DNA of 64,000 nucleotides, from NCBI RefSeq assembly GCF_000024545.1, contig NC_013947.1:6014001-6078000 (forward strand). The letters are read 5' to 3'. The notes under the pieces were generated by a model that was not told where the DNA came from, did not search any database, and saw only the letters and a program-made list of their open reading frames with translations. Of the stretch, positions 1-64,000 are shown in pieces; the stretch's first letter is position 1, and each line of letters starts with the position of its first letter. The stretch is from Stackebrandtia nassauensis DSM 44728. GTDB taxonomy: Bacteria; Actinomycetota; Actinomycetes; Mycobacteriales; Micromonosporaceae. A program made the position numbers and the translations under genes.

Positions 1-1
1 C

Positions 2-1060
2 CTGGGCAGGGTGACGGCGGTGAAGGCCGCGATGTTCGTCGTCGGTGCCCTCGGCGGCGGCTGGCTGGCCGATCTCATCGGTGGTCGTGCCACGCTGGTG
101 GTCTCCGCACTCGCCTGTCTGGCCGCCCTCGTCGCCGCGATCTTCCTGCGCACATCACATCGAGTGTCGGAAATCGACCATGACACACCGCCAGCCGTGT
201 CCAACTCGATTCCCGAGGCCAAGTTAGATCGAATCGGCTCGTTGATAGGGCGCGCGGAGGATCTCGCCGATCTGCTTGCTGTCCCGGGTCAGGAACGCCC
301 GGTGAAGCCTGAATGTTTCGGTCGGCGGGTCGAGGCCCAGCGTCTCCCGGTAGTGCTGACGGCATTGTTCGAAGCTGCGCAGTCCGGCAGCGGCACCGTT
401 CGCGTGGAACTGGGCGATCATCGCCAGCTGCCACGTCCGGTCCGAGTCCACGCACTCACCGAGCAGCGTTTGTATCTCGGCTGTCAGCAGGTGCCAGTCA
501 TTCGCGAGCAGCCGCGCCGTGAAGTAGTCGCGTTTCACGTCGCGATAGGCGGCGTTGACGGCGACCGCCTGGCCGTCGAGCCATCGACTGGCGGGAAGGC
601 CGGTTCCGAACGGTCCTCGCCACAACCGCATCGCCTGTCGGCAGAGTCCGATGGCCTGGGAGGCGGCACCGTTCCTGATGTTGTGCCGGGCATCGACCGC
701 GAGCGCGCGAAACTGATCGAGGTCCAGGGCGTGGGCGGACAAGTCGAGCTGATATCCATCATGGAGAACTGTCCTCAGCTTCTTGGACTCCCCCTGGTGA
801 ATCATGTCGAATTCGCGTCGCAGCGTACTGATGATGCTGCGCAGGTTCGCGGCCGCGGAGCTCGGCGGGTTGTCCCACAGCAGATCCGCCAGTCTGCCAA
901 CCGATACCGGTGTTCCACGATGGAGTGCCAATGCCGCGATCACGGCGCGCCGCAACCGGGACCGCGGCGTCACCACAGTCATCGGACTCGCGAGGTGGAC
1001 TTCTCCGAGAACCCGAACGAAAACTTCCAACTTCCATTCTCCGTACCAGCCGACCCGTGA
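2..1060 (+). CDS. MFS transporter, C-terminal end (5' partial, displaced stop)
   Basis: The first 55 or so codons read as the end of a major facilitator superfamily exporter: an amphipathic loop, a transmembrane helix with a Gly-rich GGGWLAD segment, a GGRAT turn and a final hydrophobic helix ending about base 155. The gene begins outside the window. The natural end should lie near base 200, but this frame has no stop there. It stays open to the TGA at 1058-1060, entirely antisense to the SARP gene, so residues beyond about 70 are unlikely to be a folded domain. A TAG at 225-227 sits in the neighbouring frame, so a small frameshift would restore a normal end. Family identification is good; the exact 3' end is doubtful. 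Confidence 0.5.
   Translation: MGRVTAVKAAMFVVGALGGGWLADLIGGRATLVVSALACLAALVAAIFLRTSHRVSEIDHDTPPAVSNSIPEAKLDRIGSLIGRAEDLADLLAVPGQERPVKPECFGRRVEAQRLPVVLTALFEAAQSGSGTVRVELGDHRQLPRPVRVHALTEQRLYLGCQQVPVIREQPRREVVAFHVAIGGVDGDRLAVEPSTGGKAGSERSSPQPHRLSAESDGLGGGTVPDVVPGIDRERAKLIEVQGVGGQVELISIMENCPQLLGLPLVNHVEFASQRTDDAAQVRGRGARRVVPQQIRQSANRYRCSTMECQCRDHGAPQPGPRRHHSHRTREVDFSENPNENFQLPFSVPADP
224..1030 (-). CDS. SARP/AfsR-type transcriptional regulator
   Basis: This 268-residue protein has the Streptomyces antibiotic regulatory protein layout. Residues 1-95 form an OmpR-like winged helix (VRVLGEV start, a LRRAVIAALALH helix, the PVSVGRLADLLWDNPPSSAAANLRSIISTLRR recognition region in pieces). Residues 100-250 form a bacterial transcriptional activation domain rich in helices (LWRGPFGTGLP, HLLTAEIQTLL, FEQCRQHYRETLGLDPP). 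SARPs activate secondary-metabolite operons by binding direct repeats near the -35 box. The start is TTG with GGAG upstream. The gene converges on an MFS exporter, which could mark the edge of a metabolite cluster lying to the left. No ATPase or TPR domain follows, so it is a small SARP. Confidence 0.85.
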   Translation of the reverse strand: MEVFVRVLGEVHLASPMTVVTPRSRLRRAVIAALALHRGTPVSVGRLADLLWDNPPSSAAANLRSIISTLRREFDMIHQGESKKLRTVLHDGYQLDLSAHALDLDQFRALAVDARHNIRNGAASQAIGLCRQAMRLWRGPFGTGLPASRWLDGQAVAVNAAYRDVKRDYFTARLLANDWHLLTAEIQTLLGECVDSDRTWQLAMIAQFHANGAAAGLRSFEQCRQHYRETLGLDPPTETFRLHRAFLTRDSKQIGEILRAPYQRADSI

Positions 1061-1217
1061 CGGGCGGCCGGTATCCGGGAAGAACCCACGGCTTTCCCGG
1101 GAACCGTGCGTTGACCGGCCGCGGACTCGCTACGGGGTCCGTTCTCTCCACTTCACCGCCACAAGTCTAGGGCGGCAACGCAAACCGCTCAGCGAACGCG
1201 CGTTCCCGGGCGACGGT

Positions 1218-1553
1218 TCAGACGACGGTGAGTTTGGAGACGTCGTTGTCCAGGGAGGTCTGGGCTCGGGAGCTGACCTCTTCGCTGGGTGATTGGGAGA
1301 GGTAGCCGAAGACCGCGTTGAGGTCGCGCAGGTCGGTGGCGGTGACCGGGATCTTGTGCTGCCGTAGGAGGGCGACCAGGTCCTCCATCGCGATCTGCCA
1401 TTCGCCGGCGCCGGAGTTGCCTCGGATCGAGTCGGCGTAGCGGCGCATGAGGGCGTCGTCGCCGAGTTTGTCGACGAGGCGCTCGATGACGGACTCGCTG
1501 GTGGTGATGAAGTCGGTCAGGTCCATGGCAGGCAGTCTCTCTTCGCTCGTCAC
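1218..1553 (-). CDS. Probable immunity protein for the EndoU-type toxin
   Basis: This small acidic, mostly helical protein has 111 residues from a GTG that overlaps the toxin stop codon (GTGA), or 102 from an ATG at 1526. It has no signal peptide, membrane helix or recognised domain. Position is the main evidence: it is translationally coupled to and directly downstream of an EndoU nuclease toxin, the usual place for a cognate immunity gene in polymorphic toxin loci. Size and acidity also fit (several Asp/Glu, a DLTDF and a SEEVSSR segment). It may belong to an immunity family I cannot name. The role is inferred. Confidence 0.6.
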   Translation of the reverse strand: MTSEERLPAMDLTDFITTSESVIERLVDKLGDDALMRRYADSIRGNSGAGEWQIAMEDLVALLRQHKIPVTATDLRDLNAVFGYLSQSPSEEVSSRAQTSLDNDVSKLTVV

Positions 1554-2140
1554 CGCGGGTTCTTCTTCACGCCCAGGCCCCCGTCGAGGGGGTGCGCCGA
1601 CCAGACCGTGCCGTCGGCGTTGAGGATCACCCTAATGGTGACACCGGCGCGCTGGCCCTGGACTTCGTAGCCCGCTCCGTTGGGGCGGGGTAGCGGTTGG
1701 GAGTCGGGGTTGCGGGCGACGTCGTTGACCATGTCCATGATCTGGTCGTCGGTCCAGTGCTTGGGGAACTCGGTCTTGCCCGGGCGGTTGGTGCCGTAGC
1801 GGTGGCCGCCGGAGGTGGGGTCGTTCTTGTCACCGTCCAGGATGTGGCCCCGGCGTTGGGTGGTGTCGCCCAGGTTCGGCATGGTCTTGCGCGGGTCGGG
1901 TTCGTTGGGCTGGCGGTCGTCCCAGCCGTTCTTGCCGCCCGACTTGCGGGAGGGCGCGGGCGGTGGGGCGCTCGTCGTGGACTTGTTGAGCAGCATGTCG
2001 ACTTCGTCGGCCGTCAGCCCGAAGCTCTTGCCGCCGCCGCCCCGGCCGCCCTTGGGGCGTCGGGGGCCCTTGCCGCCGCCGCCCTTGGCCATCGCGGACA
2101 TGCCGACGGCCGTCAGCAGGAGAAGGAGTTTGCCGATCAC
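1550..2140 (-). CDS. EndoU-type nuclease toxin (polymorphic toxin C-terminal domain)
   Basis: This 196-residue protein has a short hydrophobic N-terminus (residues 3-17), then a Gly/Lys-rich and Pro-rich linker to about residue 90. A compact domain at 95-185 resembles bacterial EndoU ribonucleases: RGHILDG with His99, GGHRYG with His113, KTEFP with Lys122, a WTDDQIMDMVNDVA helix, and a closing TIRVIL...TVWSAHP strand pair. EndoU toxins cleave RNA with two histidines and a lysine, and all three candidates are present. The protein lacks its own WXG/LXG trafficking domain; a helical partner is encoded 21 bp upstream. The GTG start has only a weak ribosome-binding site. It probably acts on competitor cells after type VII-like export. 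Confidence 0.75.
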   Translation of the reverse strand: MIGKLLLLLTAVGMSAMAKGGGGKGPRRPKGGRGGGGKSFGLTADEVDMLLNKSTTSAPPPAPSRKSGGKNGWDDRQPNEPDPRKTMPNLGDTTQRRGHILDGDKNDPTSGGHRYGTNRPGKTEFPKHWTDDQIMDMVNDVARNPDSQPLPRPNGAGYEVQGQRAGVTIRVILNADGTVWSAHPLDGGLGVKKNPR

Positions 2141-2161
2141 AGGTGCGTCATCCGATCCTCG

Positions 2162-2875
2162 TCAGGCCAGCAGCGCTTGCAGGTTGGAGATGCTGGACAC
2201 CAGGGAGTTGAGGTAGTTGGTGATCCGACCGACCCACTTGGCGATGAGGGAGGCGGCCTGCGAGATCACCCAGGGTGTCCCCAGGCCCAGGGTCAGACCG
2301 ACCTCGGCGAGCCATTCGGGGATGCGGACCAGCAGGGTGGCGACGCAGTCGGCGATCAGGTCGCGCACGATGGCGCGGGTGGTGGCCACGAGCATCCCGG
2401 CGCCCGCGGTGGCCGCGGACATGACCTCGGCGAGCGCGCCGATGCCGCCCACCGCGTTGGTGGTGTAGTCGGCGTGGATCGAGTACGCGTTGGCCGCCGG
2501 GCTCTGCCAGGTCTCCAGGTCCTTGTGGGCCGCCGTCTGCAGCTTGGTACCGGCGTCCAGGAGTTTGGTGGAGACGTTCTCCCAGGTCTTGGCGTAGGAG
2601 TTCACCTTGTCGGCGTCGCCGGTGACCTCCTCCAGCGCGTCCCGCAGCGGTTTGACGTGTTCGATGAGCCAGCCGATCGCCATGGATGCCAAGGCGCCCA
2701 ACGGGTCCATCGCCACCGACAGCGCGTCGAGACCGACGGTGATGCCGCCGATGGTGCCGTCCACCCAGGAGCCGGACTCGATCGCGTCGATGAGGGTCTG
2801 GGTGTCCTCCACCAGCCACAGCCCGGACGTCGCGGTGGTCGACTCCTCGACGGGGGCTACCAGAGAGTCGTTCAC
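2162..2875 (-). CDS. WXG/ESX-like helical protein, toxin partner (copy 1)
   Basis: A 237-residue, mainly helical protein. Its middle (about residues 60-160) has features of ESX/type VII secreted substrates: a long helix pair, then WQSPAANAYSIHADYTTNAVGG, whose W-x-S/G turn resembles the WXG hinge, followed by hydrophobic helices (LVATTRAIVRDLIADCVATLL) to the end. It starts at GTG, 5 bp after the EspC-like gene, and is followed after 21 bp by the EndoU toxin gene. It may be the trafficking half of a toxin whose nuclease is a separate chain. It is roughly 75-80% identical by eye to the protein at 3786-4502. The secretion role is inferred from family resemblance and context. Confidence 0.65.
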   Translation of the reverse strand: MNDSLVAPVEESTTATSGLWLVEDTQTLIDAIESGSWVDGTIGGITVGLDALSVAMDPLGALASMAIGWLIEHVKPLRDALEEVTGDADKVNSYAKTWENVSTKLLDAGTKLQTAAHKDLETWQSPAANAYSIHADYTTNAVGGIGALAEVMSAATAGAGMLVATTRAIVRDLIADCVATLLVRIPEWLAEVGLTLGLGTPWVISQAASLIAKWVGRITNYLNSLVSSISNLQALLA

Positions 2876-2879
2876 GCGG

Positions 2880-3209
2880 TCACACCCATCCGACGTCCTT
2901 GAGGTCGCCGATGGTCTTCTCGACCTCGACCGCGTTGTCCTTGTCGGTGGTCTCGTACTCGTCGGCGATGGTGCGCATGGCCTTGGCGTCGTCGGTGAGG
3001 ATGTCCTTGGCCTTCTTCATCAGGCCGTCCAGCCGGTCGCGCTTCGCGTCGAGGATCGGCGGCAGCCACTGGCACAGGGTCCCGAAGGCGTCGTTGCCCG
3101 CCTTGACGTGTTTGCTGGCGGCTTCGGACAGCTTGAACGCGTCGATGGCGTCGTCGATGCTGTCGGCGTGGTCGCGGAGCTTCTTGGCGACGACCTTCAT
3201 GCTGGTCAC
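2880..3209 (-). CDS. EspC/WXG100-like small helical secretion-associated protein
   Basis: 109 residues, two long helices separated by a short turn (ALQ-type pattern is weak; SIDDAIDAFKLSEAASKHVK, then LCQWLPPILDAKRDRLDGLMKK). Length, helix content and position match ESX-1 EspC-like or DUF2580-type proteins encoded with type VII effectors in actinobacteria. Its GTG start overlaps the stop of the YbaB-like gene (GTGA), with an alternative ATG four codons in, so the two are translationally coupled. It is likely a chaperone or co-secreted partner of the downstream helical protein. No catalytic residues are visible. Confidence 0.65.
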   Translation of the reverse strand: MTSMKVVAKKLRDHADSIDDAIDAFKLSEAASKHVKAGNDAFGTLCQWLPPILDAKRDRLDGLMKKAKDILTDDAKAMRTIADEYETTDKDNAVEVEKTIGDLKDVGWV

Positions 3210-3622
3210 GACTTGTCACCCTTCTTGCGCGCTTCTTCCCTTGCCTCCATGGCCTTCTTGCTGAACCGTTTGCGGTAGCCGTTCATGACGGCCTCGCCGG
3301 TGGCGGTCTCGAGGCCCACCGAGTCCTTGACGACCTGGGACGCGGCCTTGCCCAGCTGGTTCTGCGCCTTGTGCTGCATGGCGAGGATCTCGGCGGCGAG
3401 GTCGGCGGCCGAGGAGTTCTTGACCGCCTCGGTCAGCTTCAGGTCGGTCATGATCCCGCTGGCGTCGATGGAGACGGTCACGGACTTGTCGGAGTTCGTC
3501 GAGGTGATGCTCAGCTTTTCGAGCTCAGCCTGCATCCGCTGGGTTTCCTCCAGCTGTTTGGCCGCCCGCAGTTGCAGCTGCGACACCCAGTCCTCGGCCT
3601 GCCGAGGGCCCTCCTCCGACAT
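3206..3622 (-). CDS. YbaB/EbfC-family protein
   Basis: 138 residues from an ATG preceded by a strong GAAGGAGG ribosome-binding site, which decides the start over an upstream GTG. An N-terminal coiled helix (QLQLRAAKQLEETQRMQAEL) is followed by a strand pair (VTVSIDASGIMTDLKL) and a second long helix, the usual order of YbaB/EbfC nucleoid-associated proteins. In actinobacteria such proteins often head loci for WXG100 proteins and polymorphic toxins, as here. The role there is unknown; DNA binding is a family inference. It is the first gene of the four- to five-gene toxin operon. Confidence 0.8.
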   Translation of the reverse strand: MSEEGPRQAEDWVSQLQLRAAKQLEETQRMQAELEKLSITSTNSDKSVTVSIDASGIMTDLKLTEAVKNSSAADLAAEILAMQHKAQNQLGKAASQVVKDSVGLETATGEAVMNGYRKRFSKKAMEAREEARKKGDKS

Positions 3623-3785
3623 GTCCGCCTCCTTCAGGGAACTGTGACGAGTTGTGGCCGGATCATGCCACAAGTCTGTTCAGCCGCCCTGGATTGTGGA
3701 TCGGCCTTCATGATTTTCCCCAGGGATTGTTTCCAGTGCCACTCAGAAACTGGCGTGTTTGGTCACAGCCGGGGACGGTTCCCGG

Positions 3786-4502
3786 TCAGGCCAGCAGCGC
3801 CTGCAGGTTGGAGAGGCTGGCGACCAGCGAGTTGAGGTAGCTGGTGATCCGGGCGACCCACTTGGCGATCAGCGAGTCGACCTGGGCGATCACCCATCCC
3901 GTCCCCAGCCCCAGGGTCAGGCCGATCTCGGCCAGCCACAGCGGGATCCGCACCAGCAGGGTCGTCACGCATTCGGCGATCAGGTCGCGCACGATCGCGC
4001 GGGTGGTGGCGACCAGCATCCCGGCCCCCTCGGTGGCCGCGGCCAGGACCCCGGCGAGCGCTCCGACGCCACCCACGGCGTTGGTCGTGTAGTCGGCGTG
4101 GATCGAGTACGCGTTCGCGGCCGGGCTCTGCCAGGTCTCCAGATCCTTGTGGACGGCGGATTGCAGGTCGGTTCCGGCGCCGACGAGTTTGGCGGAGACG
4201 TTGTCCCAGGTCTTGGCGTAGGACCTCACCTTGTCGGCGTCGCCGGTGACCTTCTCCAGCGCGTCACGCAAGGGCTTGATGTGCTCGATGAGCCAGCCGA
4301 TCGCCATGGAGACCAAGGCGCCCAACGGATCCAAGACTGCCGACAGGACGTCCAGGCCGACGGTGATACCGCCGATCACGCCGTCCACCCAGGAGCCCGA
4401 CTCGATCGCGTCGATGAGCAGCTGGGTGTCCTCCACCAGCCACAGCCCGGACGTGCCGGTGGTGGACTCGTCGACGTCAGCGATCAGCGGATTGTCGTTC
4501 AC
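3786..4502 (-). CDS. WXG/ESX-like helical protein (copy 2, no adjacent toxin)
   Basis: 238 residues, GTG start. Collinear with the 2162-2875 protein over its whole length, including the WQSPAANAYSIHADYTTNAVGG region and the C-terminal helices ending SNLQALLA; the nucleotide sequence is also closely similar, so this is a recent tandem duplication or gene conversion. It is not followed by a toxin or immunity gene. The next gene downstream is the YbaB-like gene 163 bp away. It could be a spare trafficking partner, or the remnant of a second module that lost its effector. A 14-bp palindrome lies 67 bp upstream of the start. Confidence 0.65.
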   Translation of the reverse strand: MNDNPLIADVDESTTGTSGLWLVEDTQLLIDAIESGSWVDGVIGGITVGLDVLSAVLDPLGALVSMAIGWLIEHIKPLRDALEKVTGDADKVRSYAKTWDNVSAKLVGAGTDLQSAVHKDLETWQSPAANAYSIHADYTTNAVGGVGALAGVLAAATEGAGMLVATTRAIVRDLIAECVTTLLVRIPLWLAEIGLTLGLGTGWVIAQVDSLIAKWVARITSYLNSLVASLSNLQALLA

Positions 4503-4568
4503 GAGGACGCACCCCTTCGGCGTCCAGGTCCGTCGCGTTTGCCGTGCACAGCCATGCCTCCACCCTTC

Positions 4569-4582
4569 GGTAATCGATTACC
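4569..4582. promoter_or_regulatory. Palindromic operator candidate GGTAATCGATTACC
   Basis: Perfect 14-bp palindrome in the 218-bp gap upstream of the second WXG-like gene. The central AATCGATT is typical of LacI-family operators. The 12-bp core GTAATCGATTAC recurs exactly at 58627-58638, and a two-base variant occurs at 10273-10284. An AT-rich word like this is rare by chance in such GC-rich DNA. The regulator is unknown. Confidence 0.45.
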
Positions 4583-4720
4583 CACCTGTGCGGAATATTG
4601 CCACAGCGGTCGATCTGAACGGTTGAAGGCCCGGTATGTCCGACCTGCGGCATCACCGGATTCCGGTGCCGTCGCCGGTCTGGCGCGTTTGGTCAGGCCG
4701 CCGGGTCGACGGCGCGCGGG

Positions 4721-5881
4721 TCAGCCGGACAGGCCGGCCGCGACCAGTTCGGTGAGCTGTTCCTTGGTGAACACGACCGGGTTGTTGCCCAGCCGCTCGA
4801 CGTTGACGCGCGAGGCCAGGTCGGCGACCTGTTCGCGGGTCGTGATGCCGTGCTCGGCGAGCTTAAGGGGGAGGCCGCATTCCTCGGCGATGGCGTCGAA
4901 GCGGGCCCGGGCGTCGGCGGCGTCGGCGGCTCCGAACGCGGCCAGCAGGGTGCGCATGCCCTCGGCGTGGGTGGCCGGGTCGACGCTGGGTTGCAGGTTG
5001 TCGGGGGTCGCCTTCGCGTGGGCTTCGATGAACGCGCCCAGGGTCAGGGCGACCGCGTGGCCGTGGCTGACACCGTAGGACTTGGTGAAGCCGTAGGACA
5101 GGGCGTGGGCGGCGGTGGTCTTGGAGACGTCGATGGCGCGGCCCGCGAGGTGGCTGCCCTGGGCCATCCGGCCCGCGACCTCGCTGGACGGGTTGTTGAC
5201 GAACTCCGGCAGCGCCGGGACCAGCAGGTCGATGGCCGCCCGGGCGAAGCCGCGGCTCGCGTCGGAGGCGCCCGAGGCCCACAGGCTCTCGGTCGCCTGG
5301 GCCAGGGCGTCGATGCCGGAGGTGGCGCGCTGGTAGGGCGAGGCGGTGAGGGTGAGCTTGGGATCGAGGATGACCGTGTCGGGCAGCATCGCGGGACCGG
5401 CGATGGAGTACTTGTCGTTGCCGATGTAGACCACGGCGAAGTGGGTGGCCTCGGAGCCGGAGCCGGACGTGGTGGGCGCCAGCACGAGTTTGAGGCGGCG
5501 CTCGGTGATGGCCGCGCCGGTGCGGATCGCCGCGTGCAGCTGCTCGGCGTCGGTGATGCCCTGGTAGGCGCACAGCAGTTTCGCCATGTCCATGGCACTG
5601 CCGCCGCCGACGCCCAGCACCAGGTCGGGTTTGAACTCCTCGACGACACGCAGGCCGTGGATGAGGTCGGCGGCGTCGGTGTTGGGGTGGAACTCGCTCC
5701 AGCGGCGGACCTCGGCGACCTTGGTCAGTTCGTCGAGGCAGCGGTTGGCCCCGGACGCGTCGAAGGCGTGCTGGCCGCAGATGAGCACGGCGCGCTTACC
5801 GTCCAGCTTGGACACCAGTTGCCAGGTGTCGAGGATCGCGTCGTCACCGAAGCGGACATCGCGGTCGTCGGGCAGTGTCAC
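4721..5881 (-). CDS. phpC: Iron-type alcohol dehydrogenase, probable phosphonoacetaldehyde reductase
   Basis: 386 residues of the group III iron-containing alcohol dehydrogenase family. A Rossmann part carries VLGVGGGSAMDMAK near residue 90, APTTSGSGSEAT near 140, and metal-binding histidines in the helical half (SHLAGRAIDVSKTTAAHALSY and SHGHAVALTLG). The start is a GTG with GAGGAG seven bases upstream rather than the GTG 12 codons earlier. Directly downstream of phosphonopyruvate decarboxylase and PEP mutase, it fits FomC/PhpC, reducing phosphonoacetaldehyde to 2-hydroxyethylphosphonate with NAD(P)H. This makes hydroxyethylphosphonate the expected product rather than aminoethylphosphonate, since no transaminase is present. 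Family call is firm; substrate is from context. Confidence 0.85.
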   Translation of the reverse strand: MTLPDDRDVRFGDDAILDTWQLVSKLDGKRAVLICGQHAFDASGANRCLDELTKVAEVRRWSEFHPNTDAADLIHGLRVVEEFKPDLVLGVGGGSAMDMAKLLCAYQGITDAEQLHAAIRTGAAITERRLKLVLAPTTSGSGSEATHFAVVYIGNDKYSIAGPAMLPDTVILDPKLTLTASPYQRATSGIDALAQATESLWASGASDASRGFARAAIDLLVPALPEFVNNPSSEVAGRMAQGSHLAGRAIDVSKTTAAHALSYGFTKSYGVSHGHAVALTLGAFIEAHAKATPDNLQPSVDPATHAEGMRTLLAAFGAADAADARARFDAIAEECGLPLKLAEHGITTREQVADLASRVNVERLGNNPVVFTKEQLTELVAAGLSG

Positions 5882-5970
5882 GATCGAACTCCTCAACTCG
5901 CCGGGGTTTGGTCCCACAGTAAATGAGGGGCGGGCGGGAGCGTCCGCTCCGCCCGCCCCGTCAACAGTTC

Positions 5971-7092
5971 TTACAGCGCGTTCATGAACGCGGTCTTGCT
6001 GTCGGCCGGACTGCGGGTCGGACGGCCGATGTCGGCGCGGTTACCGGGCCGGACCTTGATCTCCAGCAGCGACGGGCCGCCGTGCTCGCGCAGTTGCGCG
6101 ACCGCGGCGGCGATGCCGTCGACGGAGTCGGTCGCGGTGGCGTAGCGGTAGCCCAGCGCCTTGGCGGCGGCCGGAACGTCCACTTTGTCGATGGACGTCG
6201 GCTGGCCGCCGACCGAGTCGTGAACGCCGTTGTTGAACACGACGTGGAAGTAGCTCGCCGGTGCGTGGTCGGCGATGACGGCGAGGCTGCCCAGGTGCAT
6301 CAGCAGGGCGCCGTCACCGTCGAAGCACCACACCTCGCGGTCCGGGTCGGCCTTGGCGACGCCCAGCGCGATCGAGCTGGCGTGGCCCATGCCGCCGACG
6401 GTCAGGAAGTCCCGGTCGCCGTCGAGCGAGTTGTTGACGCGGTACTCGAACAGTTCCCGCGACAGCATGCCGGTGGTCGACACGATGGCGGCCTCGGTGC
6501 CCACGGCGGTGGCCGCGGCGATCAGGGCCTCCTCGCGGGACGGCAGCGGCGAGTCGGCCTTGGGCAGCTTCGCCGCGTCGGAGAAGGTGCCCTTCTCGAC
6601 CAGCAGCACGTACGGGCTGTTCTTCTCGACGGCCTCGGCCAGCGCCTCGTCCACGAGCTTCTCGGCCTCGTCGGGGTCGTGCGGCAGGATCGACCACGGC
6701 AGGTCCATGGCCTCGACCAGCTCGCGCTGCACCGCGCCCTGTTTGACGTGCTGCGGTTCGTCCTTGACGCCGGGCTGGCCGCGCCAGCCGACGACGACCA
6801 GCATCGGCACGCCGTAGACCTCGGCGTCGGCCAGGCTCAGCAGCGGGTTGACGGTGTTGCCGAAGCCCGAGTTCTGCATGTAGACCACGGCGGGCGTCTT
6901 GGTCTTGAGGTAGTGGCCGATGGCCAGCCCGACCGCGGCGCCCTCGTTGGCGGTGATGACGTGCCGCTCGCGCGGCAGCGCGGCCTGGATGTGGCTGCCG
7001 AGCTGCTTGAGCAGGCTGTCGGGGACACCGGTGTAGAGGGTGACGCCCTTGTCGCTGAGGTGGTCGACGAAACGCTTGGGATCGACGCTCAT
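5971..7092 (-). CDS. ppd: Phosphonopyruvate decarboxylase
   Basis: 373 residues, thiamine-diphosphate enzyme. The N-terminal PYR-like half has [12 protein letters not shown] and [15 protein letters not shown] with the catalytic Glu. The C-terminal half has the ThDP-binding stretch from [10 protein letters not shown] to the paired FNNG near residue 285-300. The short length and the VPDSLLK and [14 protein letters not shown] segments are typical of phosphonopyruvate decarboxylases rather than pyruvate decarboxylases. It converts phosphonopyruvate to phosphonoacetaldehyde and CO2, the irreversible step that pulls the unfavourable mutase reaction forward. Its ATG overlaps the PEP mutase stop (ATGA), so the two are co-translated. 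Confidence 0.93.
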
Positions 7093-8402
7093 GCCAGGTT
7101 CTCCGGGATGATCGCCAGGGCTTCCTTGATGTTCGCGATCTGCGAGTCGACCTCGGCGGACCGGCCGTTCTCCAGGATGGAGGTGGCGACCGAGGCCATG
7201 GCCTTGTAGGAGGCGCGCATCAGCTGGTTGGCGTAGATGACGACGTTGACGCCGCGCTTGGCGAACTCGTCCTCGACGACGGTGTTGTAGCTGGTCGGCA
7301 CGACCACCAGCGGAACCCGCTTGGGGAACTTCTGGAACAGCTCACAGAACTCGAAGACCTCGTCGGGGGTCTTCTGTCGCGAGTGGATCATGATGCCGTC
7401 GACGCCGCCCTCGTCGATGTAGGCGCGGGCACGCTTCACGGCGTCGTCCATGCCCTGCTCCAGGATCAGCGACTCGATGCGCGCGATGACCATGAAGTCC
7501 TTGGTGACCTGGGCCTTCTTGCCGACCTGGATCTTGTGGACCATGTCCTCGATGGAGCACTGGGTCTGCTGGGCGCCGGTGCCGAACAGCGAGTTGCGCT
7601 TCAGGCCCTCTTTGTCCTCGATGATGATCGCCGAGACACCAAGGCGCTCAAGGGAACGCACGGTGTAGCTGAAGTGCTCCGGCTTGCCGCCGGTGTCACC
7701 GTCGTAGATCAGCGGCTTGGTGGTGACGTCGAACAGGTCGTTGATGCCCTGCATCCGGGAGGCGGGGTCGACCAGCTCGATGTCGGGCTTGCCGCGCGCG
7801 GTGGAGTCGGTCAGCGAGGAGGACCACATGCCGTCGAACTCGACCTTGCGTCCATTGTGCTCGGCGGTGGTGGTCTCGATGATGAGACCGGTCAGCGGGC
7901 TGTGCGATTCCATGATCCGCACGATCGGCTTGTTCTCGATCAGGCGGCGCAGTCGCGACAGCCGTACGTTCGGGGTGGTGCCGACCTCTTTGACGGACTC
8001 GTTGAGCTGGGTGGACGAGATGCCCTCGGTGTAGCCGACCTCGACCAGTTCGCCGTTCCACTGGGCGAGCGCGTCGATGACCCGCTGCCGGGTCTGCTGC
8101 TGAACGCCGGTCTTCCAGTCGTCACCGTGGACGACGAAGTTCGGCTTGAGCTTCTCGAGGTTCTCGACGTAGTCGAGGGTCTCCTGTGGCACCACCGCCG
8201 CGACGCCCTTGATGTTCTCCACGACAGCCTTGCGCTGTTCGTAGGTCATGTGGGGCAGGCGCTTGTAGCTGGCGATGGCCGCGTCGGTCAGCAGACCGAT
8301 GGTGACGTCGCCCAGCTCGGCGGCCCTTTGCAGGATGTTGATGTGCCCGGGATGGACGAGATCGGCGCTCATCCCCACATAGACGGTGGGCTTGCTCGAC
8401 AA
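7089..8402 (-). CDS. pepM: Bifunctional cytidylyltransferase-phosphoenolpyruvate mutase (Fom1-like)
   Basis: 437 residues from a TTG with a GAGGAG site five bases upstream. Residues 5-135 are a TagD-like nucleotidyltransferase: HPGH at 17-20 and EGISSTQL near 127-133 form the CTP site. Residues 150-437 are PEP mutase with the diagnostic EDK-x5-NS signature at 262-271 and an upstream [11 protein letters not shown] stretch. PEP mutase forms the C-P bond of phosphonopyruvate. In fosfomycin producers the same fusion (Fom1) also cytidylylates 2-hydroxyethylphosphonate, so this protein probably both starts the pathway and makes CMP-hydroxyethylphosphonate. It heads the ppd-phpC group and lies 141 bp from a TagF-like gene. 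Confidence 0.95.
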
Positions 8403-8543
8403 GGTTTCTCCTCTTACTTTCACACAGAGAATGCTCGCCTCGACGTACGGGCGCGCACCATCGCGACACCACCGGACCGGGTCGAGGCCGGAACGACCGA
8501 CTGTACCGCGAATGAATTCTTCGTCCGGCGCCTACCCGATAAA

Positions 8544-10253
8544 TCAGCTCGCCGTCACTGCCTGGTCGCGCTCGTGTGACTCGCGCGGATCACGCGGGGT
8601 CTCGTAGGTCTCGCGGGCCGCCGACAGGAACGCCCTGGTGTAGGTGTCGGCGGGGAAGTCGCCCAGGTAGTGGGTCTTCAGCGCCCGCCGCTCGCTCGCG
8701 CGCGGGTCGGCGTCCAGCAGCTGCGAGACCACCTCGGGGATGTTGGAGCCGTCGTGACGGATCACATATGACGCGGTCGACAGCGGGAAGCTCTCGGCGA
8801 ACTCCTCGCCCTCGGCGAGCATGTCGGTCACGGCGAACGGCTTCTCCGAGTACAGCCAGTCGGACACGACGCCGCTGACGTCCGACACCAGCGCGTCGGC
8901 GTCGTTGAAGCAGTCGGCCAGCGTGATCTCGCCGGAGGTCTCGGCCCCGAAGCGGTGCGGGCGCCCGGTCTTGGCGCGGTCGGTGGCCAGCAGTTCCTGG
9001 ACCCGCTCCAGGGCCCGGCCGGCGGCGACGTTGCGACGGGTGAAGGGGTGTTCGCGCATCAGGACGGTCGCGCCCCGGGCCAGCAGCTCGGTCACGAGCG
9101 CCTCGCCCAGCGGCAGCGAGGAGAAGTTGACGTCGGCGGAGTCGCCGGTCCAGGTCGGCGCGTACAGCACCGTCGGGTGTTTCTTGTTGGCGATGGGTTC
9201 GCGGTCAACGCGCACGTCGGCGACCTGCGGGCGGCCGACGATGCGGAACTGCTCGTCGGTGATCTTGACGCCGTAGCGGCGGTAGCGTTCCACCCCGGCC
9301 TGCCCGGCCACGAACACCCGGTCGTACATGGCGCTGACCGGGTTGCGGCTGGCGGGTTTCTCGCTGTCACCGTGCATCAGCTGGATGTGGGTCAGTTCGC
9401 CGAAGCGGACGCAGTGGGTGTTCTTCATGCTGTTGTTGACGTAGAAGACGGAGCGCAGGCTGGGCACCAGCATGCTCTCCATGGCCGCGATGGACGGGGC
9501 CACCACGATCGGGGCCGGGGTGGCGGCGGCGAAGGTCTTGGCGGTGCGGCCCTCGCGCAGGATGATCACGTACGGGTCGCCCAGCTGGTCGAAGTACGGC
9601 AGCCACATCAGCAGCTGGTAGACCGCCGAGCCCGGGCCGGAGAAGTGCACCGCGAACTTGGGCGCGTGCGCCTCGACGGCGGCGCGCACCGCGGTGTCGG
9701 TCTGGTACGCGACGTCGCGGCGCCGCACCCACACCCGCAGCACCAGCACCGCCTGGGTCAACACGACCAGCACGCCGACGGCGACCAGCGGCCAGCCCGA
9801 CAGCTGGAAGGCCGCGCAGCCGGTGAAGGCGGCGATCATGCCGATGTTGACCATCGCGACGGTGCGCGGCGTGGCCCAGCGCGCCACGGTGGAACGCGGC
9901 AGCGGCAGGTTCGCGGTGTTGAGCCTGCCCATCCGCAATGCCTTGAACACCAGCGGTTCCACGCCCAGCAGGCCCAGCAGCAGCGCCCCGGCCCCGGCCA
10001 GTCCCAGGTTCAGTTCGCCGTCGCGGAACAGCCCGGTGCCCAAAAGCACGGCGGCGACGATGACGGCGCGGGCGGTGCGTCCGGCACCCGCGCTGACGGT
10101 GGTGAACAGGCCGGTCAGGAAGACCAGCGTCGCCAGGCACAGCCCATAGCCCAGCCAGGGCAGGTCAGTGAGCGCGAACACGACGACCGCGGCCGTCGGA
10201 AGTGCGCCGGGCAGCACCGTGCGCATCACGAAGCGCGACAAATTCTTTGGCAT
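8544..10253 (-). CDS. TagF/TagB-like polyol- or phosphonate-phosphotransferase 1
   Basis: 569 residues. The N-terminal 165 residues carry about four to five membrane helices. The rest is a CDP-glycerol glycerophosphotransferase-type GT-B domain with HIQLMHGDSEKP (catalytic His-Gly-Asp region), VFVAGQAGVERYRRYGV, VLYAPTWTG, REHPFTRRN and ADALVSDVSGVVSDWLYSEKPF in the usual order. Such enzymes transfer polyol phosphates from CDP-donors to make teichoic-acid-like polymers at the inner face of the membrane. Here the donor could be CDP-glycerol-like or CMP-hydroxyethylphosphonate; sequence alone cannot say. Paralogue of the next gene. A 12-bp palindrome lies 20 bp upstream of its ATG. Confidence 0.85.
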   Translation of the reverse strand: MPKNLSRFVMRTVLPGALPTAAVVVFALTDLPWLGYGLCLATLVFLTGLFTTVSAGAGRTARAVIVAAVLLGTGLFRDGELNLGLAGAGALLLGLLGVEPLVFKALRMGRLNTANLPLPRSTVARWATPRTVAMVNIGMIAAFTGCAAFQLSGWPLVAVGVLVVLTQAVLVLRVWVRRRDVAYQTDTAVRAAVEAHAPKFAVHFSGPGSAVYQLLMWLPYFDQLGDPYVIILREGRTAKTFAAATPAPIVVAPSIAAMESMLVPSLRSVFYVNNSMKNTHCVRFGELTHIQLMHGDSEKPASRNPVSAMYDRVFVAGQAGVERYRRYGVKITDEQFRIVGRPQVADVRVDREPIANKKHPTVLYAPTWTGDSADVNFSSLPLGEALVTELLARGATVLMREHPFTRRNVAAGRALERVQELLATDRAKTGRPHRFGAETSGEITLADCFNDADALVSDVSGVVSDWLYSEKPFAVTDMLAEGEEFAESFPLSTASYVIRHDGSNIPEVVSQLLDADPRASERRALKTHYLGDFPADTYTRAFLSAARETYETPRDPRESHERDQAVTAS

Positions 10254-10272
10254 TGAAGCGGTTCAGCTCCCG

Positions 10273-10284
10273 GTATTCGAATAC
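10273..10284. promoter_or_regulatory. Palindrome GTATTCGAATAC upstream of TagF-like gene 1
   Basis: Perfect 12-bp palindrome 20 bp before the start of the first TagF-like gene, inside a relatively AT-rich 150-bp gap that separates it from the upstream TagF-like gene. This is the only sizeable gap in this run of minus-strand glycan genes and may hold an internal promoter. The word differs from the GTAATCGATTAC sites at 4570 and 58627 only by symmetric A/T changes. Confidence 0.35.
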
Positions 10285-10403
10285 TTACGACGACCCACCG
10301 TAACAATCGGCTAACGGGATTATGGCGCACCCTTGCGCGACTCCCACCGACTCGCAACGAATGGAGGTTCTTCTTTGAGATTGAGTTGTTGCCCGCGAAG
10401 ATG

Positions 10404-12059
10404 TTACTCGGTATAGCAATCCCGTGCAGCTGTGAAGAAAGCTTCTTCATAAGCGTCGGCGGGGAAGCCGCCAAGATAGTAGGCCTTCATCTTGTGCCTG
10501 TCGGCGGCCAGGGAATCGGTGTCGAGCAGTTCGGCGCACACCTCGTCGAGGTTGGCGGTGTCGGCGCGGATGACGTAGGCGGCTTTGGCCAGCGGCAGTT
10601 CGGCGGCCAGTTTTTCACCCAATCCGGTGGGGTCGGTGACCGCGAACGGCTTCTCGGAGTACAGCCAGTCGCTGGCCGCGCCGGAGGCGTCGGTGACCAT
10701 GACGTCGGCGGCGTTGACGCAGTCGATGAGCGACATGGTCTCGCTGGTCGTCTTGCCCCACTTGTGTTCCCGGCCCGATGCCTCGGCGTCGGCGGCCAGG
10801 AGCCGTTCCACGGCGTCCAGTTGCCGGGCGGCGGCCGGGTTGCGGCGGGTGTAGGGGTGCGGGCGGACGATGACGGTGACGCCGCGCGCGATCAGGGCGG
10901 CGCAGATGTCGCGGGCCATCGGCAGCGAGCAGAAGTTGACGTCCTCGGACAGGCCGGTCCAGGTGGGCGCGTACAGCGCCACCGTCGGCGTGTCGGCGGC
11001 CTTGGCGCGGGGCCCGACGGTGACCTTGGCGACCTGCGGGTGCCCGACGATACGGAACTTCGCGGTCGGGATGTCGATGCCGTGGTTGTGGTAGCGGTCG
11101 ATCCCGGCCTGTCCGGCCACGAAGATCCGGTCGTACATGGCGCTGATCGGGTTGTAGCTGGCGGGTTTGTCGCTGTCGCCGTGCATCAGCTGGATGTGCG
11201 TCAGGTGCGCGAAGCGCACGCACTGGGCGTTGTGCATGCTCTGGTTGACGTAGAACACCGCTTTGACGGTGGGGACCAGCATGCTCTCCAGGTCGGTGAT
11301 CGACGGCGCCACCACGATGGGGGCGGCGGTGCGGGGCGCGAAGTCGGGCAGGAACTCCCGGTCGCGCAGCACGATCAGGTAGTCGTCGCCGAGCCGGTCG
11401 AAGTACGGCAGCCACAGTCGCAGCTGGTATTCCGAGCCCTCGGGAGCGGCGAAGTGGACGATGAACCGCGGCGCGTGCGCCTTGACGGCGGCCAGCACGT
11501 CGTTGTCGCCGGAGTGGGCGCGACGGCGTCGGCCAAGCCATTTCTCGACGGTTCCAGCGGCGAGTCCGGCGGCGGCCAGGCCGCAGGCGACGGTCACGGC
11601 CCACTGTCCCCAGCCGAAGGCGCTCGCGGCGATGAACGCCAGTGACAGAACGGTGATCAGGGCGAAGGCGGTGCGGGGGTTGTTCCAGCGTTCCAGGCCG
11701 GAGCGGTTGACCGGCAGGTTGGCGGTCTCGAGCTTGCGGACGGTCAGCGCGGTGACCAGGCGCGGTTCGAAGGCGATGATCGCGATGAGCAGCGTGCCCG
11801 CGATCGCCCAGGAGTAGCCGACGCGGCCCTGCGAGCCCATCGCGAGGCCGATCAGGATCGCGGCGATGGCGAGGATCCGGCCGATGAGGTGCTGGCCGAG
11901 GCCGTCGGCGCGGTACCGGTAGCAGCCGTAGCCCAGCGTGGCCAAGCTCAGCAGGTAGCCGGGCCACGGCGTCGGCAGCAGCAGCATCGCCGCCACGGCC
12001 GCCAACGGGAGTCCGTTGGGGGCGGCCACGTCGATGAGCCTGCGCGCGAGGTGAGCCAT
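10404..12059 (-). CDS. TagF/TagB-like polyol- or phosphonate-phosphotransferase 2
   Basis: 551 residues, paralogue of the 8544-10253 protein with the same plan: four to five N-terminal membrane helices, then the glycerophosphotransferase domain with HIQLMHGDSDKP, VFVAGQAGIDRYHNHGI, ALYAPTWTG, RPHPYTRRN and ADVMVTDASGAASDWLYSEKPF. All key His/Asp/Ser positions are kept in both copies, so both look active. Two such enzymes in one cluster suggest a primase/polymerase pair or different donors. It begins 4 bp after the IspD/TarI-like cytidylyltransferase gene, consistent with supply and use of a CDP-activated polyol in one operon. Confidence 0.85.
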   Translation of the reverse strand: MAHLARRLIDVAAPNGLPLAAVAAMLLLPTPWPGYLLSLATLGYGCYRYRADGLGQHLIGRILAIAAILIGLAMGSQGRVGYSWAIAGTLLIAIIAFEPRLVTALTVRKLETANLPVNRSGLERWNNPRTAFALITVLSLAFIAASAFGWGQWAVTVACGLAAAGLAAGTVEKWLGRRRRAHSGDNDVLAAVKAHAPRFIVHFAAPEGSEYQLRLWLPYFDRLGDDYLIVLRDREFLPDFAPRTAAPIVVAPSITDLESMLVPTVKAVFYVNQSMHNAQCVRFAHLTHIQLMHGDSDKPASYNPISAMYDRIFVAGQAGIDRYHNHGIDIPTAKFRIVGHPQVAKVTVGPRAKAADTPTVALYAPTWTGLSEDVNFCSLPMARDICAALIARGVTVIVRPHPYTRRNPAAARQLDAVERLLAADAEASGREHKWGKTTSETMSLIDCVNAADVMVTDASGAASDWLYSEKPFAVTDPTGLGEKLAAELPLAKAAYVIRADTANLDEVCAELLDTDSLAADRHKMKAYYLGGFPADAYEEAFFTAARDCYTE

Positions 12060-12063
12060 TCGT

Positions 12064-12783
12064 CTACAGTGTCCTGTCGCGGAGCAGCTCGGCCGCGACC
12101 CGCAGATCGCCGGGGTAGGTGATCTTCAGGTTGTCCTCGCTGCCGGGCACGATTCCGATCGCCATGTGTGGAAGATAGCGGCGCACCACTCCGCAGTCGT
12201 CGGTGGGAGTGAAGTTGACGTCGGCGACGGCCAGCTCGTGGGCCCGGGCGAGCGTCCGCAGCCGAAACGCCTGCGGGGTCTGGCAGCGCCGCAGCCGGGA
12301 GCGGTCCGGGATGCCGCTGATGAGTTCGCGCGGCCCCGAAACGTCGACCTCCACAATGGTGTCGGTGGAGGGCACGGCGACGGTGACCGCCTCCAGTTCG
12401 TCCAGCGCGGTGACGCATTCGGTGACGGTGGCGACGTCGACGAGCGGACGCACCGCGTCGTGCACCAGCACCTTCGTGTCACTCGGATGGTCCGACAGCG
12501 CCGCCAGTCCGGCCCGCACCGAGGCGGCCCGGTCGGCGCCGCCGGGCGCGACCCCGCGCACCTTGCCGAAACCGTAGGACTTCACCAGTTCCTCCACGAC
12601 GGCGACGTGTTCGCGGGGCGGGAACACGAAGATCTCGTCCACCTCCGGCGTGGCCTCGAAGACGTCGAGGGTGTGCGCCAGGATCTCGCGGCCGTCGATC
12701 TTGATCAGCTGTTTGGGAAGCGCCGAACCCAGCCGTGTTCCGGTGCCACCGGCGGGCAACACCGCCACGACAGGCGAACTCAC
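12064..12783 (-). CDS. IspD/TarI-family cytidylyltransferase
   Basis: 239 residues with the IspD/TarI fold signatures: an N-terminal LPAGGTGTRLGSALPKQ CTP-binding loop, the GGADRAASVRAGL turn, VLVHDAVRPLV near residue 105 and TPQAFRLRTL. It is not next to ispF or other isoprenoid genes. It lies between a CDP-alcohol phosphotransferase (4-nt GTGA overlap upstream) and a TagF-like transferase (4 bp downstream). It therefore more likely makes a CDP-polyol for the wall glycan, as TarI does for ribitol-5-phosphate, than CDP-methylerythritol. No TarJ-like reductase is evident nearby, so the substrate is open. Confidence 0.8.
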   Translation of the reverse strand: MSSPVVAVLPAGGTGTRLGSALPKQLIKIDGREILAHTLDVFEATPEVDEIFVFPPREHVAVVEELVKSYGFGKVRGVAPGGADRAASVRAGLAALSDHPSDTKVLVHDAVRPLVDVATVTECVTALDELEAVTVAVPSTDTIVEVDVSGPRELISGIPDRSRLRRCQTPQAFRLRTLARAHELAVADVNFTPTDDCGVVRRYLPHMAIGIVPGSEDNLKITYPGDLRVAAELLRDRTL

Positions 12784-13655
12784 GCCGCCAGCTGCCGCTC
12801 GATGTCGGCCGCGGACAGGTAGAGCTTGTAGGTGACCGCGGCCTCGGCCAGCAGCAGCAGCACGATCGCCGCGATGGTCACGCCCAGCACCAGACTCGTC
12901 AACGGCGCGATGATGAACACCGCCATCTGGTACTCCACACCGGAGAAGACGTGCGAGCGGACCCGGTGCCGGACCAGGAAGTCCCGGAAGTTGGAGAACC
13001 AGCCGAACTTCTGCTTGAAGGAGCCCTGGACGTCGACGACCGTGACGCCGGCGTCGGTGGACTGCGCCGCGGGCTTGTCGCCGCCGATCTCCAGCTGCGC
13101 CTCGTCCTGCAACTGGAGCTGGTCGACCGTGAGCCCCTGCGCCGCGGCCAGCTTCGCGCGCATCTCGCGCCGCAGTTCCTTGAGGTACAAGGCGTTGAGG
13201 TAGCGGAACATGTCACAGAACACGACGGCCACCGCGAAGTAGAAGTAGATCGTCTTCCCGGTCTGGACGTACTGCCCGGCGAACAGCGTCACGGTGCAGA
13301 TCAGCACCCGCAGCCGGTCGCAGATGTAGTCCAGCCAGCCGCCGAACAGGTTGCCGCCGCCGCGAACCCGCGCCAGCTTGCCGTCCATGCAGTCCACAGT
13401 GAAGCTGAGGTGGAACAGCAGCGCACCGGCCACCAGCCACGGCCAGGTGCCGAGGGCGAAACAGGCCGCCGAGCCCAGTCCCAGCACGAAGGCCAGCACC
13501 GTCAACAGGTTCGGAGTGACGAACCGCCAGGCCGAGACCCACCGCACCGCCGGACCGGCGATAGGGTCGACGAGGAACACCGTCCACCACGAGTCCCGTG
13601 GCTTGTAGGTGGCAAGCACCTGCTCTTTAGTTACGCGCTGCACTCGAAGATCCAT
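12780..13655 (-). CDS. CDP-alcohol phosphotransferase family membrane protein
   Basis: 291 residues from the ATG at 13655; an upstream in-frame start at 13754 would add 33 residues that look noncoding. The CDP-alcohol phosphotransferase signature D-x2-DG-x2-AR-x8-G-x3-D-x3-D is complete near residues 85-111 (DCMDGKLAR, then GGWLDYICD). About six membrane helices surround it, with a Gln/Glu-rich soluble stretch between the fourth and fifth. These enzymes swap CMP for an alcohol phosphate on a membrane acceptor. In this operon it could move a polyol phosphate or hydroxyethylphosphonate from its cytidylyl donor onto a lipid-linked glycan. Divergent from the TagH-like ATPase gene. Confidence 0.85.
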   Translation of the reverse strand: MDLRVQRVTKEQVLATYKPRDSWWTVFLVDPIAGPAVRWVSAWRFVTPNLLTVLAFVLGLGSAACFALGTWPWLVAGALLFHLSFTVDCMDGKLARVRGGGNLFGGWLDYICDRLRVLICTVTLFAGQYVQTGKTIYFYFAVAVVFCDMFRYLNALYLKELRREMRAKLAAAQGLTVDQLQLQDEAQLEIGGDKPAAQSTDAGVTVVDVQGSFKQKFGWFSNFRDFLVRHRVRSHVFSGVEYQMAVFIIAPLTSLVLGVTIAAIVLLLLAEAAVTYKLYLSAADIERQLAA

Positions 13656-13819
13656 TCGCCGTGACCTGACGCACGAGATTACCAAAGCCTGCCTCGGTGA
13701 CTCGGGCGCGAGAAACGGCACCGATAATATGTCCAATACCGCGCGAATGCTCACTGGTGGAGGGCACCGCGTAGGCTCAAGCTTTCCTTTCCGTTCATGT
13801 AAGGCGTTTCAAGCAAACG

Positions 13820-14581
13820 ATGACTGAAGACGCGATCATTGAGGCCCACGACCTGGGAGTCCGCTTCGCCAAGGGACGCAGGCGCAATGCCCGGCTCCGC
13901 GAAGTGTTCACCCGGCGCAACCGAAGCACGACCGCCGCTCCGGCCCCCGAGTTCTGGCCGCTGCGGCACCTGAGCTTCGAGATCCAACCCGGGGAGGCCG
14001 TCGGGGTCATCGGCTCCAACGGCACCGGGAAGTCGACGCTGTTGCGGCTGTTGGCCGGAGTGCTGATCCCCGACGAGGGACAGGTCATCCGGCGCGGCCG
14101 GGTGGCGCCGCTGATCGCGCTGTCGGCGGGGTTCTCCGGCGACCTGACCGGCCGGGAGAACGTCCAGCTGGTGGCGTCGCTGCACGGCATGGACCGCAAG
14201 ACCCTCAAGTCCAAGTTCGACGAGATCGTCGCCTTCGCCGAGGTCGAGGACCACATCGACACCCCGGTGCGGCACTACTCGTCCGGCATGAAGGTGCGGC
14301 TGGGCTTCTCGGTGATCTCGCAGCTGGAGCACCCGATCCTGCTGGTCGACGAGGCCCTTGCCGTGGGCGACAAGCGCTTCAAGAAGAAGTGCTACAAGAC
14401 GATGCGCAACCTCCTCAACGAGGGCCGCACCCTGATCCTGGTGTCGCACAGCGAAAGAGACCTCACCAAGTTCTGCACCCGGGGCATGTTCCTCAACGCC
14501 GGGGAACTCGAGGTCGACGGCACCGTCGACGACGCCCTGGCCGCCTACCAGCTCTCCGAGGACCAGAAGGTGCCCGCCTGA
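13820..14581 (+). CDS. ABC exporter ATP-binding subunit, TagH/Wzt type
   Basis: 253 residues, a complete ABC ATPase: Walker A GSNGTGKST near residue 75, signature YSSGMKVRLGF (SSGM in place of LSGGQ, usual in TagH/Wzt), Walker B ILLVDEALAVGD and the switch His in LVSHSERD. FWPLRHLSFEIQPGE and the GFSGDLTGRENV segment are typical of polysaccharide/teichoic acid exporters. There is no carbohydrate-binding C-terminal domain. The matching permease is encoded 13 kb away at 28044-28928. Together they should export the lipid-linked polymer. Its stop overlaps the start of the next gene by one base. Confidence 0.9.
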   Translation: MTEDAIIEAHDLGVRFAKGRRRNARLREVFTRRNRSTTAAPAPEFWPLRHLSFEIQPGEAVGVIGSNGTGKSTLLRLLAGVLIPDEGQVIRRGRVAPLIALSAGFSGDLTGRENVQLVASLHGMDRKTLKSKFDEIVAFAEVEDHIDTPVRHYSSGMKVRLGFSVISQLEHPILLVDEALAVGDKRFKKKCYKTMRNLLNEGRTLILVSHSERDLTKFCTRGMFLNAGELEVDGTVDDALAAYQLSEDQKVPA

Positions 14582-16638
14582 TGCGGGCGGTCCTGCTCGC
14601 CACCACACCCGGCGCCCGGGCGGCGGTGGACGAAGAGACGGTCTCGCAGCGACTCATCCGGCAGATCGGGAGCTTCAAGCCCCGCGACATCACGGTCATC
14701 ACCCGCCCGGAGTACCGGGCCGGGCTGCCCGCCGGTGTCACCGTCATGAGTTCGGAGGGCGTGCGCGAGGACCTGCGGCTGCTGTCGGACCTGGCCGCGG
14801 CCGGGGAACCGCTGCTGTTGGCCTGCGCCGACACGGTGCTGCCCGACACCGCGGTGTCGGCGGTGATGTCCGACCCGACCTCCCGCAGTGGCGTCCTGGT
14901 AGGACAGTCCGATGGGGCTCGTCCGCTGGACGTCCCGGTGTTCAAGGACCGCGGGCTGGTGCTGTCGGTGTCGACCGGCTTCCACAAGGTCGCGCGCCCC
15001 AACGCCGTCGCCAGTGGACTGCTCAAGGTCTCGCAGCCCTTCATGGACGACCTCGACCACGGCCTGGGACAGCTTCGCGACGACAGCGTCGCCGACCTGG
15101 CGCCCGGCGCCGACGCCTGGACGCTGGTGCTGCTGGCGCTGGTACGGGGCGGCACCAAGATGAACGCCTACGCGGTTCCCGGTCTGCCCTACGGCCGGGT
15201 CGCCGGTGAGGCGGGCGCGCGGGCACTGCTGGCCGACATCAAGGACACCGACGAGGACGCCGTCCGGCTCGACCTGTGCGTCAAGAAGGACGACGACCTC
15301 TTCGCGACCTACTGCATCAGCTCGTACTCCCGGCACGTGGTGAAGCTGTGCGCCAAGCTGCGGCTCACCCCGGTGGGGGTGACCTGGCTGTCGATCCTGT
15401 TCGCGCTGGGGGCCGCGGCACTGTTCTTCCAGGCTTCGCGACCGGCGCTCATCGGCGGCGCGGTGGCCATGTACGTCAGCTTTGTCCTGGACTGTGTGGA
15501 CGGACAGCTGGCCCGCTACAAGCATCGCTTCACCAACTTCGGCGGCTGGCTCGACATGATCGCCGACCGGGGCAAGGAGTTCATCCTCTACGCCGGTCTG
15601 GCCGCGGGCGCCGCCTCCCAGGGCCTGACCTGGGCGTGGCCGCTGGCGCTGGCCGCCATCACGATCCAGACCTCCCGCCACATGGTCGACACCTGGTACG
15701 GCGTGCTCCAGGACCAGGCGACGCTGCGCGGCGCGGTCCGCGAACTGACCGACCCGGTCGACGGCTACGCCGCCCCGTCCGCCGGTGGCGGTTCCGGCGG
15801 CGGCGCGGGCGCGCTGGCGGCCAAGATGGGCCGCAAACTCGGCAAGCTGTCCGACCAGTTCGCCGCCCACCGCCGCTCGCCGTCCTACTGGTTCAAGCGC
15901 ACCATCGTGTTCCCGGTCGGGGAACGCTGGCTGGTCATGGGTGTCGGCGCCGCCGTCTTCGACGGCCGGATCGCGCTGGCGGCCCTGCTGACCTGGCAGC
16001 TGATCGCCCTGACCTACATCCTGGCCGGACGCGGCCTGCGCGGCTGGGCCGCCAAGGTCGCCGTCCTGGACGACGACACCGCGACCTACCGCGACGACGG
16101 ACCGCTGCGGTCCATCCCCATGCCGCTGAGCCTGCCGCCGCTGCCGGTGGTGCTGTTCGGCCTGGTGGCCGTCACGGGCGGCGTCGTGTGGGCGGCCCTG
16201 GACCACGAGTCCGGCTGGCTGGCCTCGCTGCTGGCCGCCGTCGGGCTGCTGTTGTCGCTGACGACGGCGCGCCACCGCCACGACGGCCCCTTCGACTGGC
16301 TGATCCCCGGCATCCTGCGGGCGGCCGAGTTCGGGCTCATCATCACCGTCGGGCTGGCCGCCGAGGTCCCGTCGCCGCTGACCTTCGGGCTGCTGGCGGT
16401 GCTGGCGCTGTACCACTACGACCTGGCCGCCCGGATCGACAAGGCCGCCTCGCCGATGCTGTCGCGCGCGGCGGGCCTGGGCTGGGACGGCCGCAGCCTC
16501 GTGGTGCTGCTGGCGCTGATCCCCGGCATCGGCACCTGGGTGTTCGCGATCCTGCTGGGCTACATCGCGCTGGTGTTCGTCGGCGGCGCGCTGGCCGGAC
16601 GGCGCGGCAAACCCAAGGCCGTCGCGGTGGCCGCGTAG
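14581..16638 (+). CDS. Multidomain CDP-alcohol phosphotransferase with DUF5941-type C-terminus
   Basis: 685 residues; ATG overlaps the ABC ATPase stop by one base. Residues 1-230 look like a nucleotidyltransferase-fold domain (LLATTPGARAAVDEETVSQR, ACADTVLPDTAVSAVM) without a clear nucleotide loop, so perhaps inactive. The middle carries the CDP-alcohol phosphotransferase signature (DCVDGQLAR ... GGWLDMIAD, near residues 305-331) with membrane helices. The last 250 residues form a second membrane region resembling DUF5941 proteins of actinobacteria. It is the second CDP-alcohol enzyme of the cluster and probably loads a phosphoalcohol on a lipid or glycan. The three-part architecture is clear; the substrate is not. 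Confidence 0.8.
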   Translation: MRAVLLATTPGARAAVDEETVSQRLIRQIGSFKPRDITVITRPEYRAGLPAGVTVMSSEGVREDLRLLSDLAAAGEPLLLACADTVLPDTAVSAVMSDPTSRSGVLVGQSDGARPLDVPVFKDRGLVLSVSTGFHKVARPNAVASGLLKVSQPFMDDLDHGLGQLRDDSVADLAPGADAWTLVLLALVRGGTKMNAYAVPGLPYGRVAGEAGARALLADIKDTDEDAVRLDLCVKKDDDLFATYCISSYSRHVVKLCAKLRLTPVGVTWLSILFALGAAALFFQASRPALIGGAVAMYVSFVLDCVDGQLARYKHRFTNFGGWLDMIADRGKEFILYAGLAAGAASQGLTWAWPLALAAITIQTSRHMVDTWYGVLQDQATLRGAVRELTDPVDGYAAPSAGGGSGGGAGALAAKMGRKLGKLSDQFAAHRRSPSYWFKRTIVFPVGERWLVMGVGAAVFDGRIALAALLTWQLIALTYILAGRGLRGWAAKVAVLDDDTATYRDDGPLRSIPMPLSLPPLPVVLFGLVAVTGGVVWAALDHESGWLASLLAAVGLLLSLTTARHRHDGPFDWLIPGILRAAEFGLIITVGLAAEVPSPLTFGLLAVLALYHYDLAARIDKAASPMLSRAAGLGWDGRSLVVLLALIPGIGTWVFAILLGYIALVFVGGALAGRRGKPKAVAVAA

Positions 16639-16662
16639 CGTCCGACTTCGAGGGCGCGAAGC

Positions 16663-16695
16663 GGCCAACCGGCGCCGATCCGGCAACCGTTGGCC
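16663..16695. terminator. Inverted repeat after the DUF5941-type gene
   Basis: Arms GGCCAAC (16663-16669) and GTTGGCC (16689-16695) bracket a GC-rich 19-base loop 24 bp after the preceding stop codon. No T-run follows. It is the only clear structure near this operon end, so a weak terminator is possible. Confidence 0.35.
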
Positions 16696-16987
16696 CGTCT
16701 CAAACGTGCATCAATGGGACGCTGTGCACACTCCCGTCGATGACGGTCGTCAGTGGCGAGTGGGCATTACCATTGGATGCGCATTCGCCTTTGTCCGGCC
16801 GCGGTTACGGGAGCACGAGGGCGGTGGCCCACCGTGAGTTTCGTGTGTCACTGGTTTCTCGGAACCTGGCCTGCCCGGGCCAGGCGCTGATACGGAGGCA
16901 CCGCCCCCTCAGAAAAGTGAGTCGACGCTGTGAACACGACGCCCCCTCCCAGACCCTTGTGTGTCACCGACAGCCGGTGATGGCCCG
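16696..16987. other. Intergenic region before the Stealth genes, with a TGCCCG-loop hairpin
   Basis: About 290 bases with no convincing gene. A short hairpin lies at 16865-16884 (CCTGGCC, loop TGCCCG, GGCCAGG). The stretch probably holds the promoter for the Stealth/glycosyltransferase genes, but no promoter boxes could be assigned with confidence. Confidence 0.4.
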
Positions 16988-18769
16988 ATGACCCGCGCCT
17001 CTTCCGGCACGCCCCGTCCCTCGCCGAGCGTGGTGCGCGGAGCGCGTTCCGACAACGTGGTGAAGCGGCTGTACGAGCGGTCGCTGCCGGAGTCGGCGCG
17101 CGGGCTGATCCGTCGGCGGGTGCCCGTCGGCGCGCGGTTGTGGGTGCGGCGCCGGCTCGCCGACCTCGGGGCGGCCGTCATGGGCGTGTTCCAGCTGGCC
17201 CGGCGCGCGGTCACGGGCTGGGCCCGGTCGAACAATCCGGACGAGCGGATCGTGACCTTCGACGGTCGCAGCGTGGTCGCGGTGACCACCGCCGCCCTGG
17301 CGCCGCTGTCGGTGCAGCGCTCGACGCTGAAGCTCGTGTGCGACGCGCTCGACGCGGTCGGGGCCGAGTACTTCCGGGTGCGGGGGACGGCCCGGCTGGC
17401 CTCCCAGATCGGGGTCCCGGAGCCGCAGCGCCGCCTGGTCGCCGCCGCGATCGCGGGGCTGGCCCGTTCGCACGCGATCTACGTCGCCGACCCGGAACAG
17501 CCGCAGCGGTTGCGGCGGCTGCGCGGATCCCGGCCGCTGTCACGGGACCAGAACCTGCTGCGGCTGGTGCGGTTCCACGCCGACGCCTCCGGCGGCGTCG
17601 TCTTCGGTCCCGAACACCACTGCGACATCGAGCTGTGGCAACCCGAGCCCGGCGACCAGCTGCGGGCGCCGCGCCCCAACCGGTGCGTCGAGTTCGTCGG
17701 CCGGAGCGGGGAAACCGTCGAGGCCGGTGAGTCCACCTTCACCTCGCTGACCGGGCACGGCGACGAGTCCCAGCCCCGCTATCGGACGCGGCCGGAGTTC
17801 CTGGGGCTGCTGCCCGACGACCACACCTTCCCGATCGACGCGGTCTTCACCTGGGTCGACCAGGCCGACCCGGAGTGGCAGGCCCGGCGCGACGCGGCCA
17901 TCGACGCCACCGACACGACCGGGCTGCACGGCCATTCGGCCAACAACGCCCGCTTCGTCAACCGCGACGAACTGCGCTACGCGCTGCGTTCCCTCAACAC
18001 CTACGCGCCGTGGATCAACCACATCTGGATCGTCACCGACCAACAGCGTCCACAGTGGCTTGATGTTCGACATCCGAAGCTGACCGTCGTCGACCACAAG
18101 GACATCTTCGAGGACCCCAACGTCCTGCCCACCTTCAACTCGCACGCGATCGAGTCCCAGCTGCACCGCATCCCCGGACTGTCGGAGCACTTCCTGTACT
18201 TCAACGACGACATGATGCTGGGCCGCCCGATCGGACCGGACCAGTTCTTCACCGCCGCGGGGGTCGCCAAGGTGTTCCCGTCGCCGCGCAAGCTGGGCGT
18301 CTCGCCGGTCAGCCCCGAGGACGTCCCGGCCACCGCCGCGGGCAAGAACACCCGCACCCTGATCGAGCGCCGGTTCGGCCGCACCACCTCCGCCCAGTTC
18401 CTGCACTGCCCGTACGCGCTGAACCGGGAGGTGCTGGCCGACATGTGGAGCGAGTTCGAACCCGAGCTGCGGGCCACCGCCGCCCGGCGGCTGCGGCACC
18501 CGCGCGACGTCTCGCCGACCTCGTCGCTCTACCAGTACTACGCGTACTTCCGGCACCGGGCGCTGTTGTCCCCCATCACCACCAAGTACGTCGACATATC
18601 GACCACACGGGCGTTCGAGCGTCTGCAGGATATTCTGGCCACTCGTGCGTACGCGACCATCTGCGTCAACGACACCCAGTCCCCGCCCGAGAAGGAAGCC
18701 GAGTATCTGCGCATCGTGACCCGATTCCTGTCCGCGTATTTTCCCCAGGCCGCACCATGGGAAGTGTGA
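16988..18769 (+). CDS. Stealth-family sugar-phosphate transferase 1
   Basis: 593 residues from the ATG; a GTG nine codons earlier is also possible and neither has a clear ribosome-binding site. The C-terminal 330 residues show the four Stealth blocks: FPIDAVFTWVD (CR1), the NRDELRYALRSLNTYAPWINHIWIVTD region (CR2, given in parts), FLYFNDDMMLGRPI with SHAIESQLHRIPGLSE (CR3), and SSLYQYYAYFRHR (CR4). Stealth proteins transfer hexose-1-phosphate from UDP-sugars, linking sugars by phosphodiesters in capsules. The N-terminal 250 residues are shared only with its neighbour and include a FGPEHHCDIELW motif. Likely adds phosphosugar links to the surface polymer. Confidence 0.85.
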   Translation: MTRASSGTPRPSPSVVRGARSDNVVKRLYERSLPESARGLIRRRVPVGARLWVRRRLADLGAAVMGVFQLARRAVTGWARSNNPDERIVTFDGRSVVAVTTAALAPLSVQRSTLKLVCDALDAVGAEYFRVRGTARLASQIGVPEPQRRLVAAAIAGLARSHAIYVADPEQPQRLRRLRGSRPLSRDQNLLRLVRFHADASGGVVFGPEHHCDIELWQPEPGDQLRAPRPNRCVEFVGRSGETVEAGESTFTSLTGHGDESQPRYRTRPEFLGLLPDDHTFPIDAVFTWVDQADPEWQARRDAAIDATDTTGLHGHSANNARFVNRDELRYALRSLNTYAPWINHIWIVTDQQRPQWLDVRHPKLTVVDHKDIFEDPNVLPTFNSHAIESQLHRIPGLSEHFLYFNDDMMLGRPIGPDQFFTAAGVAKVFPSPRKLGVSPVSPEDVPATAAGKNTRTLIERRFGRTTSAQFLHCPYALNREVLADMWSEFEPELRATAARRLRHPRDVSPTSSLYQYYAYFRHRALLSPITTKYVDISTTRAFERLQDILATRAYATICVNDTQSPPEKEAEYLRIVTRFLSAYFPQAAPWEV

Positions 18770-18774
18770 ACTAC

Positions 18775-20406
18775 ATGTCGTCGAGCCCGGTCGCGTGGGA
18801 TCCCCCACTGATCGAGGTCCCCACCGTCACCAAGGCCGAACTGACCGGTCTGCCGGTGCGGGGTGTCCGCCACAACTTCGCCGAGTATCGGGGGCGCGCG
18901 CTCGACGCCGCCGCGCCGCTGGCGGTCCGGCAGCACAACCTGACGCTGGTGAGCGCCGCCTTCGACGAGGCCGGGGTGCCGTACTTCGCGGTGCCGGGAC
19001 TGGACGACCTGACCTCCTGCCTGGCCGTGACGCTGATGGACCGGGACCGGGCCTGCGCGGTGCTGCGGCGGCTGTGCCAGGAGACCGACGGCTATATGTC
19101 GATCCTGCACCCGGTGCCGCCGGTGCGGCAGGAGCCGCGCGCGGGTGGCGACAAGGAGGCGTGGGAGCAGGCCGGTGACCCACGGGTGGTGCGGCTCAAC
19201 TGGTACTGGACCGACCCGGACCACAAGCTCAGCTTCGGGCCTGAACACGGCTGCGACGTCGAGTTCTGGCGCCGCGACGCCAAGGTGCGGCTGATCTCGC
19301 CGCGCCCCAACCGGGTGACCCGGGTGGTGCCGGTCGACGGCGCGAGCGTCGAGGTGGAGGCGCGCCGGTTCACTCGGCTGCTGGACGGCGCCGCGACCAC
19401 GCTGCCGCCGGTGCGGTCGCGACAGGAGTTCTCGCACACCACCCCCGACGCGGTGGAGTTCCCCGTCGACGTCGTCTACACCTGGGTCGACGGCACCGAC
19501 GCGGCCTGGCAGCGCCGCCGCGCCGAGTGCTCCGGCGAGGTCTACCACGTCGAGGCGGCCAGCGACGCGCGCTACATCAGCCGCGACGAGCTGAAGTACT
19601 CGCTGCGCTCGGTGCACCAGAACGCGCCGTGGGTGCGCAACGTCTACATCGTCACCGACGACCAGACGCCGCCGTGGCTCAACACCGACGACCCCCGGGT
19701 GCGGGTCGTCGACCACCGCGAGATCTTCTCCGACCCGTCGGTGCTGCCGGTGTTCAACTCGCACGCGATCGAGTCCCAGCTGCACCACATTCCCGGGCTG
19801 TCGGACCAGTTCCTGTACTTCAACGACGACATGTTCCTGGGCCGTCCGCTCACCCCGCAGCGGTTCTTCGAGGCCAACGGACTGTCCCGGTTCTTCTTCG
19901 CGGGCTCGCACGTGCCGCTGGGGCCGATCACCGAGAACGACACCCCGGTGGACGCCGCCTGCAAGAACAACCGGGAACTGTTGCGCGACAAGTTCGGCAA
20001 GACGATCTCGCAGACCTTCCAGCACGTGCCGTACCCGCTGCGGCGCGACGTCATGTTCGACATCGAGAAGGACTTCGAGGAGGCGCACCAGCGCACCGCC
20101 GCCAGCCGGTTCCGAGCCCTGACCGACCTGTCGATCCCGTCCTCGTTCCAGCACTACTACGCGTACTTCACCGGCCGGGCCACGCCCGGGAAGCTGCAGT
20201 CGGTGTACATCCAGCTGGCCGTCGCCGACCTGCGGGAGCGGCTGGACCGGCTGCTGGCCCGCCGCGACGCCGACGCGTTCTGCCTCAACGACGCCTACTC
20301 GACCCCCGAGGACATGGAGCGGCAGAACTCGCTGCTGCTGCCGTTCCTGGAGTCGTACTTCCCGGTGCCGTCGCCGTTCGAGAAGAACCCGGGTGCGTCG
20401 CCGTGA
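18775..20406 (+). CDS. Stealth-family sugar-phosphate transferase 2
   Basis: 543 residues if the ATG at 18775 is used (GGAAG ten bases upstream); the ATG at 18757 would overlap the previous gene by 13 nt. Paralogue of the preceding protein with FPVDVVYTWVDG (CR1), SRDELKYSLRSVHQNAPWV plus YIVTDDQTPPWL (CR2), SHAIESQLHHIPGLSDQFLYFNDDMFLGRP in pieces (CR3) and SSFQHYYAYFTGR (CR4). The N-terminal domain again has FGPEHGCDVEFW. Catalytic blocks are intact in both, suggesting that two different sugar-phosphate linkages are made. Coupled to the next gene by a GTGA overlap. Confidence 0.87.
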   Translation: MSSSPVAWDPPLIEVPTVTKAELTGLPVRGVRHNFAEYRGRALDAAAPLAVRQHNLTLVSAAFDEAGVPYFAVPGLDDLTSCLAVTLMDRDRACAVLRRLCQETDGYMSILHPVPPVRQEPRAGGDKEAWEQAGDPRVVRLNWYWTDPDHKLSFGPEHGCDVEFWRRDAKVRLISPRPNRVTRVVPVDGASVEVEARRFTRLLDGAATTLPPVRSRQEFSHTTPDAVEFPVDVVYTWVDGTDAAWQRRRAECSGEVYHVEAASDARYISRDELKYSLRSVHQNAPWVRNVYIVTDDQTPPWLNTDDPRVRVVDHREIFSDPSVLPVFNSHAIESQLHHIPGLSDQFLYFNDDMFLGRPLTPQRFFEANGLSRFFFAGSHVPLGPITENDTPVDAACKNNRELLRDKFGKTISQTFQHVPYPLRRDVMFDIEKDFEEAHQRTAASRFRALTDLSIPSSFQHYYAYFTGRATPGKLQSVYIQLAVADLRERLDRLLARRDADAFCLNDAYSTPEDMERQNSLLLPFLESYFPVPSPFEKNPGASP

Positions 20407-22691
20407 AAGTCAGTCTGCTCCTCCACAACGCCTACGGCGTCGGGGGAACCGTCCGGACGGTCTACAACCTCGCCCACGCGCTGGCGGGCAGCTGCGAGGT
20501 GGAGATCGTCTCGGTACTGCGTCGCCGCAAGACCCCGGTCTTCGACATCCACCCGGCGGTGACGCTGCGGTCGCTGTTGGATCTGCGCCCCGGGCACGGC
20601 GACCGCGACCACGAACTGTCCCGCCGGGCCTCGGCCATCGTGCCGCCGGACGAGGAGTTCGCGCGGTTCTACAACGCGCTCACCGACCAGCGGCTGGAGG
20701 AGTTCCTGTCGCGCACCGACGCCGACGTGGTCATCGGCACCCGGCCCGCGATAAACCTGTACGTGGCCCGGTTCGGCAAGGCGTCGAGTCTGCGCATCGC
20801 CCAGGAGCACATGACGCAGTCGCTGATCCCGCCGAAGGTGCGCGCGGAGATGACCCGCCACTACGACGGACTGGACGCCAGCGTCACCGTCACCGAGGCC
20901 GACGCGCGGGCCCTGTCGGAAACCCTGCGCGACAACGCCGAGCGGCCGCACGTGCTGGCAATCCCCAACAGCGTCCCGGCGCCGCTCGTCGAACCCTCCG
21001 ATCGGGACAACAAGATCGTGGTGGCCGCGGGACGGCTCGAAGACCTCAAGCGTTACGACGTCCTGATCCGCGCGTTCGCGATCGTCGCCGACAAGCGCCC
21101 GGACTGGCGGCTGCGCGTCTACGGCGACGGCCCGGTCCTTGGCGGCCTGAAGAACCTCACCGAACTGCTCAACCTGGGCGACCGGGTCGCGTTCATGGGC
21201 CAGTACTCGCCCATCGAGGCCGAGTGGGTCAAGGGCTCGATCGCGGCGGTCACCTCAGACCTGGAGTCCTTCGGCATGACCATCGTGGAGGCGATGCGGT
21301 GCGGACTGCCGGTGGTCAGCACCGACTGTCCGGTGGGGCCGCGCGAGATCATCGACGAGGGCGTCACGGGTTTCCTCGTCGACGTCGGCGACAGCGCCGC
21401 CGTGGCCGACCGGCTGCTGCGGCTCATCGACGACGACGGCCTGCGCCACCGGATGGGCAGCCAGGCGCTCGCGCTGTCCGGTGCCTACGACCCCGCCGTC
21501 GTCGCCGCCCAGTACACGAAGCTGTTCAGCACGCTGCTGGAGCACAAGAAGGCCCGCACCCAGCGGCAGCTGTCCACCTCGTCGCTGCGCACCACGGTGA
21601 CCAGCGCCCCCGCCGTGGCGTCGGCGAAGTCGGCCGCGCCGGTGGTGCGGCGGCCGAGCGTGATCACGGCGGCGGGCACCGCCCTGGACCCGCCCAGCAA
21701 CGTGGTGCGGGTGCTGCCCCGCTACTTCGCCCGGTCGGTGGAGCTGAGCATGTCGCGCTACGGCCGACGGCACCTGTACAAGCGGACCCGGCACATCGTG
21801 GGCTCCCGGCTCGGCGAGTTCCTCAACCATCTGGACGCGCGGTGGTCGCGTTCGGCCTCGACGACCACCGTCGACGACGACGGCGCGGTCCGGGTGCGGC
21901 TGGACGTGCCCCGCAACGTGCGCAAGGACTTCGCGCTGGAATGCCAGCTGCGCGGCACGACCACCCGGTTCACCGTCGACCTGGAGTCCGAGCCCGACAC
22001 CGACGGCCCGCTGCGCCGCCTCACCGGGGTCTTCCCCGCCGACGCGCGACCGGCCGTCGACGGCGTCTGGGATCTGTACCTGCGCGCGGTGGGCGGACGG
22101 CGGCACCGCATCACCGCGGGCACCCGGGACGTGCGGGCGCTGCTGGACCCGGCCCGCCAGCCCGGCGACGAACCGTTCCGCTGGCACATCCCCTACGCGA
22201 CCCAGAACGACCGGCTCAGCATCCGCAGCTTCCAACGGGAACGGCACGCCGAACTCGACGAGATCGCCGTCGAGGGCGCCGGGCTGGTGCTGCGCGGCCG
22301 GGTCTTCGGCGTGACGCCCGGCCCGACGCCGCCCCGGGTGGTGGTGCGGGCCCGCCACAGCGACGACATCGAGGTCTCCTACCCCGGCGTCTGGCAGACC
22401 GGACGGGACTTCCGGTGCGAGCTCGCGCTCGACCGGCTGGTGCGGGTGCGGCTGACCCGGCACGACGACTTCGACGTGTGGCTGGTCGCCGACGAGGGGG
22501 CCGAACCGATCCGGATGCAGCGCATCCTCAGTGACATTCCCTGGAAGAAGGACATGAACCGCTACCCCGAGGTTCGCGTGTCCGAGGAGACGGACGAGCT
22601 GCTGGTGCGGGAATACCCTGAGCCAAACTTGTTCGTGAAGCCGTATTTCACCCCCGCGGAGGAGTTCTCGATCTTTGTATCCGACAAATGA
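20403..22691 (+). CDS. GT4-family glycosyltransferase with a long C-terminal beta domain
   Basis: 762 residues from a GTG overlapping the previous stop. Residues 1-385 are a GT-B glycosyltransferase of family 4: NAYGVGGTVRTVYNLAHAL, VVAAGRLEDLKRYDVLIRAF near 200, VYGDGP, and SDLESFGMTIVEAMRCGLPVV near 290 with the donor-binding E-x7-E. A linker rich in Thr/Ser/Ala follows, then about 330 residues predicted as beta-sandwich repeats (VRVRLDVPR, LTGVFP, WDLYLRAVGGRRHRI, LVLRGRVFG) ending in KPYFTPAEEFSIFV. Such a tail is unusual for GT4 and may bind the polymer. Third gene of the Stealth operon. Confidence 0.85.
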   Translation: MKVSLLLHNAYGVGGTVRTVYNLAHALAGSCEVEIVSVLRRRKTPVFDIHPAVTLRSLLDLRPGHGDRDHELSRRASAIVPPDEEFARFYNALTDQRLEEFLSRTDADVVIGTRPAINLYVARFGKASSLRIAQEHMTQSLIPPKVRAEMTRHYDGLDASVTVTEADARALSETLRDNAERPHVLAIPNSVPAPLVEPSDRDNKIVVAAGRLEDLKRYDVLIRAFAIVADKRPDWRLRVYGDGPVLGGLKNLTELLNLGDRVAFMGQYSPIEAEWVKGSIAAVTSDLESFGMTIVEAMRCGLPVVSTDCPVGPREIIDEGVTGFLVDVGDSAAVADRLLRLIDDDGLRHRMGSQALALSGAYDPAVVAAQYTKLFSTLLEHKKARTQRQLSTSSLRTTVTSAPAVASAKSAAPVVRRPSVITAAGTALDPPSNVVRVLPRYFARSVELSMSRYGRRHLYKRTRHIVGSRLGEFLNHLDARWSRSASTTTVDDDGAVRVRLDVPRNVRKDFALECQLRGTTTRFTVDLESEPDTDGPLRRLTGVFPADARPAVDGVWDLYLRAVGGRRHRITAGTRDVRALLDPARQPGDEPFRWHIPYATQNDRLSIRSFQRERHAELDEIAVEGAGLVLRGRVFGVTPGPTPPRVVVRARHSDDIEVSYPGVWQTGRDFRCELALDRLVRVRLTRHDDFDVWLVADEGAEPIRMQRILSDIPWKKDMNRYPEVRVSEETDELLVREYPEPNLFVKPYFTPAEEFSIFVSDK

Positions 22692-22736
22692 CATCCTCGG
22701 GACGCCTCCGCGCCCGGTGCCCGGACGCGTCGTGTG

Positions 22737-24851
22737 ATGACCGACCAGCACCGTGTCCCGCCCCAGCCGGGCGGGCGGGCGACGCGGTTCCCCGTCAAGC
22801 GCCGGGTGGTCCTGGGCACCGCCTTCGCCGGTGGCGCCGTGGCGACCGCCGGGCTGCTGTTGCGGCCCTGGCAGTCCGACCCCGCCGCCGGTACCGACGA
22901 GACCGGTGACGGCCGGGTACACATGCAGATCGTCGCGCACCCGGACGACGACCTGTACTTCTTCAATCCCGATGTGGCCCAGTGCATCCGGGACGGCAAG
23001 CCGATGGTCACGGTGTGCATCACCTGCGGTGAGGGCGACGGCCGCAACGGCCCCGACACCGAGGAACAGGACTACGAGTCCTATGTGGCGGCACGCTACA
23101 ACGGCCTGCGCGCCGCCCACGCCGACATGACCCTGAAGAAGCCGCTGGCCGAGTGGACCCGCGAGAAGCTGAAGTTCAAGGCCGGGCCGACCGCCGAGCT
23201 GGCGACGCTGAAGTCCGAGCCCAGGATCCAGCTGGTGTTCCTCAACCTGTGGAGCAACGCCGAGAAACCCGGCGTGAAGGGCCGCCGGCTCAAGCAGCTG
23301 TGGGAGGGCGAGACCGACGAGCACGAGACCCTCGTCCCGGCCGCCAGCCCGATCGGCAAGAAGTACGGCTACGACCGCGAGACGCTGCTGAAGGTGCTGG
23401 CCGAGCTGCTCGACCGCTACAACCCGGTCGTGGTGCGGACCATGGACCCCGACCCGGACGCGCAGGAGCACGACGCCGCCAACCCGCGCTACGCCGACCA
23501 GAAGGGCTACTCCGACCACGAGGACCACACCCCGGCGGGCCTGTTCGCGTGGGAGGCGCTGCGTTCCTGGTGGAAGGACGGCAACGGCGACAACACCGTC
23601 GTGGAGTCCTACCGGGGCTACTACGGCCGCCGGTGGCCCCGCAACCTCAGTGCCAAGGCCCGCAAGGACAAGGGCCGCACCATGAACGTCTACGCCTGGC
23701 GCGACGAACGCGAGTGCGGCGACCCCAACGGCTGCGGCGACCTCAACATCACCGGCAAGGGCGTGGGGACGGCCTACGGCGCCAGCACCACCTACCGGTA
23801 CTCCGGCGACACCGGCTGGCTGCGCCGCACCGGCGACAAACGGCTGTTCGCGGCGCTGGTGCGCGGCGGCCGGGCGGTGCAGTGGCTGGAACCGGAGTCG
23901 GGCTCCGACGAGACCAACTCGTTCAGCCTGGTCGGCACCGACCTGATGCTGCCGTCGCTGAACACCTGCACCTCGGGGGCGGGCGTGTGGCACACCGTCG
24001 GCGTCACGGCGGCGTTCACCGAGGAACCCGGCTCGCACACCCGCAACCTGCTGGTGCGCGACTTCACCTTCACCGGCGCGACCGGGCAGTGGCGCAGTCT
24101 CGGCAATCCCGACGCCGATCGCAAGGGCCGCAAGCGCCGTGGCGTGGGAATGCCGGTCGCGGTCGCGGTGGGCGAGGGACGGCTGCTGGTCGCCGCGCGC
24201 AACTACGACCGCAGTGTGTCGGTGCGGCACCGGACCGCCTCGGGCTCCTGGGACGACTGGAAGCACCTGGACGGCCCGGTCGTCCAGGACGGACTCAGCG
24301 CCGTCAGCCTCAAGACCGACACGGCCGACATCTTCGCCAGCGCGGCCGACGGCGTGGTGCAGTGGCACCGCGACGGCGGCTCCTGGGACCAATCCACCTT
24401 GGACACGGTGGTTCCGGCCGGGCCGCCCACCGCGGTCGCGCTGCCGGACTCCCGGGTGCTGCTGCTGGTCCGCGAGGCCGAGACGGCGCGGCTGTTCGGC
24501 TACGTCGGCGACGGCTCCGAGGACGGCTGGAAGGACGAGCTCGATCTCGGCGGCGACGGCGGGGTCGGCTCCATCGCGGCCCTGGCCCCGAAGTCGTGGA
24601 GCGGCCGCGTCGGCATCGCGGTGCGCAACGACGCCGGGACCGTCAGCGTGACGGTGCTGGACACCAAGCGCGACAAGAAACCCAAGTGGCGCGACGGCGG
24701 CCCGGTCATCGTGCACATGCCGTCCCTGGCGCTGGACGGAACCGGTCGGCTGACGGCCGGGGCGATCGACGCCGACGGCAGACTGCATCTGGCCCGGCAG
24801 GCGCAACCGGGCATCGGGGCGCCCGAGAACTGGACGGTGGTGGCCCGCTGA
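22737..24851 (+). CDS. PIG-L family deacetylase with PLL-like beta-propeller domain
   Basis: 704 residues. The N-terminus has a positively charged stretch and a hydrophobic helix (RRVVLGTAFAGGAVATAGLLL), a signal or anchor, so the enzyme acts outside the membrane. Residues 60-300 form a PIG-L/LmbE deacetylase: AHPDDD (zinc-binding His-x2-Asp-Asp), TCGEGDGRNG, and YSDHEDHTPAG, supplying the third zinc ligand. Residues 360-700 repeat a bladed pattern (WRSLGNP, GSWDDWKHL, GVVQWHRDGGSWDQ, GWKDELDLGG) like PLL/fucolectin-type propellers that bind sugars. It probably removes N-acetyl groups from exported glycan. GTG at 22734 is an alternative start. Confidence 0.82.
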   Translation: MTDQHRVPPQPGGRATRFPVKRRVVLGTAFAGGAVATAGLLLRPWQSDPAAGTDETGDGRVHMQIVAHPDDDLYFFNPDVAQCIRDGKPMVTVCITCGEGDGRNGPDTEEQDYESYVAARYNGLRAAHADMTLKKPLAEWTREKLKFKAGPTAELATLKSEPRIQLVFLNLWSNAEKPGVKGRRLKQLWEGETDEHETLVPAASPIGKKYGYDRETLLKVLAELLDRYNPVVVRTMDPDPDAQEHDAANPRYADQKGYSDHEDHTPAGLFAWEALRSWWKDGNGDNTVVESYRGYYGRRWPRNLSAKARKDKGRTMNVYAWRDERECGDPNGCGDLNITGKGVGTAYGASTTYRYSGDTGWLRRTGDKRLFAALVRGGRAVQWLEPESGSDETNSFSLVGTDLMLPSLNTCTSGAGVWHTVGVTAAFTEEPGSHTRNLLVRDFTFTGATGQWRSLGNPDADRKGRKRRGVGMPVAVAVGEGRLLVAARNYDRSVSVRHRTASGSWDDWKHLDGPVVQDGLSAVSLKTDTADIFASAADGVVQWHRDGGSWDQSTLDTVVPAGPPTAVALPDSRVLLLVREAETARLFGYVGDGSEDGWKDELDLGGDGGVGSIAALAPKSWSGRVGIAVRNDAGTVSVTVLDTKRDKKPKWRDGGPVIVHMPSLALDGTGRLTAGAIDADGRLHLARQAQPGIGAPENWTVVAR

Positions 24852-24870
24852 GGCCGGTGCGAACCGAGCC

Positions 24871-25449
24871 TCAGAACTCCAGCGAGCCCAGCACGGTGCG
24901 GCAGGCCTTGGCGATCTCGGCTTCCTGGTCCTTGTACTGGCAGCCGACCTGCACCATGCGCTTGCCCTCGAAGAAGTACTCGGCGTCGTAGGTGATGAAC
25001 TGCTCGTCGCCGGTCTTGGTGGCCTGTTTGGTCCACTTGTGGAAACCGGGGTGGCCGTTGGCGACGGCGGCGTAGGGGTCGCCCTTGCCCTGGTTGTCGA
25101 CCTTGTCGTCGTACTGGCGCACCAGTTCGAGCAGTTCGTCGCGGTCGAGGTCGGTGGTGTCGACGTCGATGACGTAGGAGGCCACGAAGATGGACTCGCT
25201 CTCCTTGCCGTCCAGGGAGAAGTACTTCACCTCGTGGTTCTTGGCCAGCGGGGTGATCGGCTTCATGTCCTTGTTCTCCTTGAAGCCCTCGGGGACGTCG
25301 TACTCGACGGCGAGCGGCTTGGCGCCGCCCTCGGAGTCCTTGTCGCCGTTCGAACCGTTGTCGCCGGTGCAGGCGGCCAGACCGGCGGCGAGGACGCCGA
25401 TGAACGTGATCGCGACGCCGCGACGAAAGCGCCCGAACTTACCTGACAC
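24871..25449 (-). CDS. Lipoprotein of unknown function
   Basis: 192 residues from a GTG with AAGGAG seven bases upstream, which decides the start against a longer frame. Signal peptide with basic residues, a hydrophobic core and a LAAC lipobox, followed by a Gly/Asp/Ser linker; the mature protein should be lipid-anchored on the outer face of the membrane. The body has alternating strands and helices (IFVASYVIDV, ELLELVRQYDDKV, ITYDAEYFFEGKRMVQVGCQYKD) but no domain I recognise. It converges on the PIG-L gene with a 19-bp gap. Its place in the glycan cluster may be incidental. Confidence 0.75.
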   Translation of the reverse strand: MSGKFGRFRRGVAITFIGVLAAGLAACTGDNGSNGDKDSEGGAKPLAVEYDVPEGFKENKDMKPITPLAKNHEVKYFSLDGKESESIFVASYVIDVDTTDLDRDELLELVRQYDDKVDNQGKGDPYAAVANGHPGFHKWTKQATKTGDEQFITYDAEYFFEGKRMVQVGCQYKDQEAEIAKACRTVLGSLEF

Positions 25450-25561
25450 GGTTACTCCTTGTCCCACACTGTCAACGGACCCGAGCATACTGGCGGCGTC
25501 GGGATTCGCCATCGGCCAGCCGGGTCGAAATCGCGGCGGCCACATCGCCGCTGATCCCGGC

Positions 25562-26494
25562 TCAGATCGTCACGGTTCCCAGCAGCGGCGCGTGGTCGGA
25601 GTACCCGCTGGGCGGGCCGCTGTCGGGTTCGTTCTCGGTGGTGTCCATCAGGTCGGTGCGCGAGTCACAGGAGCCGAAGTTGGTGCCGCTGTCGGGCTTG
25701 CTGGCGAAGATGTGGTCCCGCTTGCGGTAGACGTGCGTGTCGTCGCCGGTCCAGGCGTGGTGCGTGGTCTCGTCGACCTTGTCGCCGCTGCCGTAGGAAC
25801 GGCCGTCGCACTCGTGGAAGTTGTCCGAGATCGGTTTCAGCGTCGACGAACCCGGGAACAGGTTGAAGTCGCCGCCCAGGACGAGGTTGGCGCGGCTGGG
25901 CCACACGTAGTCGCGGACGTTCTTGACCTGTTGCGGCCGCCGGGGGTCCTCGGGGTCGGCCAGGATGTGGGTGGTGCACACCGTGGTCGGCCAGTCGGTC
26001 GTGGTGGCGCACAGCGTCGGCAGTGTCTGCTTGCTCTGCCCGGTCGGGTCCGGCGGCAGCGTCTGCTTGGACGTGAACTCGGCGTTGGACGCCTTGATGG
26101 CGATGGCGACGCCGAGTTCGCCGTTGAGGTCGCCCCGGCAGTCGGTGCGGCCGTCGGGCCGGGCGCCGCGGGCGTTGCCGATCTGCCAGTCGTCGCCCAG
26201 CGCCGTCTTGAGCCGCCCCAGGTGGCTGTCGGCGGTCTCGGCGCACACCTCCTGCAACAGGATCACGTCGAGGTCGCGCTCGGCCACCAGATCCGCGATG
26301 ACATCCACTTTGGCCTGTGGATCGTCGCGGTAGGGACAGAATCCCGCGTCGCCGCGTTTGCCGCCGGCCTCGCCGCAGGTGTTCCAGGACAGGACGTTCA
26401 GCTCGGTCGCCTCGTCGGCGACCGCCAGCGGCGCGACGGCGAGCCCCGCCGCCGCCACTACTGCGGCGACGGCGAAACGGATCGATCTACGCAT
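25562..26494 (-). CDS. Secreted endonuclease/exonuclease/phosphatase-family protein
   Basis: 310 residues with a Sec signal peptide (MRRSIRFAVAAVVAAAG..., cleavage near AVA-DE). EEP-fold motifs appear in order: NVLSWNTCG near the mature start, DVILLQEVC (catalytic Glu), NLVLGGDFNLFPGS (Asp-x-Asn), KRDHIFAS and GYSDHAPLLGTV (Ser-Asp-His). The family includes DNases and phosphodiesterases; export suggests extracellular nucleic-acid or lipid/phosphodiester cleavage. It follows ugd on the same strand after 59 bp. Function within the glycan cluster, for example trimming phosphodiester links, is only a possibility. Confidence 0.85.
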   Translation of the reverse strand: MRRSIRFAVAAVVAAAGLAVAPLAVADEATELNVLSWNTCGEAGGKRGDAGFCPYRDDPQAKVDVIADLVAERDLDVILLQEVCAETADSHLGRLKTALGDDWQIGNARGARPDGRTDCRGDLNGELGVAIAIKASNAEFTSKQTLPPDPTGQSKQTLPTLCATTTDWPTTVCTTHILADPEDPRRPQQVKNVRDYVWPSRANLVLGGDFNLFPGSSTLKPISDNFHECDGRSYGSGDKVDETTHHAWTGDDTHVYRKRDHIFASKPDSGTNFGSCDSRTDLMDTTENEPDSGPPSGYSDHAPLLGTVTI

Positions 26495-26553
26495 GGGCGC
26501 GGCTCCTCGCGGCTCTCCTCGGGTGCGAAGAGGTTACCCACGCGTTGCCACAA

Positions 26554-27978
26554 TCAGTCCGCAGCGCGGCCGAGCCCCCGGTAGGTCCAACCGGCGTTGC
26601 GCCACAGCTGCGGGTCGAGGGCGTTGCGGCCGTCCAGGATCCGGGGCTTGGCGACCAGGTCGGACAGCGCCTCGGGGTCGACGTGGCGGAACTCTTCCCA
26701 CTCGGTCAGGACGCACACCAGGTCGGCGCCTTCGACGGCCTCGGTGAGGGTGTGTCCGTAGCGCAGTTCGGGGCGGAACATCCGGGCGTTGTCCATGCCC
26801 ATCGGGTCGTAGACGGTGACGGTGGCACCCTCGTTGGACATGCGGCGGGCGATGTCCAGGGCCGGGGAGTCGCGGACGTCGTCGGTGTCGGGCTTGAAGG
26901 TCGCGCCCAGCACGGTGATGTTCAGGCCGGACAGTTCCGGGCCGTTGGGGCCGTTCTCGCGTCCGCACAGTTCGGCGGCCAGCCGGACCACCTTGGTGCG
27001 GCGGTTGAGGTTGATGTCCTCGACCTCGGCCAGGAACCGCATCGACTCGCCGACGCCCAGCTCCTTGCCGCGCGCGGCCAGCGCCCGCAGGTCCTTGGGC
27101 AGGCAGCCGCCGCCGAAGCCGATACCGGCGCGCAGGAACCGGTGGCCGATGCGGGAGTCGTAACCCATGGCGCGGGCCAGCGCGTTGACGTCGCCGCCGG
27201 AGGCCTCGCACAGTTCGGCCATCGCGTTGATGAACGAGATCTTGGTGGACAGGAACGCGTTGGAGGCGACCTTGACCAGTTCGGCGGTGGCGAAGTCGGT
27301 CTTGACCAGCGGCACCTCCCGGTCCTCCATCGCGGCCAGCTCGAAGACTCCCTTGTGGGCGGCCTGCAGCAGTTCGTCGGCCCACTCGCTCTGGGCGGCC
27401 AGCACGATCCGGTTGGGGCGCAGCACGTCGTCGACGGCGTTGGCCTCCTGCAGGAACTCGGGGCTCCAGGCGACCTCGACCTCGACGTCGGGCGAGGAGT
27501 GCTTGTCGATGAGCTGCTGCACCCAGGCGGCGGTGCCGACCGGGACGGTGGACTTGCCGACCAGCAGGCAGCGGCGGGTCAGCAGCGGCGCCAGCGTCGT
27601 GACCGCCGACTCGATGTAGGCCAGGTCGGCGGAGTCGGAGTCCTTGCGCGGCGGGGTGCCGACGCACAGGAAGTGGACGTCACCGAAGTCGGCGACCTCC
27701 TGGGGGTCGGTGGTGAAGCGCAGCCGCCCGTTGTCGACGTTCTTGCGCACCAGGTCGTCCAGCCCGCGCTCGTAGAACGGCATCTCCCCGGCCGAGAACT
27801 TCTCGATCCGGCCGGAGTCGACGTCGTATCCGAGTACCTCGTAGCCCAGCTCCGCGTAACAGGCGGCGTAGGTGCCGCCGAGCGGGCCCACGCCGATGAA
27901 GGTCAGGCGGGGGCGGGGCGAACCGGAGGCGACGATGGATTCGCCCTCGTTGGGGAGACTGGTACTGCTGGCGCGCAT
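26554..27978 (-). CDS. ugd: UDP-glucose/nucleotide-sugar 6-dehydrogenase
   Basis: 474 residues. Rossmann start LTFIGVGPLGG (Pro-Leu where most relatives have Tyr-Val), STVPVGTA, PEFLQEANAV at 173, the catalytic cysteine Cys292 in FGGGCLPKD, and the C-terminal UDP-binding FKPDTDDVRDSPALD. It oxidises UDP-glucose (or a related sugar) to the uronate in two NAD-dependent steps. UDP-glucuronate is the precursor of UDP-xylose, and xylose has been reported, as I recall, in phosphonoglycans of Stackebrandtia and Glycomyces, which would explain its presence here. No decarboxylase is in the window. The exact substrate cannot be settled from sequence. Confidence 0.88.
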   Translation of the reverse strand: MRASSTSLPNEGESIVASGSPRPRLTFIGVGPLGGTYAACYAELGYEVLGYDVDSGRIEKFSAGEMPFYERGLDDLVRKNVDNGRLRFTTDPQEVADFGDVHFLCVGTPPRKDSDSADLAYIESAVTTLAPLLTRRCLLVGKSTVPVGTAAWVQQLIDKHSSPDVEVEVAWSPEFLQEANAVDDVLRPNRIVLAAQSEWADELLQAAHKGVFELAAMEDREVPLVKTDFATAELVKVASNAFLSTKISFINAMAELCEASGGDVNALARAMGYDSRIGHRFLRAGIGFGGGCLPKDLRALAARGKELGVGESMRFLAEVEDINLNRRTKVVRLAAELCGRENGPNGPELSGLNITVLGATFKPDTDDVRDSPALDIARRMSNEGATVTVYDPMGMDNARMFRPELRYGHTLTEAVEGADLVCVLTEWEEFRHVDPEALSDLVAKPRILDGRNALDPQLWRNAGWTYRGLGRAAD

Positions 27979-28043
27979 GCGAATAGTGCCTATCGTTGAT
28001 GTCTGTGCTTGAGTTTCAGTGTTTCATAGGGGCTTCGACGAGC

Positions 28044-28928
28044 TTAAAGCTCCTTAAGCACCATCGGCTCCAGTCGGTGGAACATCCAGCGGCCGAAGAA
28101 CAGCAGGAAGACGCTGATGGCGACGCTGGTGGTGATCATCTGCCAGGTGAGGTTGTTCAGCCCTGGGATCCACGCCTCGTGATGAATCTCAACGATGACG
28201 ACGAAGGGATTGGCCAGGTAGATGGACTTCGCCCACTCCGGCAGGTTGTCCGACTTCAGGACCAGAGCCAGCGGGTAGATGCTCGGCACCGCGTAGAACA
28301 GGATCCGGGTGACCAGCCGCATGAAGCGCTGCACGTCCCGGTACAGCACGTTGAGCGAGGCCAGGATGAACGCCAGTCCGGTCAACAGCACCGCCTGCAG
28401 GGCGACCGCCGGGAACAGCAGCAGCAGGTTCCAGCCGAAGGTCCCGGCGCTGATGCCTCGGCCGAGCAGCGCGAAGATGACAATGATGGGGATGCCGGCC
28501 AGGAACTCGGCGAATCGGGCCACGACCCGCGCGACCGGGAACACCTCGCGGGGCACCTTCATCGTCGTGATGAGGGACGACTGCGACGTCAGGCAGGTGG
28601 TCGCCTCACTGATCGCGGAACTCGCCCACATCCAGGCGAAGATCCCGGACACGATGTACAGGCTGTAGTCGACGTGTTCGAGCGCGCTGTCGCCACGGGC
28701 GCCAACCTGCATGACCACGCCGAAGACGAACCAGTAGATCGTCGCCAGTCCCATGGGTTCCAGCAGCGACCAGAAGTAACCCATGACGGTCTTCTGGTAC
28801 TTGACCGCGAGGTCGCGCTGCACCAGCACCCGCAGTGTCTGCCGGTGCCGCCACAGCGCGGTGAGTCCCGTGGTCTTCGGGAAGATCCGCTTGGGCCTGG
28901 AGGTAACGAGTGTGTCAGGAGAGTTCAT
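28044..28928 (-). CDS. ABC-2 type polysaccharide/teichoic-acid exporter permease (TagG-like)
   Basis: 294 residues from the internal ATG at 28928; upstream extension to 29048 would overlap the dehydrogenase gene heavily. Six membrane helices in the ABC-2 pattern, with VQRDLAVKYQKTVMGYFWSLLEPM before the first helix, a typical TagG/Wzm signature, and a conserved Tyr-Pro (YAVPSIYPLALVL) late in the protein. It should pair with the TagH-like ATPase encoded at 13820-14581 to flip the lipid-linked glycan across the membrane. The start overlaps the glycerol-1-phosphate dehydrogenase stop by 14 nt, so it is co-transcribed with the two genes upstream. Confidence 0.88.
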   Translation of the reverse strand: MNSPDTLVTSRPKRIFPKTTGLTALWRHRQTLRVLVQRDLAVKYQKTVMGYFWSLLEPMGLATIYWFVFGVVMQVGARGDSALEHVDYSLYIVSGIFAWMWASSAISEATTCLTSQSSLITTMKVPREVFPVARVVARFAEFLAGIPIIVIFALLGRGISAGTFGWNLLLLFPAVALQAVLLTGLAFILASLNVLYRDVQRFMRLVTRILFYAVPSIYPLALVLKSDNLPEWAKSIYLANPFVVIVEIHHEAWIPGLNNLTWQMITTSVAISVFLLFFGRWMFHRLEPMVLKEL

Positions 28929-29970
28929 CGCAGAATTCCGTAATCCTGTCGCGCAGATCGGAAACGTCAAGTGACAGATGTTCCAAAATGGTGTACCTGC
29001 CGGGCCGGGTCTTGGGCGCGTAGGCGACCGCGACCGCGAATTGATCAACCGTAAGCCCCATGTCCGAAGGGATGCGCGGCAGGTGGTGCCGTTTCATCGC
29101 ATGGGCCATTTCGCGGAACAGCTGTTCGTCGCCGCGCAGGTAAGTGGCGAACAGCGCTCCCATCCCCACCTGCTCGCCGTGGGTGGCCACGGTGGGGTGT
29201 CGTTCCTGGATCGCGTGCGCGATCTCGTGGCAGGCACCGGAAGCGGGCAACGACGTGCCCGCCACGGCCATCGCGGTGCCGCCGAGCACCAGCGCGTTGG
29301 CCAGGGTGGCGAGGAAGGTGTCGTCGCCGACGCTGCCGGGGTGCCGCAGCACCGATTCGGCGCCACCGCGGGACATGGCGATGGCCAGCCCGTCGATGGG
29401 TTCGCCGGTCTCGGTGTGGCTGAGCTGCCAGTCGGCGGTGGCGCACAGATTGGACAGTGCGTCGCCGACCCCGGAGGACAGCTGCCGGGCCGGGGCGCGG
29501 CGGACGAAGTCCAGGTCCACGATGACGGCGATCGGAATCTGTGCGCCGTAGGAGATCGAGTGGCCGTCGCGGTCCAGGGAGGCTGTCGGGGAGGCGATGC
29601 CGTCGTTGGCGAGGCTGGTGGCCACCGAGACCATCGGGAGTCCCTGCCGGAACGCGGCGTACTTGACGGTGTCGATGACCCGGCCGCCGCCGATGCCGAC
29701 CACGGCGTCGAAGTTGCGGCTGCGCAGTTTGGTGGCCAGTTCCAGGGCGCCGCCGTGGGTACCGGCGTCGATGGTCAGCACCTCGGCGCGAGCCAGGCTC
29801 TCACGGGCCTGTTCGGCGGCCTCCTTGCCGATGCCGGGCCCGACGACGACGGCGACCTCACCCCCGGCGGAGATCCGCCGGTCGGCGAGCAGCTCGCCCA
29901 GATGGCGCACCGCGCCCGCGTGCACCTCGACAGCCAGCGGCGCCGTCACGGTGCGCGCTAGCAGCGGCAT
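28915..29970 (-). CDS. sn-glycerol-1-phosphate dehydrogenase family protein (AraM/EgsA-like)
   Basis: 351 residues, an iron-type dehydrogenase fold. VVVGPGIGKEAAEQ, GIGGGRVIDTVKYAAF near 95, SVATSLANDGIASPTASL near 120, SSGVGDALSNLCATADW (metal Asp), and the His ligands in SGACHEIAHAIQE and THGEQVGMGAL follow the AraM/EgsA order. These enzymes reduce dihydroxyacetone phosphate to sn-glycerol-1-phosphate, the enantiomer used in archaeal lipids and by a few bacteria. The neighbouring nucleotidyltransferase and exporter genes suggest that the product enters a surface polymer. Related 2-deoxy-scyllo-inosose-type synthases were considered, but the motifs fit the G1P group better. Confidence 0.75.
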   Translation of the reverse strand: MPLLARTVTAPLAVEVHAGAVRHLGELLADRRISAGGEVAVVVGPGIGKEAAEQARESLARAEVLTIDAGTHGGALELATKLRSRNFDAVVGIGGGRVIDTVKYAAFRQGLPMVSVATSLANDGIASPTASLDRDGHSISYGAQIPIAVIVDLDFVRRAPARQLSSGVGDALSNLCATADWQLSHTETGEPIDGLAIAMSRGGAESVLRHPGSVGDDTFLATLANALVLGGTAMAVAGTSLPASGACHEIAHAIQERHPTVATHGEQVGMGALFATYLRGDEQLFREMAHAMKRHHLPRIPSDMGLTVDQFAVAVAYAPKTRPGRYTILEHLSLDVSDLRDRITEFCDELS

Positions 29971-30686
29971 GCGACCTCCCGCGCCACGGCCCAGTCGGCG
30001 TGGTTGTCGACCTCCACCCAGTCCACGGCGCCGATCGGGACGGCGTGCACGTTGGGGCCCGCGTCCGCGAGCAGCTGGAAAGCGTCCTCATAGTACAGAT
30101 TGGGGTCGCTGGTGTACGTCCGCACCAGCGCGTCAGTGAGCTCGGCGGCGATGTCGGCGCCGATCCGCGAGACCCCGATGTACTCGCCGTAGGCGGACTC
30201 GACCGGCATCTGCTTGGTGACGGTCGTGACCACACCGTCGGCACCACATTGGAGCTTCATGGCCTCGTCGGTGAGTTCCTTGACCGCGTCGGTGGCCAGC
30301 AGGATGCCGTCGCCCTCGGCGGCCAGCAGCGTCTTCTCGACGCTGCCAGGGTGGACGGTGTCGCCGTTGACCAGCAGCGCGCCCTGCGCGTAGAAATCGC
30401 GGGCGTGCCACAGCGAGTAGGCGTTGTTCCAGTCCGTCCGGTCATTGTGGATCAGCTCGATGGTGAGCCCGTAGCGTTCCCGCAGGGCTTCGACCCGCGC
30501 CTCGATGGCGTGTGCCGCGAATCCGACGACGATCCCGACCTCGCCGACCCCGGCGGCGGCCAGGTTCCGCAGCGCGATGTCGAGGATCGTGACGTCCCCG
30601 TCCACCGGCAGCAGCGTCTTCGGCAGGTCGTCGGTGTCCGGTTTCAAGCGTTGTCCCTGACCGGCGGCCAGCACTACACCACGCAC
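29958..30686 (-). CDS. Sugar-phosphate/alditol-phosphate nucleotidyltransferase
   Basis: 242 residues from a GTG with CAGGAG nine bases upstream; a 28-codon upstream extension looks noncoding. GT-A-like nucleotidyltransferase: VVLAAGQGQRLKP at the N-terminus, LPKTLLPV, NAYSLWHARDF, LLVNGDTVHP (metal Asp), and WVEVDNHADWAVA at the end. The N-terminal loop and W-x-EVD ending match MobA-like CTP:alcohol-phosphate transferases such as inositol-1-phosphate or phosphocholine cytidylyltransferases. Its stop overlaps the G1P dehydrogenase start, so it may activate sn-glycerol-1-phosphate with CTP. The nucleotide and substrate are inferred. Confidence 0.78.
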   Translation of the reverse strand: MRGVVLAAGQGQRLKPDTDDLPKTLLPVDGDVTILDIALRNLAAAGVGEVGIVVGFAAHAIEARVEALRERYGLTIELIHNDRTDWNNAYSLWHARDFYAQGALLVNGDTVHPGSVEKTLLAAEGDGILLATDAVKELTDEAMKLQCGADGVVTTVTKQMPVESAYGEYIGVSRIGADIAAELTDALVRTYTSDPNLYYEDAFQLLADAGPNVHAVPIGAVDWVEVDNHADWAVAREVACRC

Positions 30687-30916
30687 GTTGTGATACTCCT
30701 GAGGTCGGTCTTGCCAGAAAGCGCGCCCTAGGCGGTTCGTCCGCCGCCGTACGGTGCCGCGAGCGAGCAATGATATGCGGCGACAGCGCGACGGACGCAG
30801 GCGACAATGCTACCGCGAGCGTTACTTATCGGTCATCCGCTCGCCACCAGGGTCACATCCGCCCGTTTAGAGCGTGAAGTATGGGCATACCCAAACTTAT
30901 GGATCACTCAGGCATC

Positions 30917-31906
30917 ATGAGCACCATGCCCCGCTCCTGGCAACGACTTCTGGACGGCGTCGGGCTCACCGCGGCCGCCGAACGCGTCTACCGAGCCATC
31001 CTGGCCGACCCCAGGGCCTCACCGGCCACGCTGGCCGAGGCCGCGGCCGTCGACGCCGCCGCCCTGCCCGAACTGTGCGAACTGCTGCGCGGCCTGGGTC
31101 TCATCGACACCGAGGACGACGGCACCGCCCGTCCGGTCGACCCCCGCATCGGCATGTCGGCGCTGCTGCGGCGGCAGCAGGACGGCATCGAGCGCGCGGT
31201 GGCGGCGGTGACCGACCTGACCGACGACTTCCTCGACGGTCAGACCCGCATCGGCGCCTCGCCGCTCACCGAACTGGTGCGGGGCCGCCACCACCTGGAG
31301 ACCACCATCCGGGCGCTGATCACCTCGGCCCGCTCGGAGGTGGCGGTGCTGGACACCCCGCCTTACGCTGCGGCCAACAGCATCGAGCCCGCCGAGGAGT
31401 TCTCGTTGGAGAGCGGTGTCAGCAACCGGGCCATCTACGCCGCCGAGGTGCTGGAGAACCCGGAGCTGTACGACAACATCCGCAAGATGACCGCGGCGGG
31501 CGAACAGGCCCGGATGCTGCCGGAGGTGCCGCTGAAGCTGTTGGTGGTGGACGGTTCCCGGGCGCTGCTGCCGATCACCCTGGAGGGCGACGTGTCCAAC
31601 AGCGCGGTCCTGGTGCATCCCTCGGCGCTGACGACGGCGCTGACGGCGTTGTTCGAAGCGTTGTGGGCCAAGGCGCTGCCGATCTTCGACCCCGTGGGCG
31701 CCACCCACGGGCCGCTCGACCCCGAGGAGCGGGAGCTGCTGGGGATGCTGGCCTCGGGCGTCAAGGACGAGGCGATCGCGCGCAGGCTCGGGATCAGCAA
31801 CCGCACCGTCAGCCGCCGGGTCAACCGGCTGCTGGAACGACTGGGGGCGGCCAACCGCTTCCAGGCCGGTCTACAGGCCGCCCGGCAGGGTTGGCTGGAG
31901 GGCTGA
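30917..31906 (+). CDS. LuxR-type helix-turn-helix regulator with TrmB-like N-terminus
   Basis: 329 residues from the ATG at 30917; an ATG at 30881 would add 12. N-terminal helices (AERVYRAILADPRASPATLAEAAAV) look like a winged-helix TrmB-type domain. The middle resembles a sensor-like domain (SEVAVLDTPPY, LKLLVVDGSRALLPI). The last 65 residues are a LuxR/GerE HTH (LLGMLASGVKDEAIARRLGIS, then NRTVSRRVNRLLERLGAANRFQ). The gene is divergent from the nucleotidyltransferase operon with about 230 bp between, so it may control that operon. The ligand is unknown. Confidence 0.83.
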   Translation: MSTMPRSWQRLLDGVGLTAAAERVYRAILADPRASPATLAEAAAVDAAALPELCELLRGLGLIDTEDDGTARPVDPRIGMSALLRRQQDGIERAVAAVTDLTDDFLDGQTRIGASPLTELVRGRHHLETTIRALITSARSEVAVLDTPPYAAANSIEPAEEFSLESGVSNRAIYAAEVLENPELYDNIRKMTAAGEQARMLPEVPLKLLVVDGSRALLPITLEGDVSNSAVLVHPSALTTALTALFEALWAKALPIFDPVGATHGPLDPEERELLGMLASGVKDEAIARRLGISNRTVSRRVNRLLERLGAANRFQAGLQAARQGWLEG

Positions 31907-31926
31907 GCATCGGTCCGCCCCGGGCC

Positions 31927-31956
31927 GCGAGCCGAGGGGTGGGGACCTCGGCTCGC
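31927..31956 (+). terminator. Hairpin terminator after the LuxR-type gene
   Basis: Perfect 11-bp stem (GCGAGCCGAGG at 31927-31937 with CCTCGGCTCGC at 31946-31956) and an 8-base G-rich loop, 20 bp after the stop. It has no T-tract, as is common for terminators in high-GC actinobacteria. Confidence 0.6.
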
Positions 31957-32981
31957 CGCCGTGGGAAGCGGACCGCGGACCACGACCGGCGGGAGAGGGG
32001 GTCGTCGTGGCCCGCGGCCCGTTTCAGTGGCGCCTGACGTCAGGGGCGGGACGTCGGGACGCCGGGGGACACCACACCGGGTTCGGAGGTCCCGGTGACC
32101 GGTTGGGGTGGGTGGCGCCATCGGCGGTACCGCCCTCCTCGGGGTACATCGCCGGGTGCGGCGGCGGCCGGGTCGCCGACGACGCTAGGGCCGCGAACAC
32201 GTCATCGGCCGCACCGACCGCACTCACCTCCCCCACGACCGTGTCGGTCACCGAGATCGTCCTGTCGCCGGTGATGGCGACGCGAGACCGCACGCCGTCG
32301 CCGGTCAGCCGCGAATCCACGAACCCGCCCGTTCGGCTCGTCGGCGTGCCGGGTGCCGACGTGTCGAGGCGCGAACCGAAGCCACACAACGGTTCGGGTG
32401 GGTCCGGGGTGTGTGGATCCGGGCTGACCGGACGACAGCGCGGGGCAACCCCCGCGACAAGGTCGATGTCGGCCCACGCTCGCGCGAGGCCGAATTCAGT
32501 GTCGCGCTCGCGCGGCCAAAGCCCGCAACGCGAGCCACCCGCGAGCCGCTCGACGATCGCGGCGAGGCCGAGCTCGCGAGCCACGTCAAAGCCGAAGCAA
32601 CGCCCGCGCGGCCAAGGCTGGCAACGCGAGCCGCCCGCGCGCCGCTCGACGACCGCGGCAAGGCCGAGTTCGCGAGCCGTGTCGCCGTCGACGCGCTCGC
32701 GCGGCCGCCGTAGGCAGCTCGCGGCTGGCGCTAGCCGCGCGACGGCCCGTCCGCTGCCCGCGCCTGTGGCACGGCGGCGGGGCCGTGAGCCGCCACCGGG
32801 TCCGGCAGGCAGCCGCCTCCGAGCAGCGGCTGCTTGCCGGGCCGGTGCCGTCACACTGCGTCGCGACATTTAAATACACCAATCTCTTTTTGAGAGCTTG
32901 GCGTGAGCCTAACCACGCGCAGAGTCGATGTGAACCGGTTCAGCTGGCGACTATCGGGCAATGGCGTCTACAAGACAGCCG
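31957..32981. other. 1-kb stretch without a supported gene
   Basis: Long frames are open on both strands (for example 32024-32869 minus), but they are rich in Arg, Ala, Pro and Gly with no fold-like pattern, have no good ribosome-binding site and reflect the GC bias. The tandem 96-bp repeat described separately sits in the middle. The right end (32870-32960) turns AT-richer and contains ATTTAAAT; this may be part of the region downstream of efeB. I see no RNA gene or mobile-element remnant. Confidence 0.5.
32510..32701. repeat. 96-bp tandem direct repeat (two full and partial copies)
   Basis: Two adjacent copies with a period of 96 bp share the order GCGCGGCCAA, GCAACGCGAGCC, GCCGCTCGACGA, then GCGAGCC; similarity is high but not perfect. 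A partial copy precedes (about 32477-32509) and a short piece follows (32694-32707). The period is a multiple of three and the minus-strand frame would encode a 32-residue repeat with ARELGLAA and ERRAGGSRC, yet no convincing gene surrounds it. Confidence 0.6.
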
Positions 32982-34232
32982 CTACTCGAACAGCGCCCGT
33001 CCCCAGTAGTCCTCGGGGCCTTCGACCCCGGCCGGGCACGCGAAGATTCCGCTGGAAACGTGCTTGATGTACTCGTTCAGCACGTCGTTGTCCGCCAGCG
33101 CCTTCTGTACCGGAATGAACGCTTTGGACGGATCGCGCTGGTACGCGATGAAGAACAGTCCCGCGTCCAGATGCCCCAGCTCGTCCGAGCCGTCCACAAA
33201 CGAGTAGCCGCGCCGCAGCATCCGCGCCCCGCCGTGCTGCGACGGGTGCGCCAGCCGCACGTGGGCGACGGTGCCGATGACCAGTTCGTCGTCGGCCTTG
33301 GCCTTGAAGTCGGGCTCATCGAACTCCTTCGAGCCCGTCAGTGGCGCGCCTTCGCTCTTGTCGCGGCCGAAGATCGTCTCCTGCTCCGACAGCGAGGTGC
33401 GGTCCCAGGTCTCGACCTGCATCCGGATCTTGCGGGTCACCAGGTACGAGCCACCCGCCATCCACTCAGGACCGTCCTTGGCGCCGACCCACAGGTGCTT
33501 CTTCAGCTCCTTGGTCTCCTCGGCCTTCAGGTTGGCGGTGCCGTCCTTGAAGCCCATCAGGTTGCGCGGCGTCGACTGCGTCGACGAGGTGGACGCGGTC
33601 CGCCCGAAACCCAGCTGCGACCAGCGGATGCTGACCTTGCCGAAGCCGATCCGGGCCAGGTTGCGCACCGCGTGCACCGCGACCTGCGGGTCGTTGGCGC
33701 ACGCCTGCACGCAGATGTCGCCGCCGGAGATCTTCGGGTCGATGTCGTCGCGCCGGAACAGCGGCAGTTCCTCCAGCAGTTCCGGACGCCGGTCGCCGAT
33801 GCCGAACCGGTCCTCGCCGTCCTTGTCGAACAGCGACGGTCCGAACCCGACGGTCACGGTCAGCCCCGACGCGGGCAGTCCCTGCGCCTCACCGGTGTCC
33901 TGCGGCGGCGAGTCGTAGTTGCCGCCCACCGCGCCGCCCGGCCCGGCGAAGTCGCCGTCGCACATGCGCGCCGCCGCCTCGGTCCAGTCCTTCAGCAGCC
34001 CGATCAGTTCGTCGCGATCGGAGGTGATGACGTCGAAGGCCGTGAAGTGCAGCCGATCCTGTGCGGGCGTGGCGATGCCCGACTGGTGTTTCCCGTAGAA
34101 CCTCACCGGGTTTGCGGCGTCGTTGCCGTCGGCCACGGCCGGGCTGACCTGTACCAGCTGCCCGGCCGCGAAGCCGGTGCCGACGGCGGCCGCCCCGGCC
34201 GCCCCCAGCGAGAAGAGTTTGCGCCGTTCCAT
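32982..34232 (-). CDS. efeB: Dyp-type heme peroxidase EfeB
   Basis: 416 residues. Twin-arginine signal at the start (ERRKLFSLGAAG), so it is exported folded with its heme. Dyp hallmarks: GFKDGTAN (the GxxDG catalytic Asp) near residue 227, a heme-ligand His within VAHVRLAHPS near 325, and RRGYSFVDG. EfeB works with EfeU and EfeO in iron uptake, oxidising ferrous iron or releasing iron from heme at the cell surface. It is the last gene of efeUOB, 21 bp after efeO. Confidence 0.93.
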   Translation of the reverse strand: MERRKLFSLGAAGAAAVGTGFAAGQLVQVSPAVADGNDAANPVRFYGKHQSGIATPAQDRLHFTAFDVITSDRDELIGLLKDWTEAAARMCDGDFAGPGGAVGGNYDSPPQDTGEAQGLPASGLTVTVGFGPSLFDKDGEDRFGIGDRRPELLEELPLFRRDDIDPKISGGDICVQACANDPQVAVHAVRNLARIGFGKVSIRWSQLGFGRTASTSSTQSTPRNLMGFKDGTANLKAEETKELKKHLWVGAKDGPEWMAGGSYLVTRKIRMQVETWDRTSLSEQETIFGRDKSEGAPLTGSKEFDEPDFKAKADDELVIGTVAHVRLAHPSQHGGARMLRRGYSFVDGSDELGHLDAGLFFIAYQRDPSKAFIPVQKALADNDVLNEYIKHVSSGIFACPAGVEGPEDYWGRALFE

Positions 34233-34253
34233 GACGGGGTTTCCTTACCTGTC

Positions 34254-35384
34254 CTACTTCTTGGACACGACTCCGGCGACCTCACTGACCGGTTCGCCGA
34301 GCGCGTTGATGGCGTCGGAGAGCTCCTTCAGCTCCGACTTGGACAACTCGTCCCACAGCCGCCAGCCGTCGCCCTTGGCGTGCTCGCCCAGCGCCTCCTC
34401 GGCGGCGGCGAACTTCTCGTCCAGCTTCTTGCCGAGCTTGGGGTCCTTCTCGTCGATGACCGGGCGCAGCGAGGCAACCGCGGCCTCCGAACCGGCCAGG
34501 TTGGCGGCGAAGTCCCACAGGTCGGTGTGCGAGTAGCGGTCCTCCTCGCCGGTGATCTTGGAGGTGGCGACCTCGTCGAGCAGTTCCTTGGCGCCGTTGG
34601 CCAGGTGCAGCGGGGTCAGCTCCTCCTTCTCGGCCCGGTCGACGACCTCTTTGACGTCCTTGAGCAGCTGGTCGGCGACCTTGCCAGACTTGGAGACGTC
34701 CTTGGTTATCCACAGGTCGTACTCCAGCTTGTGGAAACCGCCGAACTCCGGGTCCTTGGGGCCCTTGGGGAAGTCGTCCTCGCGGGCGTCGACCCGCGGG
34801 TCCAGGTCGCCGAAGATCTCGGCCACCGGCTCGATGCGCTCCCAGTAGGTCCGCGAGATCGGGAACAGTTCCTTGGCCTTGTCGATGTCCTCGTCCTTGA
34901 CGGCGTCGACGAACTCGCCGGTCTTGTCGACCAGCGCCTCCGACTGCTTGGCGACGTAGCGCTTGTAGGACTTCACGGCGTCGGCGAGGTTCTCGTCCTC
35001 GGTCAGCTTCTCGGCCTTGCCGGTGACGGTGAACTTGCCCCGGATGCCGTCGCCGACCATGCCGGGCTTGCACGCGGTCTCGTACTTCCCGGCGGGCAGT
35101 TCGACGATGAGTTCGCGGGTGTTGCCGGGGGTGATGTTCTCGACCTCGCTCATCACCCGGTCGCCCTTGGCGTACACGTAGAACTCGGTGACCTTCTTGC
35201 CGTCGTTCTTGACCTTGAAGGTGACGGTTCCGGCTTTGGCCTTGGTCGAGGCGACCTCGCAGCTGTCGTCGGTGGCGGTCACCGCGATCGGGCCGTCGTC
35301 ACTTTCCTTGGCCTTCTCGGCACAGGCGGCGGTGGCGGTCAGGGCGAGTGCCGCGACGGCGACGGCGAACACGGGCTTGCGCAT
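34254..35384 (-). CDS. efeO: Iron uptake lipoprotein EfeO
   Basis: 376 residues from an ATG with AGGAAG seven bases upstream. Lipoprotein signal with lipobox ATAAC around residue 20. Residues 30-120 form a cupredoxin-like domain (VTFKVKNDGKKVTEFYVY, GKYETACKPGM). Residues 130-370 are the imelysin/M75 helical domain with the metal-binding FHKLEYDLW (H-x2-E) motif near 235. EfeO binds ferric or ferrous iron at the cell surface and passes it to the EfeU permease. A much longer open frame runs upstream through efeU but is a shadow. The middle gene of efeUOB. Confidence 0.93.
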   Translation of the reverse strand: MRKPVFAVAVAALALTATAACAEKAKESDDGPIAVTATDDSCEVASTKAKAGTVTFKVKNDGKKVTEFYVYAKGDRVMSEVENITPGNTRELIVELPAGKYETACKPGMVGDGIRGKFTVTGKAEKLTEDENLADAVKSYKRYVAKQSEALVDKTGEFVDAVKDEDIDKAKELFPISRTYWERIEPVAEIFGDLDPRVDAREDDFPKGPKDPEFGGFHKLEYDLWITKDVSKSGKVADQLLKDVKEVVDRAEKEELTPLHLANGAKELLDEVATSKITGEEDRYSHTDLWDFAANLAGSEAAVASLRPVIDEKDPKLGKKLDEKFAAAEEALGEHAKGDGWRLWDELSKSELKELSDAINALGEPVSEVAGVVSKK

Positions 35385-35407
35385 CTCTCTACTTCCTATT
35401 GCGGGGA

Positions 35408-36271
35408 CTAGCTCGCCGAAGCGGTTTCTTCGGACTTGGGGGCTGCGGCGGGCGCGGGCTTCTTTCCGCTGGGCCACAGGAAGAACGTCAGGGCGGGGAC
35501 CACATAGGCCACCCAGGCGATCGTCTCGACGACGCTGGGCGTCGCGGTGATGTTGAACATGCCCTCCAGCAGGTTTCCGTACCAGGAGTCCTGGGCGTAC
35601 CAGCCGGAGATGTCGAAGGCGAAGGTGTTGAGGCCGGGCAGCGCGCCGACCTCCTGGAAGTCGTGGATGCCGTACTTGAAGATCCCGGCGGCCACGAAGA
35701 TCAGCAGCACCCCGGTCCAGGTGAAGAACCGGCTCAGGTTGATCTTGACGGCGCCGTAGTAGATGCCGACGCCGATGGCCACCGAAACGGCGATGCCGAC
35801 GATCGCGGCCAGCAGCGCCTCGGTCCCACCTTGGCTGGCGGTCGTCTGGGTCTCCAGGATCACCGCGGTCTCCAGGCCCTCCCGGATGACGGCCAGGAAC
35901 GCCATGGTCACCACGGCGACGGGCCCCATCTTGATGGCCTGTTCGAGTTTGGCGCGCAGTTCCCCGGCGATGCGGCGGGCGGCCTTGCGCATCCAGAAGA
36001 TCATCCAGGTCACGAAGCAGACCGCCAGGATCGAGGTGATGGCCTCGAACAGTTCCCGGCCGTCGGGGGTCAGCTCCCGGGTGCCGTAGTGCTGCACCGC
36101 CCAGGCGATGACGGTGATGACGACGGCCGCGGCGACCCCGCCCCACACGTGCGGCAGGTACTTGCGTTTGTCGCTTTTGACCAGGTACGCGACCAGGATG
36201 CTCACGATGAGCGTGGCCTCGAGGCCCTCGCGTAGGCCGATGAGGAATGTCGCGAACAGGGTGTCGAACAT
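35408..36271 (-). CDS. efeU: Iron permease EfeU (FTR1 family)
   Basis: 287 residues from the ATG at 36271; the frame continues upstream through the iron boxes but those 24 codons are not expected to be translated. Seven membrane helices with two REGLE iron-binding motifs (GLREGLEATL near 14 and VIREGLETAV near 130), the diagnostic feature of FTR1/EfeU. It carries ferric iron across the membrane. It is the first gene of the operon, 23 bp before efeO. Expression should be repressed by iron through the two iron boxes just upstream. Confidence 0.94.
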   Translation of the reverse strand: MFDTLFATFLIGLREGLEATLIVSILVAYLVKSDKRKYLPHVWGGVAAAVVITVIAWAVQHYGTRELTPDGRELFEAITSILAVCFVTWMIFWMRKAARRIAGELRAKLEQAIKMGPVAVVTMAFLAVIREGLETAVILETQTTASQGGTEALLAAIVGIAVSVAIGVGIYYGAVKINLSRFFTWTGVLLIFVAAGIFKYGIHDFQEVGALPGLNTFAFDISGWYAQDSWYGNLLEGMFNITATPSVVETIAWVAYVVPALTFFLWPSGKKPAPAAAPKSEETASAS

Positions 36272-36309
36272 GGGGGCTTTCGGGTGTGGGGGCGAATACG
36301 ACGGGTTGT

Positions 36310-36328
36310 TTAACTTAGCCATACCTAA
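36310..36328 (-). promoter_or_regulatory. IdeR/DmdR-type iron box 1
   Basis: 19-bp site, TTAGGTATGGCTAAGTTAA read on the minus strand, close to the IdeR/DtxR consensus TTAGGTTAGGCTAACCTAA. It lies 39 bp upstream of the efeU start. Confidence 0.8.
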
Positions 36329-36330
36329 GC

Positions 36331-36349
36331 TGAGCTTAGCCATACCTTA
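36331..36349 (-). promoter_or_regulatory. IdeR/DmdR-type iron box 2
   Basis: Second 19-bp site, TAAGGTATGGCTAAGCTCA on the minus strand, exactly 21 bp (two helical turns) from the first. The spacing would place two repressor dimers on the same DNA face. Together they sit in the 177-bp region shared by efeU and the divergent LtrA gene. Confidence 0.78.
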
Positions 36350-36448
36350 GAACATCGATCCACCCGGCACAATCACCCTGGTGCAACACCGCCCTGTTCG
36401 CCCCCGTATCGCCTACCGTGATGGCGACGCGAACACAGGAGGATGGAC

Positions 36449-37636
36449 ATGACGGCCTTGGGACACTCAGGACAACTGTGGCGGCGGGTGATGCGTCCCC
36501 GCGATCCCGACGAGCCGCATCGCGCCGCGACCGTCCTGGAACTGTTCTTCGACCTGGTCTTCGTCGTCGCGGTGGCGCAGGCGGCGGTCGGACTGGAGCA
36601 CGCCTTCGTCGAGCACCACATCGGATCCGGCGTCGTCTACTACGCCATGGCGTTCTTCGCGATCTGGTGGGCGTGGATGAACTTCACCTGGTTCGCCTCG
36701 GCCTACGACGTCGACGACGTGCCCTACCGGCTTTTGACGCTGTTGCAGATGTCGGGCGCGCTGGTGATGGCCGCCGGGGTCGGCGACACGATCTCCGTCC
36801 ACAACTACACCGTCATGGTCGCGGGCTACGTCCTGATGCGGGTGGCGATGATCGGGCAGTGGCTGCGCGCTGCGGCCTGCGATCCCGCGCGTCGGGTCAC
36901 GGCGCTGCGGTACGCGGGCGGCATCGCGGTGGTGCAGTGCTTCTGGGTCGGGTGGCTGTGGGTCCCGGCGAAGTTCCAGATCCCGGCCTTCGTGGTGTTC
37001 GCGTTGCTGGAACTGGCGGTGCCGCCGTTCGCCGAACGGGTCAACGTCACCCCGTGGCATCCGCACCACATCGCCGAACGGTACGGACTGTTCACCATCA
37101 TCGTGCTGGGCGAGTGCATCCTGGCGGCCACCACCTCGGTGCAGTCGGCGCGGGCGGCCGGGGCCGGTGGCGTCGAGCTGTACCTGCTGGCGGGTGCCGG
37201 ACTGGTCATCGTGTTCGCGATGTGGTGGGTCTACTTCGATCAGCCGGGGCACGTCATGTTGCTGACGAGCCTGGCCAAGGCCCTGAAATGGGGCTACGGC
37301 CACCTGCTGATCTTCGCCTCGGTCGCCGCCGTGGGCGCCGGGTTGCAGGTGGCCGTGGCCGTCCATCGTGGAGATGCGGAACTGGGGGCGACGACGGTCG
37401 GGTACGCCGTCGCCGTTCCGGTCGCTGTGTATCTGCTCGGAGTGGGGGTGCTCCAGATATTCCCGCGCGCCTGTTGGCAGATGACCGTGGCGGTGCTGGT
37501 CGCCGTCATCGCCGTGCTGGTGGCGCCGTCGCTGCTGAAGTCGTCCATCGTGGTCATCGCGGCCTGCCTGGTGGTGCTGGTCGCCGTGATCGCCGTCCTC
37601 GACCATCGCCTGGCCCGGGAGGCGAACCCGGGTTGA
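36449..37636 (+). CDS. LtrA-family membrane protein (low-temperature requirement A)
   Basis: 395 residues from the ATG preceded by AGGAGG at 36437-36442; the ATG two codons earlier sits on the ribosome-binding site. LtrA signatures: a conserved ATVLELFFDLVFVVAVAQ near residue 27, WWAWMNFTWFAS, HHIAERYGLFTIIVLGE near 210 and WWVYFD near 265, with about ten to twelve membrane helices. The family is named from Listeria cold growth; its activity is not known. Divergent from efeUOB with the iron boxes between, so co-regulation by iron is possible. Confidence 0.9.
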   Translation: MTALGHSGQLWRRVMRPRDPDEPHRAATVLELFFDLVFVVAVAQAAVGLEHAFVEHHIGSGVVYYAMAFFAIWWAWMNFTWFASAYDVDDVPYRLLTLLQMSGALVMAAGVGDTISVHNYTVMVAGYVLMRVAMIGQWLRAAACDPARRVTALRYAGGIAVVQCFWVGWLWVPAKFQIPAFVVFALLELAVPPFAERVNVTPWHPHHIAERYGLFTIIVLGECILAATTSVQSARAAGAGGVELYLLAGAGLVIVFAMWWVYFDQPGHVMLLTSLAKALKWGYGHLLIFASVAAVGAGLQVAVAVHRGDAELGATTVGYAVAVPVAVYLLGVGVLQIFPRACWQMTVAVLVAVIAVLVAPSLLKSSIVVIAACLVVLVAVIAVLDHRLAREANPG

Positions 37637-37867
37637 TCAGTGCGAAGGCAGCTCGGAGTGTCCATTGCCGAGGTTCGACATGTCGCTGGTGGGACGGCCA
37701 CGGGTCAGCACGCTCACCTCACCACCCCGGGGCTGCTGGCGCATCTGCAGCGAACCGCAGGCGCAGCGCACCCAGGACAGCTGAGTGCTGTCGCGGGTCA
37801 GCCGACGGGAGATGACCTGGTACGGCTCGGCGTCGGGCCATCCGCAGTGTGGGCACAGGTTGTCCAT
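37637..37867 (-). CDS. Small zinc-ribbon protein
   Basis: 76 residues from the ATG at 37867 (AAAGGAA upstream). Two cysteine pairs, CPHCGW at residue 5 and CACG near 37, form a probable zinc ribbon; the second half is Gly/Ser-rich and unstructured. The VRCACGSLQMRQ pattern occurs in small actinobacterial proteins of unknown role. Its stop abuts the LtrA gene stop (adjacent, convergent). Divergent from the LysR regulator, which may control it. Confidence 0.7.
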   Translation of the reverse strand: MDNLCPHCGWPDAEPYQVISRRLTRDSTQLSWVRCACGSLQMRQQPRGGEVSVLTRGRPTSDMSNLGNGHSELPSH

Positions 37868-38034
37868 GGCACGTTCCTTTCTCATTCAGGAGAGTTTTTC
37901 GAAATGGGGTCTTACCGAGAAATCCGGAGAATTTCCAAACGCAATCAACACGCGGCGACCTTCGGCAAGGATGCACTGAATTACGCTAAAGATCTAGCCG
38001 CTATTACTGCACAGAACTGTTAAGGGCTGACTTC

Positions 38035-38979
38035 ATGATTGACCTCCGGCGCCTATATGTCCTGCGTGCTGTTTCGCATTACGGCACCGTCACCGCCGCC
38101 GCCAAGGCATTGCACTTGAGTCCGTCAGCAGCATCACAGCAAATCCGGCAATTGGCGAAGGAGTTGGACGTCACACTGCTGGAACCGCAGGGCCGTAATG
38201 TCCGCCTCACACCCGCGGCTCACGTATTGTTGTCACATGCGGACGCCATTGAGGCGCGATGGCGGCGGGCCGAAACTGAGTTGCACGCCACTGGAGCCGA
38301 GCCAGCGGGCGAACTTCGATTGTGCGGTTTTGCTACAGCAATTGCGACACTATTGGCCGCCACAGCTGAACTATTGCATGCACGGTATCCCGCGATGGAC
38401 GTCAGGTTGCGAGAAGCTGAAGCCCGTGAATGTTTCGATCTGTTGTTTTCGGGGGACGCCGATTTGGCCATAGTGGAAGCCAATTTCGAGTCGCCGCCCC
38501 TCGACGACATCCGCTTCGACCAACAGCCGTTGTTCGACGACCCCTTCGATCTGGTCACCGCCGCCGACCACCCGCTCGCCGAACGCGACAGCGTCGCGCT
38601 GACCGACACCGCCCGGGAGCGCTGGATCCTGGGCCTGCCCGGCAGCACCTCCCGTCAGCACGTCCTGGCCGCCTGCAGCAACGCCGGCTTCACCCCCTCG
38701 GTCGCGCACGAGGCCGGCGAGTGGTCGGTGGCGGCCACCCTGGTCGCCCACAACCTCGGCATCGCGCTGGTCCCCCGGCTCGCCGAACTCCCGCCACACC
38801 TCGCGCTGTCCCGGGTCCCCATCGCCGGGCCGCACACCCCGTACCGGCACTTCCTCAGCTGCACCCGACGGGGCAGCCGCGAGTATCCGACGATCGCCGC
38901 CGCCTCGGAGGCCATTGAGGAGATTCGCGCCGAACGCGAGTCGGTCGAGGAAGGGCTGAACAATACATTGATTCATTGA
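38035..38979 (+). CDS. LysR-family transcriptional regulator
   Basis: 314 residues. N-terminal winged helix (LYVLRAVSHYGTVTAAAKALHLSPSAASQQIRQLAKELDV in order, residues 7-47) and a periplasmic-binding-like effector domain from about 90 (GELRLCGFATAIATLLA, ERWILGLPGSTSRQHVL, HNLGIALVPRLAEL). Likely regulates the divergent zinc-ribbon gene or itself. Odd feature: codons up to about base 38480 are unusually AT-rich (gttttgctacagcaattg style), while the rest has the extreme GC third-position bias of the neighbourhood, as if the 5' half had been acquired by recombination. Confidence 0.9.
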   Translation: MIDLRRLYVLRAVSHYGTVTAAAKALHLSPSAASQQIRQLAKELDVTLLEPQGRNVRLTPAAHVLLSHADAIEARWRRAETELHATGAEPAGELRLCGFATAIATLLAATAELLHARYPAMDVRLREAEARECFDLLFSGDADLAIVEANFESPPLDDIRFDQQPLFDDPFDLVTAADHPLAERDSVALTDTARERWILGLPGSTSRQHVLAACSNAGFTPSVAHEAGEWSVAATLVAHNLGIALVPRLAELPPHLALSRVPIAGPHTPYRHFLSCTRRGSREYPTIAAASEAIEEIRAERESVEEGLNNTLIH

Positions 38980-39073
38980 AACTCGTCACAATAAGGTGCG
39001 GTGCGCGTCCGTTACTCGCGGACACGTACCCGGCACACGTATCGGGTTCTACTGAAGTAGAGAGGTTTCATCG

Positions 39074-39970
39074 ATGCGGATACAACGTTCGCGCCTGGCG
39101 CGGAGGCTGACGGCGGTCTCGGCGCTGGCGCTGGTCGCGGCCGTCGCCGTGGCCACCACGGCGGCCCAGGCCTCCGCGGATCCCGTCGGCACCGGCACGT
39201 CGACGGCAACCGAGGAAAAGGCCGAGAAGAAGGTCAAGGAGGTCAACTTCGCCGGGACGGTGGCGCTCGACAACTGTTCCGGTTCGCTGGTGACCATGCC
39301 GAACTCGGCGCCCGAGGACAAGGCCATGGTGCTGTCCAACGGCCACTGCCTGGAGTCGGGCATGCCCGGCCCGGGCGAGGTGATCGTGGACGAGCCGTCC
39401 CAGCGCAGCTTCGAACTGCTGGACGCCTCGGCCAACGCCGTCGGCACGCTGACGGCCTCCAAGATCGCCTACGCGACCATGACCGACACCGACGTCTCGC
39501 TGTACGAGCTCACCGAGTCCTACGCCGAGATCAAGGACAAGTACTCGATCGACGCGCTGAAGGTCTCGGCCGAGCACCCGAAGGAGAAGACCGCCATCAC
39601 CGTGGTCTCCGGCTACTGGCAGGAGACCTACGCGTGTGACATCGACGGCTTCGTCTTCGAACTGCGCGAGGCCGACTGGGTCATGAAGGACTCGATCCGC
39701 TACACCGAGGCCTGCAAGACCAAGGGCGGCACCTCGGGTTCGCCGGTGGTCGACAACGCGACCAACGAGGTCGTCGGCGTCAACAACACCGGCAACGAGA
39801 ACGGTGAGGAGTGCACCATGAACAACCCGTGTGAGGTCGACGAGAACGGTCAGGTGACGGTCCGCGAGGGCATCAACTACGGCCAGCAGACCTACATCAT
39901 CACGACCTGTGTGGACAAGGGCAACGTGGTCAATCTCGAGTTGGACGGCTGCACGCTGCCCAAGCCCTAA
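39074..39970 (+). CDS. Secreted trypsin-like serine protease (S1/V8 type)
   Basis: 298 residues; AGAGAGG eight bases before the ATG. Sec signal with a basic start and AQASA-DP cleavage near residue 36. Catalytic triad visible as His91 in LSNGHC, Asp140 in TDTDVSLYEL and Ser221 in KGGTSGSPVV. Three further cysteines (DNCSG, YACD, EAC) could form disulfides, fitting export. A Lys/Glu-rich stretch after the signal may be a short propeptide. It converges on the RsbN-like gene with a 4-bp gap. General extracellular proteolysis is likely. Confidence 0.88.
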   Translation: MRIQRSRLARRLTAVSALALVAAVAVATTAAQASADPVGTGTSTATEEKAEKKVKEVNFAGTVALDNCSGSLVTMPNSAPEDKAMVLSNGHCLESGMPGPGEVIVDEPSQRSFELLDASANAVGTLTASKIAYATMTDTDVSLYELTESYAEIKDKYSIDALKVSAEHPKEKTAITVVSGYWQETYACDIDGFVFELREADWVMKDSIRYTEACKTKGGTSGSPVVDNATNEVVGVNNTGNENGEECTMNNPCEVDENGQVTVREGINYGQQTYIITTCVDKGNVVNLELDGCTLPKP

Positions 39971-39974
39971 GGTC

Positions 39975-41087
39975 CTAACCGAGTAGATCGTCCAAGGTGT
40001 CCCCGATCTCGCCGAGCAGTCCGCCGCCGTTGTCGGCGGTGGGACTCGGTGAGGTCGGGGATGGTGATTCATCGGAGTTCTTGTCGCCCTTACGGCCGGG
40101 CTGTGGGGACGGGGACTCGGATTCGGCGTCGGTGGATGTGTCGCCGGAGCCGGTCGTGCCGCTCCCGGTTTCCTGCGTCGAGGCAGGGTTCTCGTCGTCG
40201 GTGGGTACGTCCAGCGGAGTGCCGTCTTCGCCGGGGAGTACACCGCACTCGCCGGGTAGTGGGCCCAGTTTGTCGGTGTCGTCGTCGAAGGACGCCGCGC
40301 ACAGCAGCGCCTCCCGCAGTTCCTGCGACCGTTCGGCCGCGGAGTCCATCAGGTCCATGGAGTCGCCCAGCGAGGTGTGGGCCTCGTTCGGCGCGTCGTC
40401 CAGCAGGTTCGCCAGTTTCGGGGACTGGCCGTCGAGGAACTCGTCGATGGTGTCGAGAACCCCGGCGTCCTGCCGGTTGACCGCGGCACTGGTCAGCGAC
40501 TTCATGCCGCTGGCGAGCTGCGAGTCCATATCGGATAGAGTTGTGTTCAGTGCTTCCGGGTTGCCGGATACCCGTCCGGCCTCGTCGAGCCGGGTCCGGG
40601 CGAACTCGAAGTACAGCTGTCCCCGGTTCACCTCCGAGCCCGCCAGCGCCAGCTGCGCTCGCTCGGCCGACCGTTTCACCGGGTACAGCGCGTCCCCGGG
40701 CAGCGCGTCAGCACTGGCCGTTGACACGCCGGAAAGCCCCAGCACCCCGACGGCCAGCGCGCTGGCCACGATCATGCGGCGGCCGCCCGACATGGGCTGC
40801 TTCGCTTGCGTGGCCGGTGTCTCTGTGTGTTCGGCCGTCGCCCCAATGCCCTGCGTGGCGGCAACGGCCAAAAGTCGCTGTCGCAACGCGGCCTGGAACT
40901 CGGGCCTCGGTGCTGTTGATTCACGGGTTTCGCGGGCGGTTTGATGGAGGGCTTCACTGACCTTCATCAGGGGGGAGAGGTCGTCGTCGTGGACGCTGCG
41001 TCGATGCCGCCGCCGTCCCCCTTGAGCCGCCTCGAGAAGTTCGGAGTATCGCTCCGCTCGTCGTTTTTCAATCGGATTGCCGATCAT
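39975..41087 (-). CDS. DUF5667-type membrane protein, probable RsbN-like anti-sigma factor
   Basis: 370 residues from the ATG at 41087; a GTG at 41099 is possible. Cytosolic N-terminus (about 1-105), one membrane helix (RRMIVASALAVGVLGLSGV), then an external part with LPGDALYPVKRSAERAQLAL, the DUF5667 core, and a long Ser/Pro/Asp tail. It lies directly downstream of a BldN-like sigma gene on the same strand. In Streptomyces the gene after bldN encodes RsbN, a membrane anti-sigma factor that holds BldN through its N-terminal domain. The same role is likely here, though sequence identity was not computed. Confidence 0.75.
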   Translation of the reverse strand: MIGNPIEKRRAERYSELLEAAQGGRRRHRRSVHDDDLSPLMKVSEALHQTARETRESTAPRPEFQAALRQRLLAVAATQGIGATAEHTETPATQAKQPMSGGRRMIVASALAVGVLGLSGVSTASADALPGDALYPVKRSAERAQLALAGSEVNRGQLYFEFARTRLDEAGRVSGNPEALNTTLSDMDSQLASGMKSLTSAAVNRQDAGVLDTIDEFLDGQSPKLANLLDDAPNEAHTSLGDSMDLMDSAAERSQELREALLCAASFDDDTDKLGPLPGECGVLPGEDGTPLDVPTDDENPASTQETGSGTTGSGDTSTDAESESPSPQPGRKGDKNSDESPSPTSPSPTADNGGGLLGEIGDTLDDLLG

Positions 41088-41284
41088 GGTGTCGTGCACC
41101 CCCTCTCGTCACGCGGTGCCGACCTATGCAACCCTTCCAACGGGTCACACCGCCAGAAGGTTACGGTCTTACGGAAAGACGTGCTACCGCTCACGCGCCA
41201 AGCTGAGCGCATGGCGATGCCGTCCGCCAGATTTTGTCGTGAATAAGACACCGCGCGGCCCCCCTCGTGGATCCCCCCGGCCGG

Positions 41285-42085
41285 TCATCGGCCAAATCCC
41301 TCCGGAAGCAATCTCGCGAGTGTGCGAACGGCCCGGTACTGGAGCGCCTTGATGGCGCCCTCGTTCTTGCGCATGTATCCGGCGGTCTCGGCCACCGACA
41401 TCCCCTGGAGGAACCGCAGCACGATGCACTCGCGCTGGTCCGGGTTGAGTTCCCGGACGGCCTTGAGCAGGGTGACGTTGAGGAGCTTGTCGCAGACGGT
41501 GTCCTCGGGGTTGCCCTCCGGCGCCCGCTCCTCGCGGTCGATGTCCAGCACCTCGGCGGTGGACATCTCCAGCCGGTAGCGACCGGACTTGAAGTGGTCG
41601 GCGACCAGGTTGCGGGCGATCGTGACCAGCCAGGCGCCGAAGTCACGGCCCTGCCAGGTGAAGGTGGAGATGCGGCGCAGTGCCCGCAGGAACACCTCCG
41701 AGGTCAGGTCCTCGGCGAGCTGCCGGTTGCCGACCCGGAAGTAGATGTAGCGGTGCACGATCTCGTTGTAGCGGTCGTAGATGCGCCCGAAGGCGTCCAC
41801 GTCGCCGTCCTGGGCCCGGGCGACGAGCTCCCGGACCTCGGCGGGACCCACCTCCGCCGAGCAGGACTGCGAGTCGGGTTGACCGGAGTCGTCCTCCCCG
41901 CTGTTACAGGAGGGCTCCTCTCGATCCCCGTCGGAAGCCGGGGACGGAGCCTCGACTCGGGAGGGATTCAGGTCTACGGTCAGCATCTGCCGCAGACTGG
42001 TGAGACCATCGCGCAGCGTTTGGCGAGACGCCTGAAACTGCGGCGTGACGGTTCCTGCGGTGACCACCGGTACGGTGCCGGGCAC
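41285..42085 (-). CDS. bldN: BldN-like ECF sigma factor with N-terminal extension
   Basis: 266 residues from a GTG with GAGGAGG six bases upstream. The first 83 residues are a disordered Ser/Asp/Pro-rich extension. Region 2 follows (DVDAFGRIYDRYNEIVHRYIYFRVGN, then AEDLTSEVFLRALRRI), then region 4 (LNPDQRECIVLRFLQGMSVAETAGYM) near 205-260. Streptomyces BldN has a similar-length prosequence that must be removed for activity, and controls aerial development. Gene order to the right (glutaredoxin, HAD, rex, hemA) matches the Streptomyces bldN region, supporting orthology. Confidence 0.85.
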   Translation of the reverse strand: MPGTVPVVTAGTVTPQFQASRQTLRDGLTSLRQMLTVDLNPSRVEAPSPASDGDREEPSCNSGEDDSGQPDSQSCSAEVGPAEVRELVARAQDGDVDAFGRIYDRYNEIVHRYIYFRVGNRQLAEDLTSEVFLRALRRISTFTWQGRDFGAWLVTIARNLVADHFKSGRYRLEMSTAEVLDIDREERAPEGNPEDTVCDKLLNVTLLKAVRELNPDQRECIVLRFLQGMSVAETAGYMRKNEGAIKALQYRAVRTLARLLPEGFGR

Positions 42086-42369
42086 TTAGGGCCTCCTCGG
42101 GTGAGGGGTTGTCGGTTCCCAAGGTCGTTGAGGGCGAACCGACCCCGTGATGATAGGGCCAATCTCGCCGGATTGTGCGGATCTGATTACTCAGTCCGAA
42201 GATTGTGTCTCGGATAGGAGACGCCGCAGACGGACCGTTTGTGCGACATCTTCGTCACTGTCACTCCAACGGGTGTGCCGTCCCGTTCGAACGGTCGTCG
42301 ACACCGCCCTGACCTGCGCGTTGGCTAGGGTTTGAGTGGCGGAACTCCTCTGACACGAAAGGTGGAACC

Positions 42370-42609
42370 GTGCCCCGGTTGCGACTTTTGACCACGAAGC
42401 ACTGTCACCTGTGTGCGGCGGCCCGGGAGGCTCTCGGGCGTGTCGCGGCCACCGCGGGCGTCGACTGGGACGAGGTGGACGTCGCCGACGACGTCGCGCT
42501 CGCCCGCGAGTACGGCGACCGGTTGCCGGTGGTGTTGCTGGACGGCCGCGAACACGGGTACTGGACCGTGGAGGAAGCGCGATTGCTGCGCGATCTGAAC
42601 GCCGGTTGA
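42370..42609 (+). CDS. Glutaredoxin-like (DUF836-type) protein
   Basis: 79 residues from a GTG with AAAGGTGG upstream. Thioredoxin-fold strand-helix start with a CHLC redox motif (Cys12, Cys15), LPVVLLDGRE containing the cis-Pro, and a closing helix. It should act as a small thiol-disulfide protein in the cytosol, perhaps with mycothiol. Divergent from bldN and followed by the HAD gene, an order also seen in Streptomyces. Confidence 0.85.
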   Translation: MPRLRLLTTKHCHLCAAAREALGRVAATAGVDWDEVDVADDVALAREYGDRLPVVLLDGREHGYWTVEEARLLRDLNAG

Positions 42610-42697
42610 GCACGCCGGGCATCGCCGACCCGGGCCAGGGCTGTGCGGTGCGCGCGTGATCCGCGGGCCGTCACAACCGCGTCGTAGGCTGCCACGC

Positions 42698-43333
42698 ATG
42701 GCTAAACATCTTGTCTGGGACTGGAACGGCACCCTGATCGACGACTTCGCGGCGGTCGTGGAGGCCACGAACCTCGCGATCGGCACCGTCGGCGGTCAGC
42801 AGCTCGACGCCGCCACGCACCGCGAGCGCTTCTTCCGCCCGGTGGCCGACTTCTACAGCGAACTGGCCGGACGGGAACTGCCGCCCGCCGAGTTCGCGGA
42901 GCTGGACAAGCTGTTCCACCAGCACTACCACAGCAAACTGGCCGAGCACGGCCTGACGGTCGACGCCCGCGCGGCCATCGCGGCCTGGCCGGGCACCCAG
43001 TCGCTGCTGTCGATGTGGTTCCACAACGACCTGGTGCCACTGGTGACCGAGCACGGCCTGGTCGAGCACTTCGCCCGCATCGACGGGCTGCGCGAGACCG
43101 TCGGCGGAAACTCCAAGCACCCCTACCTGGTGGCGCACCTGGAGGCGCTGGGCATCGACGCCACCGACTGCGTCCTGATCGGCGACTCGGTCGACGACCA
43201 CGTCGCGGCGGCCACGGCGGGGGCGAGTTGCGTGTTGTACGCGGGCGGCTTCACCTCGCCGACCCGGCTGCGCGCCACCGGCGCCCCGGTGGCCGAGTCA
43301 CTCACCGAGGCCGTCGCGCTGGCCCTGGGCTGA
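42698..43333 (+). CDS. HAD-superfamily hydrolase
   Basis: 211 residues from the ATG at 42698. Motif I is DWNGTLIDD (nucleophile Asp, with Trp-Asn in place of the usual x-Asp), a helical cap follows, then TEHGLVEHF, a Lys in NSKHPYL and the motif IV acids in VLIGDSVDDHVAA. Fits the phosphoglycolate-phosphatase-like group. The substrate is unknown. Absence of the second acidic residue of motif I is seen in some active members, so reduced activity is not certain. Conserved neighbour of rex in actinobacteria. Confidence 0.83.
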   Translation: MAKHLVWDWNGTLIDDFAAVVEATNLAIGTVGGQQLDAATHRERFFRPVADFYSELAGRELPPAEFAELDKLFHQHYHSKLAEHGLTVDARAAIAAWPGTQSLLSMWFHNDLVPLVTEHGLVEHFARIDGLRETVGGNSKHPYLVAHLEALGIDATDCVLIGDSVDDHVAAATAGASCVLYAGGFTSPTRLRATGAPVAESLTEAVALALG

Positions 43334-43461
43334 GTGCCGCCGACCGGGGCGGTGAGCCGCGCGCTAGAGTCGGAGGTGACTTCTACTACATGCCGTCGAA
43401 GATCACTGGGCGAATTGCCTGTCGGTAAGCGTTATCGCTGCGCACCACGCCGACGGTCGAT

Positions 43462-43479
43462 TTGTGCAAACCTTCACAA
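43462..43479 (+). promoter_or_regulatory. Rex operator (ROP) upstream of rex-hem operon
   Basis: TTGTGCAAACCTTCACAA matches the Rex consensus TTGTGAAnnnnTTCACAA at all but one fixed position. It lies 93 bp before the rex start in a 238-bp intergenic region. Rex would repress this operon when NADH is low and release it when NADH rises. Confidence 0.85.
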
Positions 43480-43571
43480 GCATTTAGGCTTTACCGGCAA
43501 CGGCGCCTTGTTGGGCGCGTAACAGCTTTCACGGGCGCTCGCCGCCCCGTGCTCACGTTTTCGGAGACAGC

Positions 43572-44261
43572 TTGCCTACCGGTGACCCCCGTGCGAACCC
43601 CACGGCCGATCCTCGGGACATCCCCGACGCGACGGTGGCACGCCTGCCCGAATACCTGCACGCGTTGCACACCCTCGCCGAGGCGGGGCTGAGCACCGTC
43701 TCCAGCGAGGCGCTGGCCGCCGCGGCGGGCGTCAACTCCGCCAAACTGCGCAAGGACCTGTCCCAGCTGGGCTCCTACGGGATTCGCGGCGTCGGCTACG
43801 ACGTGGTCATGCTCAAGCAGCAGATCTCGGACGTGCTGGGCCTGACCCGGCACCACTCGGTGGCGCTGGTCGGCGTGGGTCACCTGGGGCAGGCGCTGGC
43901 CGGGTACGCCGGTTTCGCCAACCGGGGCTTCGCCATCTCGGCGCTGTTCGACATCTCGTCGGAGCGGGTGGGCACCATGCTGGGCGGCCTGCTGGTGCGG
44001 CACCTGGACGAACTGCCGACGGTCGTCGCCGCGGAGCGGATCTCGATCGCGATGATCACCACTCCCCCGTTGGCGGCGCAGCGTGTCGCCGACTCGCTCG
44101 TTAAGGCAGGTGTGACGAGCATCCTCAATTTCGCGCCCTGTGTCCTCGATGTGCCTGGCAACGTTGATGTCCGGAAGGTGGACCTGGCGGTGGAGCTCCA
44201 GATCCTGTCCTTCCACGAGCACCGCAAATCCCAAGGCTTGAACGAGAAGGAGGCGGTATGA
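43572..44261 (+). CDS. rex: Redox-sensing transcriptional repressor Rex
   Basis: 229 residues from a TTG with GGAG five bases upstream. Winged helix at residues 20-85 (LPEYLHALHTLAEAG, VNSAKLRKDLSQLGSYGIRGVGYDV), NAD-binding Rossmann fold with GVGHLGQAL at 101-109, and a C-terminal swapped helix. Rex senses the NADH/NAD ratio and controls respiratory and heme genes. Its own promoter has a near-consensus operator. Stop overlaps hemA start (ATGA), so rex and hemA are co-translated, as in Streptomyces. Confidence 0.95.
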   Translation: MPTGDPRANPTADPRDIPDATVARLPEYLHALHTLAEAGLSTVSSEALAAAAGVNSAKLRKDLSQLGSYGIRGVGYDVVMLKQQISDVLGLTRHHSVALVGVGHLGQALAGYAGFANRGFAISALFDISSERVGTMLGGLLVRHLDELPTVVAAERISIAMITTPPLAAQRVADSLVKAGVTSILNFAPCVLDVPGNVDVRKVDLAVELQILSFHEHRKSQGLNEKEAV

Positions 44262-45604
44262 ACCTTCTGGTCGTAGGGGCTTCACACCGCACGGCTCCGG
44301 TGGACCTGCTGGAGAAGCTCGCCGTCGACTCCGACACCGTCTGGGCGATGACGCAACGGCTGCTGGCCGGGCGTTACGTCGAGGAGGTCGTCGTCCTGTC
44401 GACCTGCAACCGGGTGGAGATCTACGCCGCCGTCACCGGTTTCCACGGCGGTCTGGTCGACATCGCCGACGAACTGGCCGAACTGGCGGGCATGAACCGG
44501 GAGGCGCTGTCGGGGCACCTGTACATCCGGCACGAGACCCAGGCCGTCAAGCACGCCTTCGCCGTCGCCTCCGGCCTGGATTCGCTGGTGGCCGGGGAAT
44601 CGCAGATCCTCGGGCAGCTGCGCGACGCCTACGACACCGCCAAGGAGTCGGGCTCGGTCTCGCGGATGCTGCACGAGCTGATGCAGCAGGCGCTGCGGGT
44701 CGGCAAACGGATCCACTCCGAGGCCAATGTGGACGCTGCGGGCCCGAGTGTCGTCAGCGCCGCGCTGGACCTCGGCGAGCAGCAATGGGACCGTGAACTG
44801 GCCGGTTCCCGGGTCCTGGTCGTCGGCGCCGGTGCCATGGGCGCGCTGGCCACGGCCGCCACCACCCGCCGGGGCGCGACTTCGGTGACCATCGCCAACC
44901 GCGACGGCGCCCGCGCCAAGCGACTGGCCGCCAACCACGGCGCCGCCACCGTCGAGTGGGACAACCTGGCCGAGGCGGTCGCACAGGCCGACGTCGTCGT
45001 GACCGCGACCGGCGCGAGCCGTCCGGTGCTGACCCTGGAGACGCTGCGCGACCGGCGCGACAGCCTGCTGATCTGCGACCTGGCGGTGCCCCGCGACGTG
45101 GCGCGCGAGGTCACGGGCCTGGCGGGCGTGCACGTCGTCGACATCGAGACGCTCAGCCAGCAGGGCCGCACCGCCCCCGACCGCGAGTACCTGGACGCGG
45201 CGCGCCGGATCCTGGCCGAGGAGGTCGAGGCCTTCTGCGGCATCGCCCGGGCGGCGCAGGTGGCGCCGACGGTCGCGGCACTGCGCACCCGCGCCGACGA
45301 GGTCGTCGACGCCGAGCTGTCGCGACTGCGCCGCCGCACCCCCGAACTGAGCGACGACCAGCGCGCCGAGGTTGCGCACACGGTTCACCGGGTAGTACGT
45401 CAACTGCTGCACCAGCCGACCGTGCGGGTGAAACAGCTGGCCGAGGAGCCGGGTGGGGAGTCCTACGCGCGAGCGTTGCGGGAACTGTTCGCACTCGACA
45501 GTCCGGGACTGGAGTCCTTGGAGGGCAACGAAACGGCCGAGGCGCTGCGTGTCGTCCCTGACGACAGCGCCGGAAACGATAATACACATTGGACTTCAAT
45601 GTGA
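44258..45604 (+). CDS. hemA: Glutamyl-tRNA reductase
   Basis: 448 residues; GGAGG ribosome-binding site within the end of rex. Catalytic Cys50 in LSTCNRVEIYA, His in GASHRTAP, GLDSLVAGESQILGQ near 105, NADPH-binding VVGAGAMG near 185, and a C-terminal dimerisation helix. It reduces glutamyl-tRNA(Glu) to glutamate-1-semialdehyde, the first committed step to tetrapyrroles. Length is typical. The last dozen codons are less GC-biased than the rest. In most relatives hemC follows directly; here a 133-bp gap and hemD follow instead. Confidence 0.96.
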   Translation: MNLLVVGASHRTAPVDLLEKLAVDSDTVWAMTQRLLAGRYVEEVVVLSTCNRVEIYAAVTGFHGGLVDIADELAELAGMNREALSGHLYIRHETQAVKHAFAVASGLDSLVAGESQILGQLRDAYDTAKESGSVSRMLHELMQQALRVGKRIHSEANVDAAGPSVVSAALDLGEQQWDRELAGSRVLVVGAGAMGALATAATTRRGATSVTIANRDGARAKRLAANHGAATVEWDNLAEAVAQADVVVTATGASRPVLTLETLRDRRDSLLICDLAVPRDVAREVTGLAGVHVVDIETLSQQGRTAPDREYLDAARRILAEEVEAFCGIARAAQVAPTVAALRTRADEVVDAELSRLRRRTPELSDDQRAEVAHTVHRVVRQLLHQPTVRVKQLAEEPGGESYARALRELFALDSPGLESLEGNETAEALRVVPDDSAGNDNTHWTSM

Positions 45605-45737
45605 CTTTTCGCGGGACGTTCGGTAAGGTCTACGCCCGGCGAGCGGCGATGACGCGCGCGCCAGCTGTGACTTTCCGCGCGATCAGCGACGGGGCGGCGA
45701 TCGATATGGCTATGGAAATACCTATGGAGCGAAGTAA

Positions 45738-47321
45738 ATGAATGATGTTCACAATCTCCCCGGACGTGTCCGATTCGTCGGAACCGGCCCCGGAGACCCG
45801 GGCCTCTTGACCAAACGGGCCCTCGACGCGATCGCCGTGGCCGATCTGGTGGTGCACGACCGCAATCTGCCGCAGCAGATGCTGGAGGCGGCGCAGGAGC
45901 ACGCGGGGGACAACGCCGTGTTCACGGTGGCCGACGCGACGTCCACCGAGCTGATCAAGGACCTGATCACCGCCGCCCGCGAGGGCCGCAACGTCGCCCG
46001 GCTGCTGACCGGCGACGCGTACCCCAACGCGACCGCCCAGGACGAGATCGCCGCGATCCTGGACACCGAGGTGGCCGTCGAGGTCATCCCCGGCGTCAGC
46101 TACGCCTCCGCCGTGGCCGGTTACGCGGGCATGCCGCCCGGCGGCCTGCGCACCCTCATCGACGTCGACGACGTGTCGCAACTGGACACCACGACGCTGG
46201 CCGCCGCGATCGCCAACGGCACCCTGGTGCTCACCAGCGACGTCGCCAACCTGGCCGTGGTGCGGGACAACCTGCGCGCCACCGGCATCGACTCGGCCAC
46301 CCCGGTCGCGGTCACCGGCGACGTCACCGGCGAGACCCAGTTCACCGCGACCTCCACGGTGGACACCTTCGTGGAGGCGGCGCTCGGCTTCGCCGGCCGC
46401 GTCGTCATCACCATCGGCAAGGGCGTCGAGGACCGCAACCGGCTGGGCTGGTGGGAGAACCGGCCGCTGTACGGCTGGAAGGTGCTGATCCCCCGCACCA
46501 AGGAGCAGGCCGGCGAGATGAGCGACAAGCTGCGCGAGTACGGCGCCATCCCGTGCGAGGTGCCGACCATCGCCGTCGAGCCGCCCCGCACTCCGGCCCA
46601 GATGGAACGCGCCATCAAGGGCCTGGTGGACGGCCGCTACGCCTGGATCGTGTTCACCTCCGCCAACGCCGTCAAGGCCATCTGGGAGAAGTTCGCCGAG
46701 CACGGCCTGGACGCGCGCGCCTTCGGCGGTCTCAAGATCGCCTGCGTCGGCGACGCCACCGCCGCCAAGGTCCGCTCCTTCGGCATCGAGCCGGAGCTGC
46801 TGCCCACCGGCGAGCAGTCCGGAACCGGTCTGCTGGAAGTGTTCCCGCCGCACGACACCATCCTGGACCCGGTCTCGCGGGTGCTGCTGCCGCGCGCCGA
46901 CATCGCCACCGAGGCACTGTCGGCCGGGTTGCAGGAGCGCGGCTGGGAGGTCGACGACGTCACCGCCTACCGGACGGTGCGCGCCTCGCCGCCGCCCGCC
47001 GACATCCGCGACGCCATCAAGTCCGGCGGCTTCGACGCTGTGTTGTTCACCTCATCGTCGACCGTGCGGAACCTGGTCGGTATCGCCGGCAAGCCGCACG
47101 CCCGCACCGTCGTGTCGGTGATCGGCCCGCACACCGCCGAGACCGCCACCGAGTTCGGCCTGCGTGTGGACGCGCAACCGCAGCACGCCAACATGCCCAG
47201 CCTCGTCGAGGCGCTCGCCGAGTACGCGGTGGCGCTGAAGAAGCGGATGGCCGAGGCCCCGGTGAAGCAGCGTCGCGGCGCCAAGGCGCAGGGTCCGACC
47301 GCGCTACGGTTTCGGTCATGA
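45738..47321 (+). CDS. hemD: Fused uroporphyrinogen-III methyltransferase-like/uroporphyrinogen-III synthase
   Basis: 527 residues. Residues 10-245 resemble SUMT/Cob[14 protein letters not shown] and [18 protein letters not shown] are present, but the central motif reads [15 protein letters not shown] rather than GGDPF-x-FGRGGEE, so methyl transfer may be lost. Residues 250-505 are a HemD domain ([48 protein letters not shown]). HemD closes hydroxymethylbilane to uroporphyrinogen III. The fusion is normal for actinobacteria. Its substrate enzyme HemC is not in the cluster. Stop overlaps hemB start. Confidence 0.9.
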
Positions 47322-48325
47322 GCGAAACCGTTGAACCTTCGGGGTTTCCGCGAATCCGGCCCCGGCGGCTGCGCCAGGGGTCCGCGATGCGCCGCATGGT
47401 CGCCGAGACCCGGGTGCACCCGTCCGACCTGATGCTGCCGATGTTCGTCCGCGAGGGACTTGACGCGCCGCGTCCCATCCCCTCGATGCCGGGCGTCATG
47501 CAGCACACCCGCGAGTCGCTGCGCAAGGCCGTCGTGGCCGCCGCGCACGCCGGGGTCGGCGGCGTCATGATCTTCGGCGTACCCGCCGAGAAGGACGCCA
47601 CCGGTTCGGGCGCCATCGACCCCGACGGCATCGGCAACCTCGCGCTGGCCGACGTCACCGCCGAGGTCGGGGACTCCCTGGTGGTCGTGTCCGACCTGTG
47701 CCTCGACGAGTTCACCGACCACGGCCACTGCGGCGTGCTCGCCGCCGACGGCAGCGTCGACAACGACGCCACCCTGGAGCGGTACGCCGACATGGCCATC
47801 GCCCAGGCCCAGGCGGGCGCGCACATGCTGGGCGCTTCGGGCATGATGGACGGTCAGGTCGGCTACGTCCGCACCGCCCTGGACCGGGCCGGTTTCGAGA
47901 ACACGGGCGTGTTCGCCTACGCCGTCAAGTACTCCTCGGCGGCCTTCGGGCCGTTCCGCGAGGCGGTCGAATCGGCGCTGCAGGGCGACCGCCGCAGCTA
48001 CCAGCAGGACCCCGCCAACGCCCGCGAGGCGCTGCGCGAGGTCGAACTGGACGTGGCCGAGGGCGCCGACATCGTCATGGTCAAACCGGGACTGCCCTAT
48101 CTGGACATCATCAGGGCGGTGTCCGAGCACGTGACGGTTCCGGTCGCGGCCTACCAGGTCTCCGGCGAATACTCCATGGTGGAGGCAGCCGCTGCCAACG
48201 GCTGGATCGACCGGGAACGCATGATGCTCGAATCACTGGTGTCGATCAAACGCGCCGGGGCCTCGATCATCGCGACCTACTGGGCCGAGGAAGCCGCGCG
48301 GCTGCTGCGCGAGGAACGTTTCTGA
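47318..48325 (+). CDS. hemB: Delta-aminolevulinic acid dehydratase (porphobilinogen synthase)
   Basis: 335 residues, ATGA overlap with hemD. Active-site lysines Lys204 ([15 protein letters not shown]) and Lys256 ([10 protein letters not shown]) are present. The metal loop [14 protein letters not shown] has Cys128, Asp130 and Cys138, so one of the three zinc cysteines is replaced by Asp, as in many actinobacteria. It condenses two aminolevulinates to porphobilinogen. Fourth gene of the rex-hem operon and so probably under Rex control. Confidence 0.96.
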
Positions 48326-48329
48326 ACCC

Positions 48330-48836
48330 GTGACGTCCATGCCGACGATGGAACCCGAGGCTTTCCATTCACCGTTGCGCGATCAGCTCGAGTTGTTCCT
48401 CGACGAGTACCGTGCCGCGCTGCGTGACAGCCTCGACGGCTTGACCGAGGAACAGGCCCGGCAGTCCTTGGTGGCTTCCAAGACGACGCTGCTGGGCCTG
48501 GTCAAACACGCGACCTTCGTGGAGAAGGTCTGGTTCGACGAGGCGGTGAGGTGCCGGTCTCGCGCCGAGATCGGCATTCCCGACACCCCGGACGAGTCCT
48601 TCGATCTCGACGCCGACGACACGATCGCCAGCATCCAGCGGGCTCACCGTGAAGCCTGCGAAGCCTCCCGCGAGGCCACGGCGAAGCTGACGCTGGACGA
48701 CGTCGTCACCGGCAACCGTCGCGGCCCGCTGCCGCTGCGCTGGGTCTACCTGCACGTGCTGCGTGAACTGACCCAGCACCGCGGCCACGCCGACATCCTG
48801 CGCGAACAGATCCTCGACGGCACCGCCGAGGGCTAG
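48330..48836 (+). CDS. DinB/DUF664-family protein
   Basis: 168 residues from a GTG, or 165 from ATG at 48339. Four-helix DinB-like fold: RDQLELFLDEYRAALRDSL, LLGLVKHATFVEKVWF with the first metal His, and VLRELTQHRGHADILREQI with the His-x3-His-type ligands. Members are metal enzymes, some of them mycothiol-dependent transferases. Only 4 bp after hemB, perhaps co-transcribed, but unrelated to heme synthesis as far as can be seen. Confidence 0.85.
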   Translation: MTSMPTMEPEAFHSPLRDQLELFLDEYRAALRDSLDGLTEEQARQSLVASKTTLLGLVKHATFVEKVWFDEAVRCRSRAEIGIPDTPDESFDLDADDTIASIQRAHREACEASREATAKLTLDDVVTGNRRGPLPLRWVYLHVLRELTQHRGHADILREQILDGTAEG

Positions 48837-48840
48837 CGGC

Positions 48841-49227
48841 TCAGTCGAGGCAGAACTCGTTGCCCTCGATGTCCTGCATCGCGATGCACGACTCGTTCTC
48901 CTCGTCGGCGGGCAGCAGTTGCACCCGAACCGCGCCGAGCGGGAGCAGTCGGGCGCACTCGGCCTCCAATGCGGCGAGGCGTTCCTCCCCCACCAGCCCG
49001 GTGCCGACCCTCACGTCAAGATGCACCCGGTTCTTGACGACCCTGTCCTCCGGTACCCGCTGAAAGAACAGCCGCGGGCCCACACCCGAGGGGTCGACGC
49101 ATGCGGACCAGGTATCGGGATCGTCGGACGGCGTCAGGTCGTAGCCCAGCACCGCGCACCAGAACGTGGCAACCCGCTCGGGCTGGGCGCAGTCGAAGGT
49201 GACCTGGAACTGTTTGACCGAGGGCAT
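48841..49227 (-). CDS. Glyoxalase/VOC-family protein
   Basis: 128 residues. Paired beta-alpha-beta-beta-beta modules of the vicinal oxygen chelate fold: QFQVTFDCAQPERVATFWCAVLGY at the start, VHLDVRVG mid-way, IAMQDIEGNEFCLD at the end. Metal-ligand positions His and Glu near the strand ends are partly kept. Members range from glyoxalases to antibiotic-binding proteins; function here is unassigned. Converges with the DinB gene with a 4-bp gap. Confidence 0.83.
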   Translation of the reverse strand: MPSVKQFQVTFDCAQPERVATFWCAVLGYDLTPSDDPDTWSACVDPSGVGPRLFFQRVPEDRVVKNRVHLDVRVGTGLVGEERLAALEAECARLLPLGAVRVQLLPADEENESCIAMQDIEGNEFCLD

Positions 49228-49250
49228 CGGTACACCATATAGGCGCTTGC

Positions 49251-50210
49251 CTATGGAGCCGGTTCAGGTGCTGGCTCGGTGTCCGGGCTGGTCCGGCGGG
49301 ACCAGTAGCCCGCCAGCAGCGAGCCGGAGACGTTGTGCCACACCGAGAACACGACGGCCGGGAGCGCCGCGGCCGGGTTGAAGTGCGCCATCGCCAGTGC
49401 CGCGGCAAGCGCCGAGTTCTGCATGCCGACCTCGATGCTGATGGCGCGCCGTCCCGTGACGGGCATGCCGAAGACCCGCGCGATGCCGTAACCCAACGCC
49501 AGGCCGCACACATTGTGGACGATCACGGCCAGCACGACGAGCGCCCCGACCTTCAGCAGAATGTCGGCGCTGCCCGCCACCACGACCATGACCACGACGG
49601 TGATGCCCGCGACCGACACCAGCGGCAGCGCGTCCTCGCAGCGGTCGACGACCTTCGGGACGAAGCGGCGCAACAGCAGGCCGATCACGATCGGGACCAG
49701 CACCACCTGGACGATCGAGAAGAACAGGTCGCCCACGTCGACGGGCAGGAACCGGCCCGCCAACAGCCACACCAGAACCGGGGTGAGCAGCGGAGCCAGC
49801 AGTGTGGACAGGGTGGTCATCGCGACCGACAGCGCGGTGTCGCCGCGCGCCAGGAACACCATCACGTTGGAGGCGGTGCCGCCGGGCGCCGCGCCCACCA
49901 GCACCATGCCGACGGCCAGCATCGTGGGCAGGTCGAACGCGACCGCGAGCCCGTAGCCGAGCAGCGGCATCACCACGTACTGGGCGGCGACGCCCAACAG
50001 CACCGGGATGGGACGTTTGCCGATGATCGCGAAGTCGGCCGGACGCAGGGTCATGCCCATGCCGAGCATGATCACCGCCAGCAGCCACGGCACCGCCGGG
50101 GCGGCGAAGGCGAAGGCCGACGGCGCGGCGAGGGCCACGGCTCCGGCGGCCAGGACGATGACCGGGAACCACCGGCCGGTGAAGGCGCCGATGCGCTGCA
50201 GGGCTGACAC
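49251..50210 (-). CDS. Bile acid:sodium symporter (BASS) family transporter
   Basis: 319 residues from a GTG; a longer open frame upstream overlaps the divergent gene and is not real. Ten membrane helices, with BASS signatures LGMGMTLRPADFAI near 50, VGAAPGGTASNVMVFLARGD near 105 and SIEVGMQNSALAAALA near 255. Takes up an organic anion with sodium; known bacterial substrates include bile acids, pyruvate and pantoate. The substrate cannot be told from sequence. 148 bp to the divergent membrane-protein gene. Confidence 0.9.
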   Translation of the reverse strand: MSALQRIGAFTGRWFPVIVLAAGAVALAAPSAFAFAAPAVPWLLAVIMLGMGMTLRPADFAIIGKRPIPVLLGVAAQYVVMPLLGYGLAVAFDLPTMLAVGMVLVGAAPGGTASNVMVFLARGDTALSVAMTTLSTLLAPLLTPVLVWLLAGRFLPVDVGDLFFSIVQVVLVPIVIGLLLRRFVPKVVDRCEDALPLVSVAGITVVVMVVVAGSADILLKVGALVVLAVIVHNVCGLALGYGIARVFGMPVTGRRAISIEVGMQNSALAAALAMAHFNPAAALPAVVFSVWHNVSGSLLAGYWSRRTSPDTEPAPEPAP

Positions 50211-50357
50211 GTGCGGGATCCTTTCCGAAGTCGGGCCACCGTACGTCGGATTGCGTGTTTCGGCAGCTTTGTCCCAGTATGCGAAAGCCCGGGAAGGTCG
50301 CGACGGTGCCCGGACCGGGCCGTGCGAAACTTGGTGCGCTCGCCCCGGGAGGTTCCG

Positions 50358-51011
50358 ATGGAAGACAAGCGCGCCAACGGTTCCAGTGGCAAACCGCCGT
50401 TCCTGGAGCGGCACGGCACCGCCGCGTTCGCCGTGGTGGCTACGCTCGCGGTGGCCGCACTGGTGATCGTGCCGCAATTCACTGAGGACGAGTCGCCGTC
50501 CGACGACCCCAGTCCCTCGATCAGCACGGTGACGCAGACCCCGGACCTGACGGCGTTGGGCGAGCGGATGTGTGACAAGCCCGCTCCGCAGCCGGACACC
50601 AAGGCGTACCAGGGCAAGGGCCCGCACAAGTTCACCGCGTTCGACGGCGACACGACGAACCTGGAGTTCGCCCAGCTCACCCCCGACTGGGTGACGAAGG
50701 ACGCCGCCGAGGTGGAGCTGGTGGTGTGCTTCGACGCGAGGTTCGTCAAGGTGGTCAACACCTGCGACCTGCGCAACAACGACGACGAGATCGTCGAGGT
50801 GGACGTCCTCGCGTTCGACTACCACTTCCGGATCTTCGAAGCCAGGACCGGCGACCTGCTGGACGAGCAGGTCGAACGCGCCGACGATCCCACCTGCCCG
50901 ACGTCGGTGCTGATGGAGGCCGACAAGAAGAGGTGGAGCGTGGACTCCCCCGTCGACGAGGACCGGGTCCGCGACATCGTCGAACCCTGGGTGACGGCCA
51001 CCGTCGACTAA
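50358..51011 (+). CDS. Membrane-anchored protein of unknown function
   Basis: 217 residues; GGGAGG seven bases before the ATG. One N-terminal membrane helix (TAAFAVVATLAVAALVIVPQF) after a short cytosolic tail, then an extracellular part with a Ser/Pro-rich linker and a compact domain with four cysteines (RMCDKP, VVCFDA, NTCDLR, PTCPT) that could pair. No family recognised. Strand-rich segments (KFTAFDG, VEVDVLAFDYHFRIFEA) suggest a beta fold. Stands alone between divergent and convergent neighbours. Confidence 0.75.
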   Translation: MEDKRANGSSGKPPFLERHGTAAFAVVATLAVAALVIVPQFTEDESPSDDPSPSISTVTQTPDLTALGERMCDKPAPQPDTKAYQGKGPHKFTAFDGDTTNLEFAQLTPDWVTKDAAEVELVVCFDARFVKVVNTCDLRNNDDEIVEVDVLAFDYHFRIFEARTGDLLDEQVERADDPTCPTSVLMEADKKRWSVDSPVDEDRVRDIVEPWVTATVD

Positions 51012-51025
51012 AAGGCGCGCGAAAA

Positions 51026-51073
51026 AGCGAGGCCGACGCGAACCACCTGCCAGTAGTACGCGCCAGCCTCGCT
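51026..51073 (-). terminator. Terminator of the lipoprotein gene (minus strand)
   Basis: Arms AGCGAGGC (51026-51033) and GCCTCGCT (51066-51073) enclose a 32-base loop. Read on the minus strand the stem is followed by TTTTT, so it should end the transcript of the lipoprotein gene at 51094-51639; it may also stop the convergent transcript. Confidence 0.6.
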
Positions 51074-51093
51074 CAAAAACCCCTCGGAGAACG

Positions 51094-51639
51094 CTAGATC
51101 GGCGTCGCGTCGGTGAGCAGTTCGATCAGGTTGTCGAACTCCTCGTTCGGGGCGACCCCACATTCGTCGGTCTTCATCTCGACCGGTTTGCCCTCGCTGA
51201 GTTCCACCTTCAGCTGGAACGTCGGCATGTCGTTGCACTGCTTGTCGGACTTCTTGTTCGTGTCGGTGATGCCCTTCGTGCCCGCCAGGTCGATGAGCTG
51301 CTTCAGCTCCTTCGACGACAGGTCGCCCTTCTTCGTGGCCATCTTGGCCTTCACGTAGGACCACTTGCCCTCGGCGTCGATCTCGAGGGTCTCCTCGTTG
51401 CCCGCGAAGCCGCCCGACTTCGTCAGGGTCACCGTGGTGACGTCCCCGGCCAGTTTGTCCTTCGAGCTGCTGGACCCCGAACCGGATTCTTCCTTGTCCT
51501 CGTCCTTGCCGCCCTGGTCTGACGCCTCGGACGACTTGTCGCCGGACGAGCTCGCCGAGTCCTCCTTCGGCTCGCAGGCCGTCAGCGCCACCGCGACGGC
51601 GCCGGTCAACACGAGAGCGGAAATCCTGATGAGCTTCAT
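51094..51639 (-). CDS. Lipoprotein of unknown function
   Basis: 181 residues from the ATG at 51639. Short signal with lipobox LTAC, then a 45-residue Ser/Asp/Lys/Gly linker and a small domain of strands and helices (VTTVTLTKSGGF, LKQLIDLAGTKGI, FQLKVELSEGKPVEMKTDECG). Two cysteines in the domain (KQCND, DECGV) may form a disulfide. Similar in plan to many actinobacterial extracellular lipoproteins; no function assigned. Divergent from the GlcD-like gene 73 bp away. Confidence 0.8.
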   Translation of the reverse strand: MKLIRISALVLTGAVAVALTACEPKEDSASSSGDKSSEASDQGGKDEDKEESGSGSSSSKDKLAGDVTTVTLTKSGGFAGNEETLEIDAEGKWSYVKAKMATKKGDLSSKELKQLIDLAGTKGITDTNKKSDKQCNDMPTFQLKVELSEGKPVEMKTDECGVAPNEEFDNLIELLTDATPI

Positions 51640-51712
51640 GGTCCTGTGACGCGCGGAAACCGCCGGGGGTTCCCGGTCGCCGAAAATTTTTCCGCGTGAC
51701 ACTATTCGGCGC

Positions 51713-53089
51713 ATGTTCCTCGATGACCTGCGTGCGGCCGTGGACGCTTCGGTGATCGTCACCGACCCCGACGTGCTGGCCGCCCACTCCCGCGACGAGG
51801 CCGACCTGTGCGAGTCGGGTCAGCCGCTGGTTTTGGTGCGGCCCAAGAACACCGCCGACGTGTCGATGGCCGTCAAGGTCGCCGCCGAGCACGGCGTCCC
51901 CGTGGTCCCGCAGGGCGCCCGCACCGGGCTGGCGGGCGGCGCCAACGCCGTGGACGGCTGCATGCTGCTGTCGACGGCCGCGATGAACGAGATCCGCGAG
52001 ATCGACCCCGTCAACCGGCTCGCCGTGGTGCAGCCGGGCGTGGTCAACGCCGAGATCTCGCGGGCCGCGGCCAAACACGGGCTGCGCTACGCCCCCGACC
52101 CCGGTTCCTTCGAGTCCTCCACGATCGGCGGCAACGTCGCCACCAACGCGGGCGGCATGTGCTGCGTCAAGTACGGCGTCACCGACGGCTACGTCCTCGG
52201 CCTGCAGGTCGTGCTCGCCAACGGCGAGGTGATGCGCTGCGGGCGCCGCACCGCCAAGGGCGTGGCCGGTTACGACCTGACCCGGCTGTTCACCGGCAGC
52301 GAGGGGACGCTGGGCGTCATCACCGAGATCACGGTGCGGCTGACGCCGATCCCGCGCCAGGCGCTGACGCTGGCGGCGGTGTTCCCGTCGACGACGGCCG
52401 CGGGCCGGGCGGTCACCGCGATCACGGCGGCCGGGGCGCAGCCGAGCCTGCTGGAGCTCATCGACCAGGTGCACCTCAAGGCCATCGAGGACCACCGGCC
52501 GATGGGGCTGGACACTGAGGCGGCGGCGATGCTGCTGGCGGCCTGCGACACCGGCATCGAGTCCGACCTGGCCGAGATCGAGCGGCTGTGCGAGGAATCC
52601 GGTGCCACCGAGGTGTACCGCGCCACCGACGCGGCCGAGGCCGAGGCGCTGCTGGCGGCGCGTCGGCTGGCCTACCCGGCCATGGAGAAACTGGGCACCA
52701 TCATCGTCGACGACATCGCGGTGCCGCGCGACCGGCTGGCCGAGGCGCTGGACGGCGTGGCGGCGGCCTCGCGCCGCAACGGCGTCACGATCGGGGTCAT
52801 CGCGCACGCCGGGGACGGCAACCTCCACCCCAACATCGTCGTCGACGGCCAGGATCCGTCCAGTGTGGTCGCGGGCCGGACGGCCTTCGACGAGATCATG
52901 GAACTGGCGCTGGCGCTGGGCGGCACCTGCTCGGGCGAACACGGTGTCGGCCTGCTGAAACGCGACTGGCTGGCCGAGGAGGCCGACGCGGTGAACATGC
53001 GCGTCCACCGTGCCGTCAAGGACGCGCTGGATCCGGCGGGGATCCTCAACCCGGGGAAGGTGCTGCGAGCCCGGCGAGAAATCGTCTGA
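51713..53089 (+). CDS. FAD-linked oxidase, GlcD/D-lactate dehydrogenase type
   Basis: 458 residues. FAD-binding PCMH domain: VPVVPQGARTGLAGGANAV near 62, DPGSFESSTIGGNVATNAGG near 125, and GYDLTRLFTGSEGTLGVITEIT near 190. C-terminal GlcD domain with GVIAHAGDGNLHPN near 360 and CSGEHGVG near 405, which hold the substrate-side histidines. It oxidises a 2-hydroxy acid such as glycolate or D-lactate to the keto acid. There is no GlcE/GlcF neighbour. Its 3' end overlaps the convergent kinase-like gene by 44 bp. Confidence 0.88.
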   Translation: MFLDDLRAAVDASVIVTDPDVLAAHSRDEADLCESGQPLVLVRPKNTADVSMAVKVAAEHGVPVVPQGARTGLAGGANAVDGCMLLSTAAMNEIREIDPVNRLAVVQPGVVNAEISRAAAKHGLRYAPDPGSFESSTIGGNVATNAGGMCCVKYGVTDGYVLGLQVVLANGEVMRCGRRTAKGVAGYDLTRLFTGSEGTLGVITEITVRLTPIPRQALTLAAVFPSTTAAGRAVTAITAAGAQPSLLELIDQVHLKAIEDHRPMGLDTEAAAMLLAACDTGIESDLAEIERLCEESGATEVYRATDAAEAEALLAARRLAYPAMEKLGTIIVDDIAVPRDRLAEALDGVAAASRRNGVTIGVIAHAGDGNLHPNIVVDGQDPSSVVAGRTAFDEIMELALALGGTCSGEHGVGLLKRDWLAEEADAVNMRVHRAVKDALDPAGILNPGKVLRARREIV

Positions 53090-53660
53090 CCTCGCGGCGG
53101 GTCCGCAGCCGGACGACGTTCGGGTGTCCGGCCAGCCGCTCCAGCAGCCGGGGCCGGTGCACCGTCGGGAACCGCCACACGTAGCCGAAGAACTCGCGGT
53201 CGAGGTTCTCCGGGCAGCCGGGGATGTCGTGGATCCGGTTGCCGACCAGGCGTCGTTTGACGGCCCGGTACAGGCAGCGGCGCCGCGGCGTGTCGACGAA
53301 CACGACCAGGTCGGCGCGCGGCAGCCGGAAGTCCATGGTGCTGTCGTAGTTGCCGTCGTGGATCCAGGCGTCCTCGGCGACGAGCTCGCGCAGCACCAGC
53401 TCCCACTCGTCGTCGGGGGAACGCTGCCAGCCGGGTTTCCAGTACAGCCGGTCCAGGTGCACGATCGGCAGGCCGTGGGCGCGGTTGAGGGCCACGGTGA
53501 TGGTGGACTTCCCGGCCCCGGCGCAACCGACGACCATGACCCGCCGCGGCGCCGGTGCGGCGACAGCCGATGTCGCGCGGTCGTCGGCACCGGCTCGCTC
53601 GCCGAGCGGCGGCCCGGACCGGTGCGTGGCGAGTTGGCTGGCCGGGTTCTCGTCGGTCAC
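53046..53660 (-). CDS. P-loop NTPase, topology-modulation/adenylate-kinase-like
   Basis: 204 residues from a GTG overlapping the previous stop (GTGA). After a disordered 38-residue start come the P-loop VVGCAGAGKST, HLDRLYWKPGW, WIHDGNYDSTMDFRLPRAD and VFVDTPRRRCLYRAVKRR, the order found in FlaR/topology-modulation-like small kinases. The WKPGW and DGNY motifs are the family mark. Substrate is unknown. Co-transcribed with the membrane protein upstream and convergent with the oxidase gene. Confidence 0.85.
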   Translation of the reverse strand: MTDENPASQLATHRSGPPLGERAGADDRATSAVAAPAPRRVMVVGCAGAGKSTITVALNRAHGLPIVHLDRLYWKPGWQRSPDDEWELVLRELVAEDAWIHDGNYDSTMDFRLPRADLVVFVDTPRRRCLYRAVKRRLVGNRIHDIPGCPENLDREFFGYVWRFPTVHRPRLLERLAGHPNVVRLRTRREVRRFLAGLAAPSPG

Positions 53661-54571
53661 GCGCTCATCGTGCCAGCGGGTCCGTCGCGCCGCAAACGCT
53701 TAGTCAGGCAGGCTCCGGCCCAGTAACCGGTGGCGATGAGGACACTGGCGGCCGTCAGGTTCAGCACGTGGCCGCCGTTCCAGTCGCCGCCGGCGACGCC
53801 CGCGGTCAGGTAGGCGACGAGCACGACCAGCGGCCCGGCCACCGACATCAGCGCGATCGCCGACCGGCAGCGGCGCATGTCGCGGCCCCAGCGCAGTTTG
53901 ATGCCCGCGACGCCCAGCGCCGCGCCGCACAGCACCGCGACCATGAGCAACAGCAGACTGCCCTGCAGGAACCGGTTCCCCGAACTCCACTGTGGCCCCG
54001 GGTCGAGGTGGGAGATCAACGGGGTGGCGCCCGGCGAGGTGCGCACCGACACCAACAGCAGCACCCACACCACGCCGACCCACGAGATCAGGCTCCAGGC
54101 CGCGGGTTTGGACCGCACCGCCGCCGCGCTGACGACGGCGCCGAGCACGACGCCCAGGCACACCAGCCGCAGCACCCGCGACTGCGACAGTTCACTGCCG
54201 TAGACCTGGGCCCAGGACGCGATCGCGGTGGCCACCGGCGCGGCCAGCAGCGCGCCGAAGGCCGCGGCCCCCGACAGCACCCACCGCATCCGGTGCCCGG
54301 GCACGGACTTGAGGAAGATGCGGGGCGCGGCGGCGGCCAGACACACGGCCACGGCGGCGATCCAGATGACGATCGCGGATTCGTCCACGGTGTCCTGTGC
54401 GGTGGCGCGGACGCCGCCCCGGCTGAACAGGATGCCGGTCAGGTCGGCCGCGAGCAGTTGCCCGATGCCCAGCAGGGCCGCGAGGATGCCCGCGGAACAC
54501 ACGGCCACCACACGCGGGTCTCGCATGGTGTCGCGTTTGCGCGGTGCCGTCGCGCGCCCTGTAACCGACAT
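53657..54571 (-). CDS. Multi-pass membrane protein of unknown function
   Basis: 304 residues from the ATG at 54571, chosen because the 50 codons before it look noncoding. About eight hydrophobic helices (VAVCSAGILAALLGIGQLLA, IVIWIAAVAVCLAAAAP, LVCLGVVLGAVVSAAAV, ISWVGVVWVLLLVSV and others) with short loops and no soluble domain or recognised motif. Coupled to the P-loop gene by a 4-nt overlap. No transport or enzyme motifs are visible. Confidence 0.75.
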   Translation of the reverse strand: MSVTGRATAPRKRDTMRDPRVVAVCSAGILAALLGIGQLLAADLTGILFSRGGVRATAQDTVDESAIVIWIAAVAVCLAAAAPRIFLKSVPGHRMRWVLSGAAAFGALLAAPVATAIASWAQVYGSELSQSRVLRLVCLGVVLGAVVSAAAVRSKPAAWSLISWVGVVWVLLLVSVRTSPGATPLISHLDPGPQWSSGNRFLQGSLLLLMVAVLCGAALGVAGIKLRWGRDMRRCRSAIALMSVAGPLVVLVAYLTAGVAGGDWNGGHVLNLTAASVLIATGYWAGACLTKRLRRDGPAGTMSA

Positions 54572-54667
54572 GCCACCAAATTTGGCCGATCGGCGGCAAT
54601 ATCTGGACACGCGAACGTCACATTTACGTTTCCGAATTGCTAGGGGACTGTCCGATGGCTGACAAAA

Positions 54668-54703
54668 CCCCGCCGCGACGCTTGCCCATGCGTCGCGGCG
54701 GGG
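54668..54703 (-). terminator. Hairpin 1: 14-bp stem with TTGCCCAT loop
   Basis: Perfect stem CCCCGCCGCGACGC/GCGTCGCGGCGGGG around an 8-base loop. On the minus strand the stem is followed by TTTT, so it can end a minus-strand transcript from the aminodeoxychorismate lyase gene 234 bp away. It is the last of three successive hairpins on that transcript. Confidence 0.7.
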
Positions 54704-54734
54704 AAAAGGGAGAGGGTCCACTTTATTTTTTTAG

Positions 54735-54771
54735 CGCCGGGGCGAGCCGTGCCCGATGGCTCACCCCGGCG
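54735..54771. other. Hairpin 2: 14-bp stem with GTGCCCGAT loop
   Basis: Arms CGCCGGGGCGAGCC (54735-54748) and GGCTCACCCCGGCG (54758-54771) pair with one mismatch around a 9-base loop. A TTTATTTTTTTA run lies just left of it on the plus strand. No gene overlaps. The loop shares TGCCC with hairpins 1 and 3. Confidence 0.65.
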
Positions 54772-54795
54772 ATGGTGCCCCCAGAGTCGTTCCGC

Positions 54796-54832
54796 GTCAA
54801 CCGATTCGAATGCCCGAAACGAATCGGTTAAC
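54796..54832. other. Hairpin 3: 13-bp stem with AATGCCCGAAA loop
   Basis: Arms GTCAACCGATTCG (54796-54808) and CGAATCGGTTAAC (54820-54832) pair with a single mismatch around an 11-base loop containing TGCCCG. It is more AT-rich than the other two hairpins. Together the three occupy 165 bp of the 366-bp gap between the membrane protein gene and the aminodeoxychorismate lyase gene; the rest of that gap shows nothing recognisable. Confidence 0.65.
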
Positions 54833-54937
54833 TTGTCGGCGTGACCGGAACTGATTATTACTATGCGGGCCACTCCTGAAATACCGCTTGGGACAGCCTG
54901 GGAATTGTCTGAGAGTTTCGGAGTTTTCCCGCGCGGG

Positions 54938-55783
54938 CTATTCCGGCGTCGGGAACCCGGCCAGTTTCTGCAGTTCGGCCGTGCGCGGGCTCTGGTTCAG
55001 CTCGACGTTGTCCAGCGAGCGGACCGGGGCCACGCCCCGCACCGAGGAGGTCATCCAGGCGCCGTCCACGGCGGTCAGGTCGGCGGGCCGGATCCGCTCC
55101 TCCCCCACCTTCAGCCCCAGCTCGTGGGCGTTCTCGAACAGGAACGCGGCGGTGGTGCCGATCAGGATCCCGGTGTCGGACGGCACCGTGTACAGCGTCT
55201 CGCCGTTGAGCCACACCAGCGTCGAGGTGGGGCCCTCGAGGAGGTAGCCGTCCTCCGAGGTCCACAGTGCGTCGTCATAGCCCTTGGACTGGGCGTAGCG
55301 GATCGCCGACATCGTGACCGCATACGAGGTGGTCTTGGCGCCGCCCAACAGCCACGGCGAGCGCGCCCGCGCGTCGGCCGGGTAGCCCAGCGACAGTTCC
55401 AGCAGCTTCAGCCCGTCGCGGCGGGCGTTGCGCTGCGAGTCGGGCACCGGGTTGAGGGTGGCCCACAGCGTCGGCGCGCTGCCGGTCTCCAGACCCCGGG
55501 TGCAGATCAGCCGCAGCGCGCCCTCGGATTCGGTGCCGAAGGCCGTCAACGCTTGCTCGCACAGTTCCCGGATCGAAGCCAACGACGGCAACTCGATGTC
55601 CATCTTCGCGGCTGAGCGCGCCATCCGCTCCAGGTGCGGCTCCAGCTGCCAGGCCACGCCCTGGCGCACGTTGATGGTTTCGAACAAGCCGTCCCCGCGC
55701 ACGGGTCCGAGGTCATCGGCCAGCAGGATCGGCTGGCTTGGGTCGACTACACCTTTTCCGAGTACCGCTACTACTTGAGCCAT
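54938..55783 (-). CDS. pabC: Aminodeoxychorismate lyase-like PLP enzyme (aminotransferase class IV)
   Basis: 281 residues, class IV fold. LADDLGPVRGDGLFETINV near residue 22, AKTTSYAVTM with the PLP-binding Lys near 150, DALWTSEDGYLLEGPTSTLVWL near 170, and the phosphate-binding TGILIGTTAAF near 205. This fits PabC, releasing p-aminobenzoate for folate, or a related branched-chain or D-amino acid aminotransferase. In actinobacteria this gene is commonly next to a Fur-family regulator and ygfZ, as here. Product assignment is moderate; fold is certain. Confidence 0.82.
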   Translation of the reverse strand: MAQVVAVLGKGVVDPSQPILLADDLGPVRGDGLFETINVRQGVAWQLEPHLERMARSAAKMDIELPSLASIRELCEQALTAFGTESEGALRLICTRGLETGSAPTLWATLNPVPDSQRNARRDGLKLLELSLGYPADARARSPWLLGGAKTTSYAVTMSAIRYAQSKGYDDALWTSEDGYLLEGPTSTLVWLNGETLYTVPSDTGILIGTTAAFLFENAHELGLKVGEERIRPADLTAVDGAWMTSSVRGVAPVRSLDNVELNQSPRTAELQKLAGFPTPE

Positions 55784-55820
55784 GGACGTGACAATACGCT
55801 GAGGTCATATCATCGAAGGC

Positions 55821-56252
55821 ATGTCGGTCGAAGGCTCGCAACTGGCCGAGGTGCTGCGCGCCCACGGGCTGCGGGTCACCGCGCAGCGCCAGCTAGTACT
55901 GGACGCGGTACGCGACCTCGGGCACGCGACCGCCGAGCGGGTGCACGAGGCGATCTGCGGCAAGGTCACCGGCGTCAACATCACCACCGTCTACCGCACC
56001 CTCGACCTGCTGGAGAGCCTCGGCCTGATCGCGCACACCCACCTGTCACACGGGGCGCCGGTCTATCACCTGGCCGGGAACCGGGGTCACGTCCACCTGG
56101 TGTGTCACCGGTGTGGCGCGGTCGACGAGATCGATCCGGAAGTCTTCGACGGGCTGCGGCGTTCACTGGAACAGCAGCGCGGTTTCCTGCTGGACGTGGG
56201 CCATGTCGCGCTGTTCGGCATCTGTGCGTCCTGCGAGAAAGCGAACTTATGA
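55821..56252 (+). CDS. Fur-family metalloregulator
   Basis: 143 residues. Winged helix (LRVTAQRQLVLDAVRDLGHATAERVHEAI, VNITTVYRTLDLLESLGLI) and dimerisation domain with HVHLVCHRCG and CASCEKANL, the two CxxC pairs of the structural zinc site, plus GHVHLV and GHVALFG His ligands for the sensing metal. Could be Fur, Zur or Nur; no adjacent metal transporter helps to decide. The promoter is shared with pabC, 37 bp away. Stop overlaps ygfZ start (ATGA). Confidence 0.9.
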   Translation: MSVEGSQLAEVLRAHGLRVTAQRQLVLDAVRDLGHATAERVHEAICGKVTGVNITTVYRTLDLLESLGLIAHTHLSHGAPVYHLAGNRGHVHLVCHRCGAVDEIDPEVFDGLRRSLEQQRGFLLDVGHVALFGICASCEKANL

Positions 56253-57283
56253 ACTCGATCCTGCTGTCGCGACCCGGTGCGGTGCGCGAACTGGAAGCCT
56301 CGACGGTGCCCTGGCACTACGGTGACCCGCTGCGCGAGCAGAAACACCTGGACTCCACCGGCGCCGTGGTGGAGCGGGACCGGGACCTGCTGGTGCTCAG
56401 CGGCCCGGAACGGTTGAGCTGGCTGCACTCCATCACCACCCAGCACCTGACCGAACTGGGCGACGAGCAGGGCACCGAGCTGCTGGTGTTGTCCCCCAAC
56501 GGCCACATCGAGCACCACGCCGCCGTGTTCAGCCTCGGCGACAAACTCTGGCTGGACACCGCCCCCGGCCAGGGCGCCGCGCTGCGCGACTTCCTGGCCA
56601 AGATGCGGTTCTTCGCGCAGGTCGAGATCGAGGAGGTCACCGACTTCGCGCTGCTGAGCGTCACCGGCCCCAGCGACCTCGCCGAACCCGACACCCTGGA
56701 GATCCCCGACGCGAAGTTCGCGGCCGGTTCGGTACCGCCCCGCCCCTCGTCGATCTTCGCCGGCCGCGCCCGCCCCGACGGCGGCTGGGAGCGCCGCACC
56801 GACACCGTCGGCCGCCCCACAGTGGACATACTGGTGCCACGGGACCAACTGGACGAGACCATCGCGGCGCTGGGCCTCCCGCTGGCGGGCACCTGGGCGT
56901 ACGACACGCTGCGGATCCCGCAGGGACTGCCCGCCTTCGGCGTCGACACCGACCACCGCACGATCCCGCACGAGGTGGTCTCGCTACTGGTCACCGCCGT
57001 CCACCTCGACAAGGGCTGCTACCGGGGCCAGGAGACCGTCGCCCGGGTCCACAACCTGGGCAAACCACCGCGCGCGACCTCAATCCTGCACCTGGACGGC
57101 ACCGAGGAACAGCCGCCGAAACCCGGCGACGAGGTCATGCTCGACGGCCGCGCCGTGGGCCGCGTCGGCACCGCCGGCCGCCATTACGAGGACGGCATGA
57201 TCGCGCTGGCCCTGTTGCGCCGCAACGTCCGCGACAAAACCGACGCCAAGCTCATGATCGGCGACTCCGCCGCCGCGCTGTGA
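56249..57283 (+). CDS. ygfZ: Folate-binding protein YgfZ
   Basis: 344 residues, start overlapping the Fur-family gene stop. GcvT-like fold with LVLSGPERLSWLHSITTQHL near 48, a long middle domain, and the diagnostic LDKGCYRGQETVAR (K-G-C-x-x-G-Q-E) near 255 whose Cys is essential in the family. YgfZ helps to repair or assemble Fe-S clusters in a tetrahydrofolate-dependent way. Length and motif are typical. Confidence 0.92.
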   Translation: MNSILLSRPGAVRELEASTVPWHYGDPLREQKHLDSTGAVVERDRDLLVLSGPERLSWLHSITTQHLTELGDEQGTELLVLSPNGHIEHHAAVFSLGDKLWLDTAPGQGAALRDFLAKMRFFAQVEIEEVTDFALLSVTGPSDLAEPDTLEIPDAKFAAGSVPPRPSSIFAGRARPDGGWERRTDTVGRPTVDILVPRDQLDETIAALGLPLAGTWAYDTLRIPQGLPAFGVDTDHRTIPHEVVSLLVTAVHLDKGCYRGQETVARVHNLGKPPRATSILHLDGTEEQPPKPGDEVMLDGRAVGRVGTAGRHYEDGMIALALLRRNVRDKTDAKLMIGDSAAAL

Positions 57284-57312
57284 GGTGCCCCGGCTCCGGG
57301 ATCCGGGGCACC
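57284..57312. terminator. Convergent terminator between ygfZ and the PLD gene
   Basis: Perfect 10-bp stem GGTGCCCCGG (57284-57293) with CCGGGGCACC (57303-57312), 9-base loop, starting right at the ygfZ stop. It probably serves both convergent genes. No T-tract. Confidence 0.65.
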
Positions 57313-57325
57313 GGTCCCAGAAGCG

Positions 57326-58501
57326 TCACGAGGTCCCGGAGGCCAGGCCGAACAGCTTGTCGAAGTAGACGCGGTACTCCTTGAAGACGAAGTAGTCCGT
57401 CACCCGCACCAGTGCCTCGTCGTTGGTGTCCAGCGAGGTGCCGGTGAGGTTGTGGGAGCCGGTGAACACCACGTCCTGCCACTTCCCGGCGTAGTACGCG
57501 TCGATCAGGATCAGTTTGTTGTGGGTGTTGGTGACCGTGCCGACCTTGGCGTCGCTGAGGTTGCCGCCGCTGTTGGACGACTGCACCCATTTCTCGGTGG
57601 TGCCGTCGGCGACGACGATCCGCACGTCGCAGCCCATGTCCTGTAGGTCGGCCAGCTTGTTGCGCACCGATTCGCGGGCCTGGGTGAACAGGCTCTGAGC
57701 GACCCAGATCTTGCGGTCGCTGTTGCCGTCGCCGTTGCCGTCGGTGCTGCACTTGGTGACGTTGCCGAGGACTCCCAGCACGTTGTCGGTGCCGCGCGGG
57801 TACACGTACGCCTTGGTGGCCGTGCTGGAGCCGTAGCCGACCTTGTCGTCGTCGTGCCAGGTGACGCCGTCATAGGTCCACGACTGGGCGTTCATCCGGT
57901 TCCAGTAGCCCTGGTAGTAGTCGTACAGCCCGGAGTCGGTGATCCGGATCAGGTTGTTGTACCAGCCGGTCTGGGCGGTGCTCAGGTTCGCCGACGACAG
58001 CACCGACTGTTTGACGCCGTCGATGTTGAACAGGTACAGCTTGTTGTGGTTGACGTTCGAGCCGATGCAGCCGTTGTCCGAACAGGACGTCACCGGGACG
58101 CCGCCGTCGCGCAGGACGGTGTACCCGGCATTGCCGTCGGTCTTGTTGTGCCCGTCCAGGACCACCTTGACGTCGACGCCCCGTTTCTTGGCGGCCACCA
58201 GGTCGTTGGCCAGTTCGGCGCGGGTCCAGGTGTACAGCGACACCCGGATGGAGTCGCCGGACTCGGCCGACCGCGTCAGTTCCCGCAGCCGGGTCTCGAT
58301 CAGCGGGTCGGAGCCGCCCGCCGGGTCGTTGAAGCACACTTCGTAGGCGCCCGAGGCGGTGCAGCCGCCCGCCCGGGTCGAGGCGTCGGCCTGGGCATAG
58401 GTCGTGGCGCCGACGGTGCCCGCCGCGACCACGGCGAGCGCGGACGCGTAGATCAGGGTCCGTTTGGTCCGGGAGCTGTGGTTCAGCCTGCGTAGTCGCA
58501 C
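57326..58501 (-). CDS. Secreted phospholipase D-like protein
   Basis: 391 residues from a GTG with GGAAGGA six bases upstream. Basic start then a hydrophobic signal (TLIYASALAVVAAGTVG). Two PLD catalytic blocks: VNHNKLYLFN near 163 and THNKLILID near 325, each with His-x-Lys and followed by SxxN-type segments (SSANLS, GSHNLTG). The Asp of the first HKD block is in NID, so slightly offset. Acts outside the cell on phosphodiesters, possibly phospholipid or wall polymer. Converges with ygfZ. Confidence 0.88.
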   Translation of the reverse strand: MRLRRLNHSSRTKRTLIYASALAVVAAGTVGATTYAQADASTRAGGCTASGAYEVCFNDPAGGSDPLIETRLRELTRSAESGDSIRVSLYTWTRAELANDLVAAKKRGVDVKVVLDGHNKTDGNAGYTVLRDGGVPVTSCSDNGCIGSNVNHNKLYLFNIDGVKQSVLSSANLSTAQTGWYNNLIRITDSGLYDYYQGYWNRMNAQSWTYDGVTWHDDDKVGYGSSTATKAYVYPRGTDNVLGVLGNVTKCSTDGNGDGNSDRKIWVAQSLFTQARESVRNKLADLQDMGCDVRIVVADGTTEKWVQSSNSGGNLSDAKVGTVTNTHNKLILIDAYYAGKWQDVVFTGSHNLTGTSLDTNDEALVRVTDYFVFKEYRVYFDKLFGLASGTS

Positions 58502-58624
58502 TGGGGGTCCTTCCATCCGGGGACAGCCGTCATCGGCTCGCCCGGGGTCAGACTCGCGCCGCGCTGCATGGGAACCGCACACGTTGACCCGGGCAACTCG
58601 TGCCGCTACCCTTGGGCCCCCGTT

Positions 58625-58640
58625 GAGTAATCGATTACTC
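58625..58640. promoter_or_regulatory. Palindromic operator candidate GAGTAATCGATTACTC
   Basis: Perfect 16-bp palindrome 36 bp before the DUF4185 gene, in the 175-bp divergent region. Its 12-bp core GTAATCGATTAC is identical to that at 4570-4581. It has the shape of a LacI-family operator, which often controls sugar-related secreted proteins. Confidence 0.5.
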
Positions 58641-58676
58641 GAACCCGGCCCATCATCATCCCGACGAGGAAAACCC

Positions 58677-60353
58677 ATGGTGCGACCACATTCCCCGACC
58701 GTCCGAAACGGCGCGGTGGCGTTCGCGCTCGTGGCACTGGCCGCCACGGCGATCACCCACACCGCGTCCGCCGACCCCGCGAAGCCGAAGGCCGACGCCC
58801 CGCCCGACAGCGAGTTCTTCGCGACCGCCGAGGTCGACTCCGCCGCCACGATCGGCGCTCCCGCCCAGGGCGACAACGTCAATCACGGCGACCTGTGGCC
58901 CAACTGCTGGGGCGACGACGACGAGGTCTACACCGCCTACGGCGACGGTGTCGGTTTCGGCGGCGAGTTCTCCGACATCGGCGTCGCCAAGATCTCCGGC
59001 GACCCCGGTCAGCTGGCCGGTTCGCAGCTGGCCACCGACGTCGGCCAGGTCTGGACCGCCGACCACAACCGCAAACCGACCGGCATGGCCTGCGTCGGCG
59101 ACACGCTCTATCTGGCCGTGCAGGATCTCGCGCTCGACTTCAACGACGCCCCGGCCGCGACCATCGCCAAGTCCACCGACCGGGGTAAGACCTGGGAGTG
59201 GGACCGGCAGGCGCCCATGTTCGGCGACAGCGCCTTCACCACGATCATGTTCCTGGACTACGGCAAGGGCTATTCCGAGGCGCCCGACGACTACGTCTAC
59301 GCCTACGGCCTGGACCACAACTGGCGCGACTCCTTCAACGACCGGGTGCCCGATCCGGTGGACCTGTACCTGGGTCGGGTGCCGCGCGATTCCGTCATGG
59401 ACCGCGCGAAGTGGGAGTTCGCCAGCGGTCTCGACGGTTCCGGCGAGCCGACCTGGTCGGGTGACATCGCGGCGCGCGAGCCGGTGCTGCACGACGACCG
59501 GCACATCTACCAGGAAGTCTTCACCGACGGCCGGGTCGAGAACACCACGGTCCTGGGTCAGGGCGGCGTCGTCTACAACAAGGGGCTGGACCGGTACCTG
59601 TACACGTCGTGGACGGAGTACACCTTCGAGTTCTACGAGTCGCCGACGCCGTGGGGGCCGTGGAAACGCTTCGACAGCAAGGATTTCGGCGGCTACACCT
59701 GGACCCACACCAAACACGGCGGTTACGCGACCACGATCCCGTCGAAGTACATCAGCGCCGACGGCAAGTCGATGTGGTTGCAGTCCAACGTGTGTCCGTG
59801 CGGCGGCGGTTTCCCCGACGGCGACCACTGGGCCTACACGTTCTCGTTGCGGCAGCTGAAGCTGGAGCCGTTCGTGGCCTCCGAACCCGACAACGGCGCC
59901 GATCCGGGCCGCAACCTCGCCGTCGAGACCGGCACGGTCACCGAGGAACGGGCGACGCATTTCGGCAACGACGCCTATTACAACGACGGCGACCGTTCCC
60001 AGTCGGACGACGACTGGAACGACGAACGCAAGCCGGACAGCTGGTGGGGCTACACCTGGCCGAAGCAGTACACGATGGACAAAGTCGTGTACACCACCGG
60101 GAAGATGTTCGGCGACGGTGGCTGGTTCGCGTCCGACCTTCGGGTGCAGGTCCGCCAGGACCACAAGTGGGTCGACGCCGGGCAGCCGACGATCTCGCCC
60201 GCCTACCCGTACGACGCCTCCGCCGGTCCGAACAAGACCTACACCATCGACTTCCCGGCGATCGCCGGTGACGGGGTGCGCGTCATCGGCGCGCCCGGCG
60301 GCGACCGCACTTTCACGTCCATAGGGGAACTGGAGGTCTATCACGCCGGGTGA
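58677..60353 (+). CDS. Secreted DUF4185 protein with C-terminal galactose-binding-like domain
   Basis: 558 residues; CGAGGA seven bases before the ATG. Sec signal ending TASA-DP near 33. Residues 60-420 resemble DUF4185 proteins, a five-bladed propeller group near glycosidases (LWPNCWGDDDEVYTAYGDG, STDRGKTWEWD, PWGPWKRFDSKDF, GGYATTIPSKYIS). Residues 430-558 look like an F5/8-type discoidin/CBM32 sugar-binding domain (WWGYTWPKQYTMDKVVYTTG, VRVIGAPGGDRTFTSIGELEVY). Probably binds or cuts an extracellular carbohydrate. Divergent from the PLD gene. Confidence 0.8.
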   Translation: MVRPHSPTVRNGAVAFALVALAATAITHTASADPAKPKADAPPDSEFFATAEVDSAATIGAPAQGDNVNHGDLWPNCWGDDDEVYTAYGDGVGFGGEFSDIGVAKISGDPGQLAGSQLATDVGQVWTADHNRKPTGMACVGDTLYLAVQDLALDFNDAPAATIAKSTDRGKTWEWDRQAPMFGDSAFTTIMFLDYGKGYSEAPDDYVYAYGLDHNWRDSFNDRVPDPVDLYLGRVPRDSVMDRAKWEFASGLDGSGEPTWSGDIAAREPVLHDDRHIYQEVFTDGRVENTTVLGQGGVVYNKGLDRYLYTSWTEYTFEFYESPTPWGPWKRFDSKDFGGYTWTHTKHGGYATTIPSKYISADGKSMWLQSNVCPCGGGFPDGDHWAYTFSLRQLKLEPFVASEPDNGADPGRNLAVETGTVTEERATHFGNDAYYNDGDRSQSDDDWNDERKPDSWWGYTWPKQYTMDKVVYTTGKMFGDGGWFASDLRVQVRQDHKWVDAGQPTISPAYPYDASAGPNKTYTIDFPAIAGDGVRVIGAPGGDRTFTSIGELEVYHAG

Positions 60354-60453
60354 CGACGGCACACCGGGCACGGCACCTGCTACCGGCCGGTACCGCGCCT
60401 GGTGTTCACCAACGATTCATATGGGTGTTTTGTGGGACGCTTAGCGTGGCGCT

Positions 60454-61719
60454 ATGGCGACTTCACCGTCAGAGGGATGGTTCGCCGCCCAGGCGTCCAC
60501 CACGACACCGCCACCCGACCTCACCGTTGAATGGCGGGGCCGCACGTACCCCGCCGCGCCGGTCGCTTCCGGCGCGGCTTTCGAACTGTTCAGTGCCGAA
60601 GCCGTCCAGGGGTTCTCGCTCAACCCGAGGCCCGGCGCCACCCATCCTTACCGGACCTTCGTCCATGCCCGCGACATCCGTGGCGACGGGGCCCCGGTCC
60701 TGTCGGCCCCCGACGCGCCACTGGTGGTCCCACTGGCCGACGGGTTGAACCTGCCCGAGATCCACCGGCTCTGCCAGTCGCCCTTTGGGGGGCGCGCCGA
60801 GGCGGCGCTGGTGTCCACTGTACGGGAAAGTGCCCGGATCACCTACGGCACCAAGATGATCAAGTCCCTGTCCCCGCACCAGGCGGCCCGGCTGCTGCTG
60901 TCGCCGCCGTGCGTGTGGGGTGTGTGCTTCCGCGAACACGACACCGCGCACCTGCGCACCCCCGAGGAGCGCCGGGTGCTCGACGGCGATCCGCATCCCG
61001 GCGACGAGGCCACCTTCGCGCTGCGCTGGCGCGCCAGTGACCCACTCGACTACGTCGTTCCATCCATAGAGGACTATCCCGGGCTGGTGGGCATGCCCGC
61101 CTCCGACCGCCGGGGTCCCCCGGTGCTGGGCACCGGTTTCGTCCCGTCAAGCCTGCACCTGATCCCCGAGTTCCTCACCGCCGACTTCGGCGACCTGCCG
61201 TTGCCGGATCGCAGCGAGATCCTCATGTACACCCCCGAGGGCTCGGAGATCGTCGCGTACCAGTACCTCAGCGAACGGGCGGCCTGGACGCTGATGGCGG
61301 GGCGGCAGTGGCGGCACCTGCTGTCGGCGCTGCCGGGCATCCGGCCGGGCCAGGAGTGGTTCCCGGTGCCCGCCGACGCCCACATCGGACTGTTCGGTTC
61401 CTGCAACGGCCGCACCTATCCCGCGGTGGCCGATCCGCCGCACGAGTTCCGGGTCCGCGCCAAGTCGGCGGCGGCCCGGTTCGTGGTCTCCGACGTGGTC
61501 CGCACGGGTCTGTCGACGGTGTGGCGCGACAGCGAATGCGCCATCGCGGGCAGCGACGACGACTGGGTCAGGCTGCGGTTGCGGTTCCCCAGCGAGGCAA
61601 CGGTCGTGGACACCGGCGCCGAGTGCGTCGAACGCGGCGTCTACGAGTGCTGGGCACCCAGCCGGGAACTGGGCGAGGTCGTCCAGCACGAGTACCGCTA
61701 CGCCGGAACCAAGAACTAG
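60454..61719 (+). CDS. Protein of unknown function
   Basis: 421 residues, no signal peptide, membrane helix or domain I recognise. The sequence is balanced and has normal codon bias with high GC third positions, so it is a real gene. Visible features: an N-terminal WRGRTYPAAPVASG strand region, GTKMIKSLSPHQAARLLLSPPCVWG mid-way, FVPSSLHLIPEFLTADFGD, and a matching GRTYPAVADPPHEF segment near residue 325 that echoes the N-terminal GRTYPAAP, hinting at an internal repeat. Between the DUF4185 gene and ponA, transcribed alone. Confidence 0.75.
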   Translation: MATSPSEGWFAAQASTTTPPPDLTVEWRGRTYPAAPVASGAAFELFSAEAVQGFSLNPRPGATHPYRTFVHARDIRGDGAPVLSAPDAPLVVPLADGLNLPEIHRLCQSPFGGRAEAALVSTVRESARITYGTKMIKSLSPHQAARLLLSPPCVWGVCFREHDTAHLRTPEERRVLDGDPHPGDEATFALRWRASDPLDYVVPSIEDYPGLVGMPASDRRGPPVLGTGFVPSSLHLIPEFLTADFGDLPLPDRSEILMYTPEGSEIVAYQYLSERAAWTLMAGRQWRHLLSALPGIRPGQEWFPVPADAHIGLFGSCNGRTYPAVADPPHEFRVRAKSAAARFVVSDVVRTGLSTVWRDSECAIAGSDDDWVRLRLRFPSEATVVDTGAECVERGVYECWAPSRELGEVVQHEYRYAGTKN

Positions 61720-61778
61720 CCTCGCCGCGGTTGGATTTCCCGCGACGTGTAGTCGCGGCAGTCCGGCCGCGGCCGCCG

Positions 61779-64000
61779 TCAGGGGCTGTCGAACCGCCCC
61801 TGGCGTCCGAAGATGCCGTCCTCGCCGAACAGGCCGCCGTCGTCCTCGTCGCCGCTGCCGCCGTTTCCGTTGCCATTGCCGTTTCCGGGGCCGGGTCCGT
61901 TGTCGTCGCTGTTGCCGGGCCGGTCGGTGTCGTCCTGGTCGCGGTTGGGCTGCTGGTTGTCGTCATTGGACGGACCGGCCTGGCCGACCAGTTCACTCGG
62001 CGGCGTGAACTCGCCGGTCGGGTCGGCGCGCCAGCCCGCTCCCAGGACGTCGGCCGAGACGTTGATCGGCATCGCGGTCATGCCCGAGGGCAGCAGGTTG
62101 GTCGGGTCGTCGGGGTCGGCCGCGAACGAGGCCACCGCCAGGTTCGGTGTGTACCCGGCGAACCAGGCCGTCGAGTCGCCGTCGGTGGTACCGGTTTTGC
62201 CCGCCACCGGCCCGCCGACGGTGCTGGCCACCTGCGGAGCCGTCGCGCCGCCGTTGCAGGAGCCCTTGGCCGCCCCGTACCCGGTCGGGCAGCGGGCCGC
62301 GTCGGTCGCGGCGCGCGCCACCTCGGTGTCCAGCACCCGCTTCGTCTTCGTCTCGACCGACACGTTCGCGCCGGAAGCGTCGCGAATGGACTTCACCGGG
62401 GTCGGCGCGGCGTAGACGCCGTCGTTGGCGATGGTCGCGTAGGCCGCGGCCAGCTCCAGCGGCGTCGTGGAGGAAACGCCCAGCGTGAACGCGCCCCAGT
62501 CGGCGGCGTTCTTGGCGCTGGCCTGGTCGACCTCAGTGTTCCAGGTCAGCCCCAGCCGCTCGGCCATCTCCACGGCCTTGTCGGCGCCGACCTTCTCCTC
62601 CAGCTGCACGAAATAGGTATTGACGGATTTGCCGAAGCCCGACCACATGGTCTGGTTGCCCGTCATCGACGGGCTGGCGTTGGACGGGCACCAGTGCACG
62701 CCGCAGGCCGAGTCGCCCGAGCCGCCGTAGTACTGCGAGGTGTAACGCTGCGGCGAGTAGAACGACGTACTCAGGTCCATCCCGGCGTCCAGCGCCGCCA
62801 GCATCGTGAACATCTTGAACGTCGAACCGGCCTGGTATCCGGCGAAGTCGCTGCCGCCCGACAACAGCGGGTTGGTGGTGTTGGCCTTGGAGGAGTCGTC
62901 CGAGGAGTAGTTGCGGTTGACGGCCATGACCTTGATCTGCCCGGTCCCCGGCTCCACCACGGTCGATCCCAGCGCGAAGGACGACTGCTTGTCCAGCTTC
63001 GCCGCGATCGAGTCCTCGGCGGCCTGCTGCAAGTCGACGTCCAGTGAGGACACGATCTTGTAGCCGCCGCGCGACAGCAGGCTCAGCCGGTCCTGCTCGG
63101 TGGACCCGAACTGCTCCTGTTTGGACCACCACTGTTCGAAGTAGTCGGCGAAGAAGCCGTACTCCTTGCCCTCGGCGCCGGACGCGTCGTCCTTGAGCGG
63201 CGTGGGGTCCAGCGGCAGTTTCTTCTTCTTGATCTTGGCGGCCTCGGCCTTGGTCAGCGTGTCGGTGGCGACCATGCGCTTGAGGACGTAGTCGCGGCGG
63301 TCCTTGGCCGCGTCGGCGTCGCCGCTGATCGGGTCGTACTCGCTGGGCGACTGCACCATCCCGGCCAGCATCGCGGCCTGGTTGACGGTCAGTTTCGCCG
63401 CGGTGGTGCCGAAGTAGACCTTCGCGGCGGCACCGACACCGTAGGCGCCGTGACCGAAGTAGACGGTGTTGAGGTACTCGGTGAGGATCTCGTCCTTGGA
63501 CTTCTGCTTCTCCACGGCCAGCGCGTAACGGGCCTCCCGCAGCTTGCGCTCCGGGCTGGTCTCGGTGGCCTTCTCGGCCTCCTCGGTGGTGGACGCCGAG
63601 TACGCCAGCACCTGCCGCACGTACTGCATCGTGATGGTCGAGGCGCCCTCGGAGACCTTGCCGGAGGAGAAGTTCGCGGCCAGCGCCCGCAGGATCGACT
63701 TGGAGTCGATGCCGTTGTGCTCGTAGAACCGGGTGTCCTCGGCGGCGATGATGGCGTCCTTCATCGTCTGCGAGATCTGGCCCGACTTGACCTTGATGCG
63801 GTACTGGTCGCCGAAGGTCGCCAGCACCGTCTTGCCGTCCGACGCGTAGAGCGTGGACGCGTCGGGTGCCTCGGGGAGGGTGAAGTCGGACGGGAGGGTG
63901 TCGAAGTTGTCGGCGCCCTCCTTGGCCGCCCACCCGGACATGCCGACGACGGGCAACAGTCCCAGCGCCACCACCACTCCGGTGATGACACTGAACTTGA
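61779..64000 (-). CDS. ponA: Class A penicillin-binding protein (5' partial)
   Basis: The frame stays open to the right edge (reading ...KFSVITG VVVALG...), so the start lies beyond the window; the visible part is about 740 residues. A membrane helix is followed by the GT51 transglycosylase domain (AAEDTRFYEHNGID with catalytic Glu, STITMQYVRQVL, EILTEYLNTVYFGHGAYGV) and the transpeptidase domain with GSTFK (active-site Ser and Lys), SVN and AGKTGTTDG motifs. A Pro/Asp/Gly/Asn-rich tail of about 70 residues ends in FGRQGRFDSP. It polymerises and crosslinks peptidoglycan outside the membrane. Confidence 0.95.
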   Translation of the reverse strand, partial: KFSVITGVVVALGLLPVVGMSGWAAKEGADNFDTLPSDFTLPEAPDASTLYASDGKTVLATFGDQYRIKVKSGQISQTMKDAIIAAEDTRFYEHNGIDSKSILRALAANFSSGKVSEGASTITMQYVRQVLAYSASTTEEAEKATETSPERKLREARYALAVEKQKSKDEILTEYLNTVYFGHGAYGVGAAAKVYFGTTAAKLTVNQAAMLAGMVQSPSEYDPISGDADAAKDRRDYVLKRMVATDTLTKAEAAKIKKKKLPLDPTPLKDDASGAEGKEYGFFADYFEQWWSKQEQFGSTEQDRLSLLSRGGYKIVSSLDVDLQQAAEDSIAAKLDKQSSFALGSTVVEPGTGQIKVMAVNRNYSSDDSSKANTTNPLLSGGSDFAGYQAGSTFKMFTMLAALDAGMDLSTSFYSPQRYTSQYYGGSGDSACGVHWCPSNASPSMTGNQTMWSGFGKSVNTYFVQLEEKVGADKAVEMAERLGLTWNTEVDQASAKNAADWGAFTLGVSSTTPLELAAAYATIANDGVYAAPTPVKSIRDASGANVSVETKTKRVLDTEVARAATDAARCPTGYGAAKGSCNGGATAPQVASTVGGPVAGKTGTTDGDSTAWFAGYTPNLAVASFAADPDDPTNLLPSGMTAMPINVSADVLGAGWRADPTGEFTPPSELVGQAGPSNDDNQQPNRDQDDTDRPGNSDDNGPGPGNGNGNGNGGSGDEDDGGLFGEDGIFGRQGRFDSP

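Follow-up and report, generated by a model that had tools for sequence, protein, structure and literature searches.

Gene content of the pepM locus

We analyzed a 64,000-nt window of the Stackebrandtia nassauensis DSM 44728 chromosome, within which a ~26-kb region, here counted as 19 genes, had been proposed to be a gene set for a phosphonate-decorated surface glycan. The genes listed in that original prediction were confirmed by Pfam matches, plus NCBIfam matches for ten of the proteins. The description of one continuous region held for the contiguity of the genes but not for their organization, as they fall into three blocks of alternating strand (nt. 4721–13754, minus; 13820–24851, plus; 24871–30770, minus), and gene content in relatives splits the region. 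S. nassauensis (LLR-40K-21T = DSM 44728 = NRRL B-16338) is itself named as a phosphonoglycan producer (PMC12723261) and appears elsewhere in a listing with a phosphonoglycan cluster, in agreement with the original statement that such polymers had been reported from Stackebrandtia and Glycomyces; the pepM locus is therefore the already published phosphonoglycan gene region, and a re-finding as opposed to a new cluster.

The first three genes, all on the minus strand, are those expected for the formation of 2-hydroxyethylphosphonate (2-HEP), as had been predicted, and comprise an iron-containing alcohol dehydrogenase (FeADH; nt. 4721–5917, PF00465), a phosphonopyruvate decarboxylase (Ppd; nt. 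5971–7092; TIGR03297, 434.1 bits, cut-off 312.5), and a PEP mutase (PepM; nt. 7089–8423; PF13714; TIGR02320, 394.5 bits, cut-off 319.55) bearing the EDKX5NS motif. The co-occurring dehydrogenase is assigned to 2-HEP formation by homology alone, and its closest NCBIfam model, TIGR03405, scored under the cut-off. Absent from the original gene list was a cytidylyltransferase domain (PF01467) fused to the N-terminus of PepM, which identifies the protein as Fom1-type (238 bits to PDB 5x3d). The fusion is 71% identical to the Streptomyces wedmorensis protein (Fom1) of locus L016, the N-terminus of which is identical to 5x3d. The two following enzymes are colinear with those of this fosfomycin locus (Ppd 59% and FeADH 53% identical, giving a range of 53–71% for the three), and are closer still to their Glycomyces counterparts (Ppd 74–75%; FeADH 59–63% to three Glycomyces). 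In the fosfomycin pathway, CMP-HEP is destined for a small molecule, and no TagF-family or LicD gene was found at L016.

Judging from these close homologs, the PepM domain would convert PEP to phosphonopyruvate, Ppd would yield phosphonoacetaldehyde, FeADH would reduce this to 2-HEP, and the cytidylyltransferase domain would activate 2-HEP to CMP-HEP. The fusion is thus expected to form both the C–P bond and CMP-HEP, the latter being the product of Fom1 (PMC6697681). None of the 19 proteins belonged to an aminotransferase, radical-SAM, or methyltransferase family (Pfam, E 0.01), which for the transaminase and radical-SAM types is consistent with the claim that small-molecule tailoring enzymes are missing.

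Upstream of pepM on the same strand lie two TagF-like genes (g04, nt. 8544–10253; g05, nt. 10404–12059), an IspD cytidylyltransferase not previously listed (g06, nt. 12064–12783, TIGR00453), and a first CDP-alcohol phosphotransferase (g07, nt. 12780–13754, PF01066). The plus-strand block encodes a TagH-like ABC transporter ATPase (g08, nt. 13820–14581, PF00005), a second CDP-alcohol phosphotransferase with a DUF5941 domain (g09, nt. 14581–16638; PF01066, PF19365), two Stealth sugar-phosphate transferases each with regions CR1–CR4 (nt. 16961–18769 and 18757–20406), a GT4 glycosyltransferase (nt. 20403–22691, PF00534), and a PIG-L deacetylase-like protein (nt. 22734–24851, PF02585). The final minus-strand block comprises a 224-a.a. 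protein with no Pfam family above cut-off (nt. 24871–25545), an exo/endonuclease/phosphatase family protein (nt. 25562–26494, PF03372), a UDP-glucose dehydrogenase (nt. 26554–27978; PF03721, PF00984, PF03720), a TagG-like ABC-2 permease (nt. 28044–28928, PF01061), a glycerol-1-phosphate dehydrogenase-like protein (Fe-ADH_2; nt. 28915–29970; PF13685; NF002022, 234.8 bits, below the cut-off of 413), and an NTP transferase (nt. 29958–30770; PF12804, PF00483). The exo/endonuclease/phosphatase, Fe-ADH_2, and NTP transferase genes are likewise additions to the original list, and the starts of the second Stealth, GT4, and permease genes were set by eye.

TagF-like proteins of the pepM operon

Both TagF-like proteins match PF04464 partially (g04, 39.9 bits, profile positions 185–289; g05, 29.7 bits, positions 193–289 of 367; cut-off 22.1 bits). 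A TagF-like profile gave two matches against PDB sequences, at E 0.08 and 0.12, and no NCBIfam model matched at E 0.001. While very remote from the TagF/TarL polymerases (3l7i, 8va1) in sequence, the TagF-like proteins share with them a GT-B domain (residues 195–551), a histidine at the place of TagF H444, a second histidine, and a [TS]DxS motif, and differ in having N-terminal helices. The catalytic histidine is aligned in g05 (AF2 model pLDDT 81.6), and we infer that the N-terminal helices of this GT-B enzyme serve in membrane anchoring. HG, RxHP, and DxSG motifs are present in g04. We did note that a GT-B fold search does not discriminate TagF from other GT-B enzymes.

Canonical TagF (GT2-TagF) was rejected as a core component, with no match (E 1e-80) in genomes G004, G046, G083, G014, and G023; it matched 29 of 121 genomes, many of which lack a fused pepM. 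Separately, a GT2-TagF gene follows FeADH in G066 and lies ~4 kb beyond FeADH in Glycomyces.

Comparison of pepM loci in Stackebrandtia and Glycomyces

The published phosphonoglycan clusters are those of S. nassauensis DSM 44728 (CP001778) and Glycomyces NRRL B-16210 (KJ125437), in which the phosphonate was reportedly found by Yu et al. in 2014 to be HEP. Common to both is the core of FeADH, Ppd, the cytidylyltransferase-PepM fusion, and a TagF-like gene. Within 31 kb around pepM of NRRL B-16210, these four were all that it has in common with S. nassauensis, apart from a 23% identical protein of the UDP-glucose dehydrogenase family. The same four genes are kept in all three Glycomyces (of 22) with fused pepM, one of them this published producer, and IspD, CDP-alcohol, Stealth, and exporter genes are absent from all three loci. 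In 5/5 Stackebrandtia, in these 3/3 Glycomyces, and in genome G014, the pepM fusion is preceded on the same strand by a TagF-like gene at a distance of <1 kb. No second copy equivalent to g04 was observed next to pepM in the four other Stackebrandtia; g04 is basal in the TagF-like tree, and its closest relative sits in an IspD+SDR operon. Monophyly of the pepM-adjacent TagF-like proteins was rejected by the same tree.

This comparison suggests that the 26 kb is a composite with its core at nt. 4721–12059 (FeADH, Ppd, the fusion, and both TagF-like genes), and that nt. 12064–30770 probably serves to make and export either the carrier glycan or a different polymer of the wall. That the entire 26 kb is a single phosphonoglycan gene set appears improbable, even though in S. 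nassauensis the blocks adjoin one another and surface-polymer genes make up most of them. Homologs of the GT4, PIG-L, UDP-glucose dehydrogenase, permease, and glycerol-1-phosphate dehydrogenase genes lie ~25–50 kb from pepM in G004, G066, and G046, where they accompany an ORF of IspD-SDR length (Pfam-checked in G046) and a TagF-like gene of their own; relatives of g08, g09, and g17 accompany a TagF-like gene in G026 and G007, two genomes that gave no PepM match; and the g08/g09 homologs of NRRL B-16210 are on a different contig. More generally, a contiguous surface-polymer cluster may be more than one pathway.

Distribution of LicD genes

No LicD gene occurs within the 26 kb; the S. nassauensis genome has three PF04991 matches, at 788.7, 939.7, and 940.8 kb. 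These correspond to a gene encoding a TPR-LicD protein at 788 kb (nt. 787,614–789,230 of the chromosome) and a LicC-LicD1-LicD2 set at 939–942 kb (LicD pair, nt. 939,233–941,712; LicC, nt. 941,780–942,469), 1.6–1.8 Mb from the locus. Across the 121 family genomes sampled, LicD was found in 9 of the 10 with a fused pepM and in none of the other 111 (Fisher 9e-13, uncorrected for kinship); one of these ten, G074, has a 3.7-kb pepM contig that is too short to show neighbours. LicD genes sit no more than 2 kb from FeADH in Glycomyces NRRL B-16210, G. paridis, G. salinus, G014, and G054. The proteins are of two kinds, LicD1/LicD2, mostly alongside a LicC-like enzyme, and the TPR-LicD seen in NRRL B-16210; in G. 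salinus, the LicD pair still has a LicC-like gene next to it. Against the PDB, LicD2 matched fukutin-related protein (E 3e-5), and the LicC-like protein gave no match at E 0.001.

LicD-like phosphotransferases have been noted near pepM in a 2019 survey, which described as enigmatic those steps of cell-surface phosphonate tailoring that come after the C–P bond is made (PMC6697681). The Pnt/Lic pathways described there (PntC or LicC with LicD-like transferases) likewise use cytidylyl activation, with glycan or lipid capture presumed to come next; the present locus differs in having HEP in place of AEP, a Fom1-type domain in place of PntC, and TagF-like genes in the operon. Neither TagF nor CDP-glycerol turned up in a word search of the survey's main text.

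The original prediction also held that the full assembly pathway is encoded here. LicD, the family that best tracks fused pepM in the sample, lies outside the interval, and this claim is therefore not supported; in addition, few genes are common with NRRL B-16210, and g09 is about equally common in genomes without fused pepM. The broader proposal of 2-HEP on a glycan fared better, with 2-HEP itself, its expected activation to CMP-HEP, and the glycan fate all supported.

Cytidylyltransferase neighbours of TagF-like genes

We examined 43 TagF-like ORFs (>300 bits in 60 loci; weaker matches and those outside the 60 loci were left out). An IspD-type or LicC-like gene lies within 6 kb of 33, the PepM fusion adjoins six (four of which have IspD too), and four have neither type nearby. 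This neighbour type tracks the TagF-like tree, with seven changes against a shuffled mean of 27.4. Among seven sampled genomes of the genus Glycomyces, a LicC-like gene adjoins the TagF-like gene in the six without fused pepM and is missing in NRRL B-16210. The IspD+SDR neighbours suggest CDP-ribitol-type donors for many TagF-like relatives. Given that most of these ORFs sit near another cytidylyltransferase and a few beside the PepM fusion, a donor swap to CMP-HEP in the pepM-adjacent proteins is our favoured reading of these gene neighbourhoods.

Two roles may be considered for g06, that of a cytidylyltransferase acting on a polyol and that of the housekeeping IspD. It scored 192.2 with TIGR00453 (cut-off 181.3) and is the only strong PF01128 match in the S. 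nassauensis genome, and no IspD gene was called alongside IspF at 144,806; g06 is perhaps the housekeeping enzyme of the MEP pathway.

The gene following FeADH in other phyla

The PepM-Ppd-FeADH order was seen in 67 of 80 loci, leaving 52 after removal of eight with no callable next ORF, five from Glycomycetaceae, and two from Streptomyces. The next gene after FeADH belonged to the TagF family (Glyphos_transf) in 16 of the 52, compared to 4 of 81 control ORFs taken 2–8 kb away in the same loci (Fisher 7e-5), the matching being rough since controls were picked by length. LicD filled this place in 7/52 loci, against at most 2/81 controls, a bound set by LicD not being among the 25 families shown for controls. 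Close relatives within the Bacteroidota inflate the post-FeADH count. Neither family was found in the two Streptomyces loci, one of which is that of Fom1. Either TagF or LicD occurred in 54 of all 80 loci, using profiles trained on their own hits.

Candidate transferases for HEP

Taken together, we place a probability of roughly 0.65 on the pepM genes being part of the published phosphonoglycan pathway and adjoining a separate wall-glycopolymer locus, with a TagF-like protein as the first and LicD as the second transferase candidate. Comparative genomics points to a step in which HEP would pass from CMP-HEP to a glycan hydroxyl, with release of CMP; the transferase would have been recruited from chemistry of the teichoic-acid type. 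The in-window candidate for this CMP-HEP:glycan transferase is g05 of the pepM operon, with its paralog g04 a candidate CMP-dependent transferase; the second candidate, LicD, would place a possible key step in S. nassauensis more than 1.5 Mb from pepM. The LicD and cytidylyltransferase-swap comparisons come from the present analysis, and a literature search covering few subscription papers found no paper assigning a TagF-like phosphonyltransferase. The comparison thus yields a short, testable list, namely the in-operon TagF-like enzyme and the LicD proteins.

A tentative alternative, which we regard as the less probable account, is that LicD alone transfers HEP and the TagF-like proteins, present in the pepM operon by chance, act as normal polymerases of ribitol phosphate or glycerol phosphate. 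The restriction of LicD to fused-pepM genomes in our sample, its proximity to FeADH at five loci, and the IspD+SDR context of the closest g04 relative all favor this account; against it stand the TagF-like gene <1 kb upstream of pepM in 9/9 Stackebrandtia, Glycomyces, and G014 loci, and the 16/52 loci elsewhere in which TagF-family genes follow FeADH. Moreover, LicD1/LicD2 mostly accompany a LicC-like enzyme, unlike the TPR-LicD of NRRL B-16210.

It had also been guessed that either TagF-like or CDP-alcohol enzymes carry the phosphonate, and the former fits the comparison better. Transfer of HEP from CMP-HEP by g07 or g09 seems very unlikely: g07 is present in the four other Stackebrandtia and co-directional with the pepM operon in 5/5, and a CDP-alcohol homolog closely follows FeADH in loci L018 and L064, but none lies near pepM in the 3/3 fused-pepM Glycomyces (NRRL B-16210 among them) or G014, g07 is likewise missing near pepM in loci L008 and L009, only 1/52 post-FeADH genes is of this type, and g09 (74/121 genomes) is unlinked to fused pepM (7/10 with, 67/111 without; p 0.74).

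With a TagF-like transferase as the preferred candidate, addition of HEP to HEP is conceivable because HEP retains its free 2-hydroxyl, although we consider it a long shot that the enzyme goes beyond capping sugars and builds a poly(hydroxyethylphosphonate) stretch as TagF adds glycerol phosphate. Such a stretch would amount to a teichoic acid with a C–P backbone, subsequently joined to the glycan.

The phosphonate locus and its gene layout

The phosphonate locus of S. nassauensis described here is a re-discovery, as the locus itself is already known. LLR-40K-21T is equated with DSM 44728 and NRRL B-16338 (PMC3035245), DSM 44728 is named as a phosphonoglycan producer (PMC12723261), and phosphonoglycan clusters are tabulated for CP001778 and Glycomyces NRRL B-16210 (PMC7375171). 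The genome is a single 6,841,557-bp contig, of which the window covers bases 6,014,001–6,078,000. Our comparison of the locus is of moderate interest, its value being that the transfer step becomes testable.

The 26 kb interval (nt. 4721–30686) was assigned 19 genes. On the reverse strand, with gaps of at most 150 bases, nt. 13754 to 4721 encode, in order, a CDP-alcohol phosphotransferase (CDPOH1), IspD, two TagF-like proteins (b, then a), a cytidylyltransferase-PepM fusion, phosphonopyruvate decarboxylase (Ppd), and an iron-containing alcohol dehydrogenase (FeADH). A second block (nt. 13820–24851) lies in the forward direction and a third (nt. 30770–24871) in the reverse. The PepM fusion is 71% identical to its Streptomyces wedmorensis (L016) counterpart. 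That protein matches PDB 5x3d exactly at its N-terminus and is taken to be Fom1 (PMC6697681); the decarboxylase and dehydrogenase share 59% and 53% identity with proteins of the same locus. The PepM motif was found in none of the three remaining PF13714 loci of the S. nassauensis genome. Based on this close homology, the core genes would produce CMP-2-hydroxyethylphosphonate (CMP-HEP).

Gene content in related genomes

Among 121 genomes of the family (GTDB sense), fused PepM (≥72% identity) was present in 10, including 3 of 22 Glycomyces (NRRL B-16210, G. paridis, and G. salinus). Ten further genomes gave only 29–42% matches confined to residues 149–439, nine with the PepM motif, so genomes without fused pepM do not always lack pepM. 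The order FeADH-Ppd-PepM-TagF-like-IspD-CDPOH1, then ABC-CDPOH2 (the second CDP-alcohol phosphotransferase, nt. 14581–16638), is conserved in four other Stackebrandtia, each with a single TagF-like gene, indicating that TagF-like a (nt. 8544–10253) is an additional copy at the S. nassauensis locus. In the three Glycomyces and family genome G014, PepM-Ppd-FeADH is likewise preceded by a TagF-like gene no more than 0.5 kb away, and no IspD, CDP-alcohol, Stealth, or exporter homologs were found beside that gene. CDPOH2 is common across the family (74/121 genomes; 7/10 with fused pepM, 67/111 without).

Homologs of the GT4, PIG-L, UDP-glucose dehydrogenase, permease, and G1PDH genes lie ~25–50 kb from pepM in family genomes G004, G066, and G046, joined by an NTP transferase homolog in G046, where the fetched stretch reached that far. 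This distant group adjoins another TagF-like gene and a ~500-aa IspD ORF, an IspD-SDR fusion in G046. Given this separation in relatives, the interval looks composite, with a phosphonate core adjoining a wall-polymer locus; the genes of the original prediction are real, while their unity as one phosphonate-decorated glycan set is not favored. In G023, of another genus, a glycerol-1-phosphate-dehydrogenase-like gene occurs ~2 kb before fused pepM, with a DUF4143/AAA gene between (L139:6288–12879).

The sole strong IspD match in the S. nassauensis genome is that of the pepM operon (nt. 12064–12783), with no IspD called alongside IspF (genome 143,306–146,752). The IspF neighbor resembles CarD, by eye only. 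In Glycomyces NRRL B-16210 (rated 100% complete), the top PF01128 match reached just 44 bits.

Candidates for phosphonate transfer

We also compared 80 fused-pepM loci from named genomes, the best 80 of 292 candidates. In this set, PepM-Ppd-FeADH order was seen in 67 of 80, and the 52 genes examined after FeADH comprised 16 Glyphos_transf (versus 4/81 nearby control ORFs, p = 7e-5), seven LicD, and one CDP-OH_P_transf; a self-trained profile placed the TagF family at this position in Bacteroidota, Ignavibacteriota, Methanobacteriota, Thermodesulfobacteriota, and Pseudomonadota. Both TagF family and LicD were absent from the two Streptomyces loci (L016, L017).

Within the family, PF04991 (LicD) matches occurred in nine of 121 genomes (4/44 genera), all with fused pepM (Fisher 9e-13, without tree correction), versus 36 of 121 for a LicC-like gene; the tenth fused-pepM genome is a MAG whose pepM contig is 3.7 kb long. 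Two kinds were seen, LicD1/LicD2 and TPR-LicD-like. LicC and LicD1/LicD2 are grouped in all five Stackebrandtia, G054, and G. salinus; G023 has LicC-LicD1, and in G014 LicC lies ~30 kb from LicD1/LicD2. In G. salinus, G014, and G054, no more than 2 kb separates LicD1/LicD2 from FeADH; in G004 and G066 the pair is ~83 kb from pepM, the latter genome having one more LicD ~6 kb past pepM. In Glycomyces NRRL B-16210 and G. paridis, two TPR-LicD-like proteins immediately follow FeADH instead. This gene context suggests that HEP may be transferred by a TagF-like or LicD enzyme.

Neither kind of LicD is near pepM in S. nassauensis. LicC (genome 941,780–942,469) adjoins LicD1/LicD2 (939,233–941,712), and TPR-LicD adjoins a GT2-TagF gene (784–789 kb). 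A galactokinase and an NAD-dependent epimerase lie beside LicC-LicD1-LicD2 (L242:9233–14948, genome 939.2–944.9 kb). The polymer of Yu et al. 2014 reportedly contains galactose and xylose, partly O-methylated, with 2-HEP attached. The proposal that the interval holds the full assembly pathway is weakened, because LicD is encoded elsewhere and, if that polymer is as reported, because methyltransferase families are absent among the 19 genes.

Neighboring genes

An EndoU nuclease-domain protein and two WXG100-like proteins adjoin the pepM operon (nt. 1550–2140, 2162–2875, and 3786–4502, all reverse), the WXG100 match of nt. 2162–2875 being slightly under the cut-off, in what looks like a polymorphic toxin/secretion neighborhood. 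Further along, an imelysin/cupredoxin protein and an FTR1 iron permease (nt. 34254–36343, reverse) form an EfeUO-like iron uptake pair.
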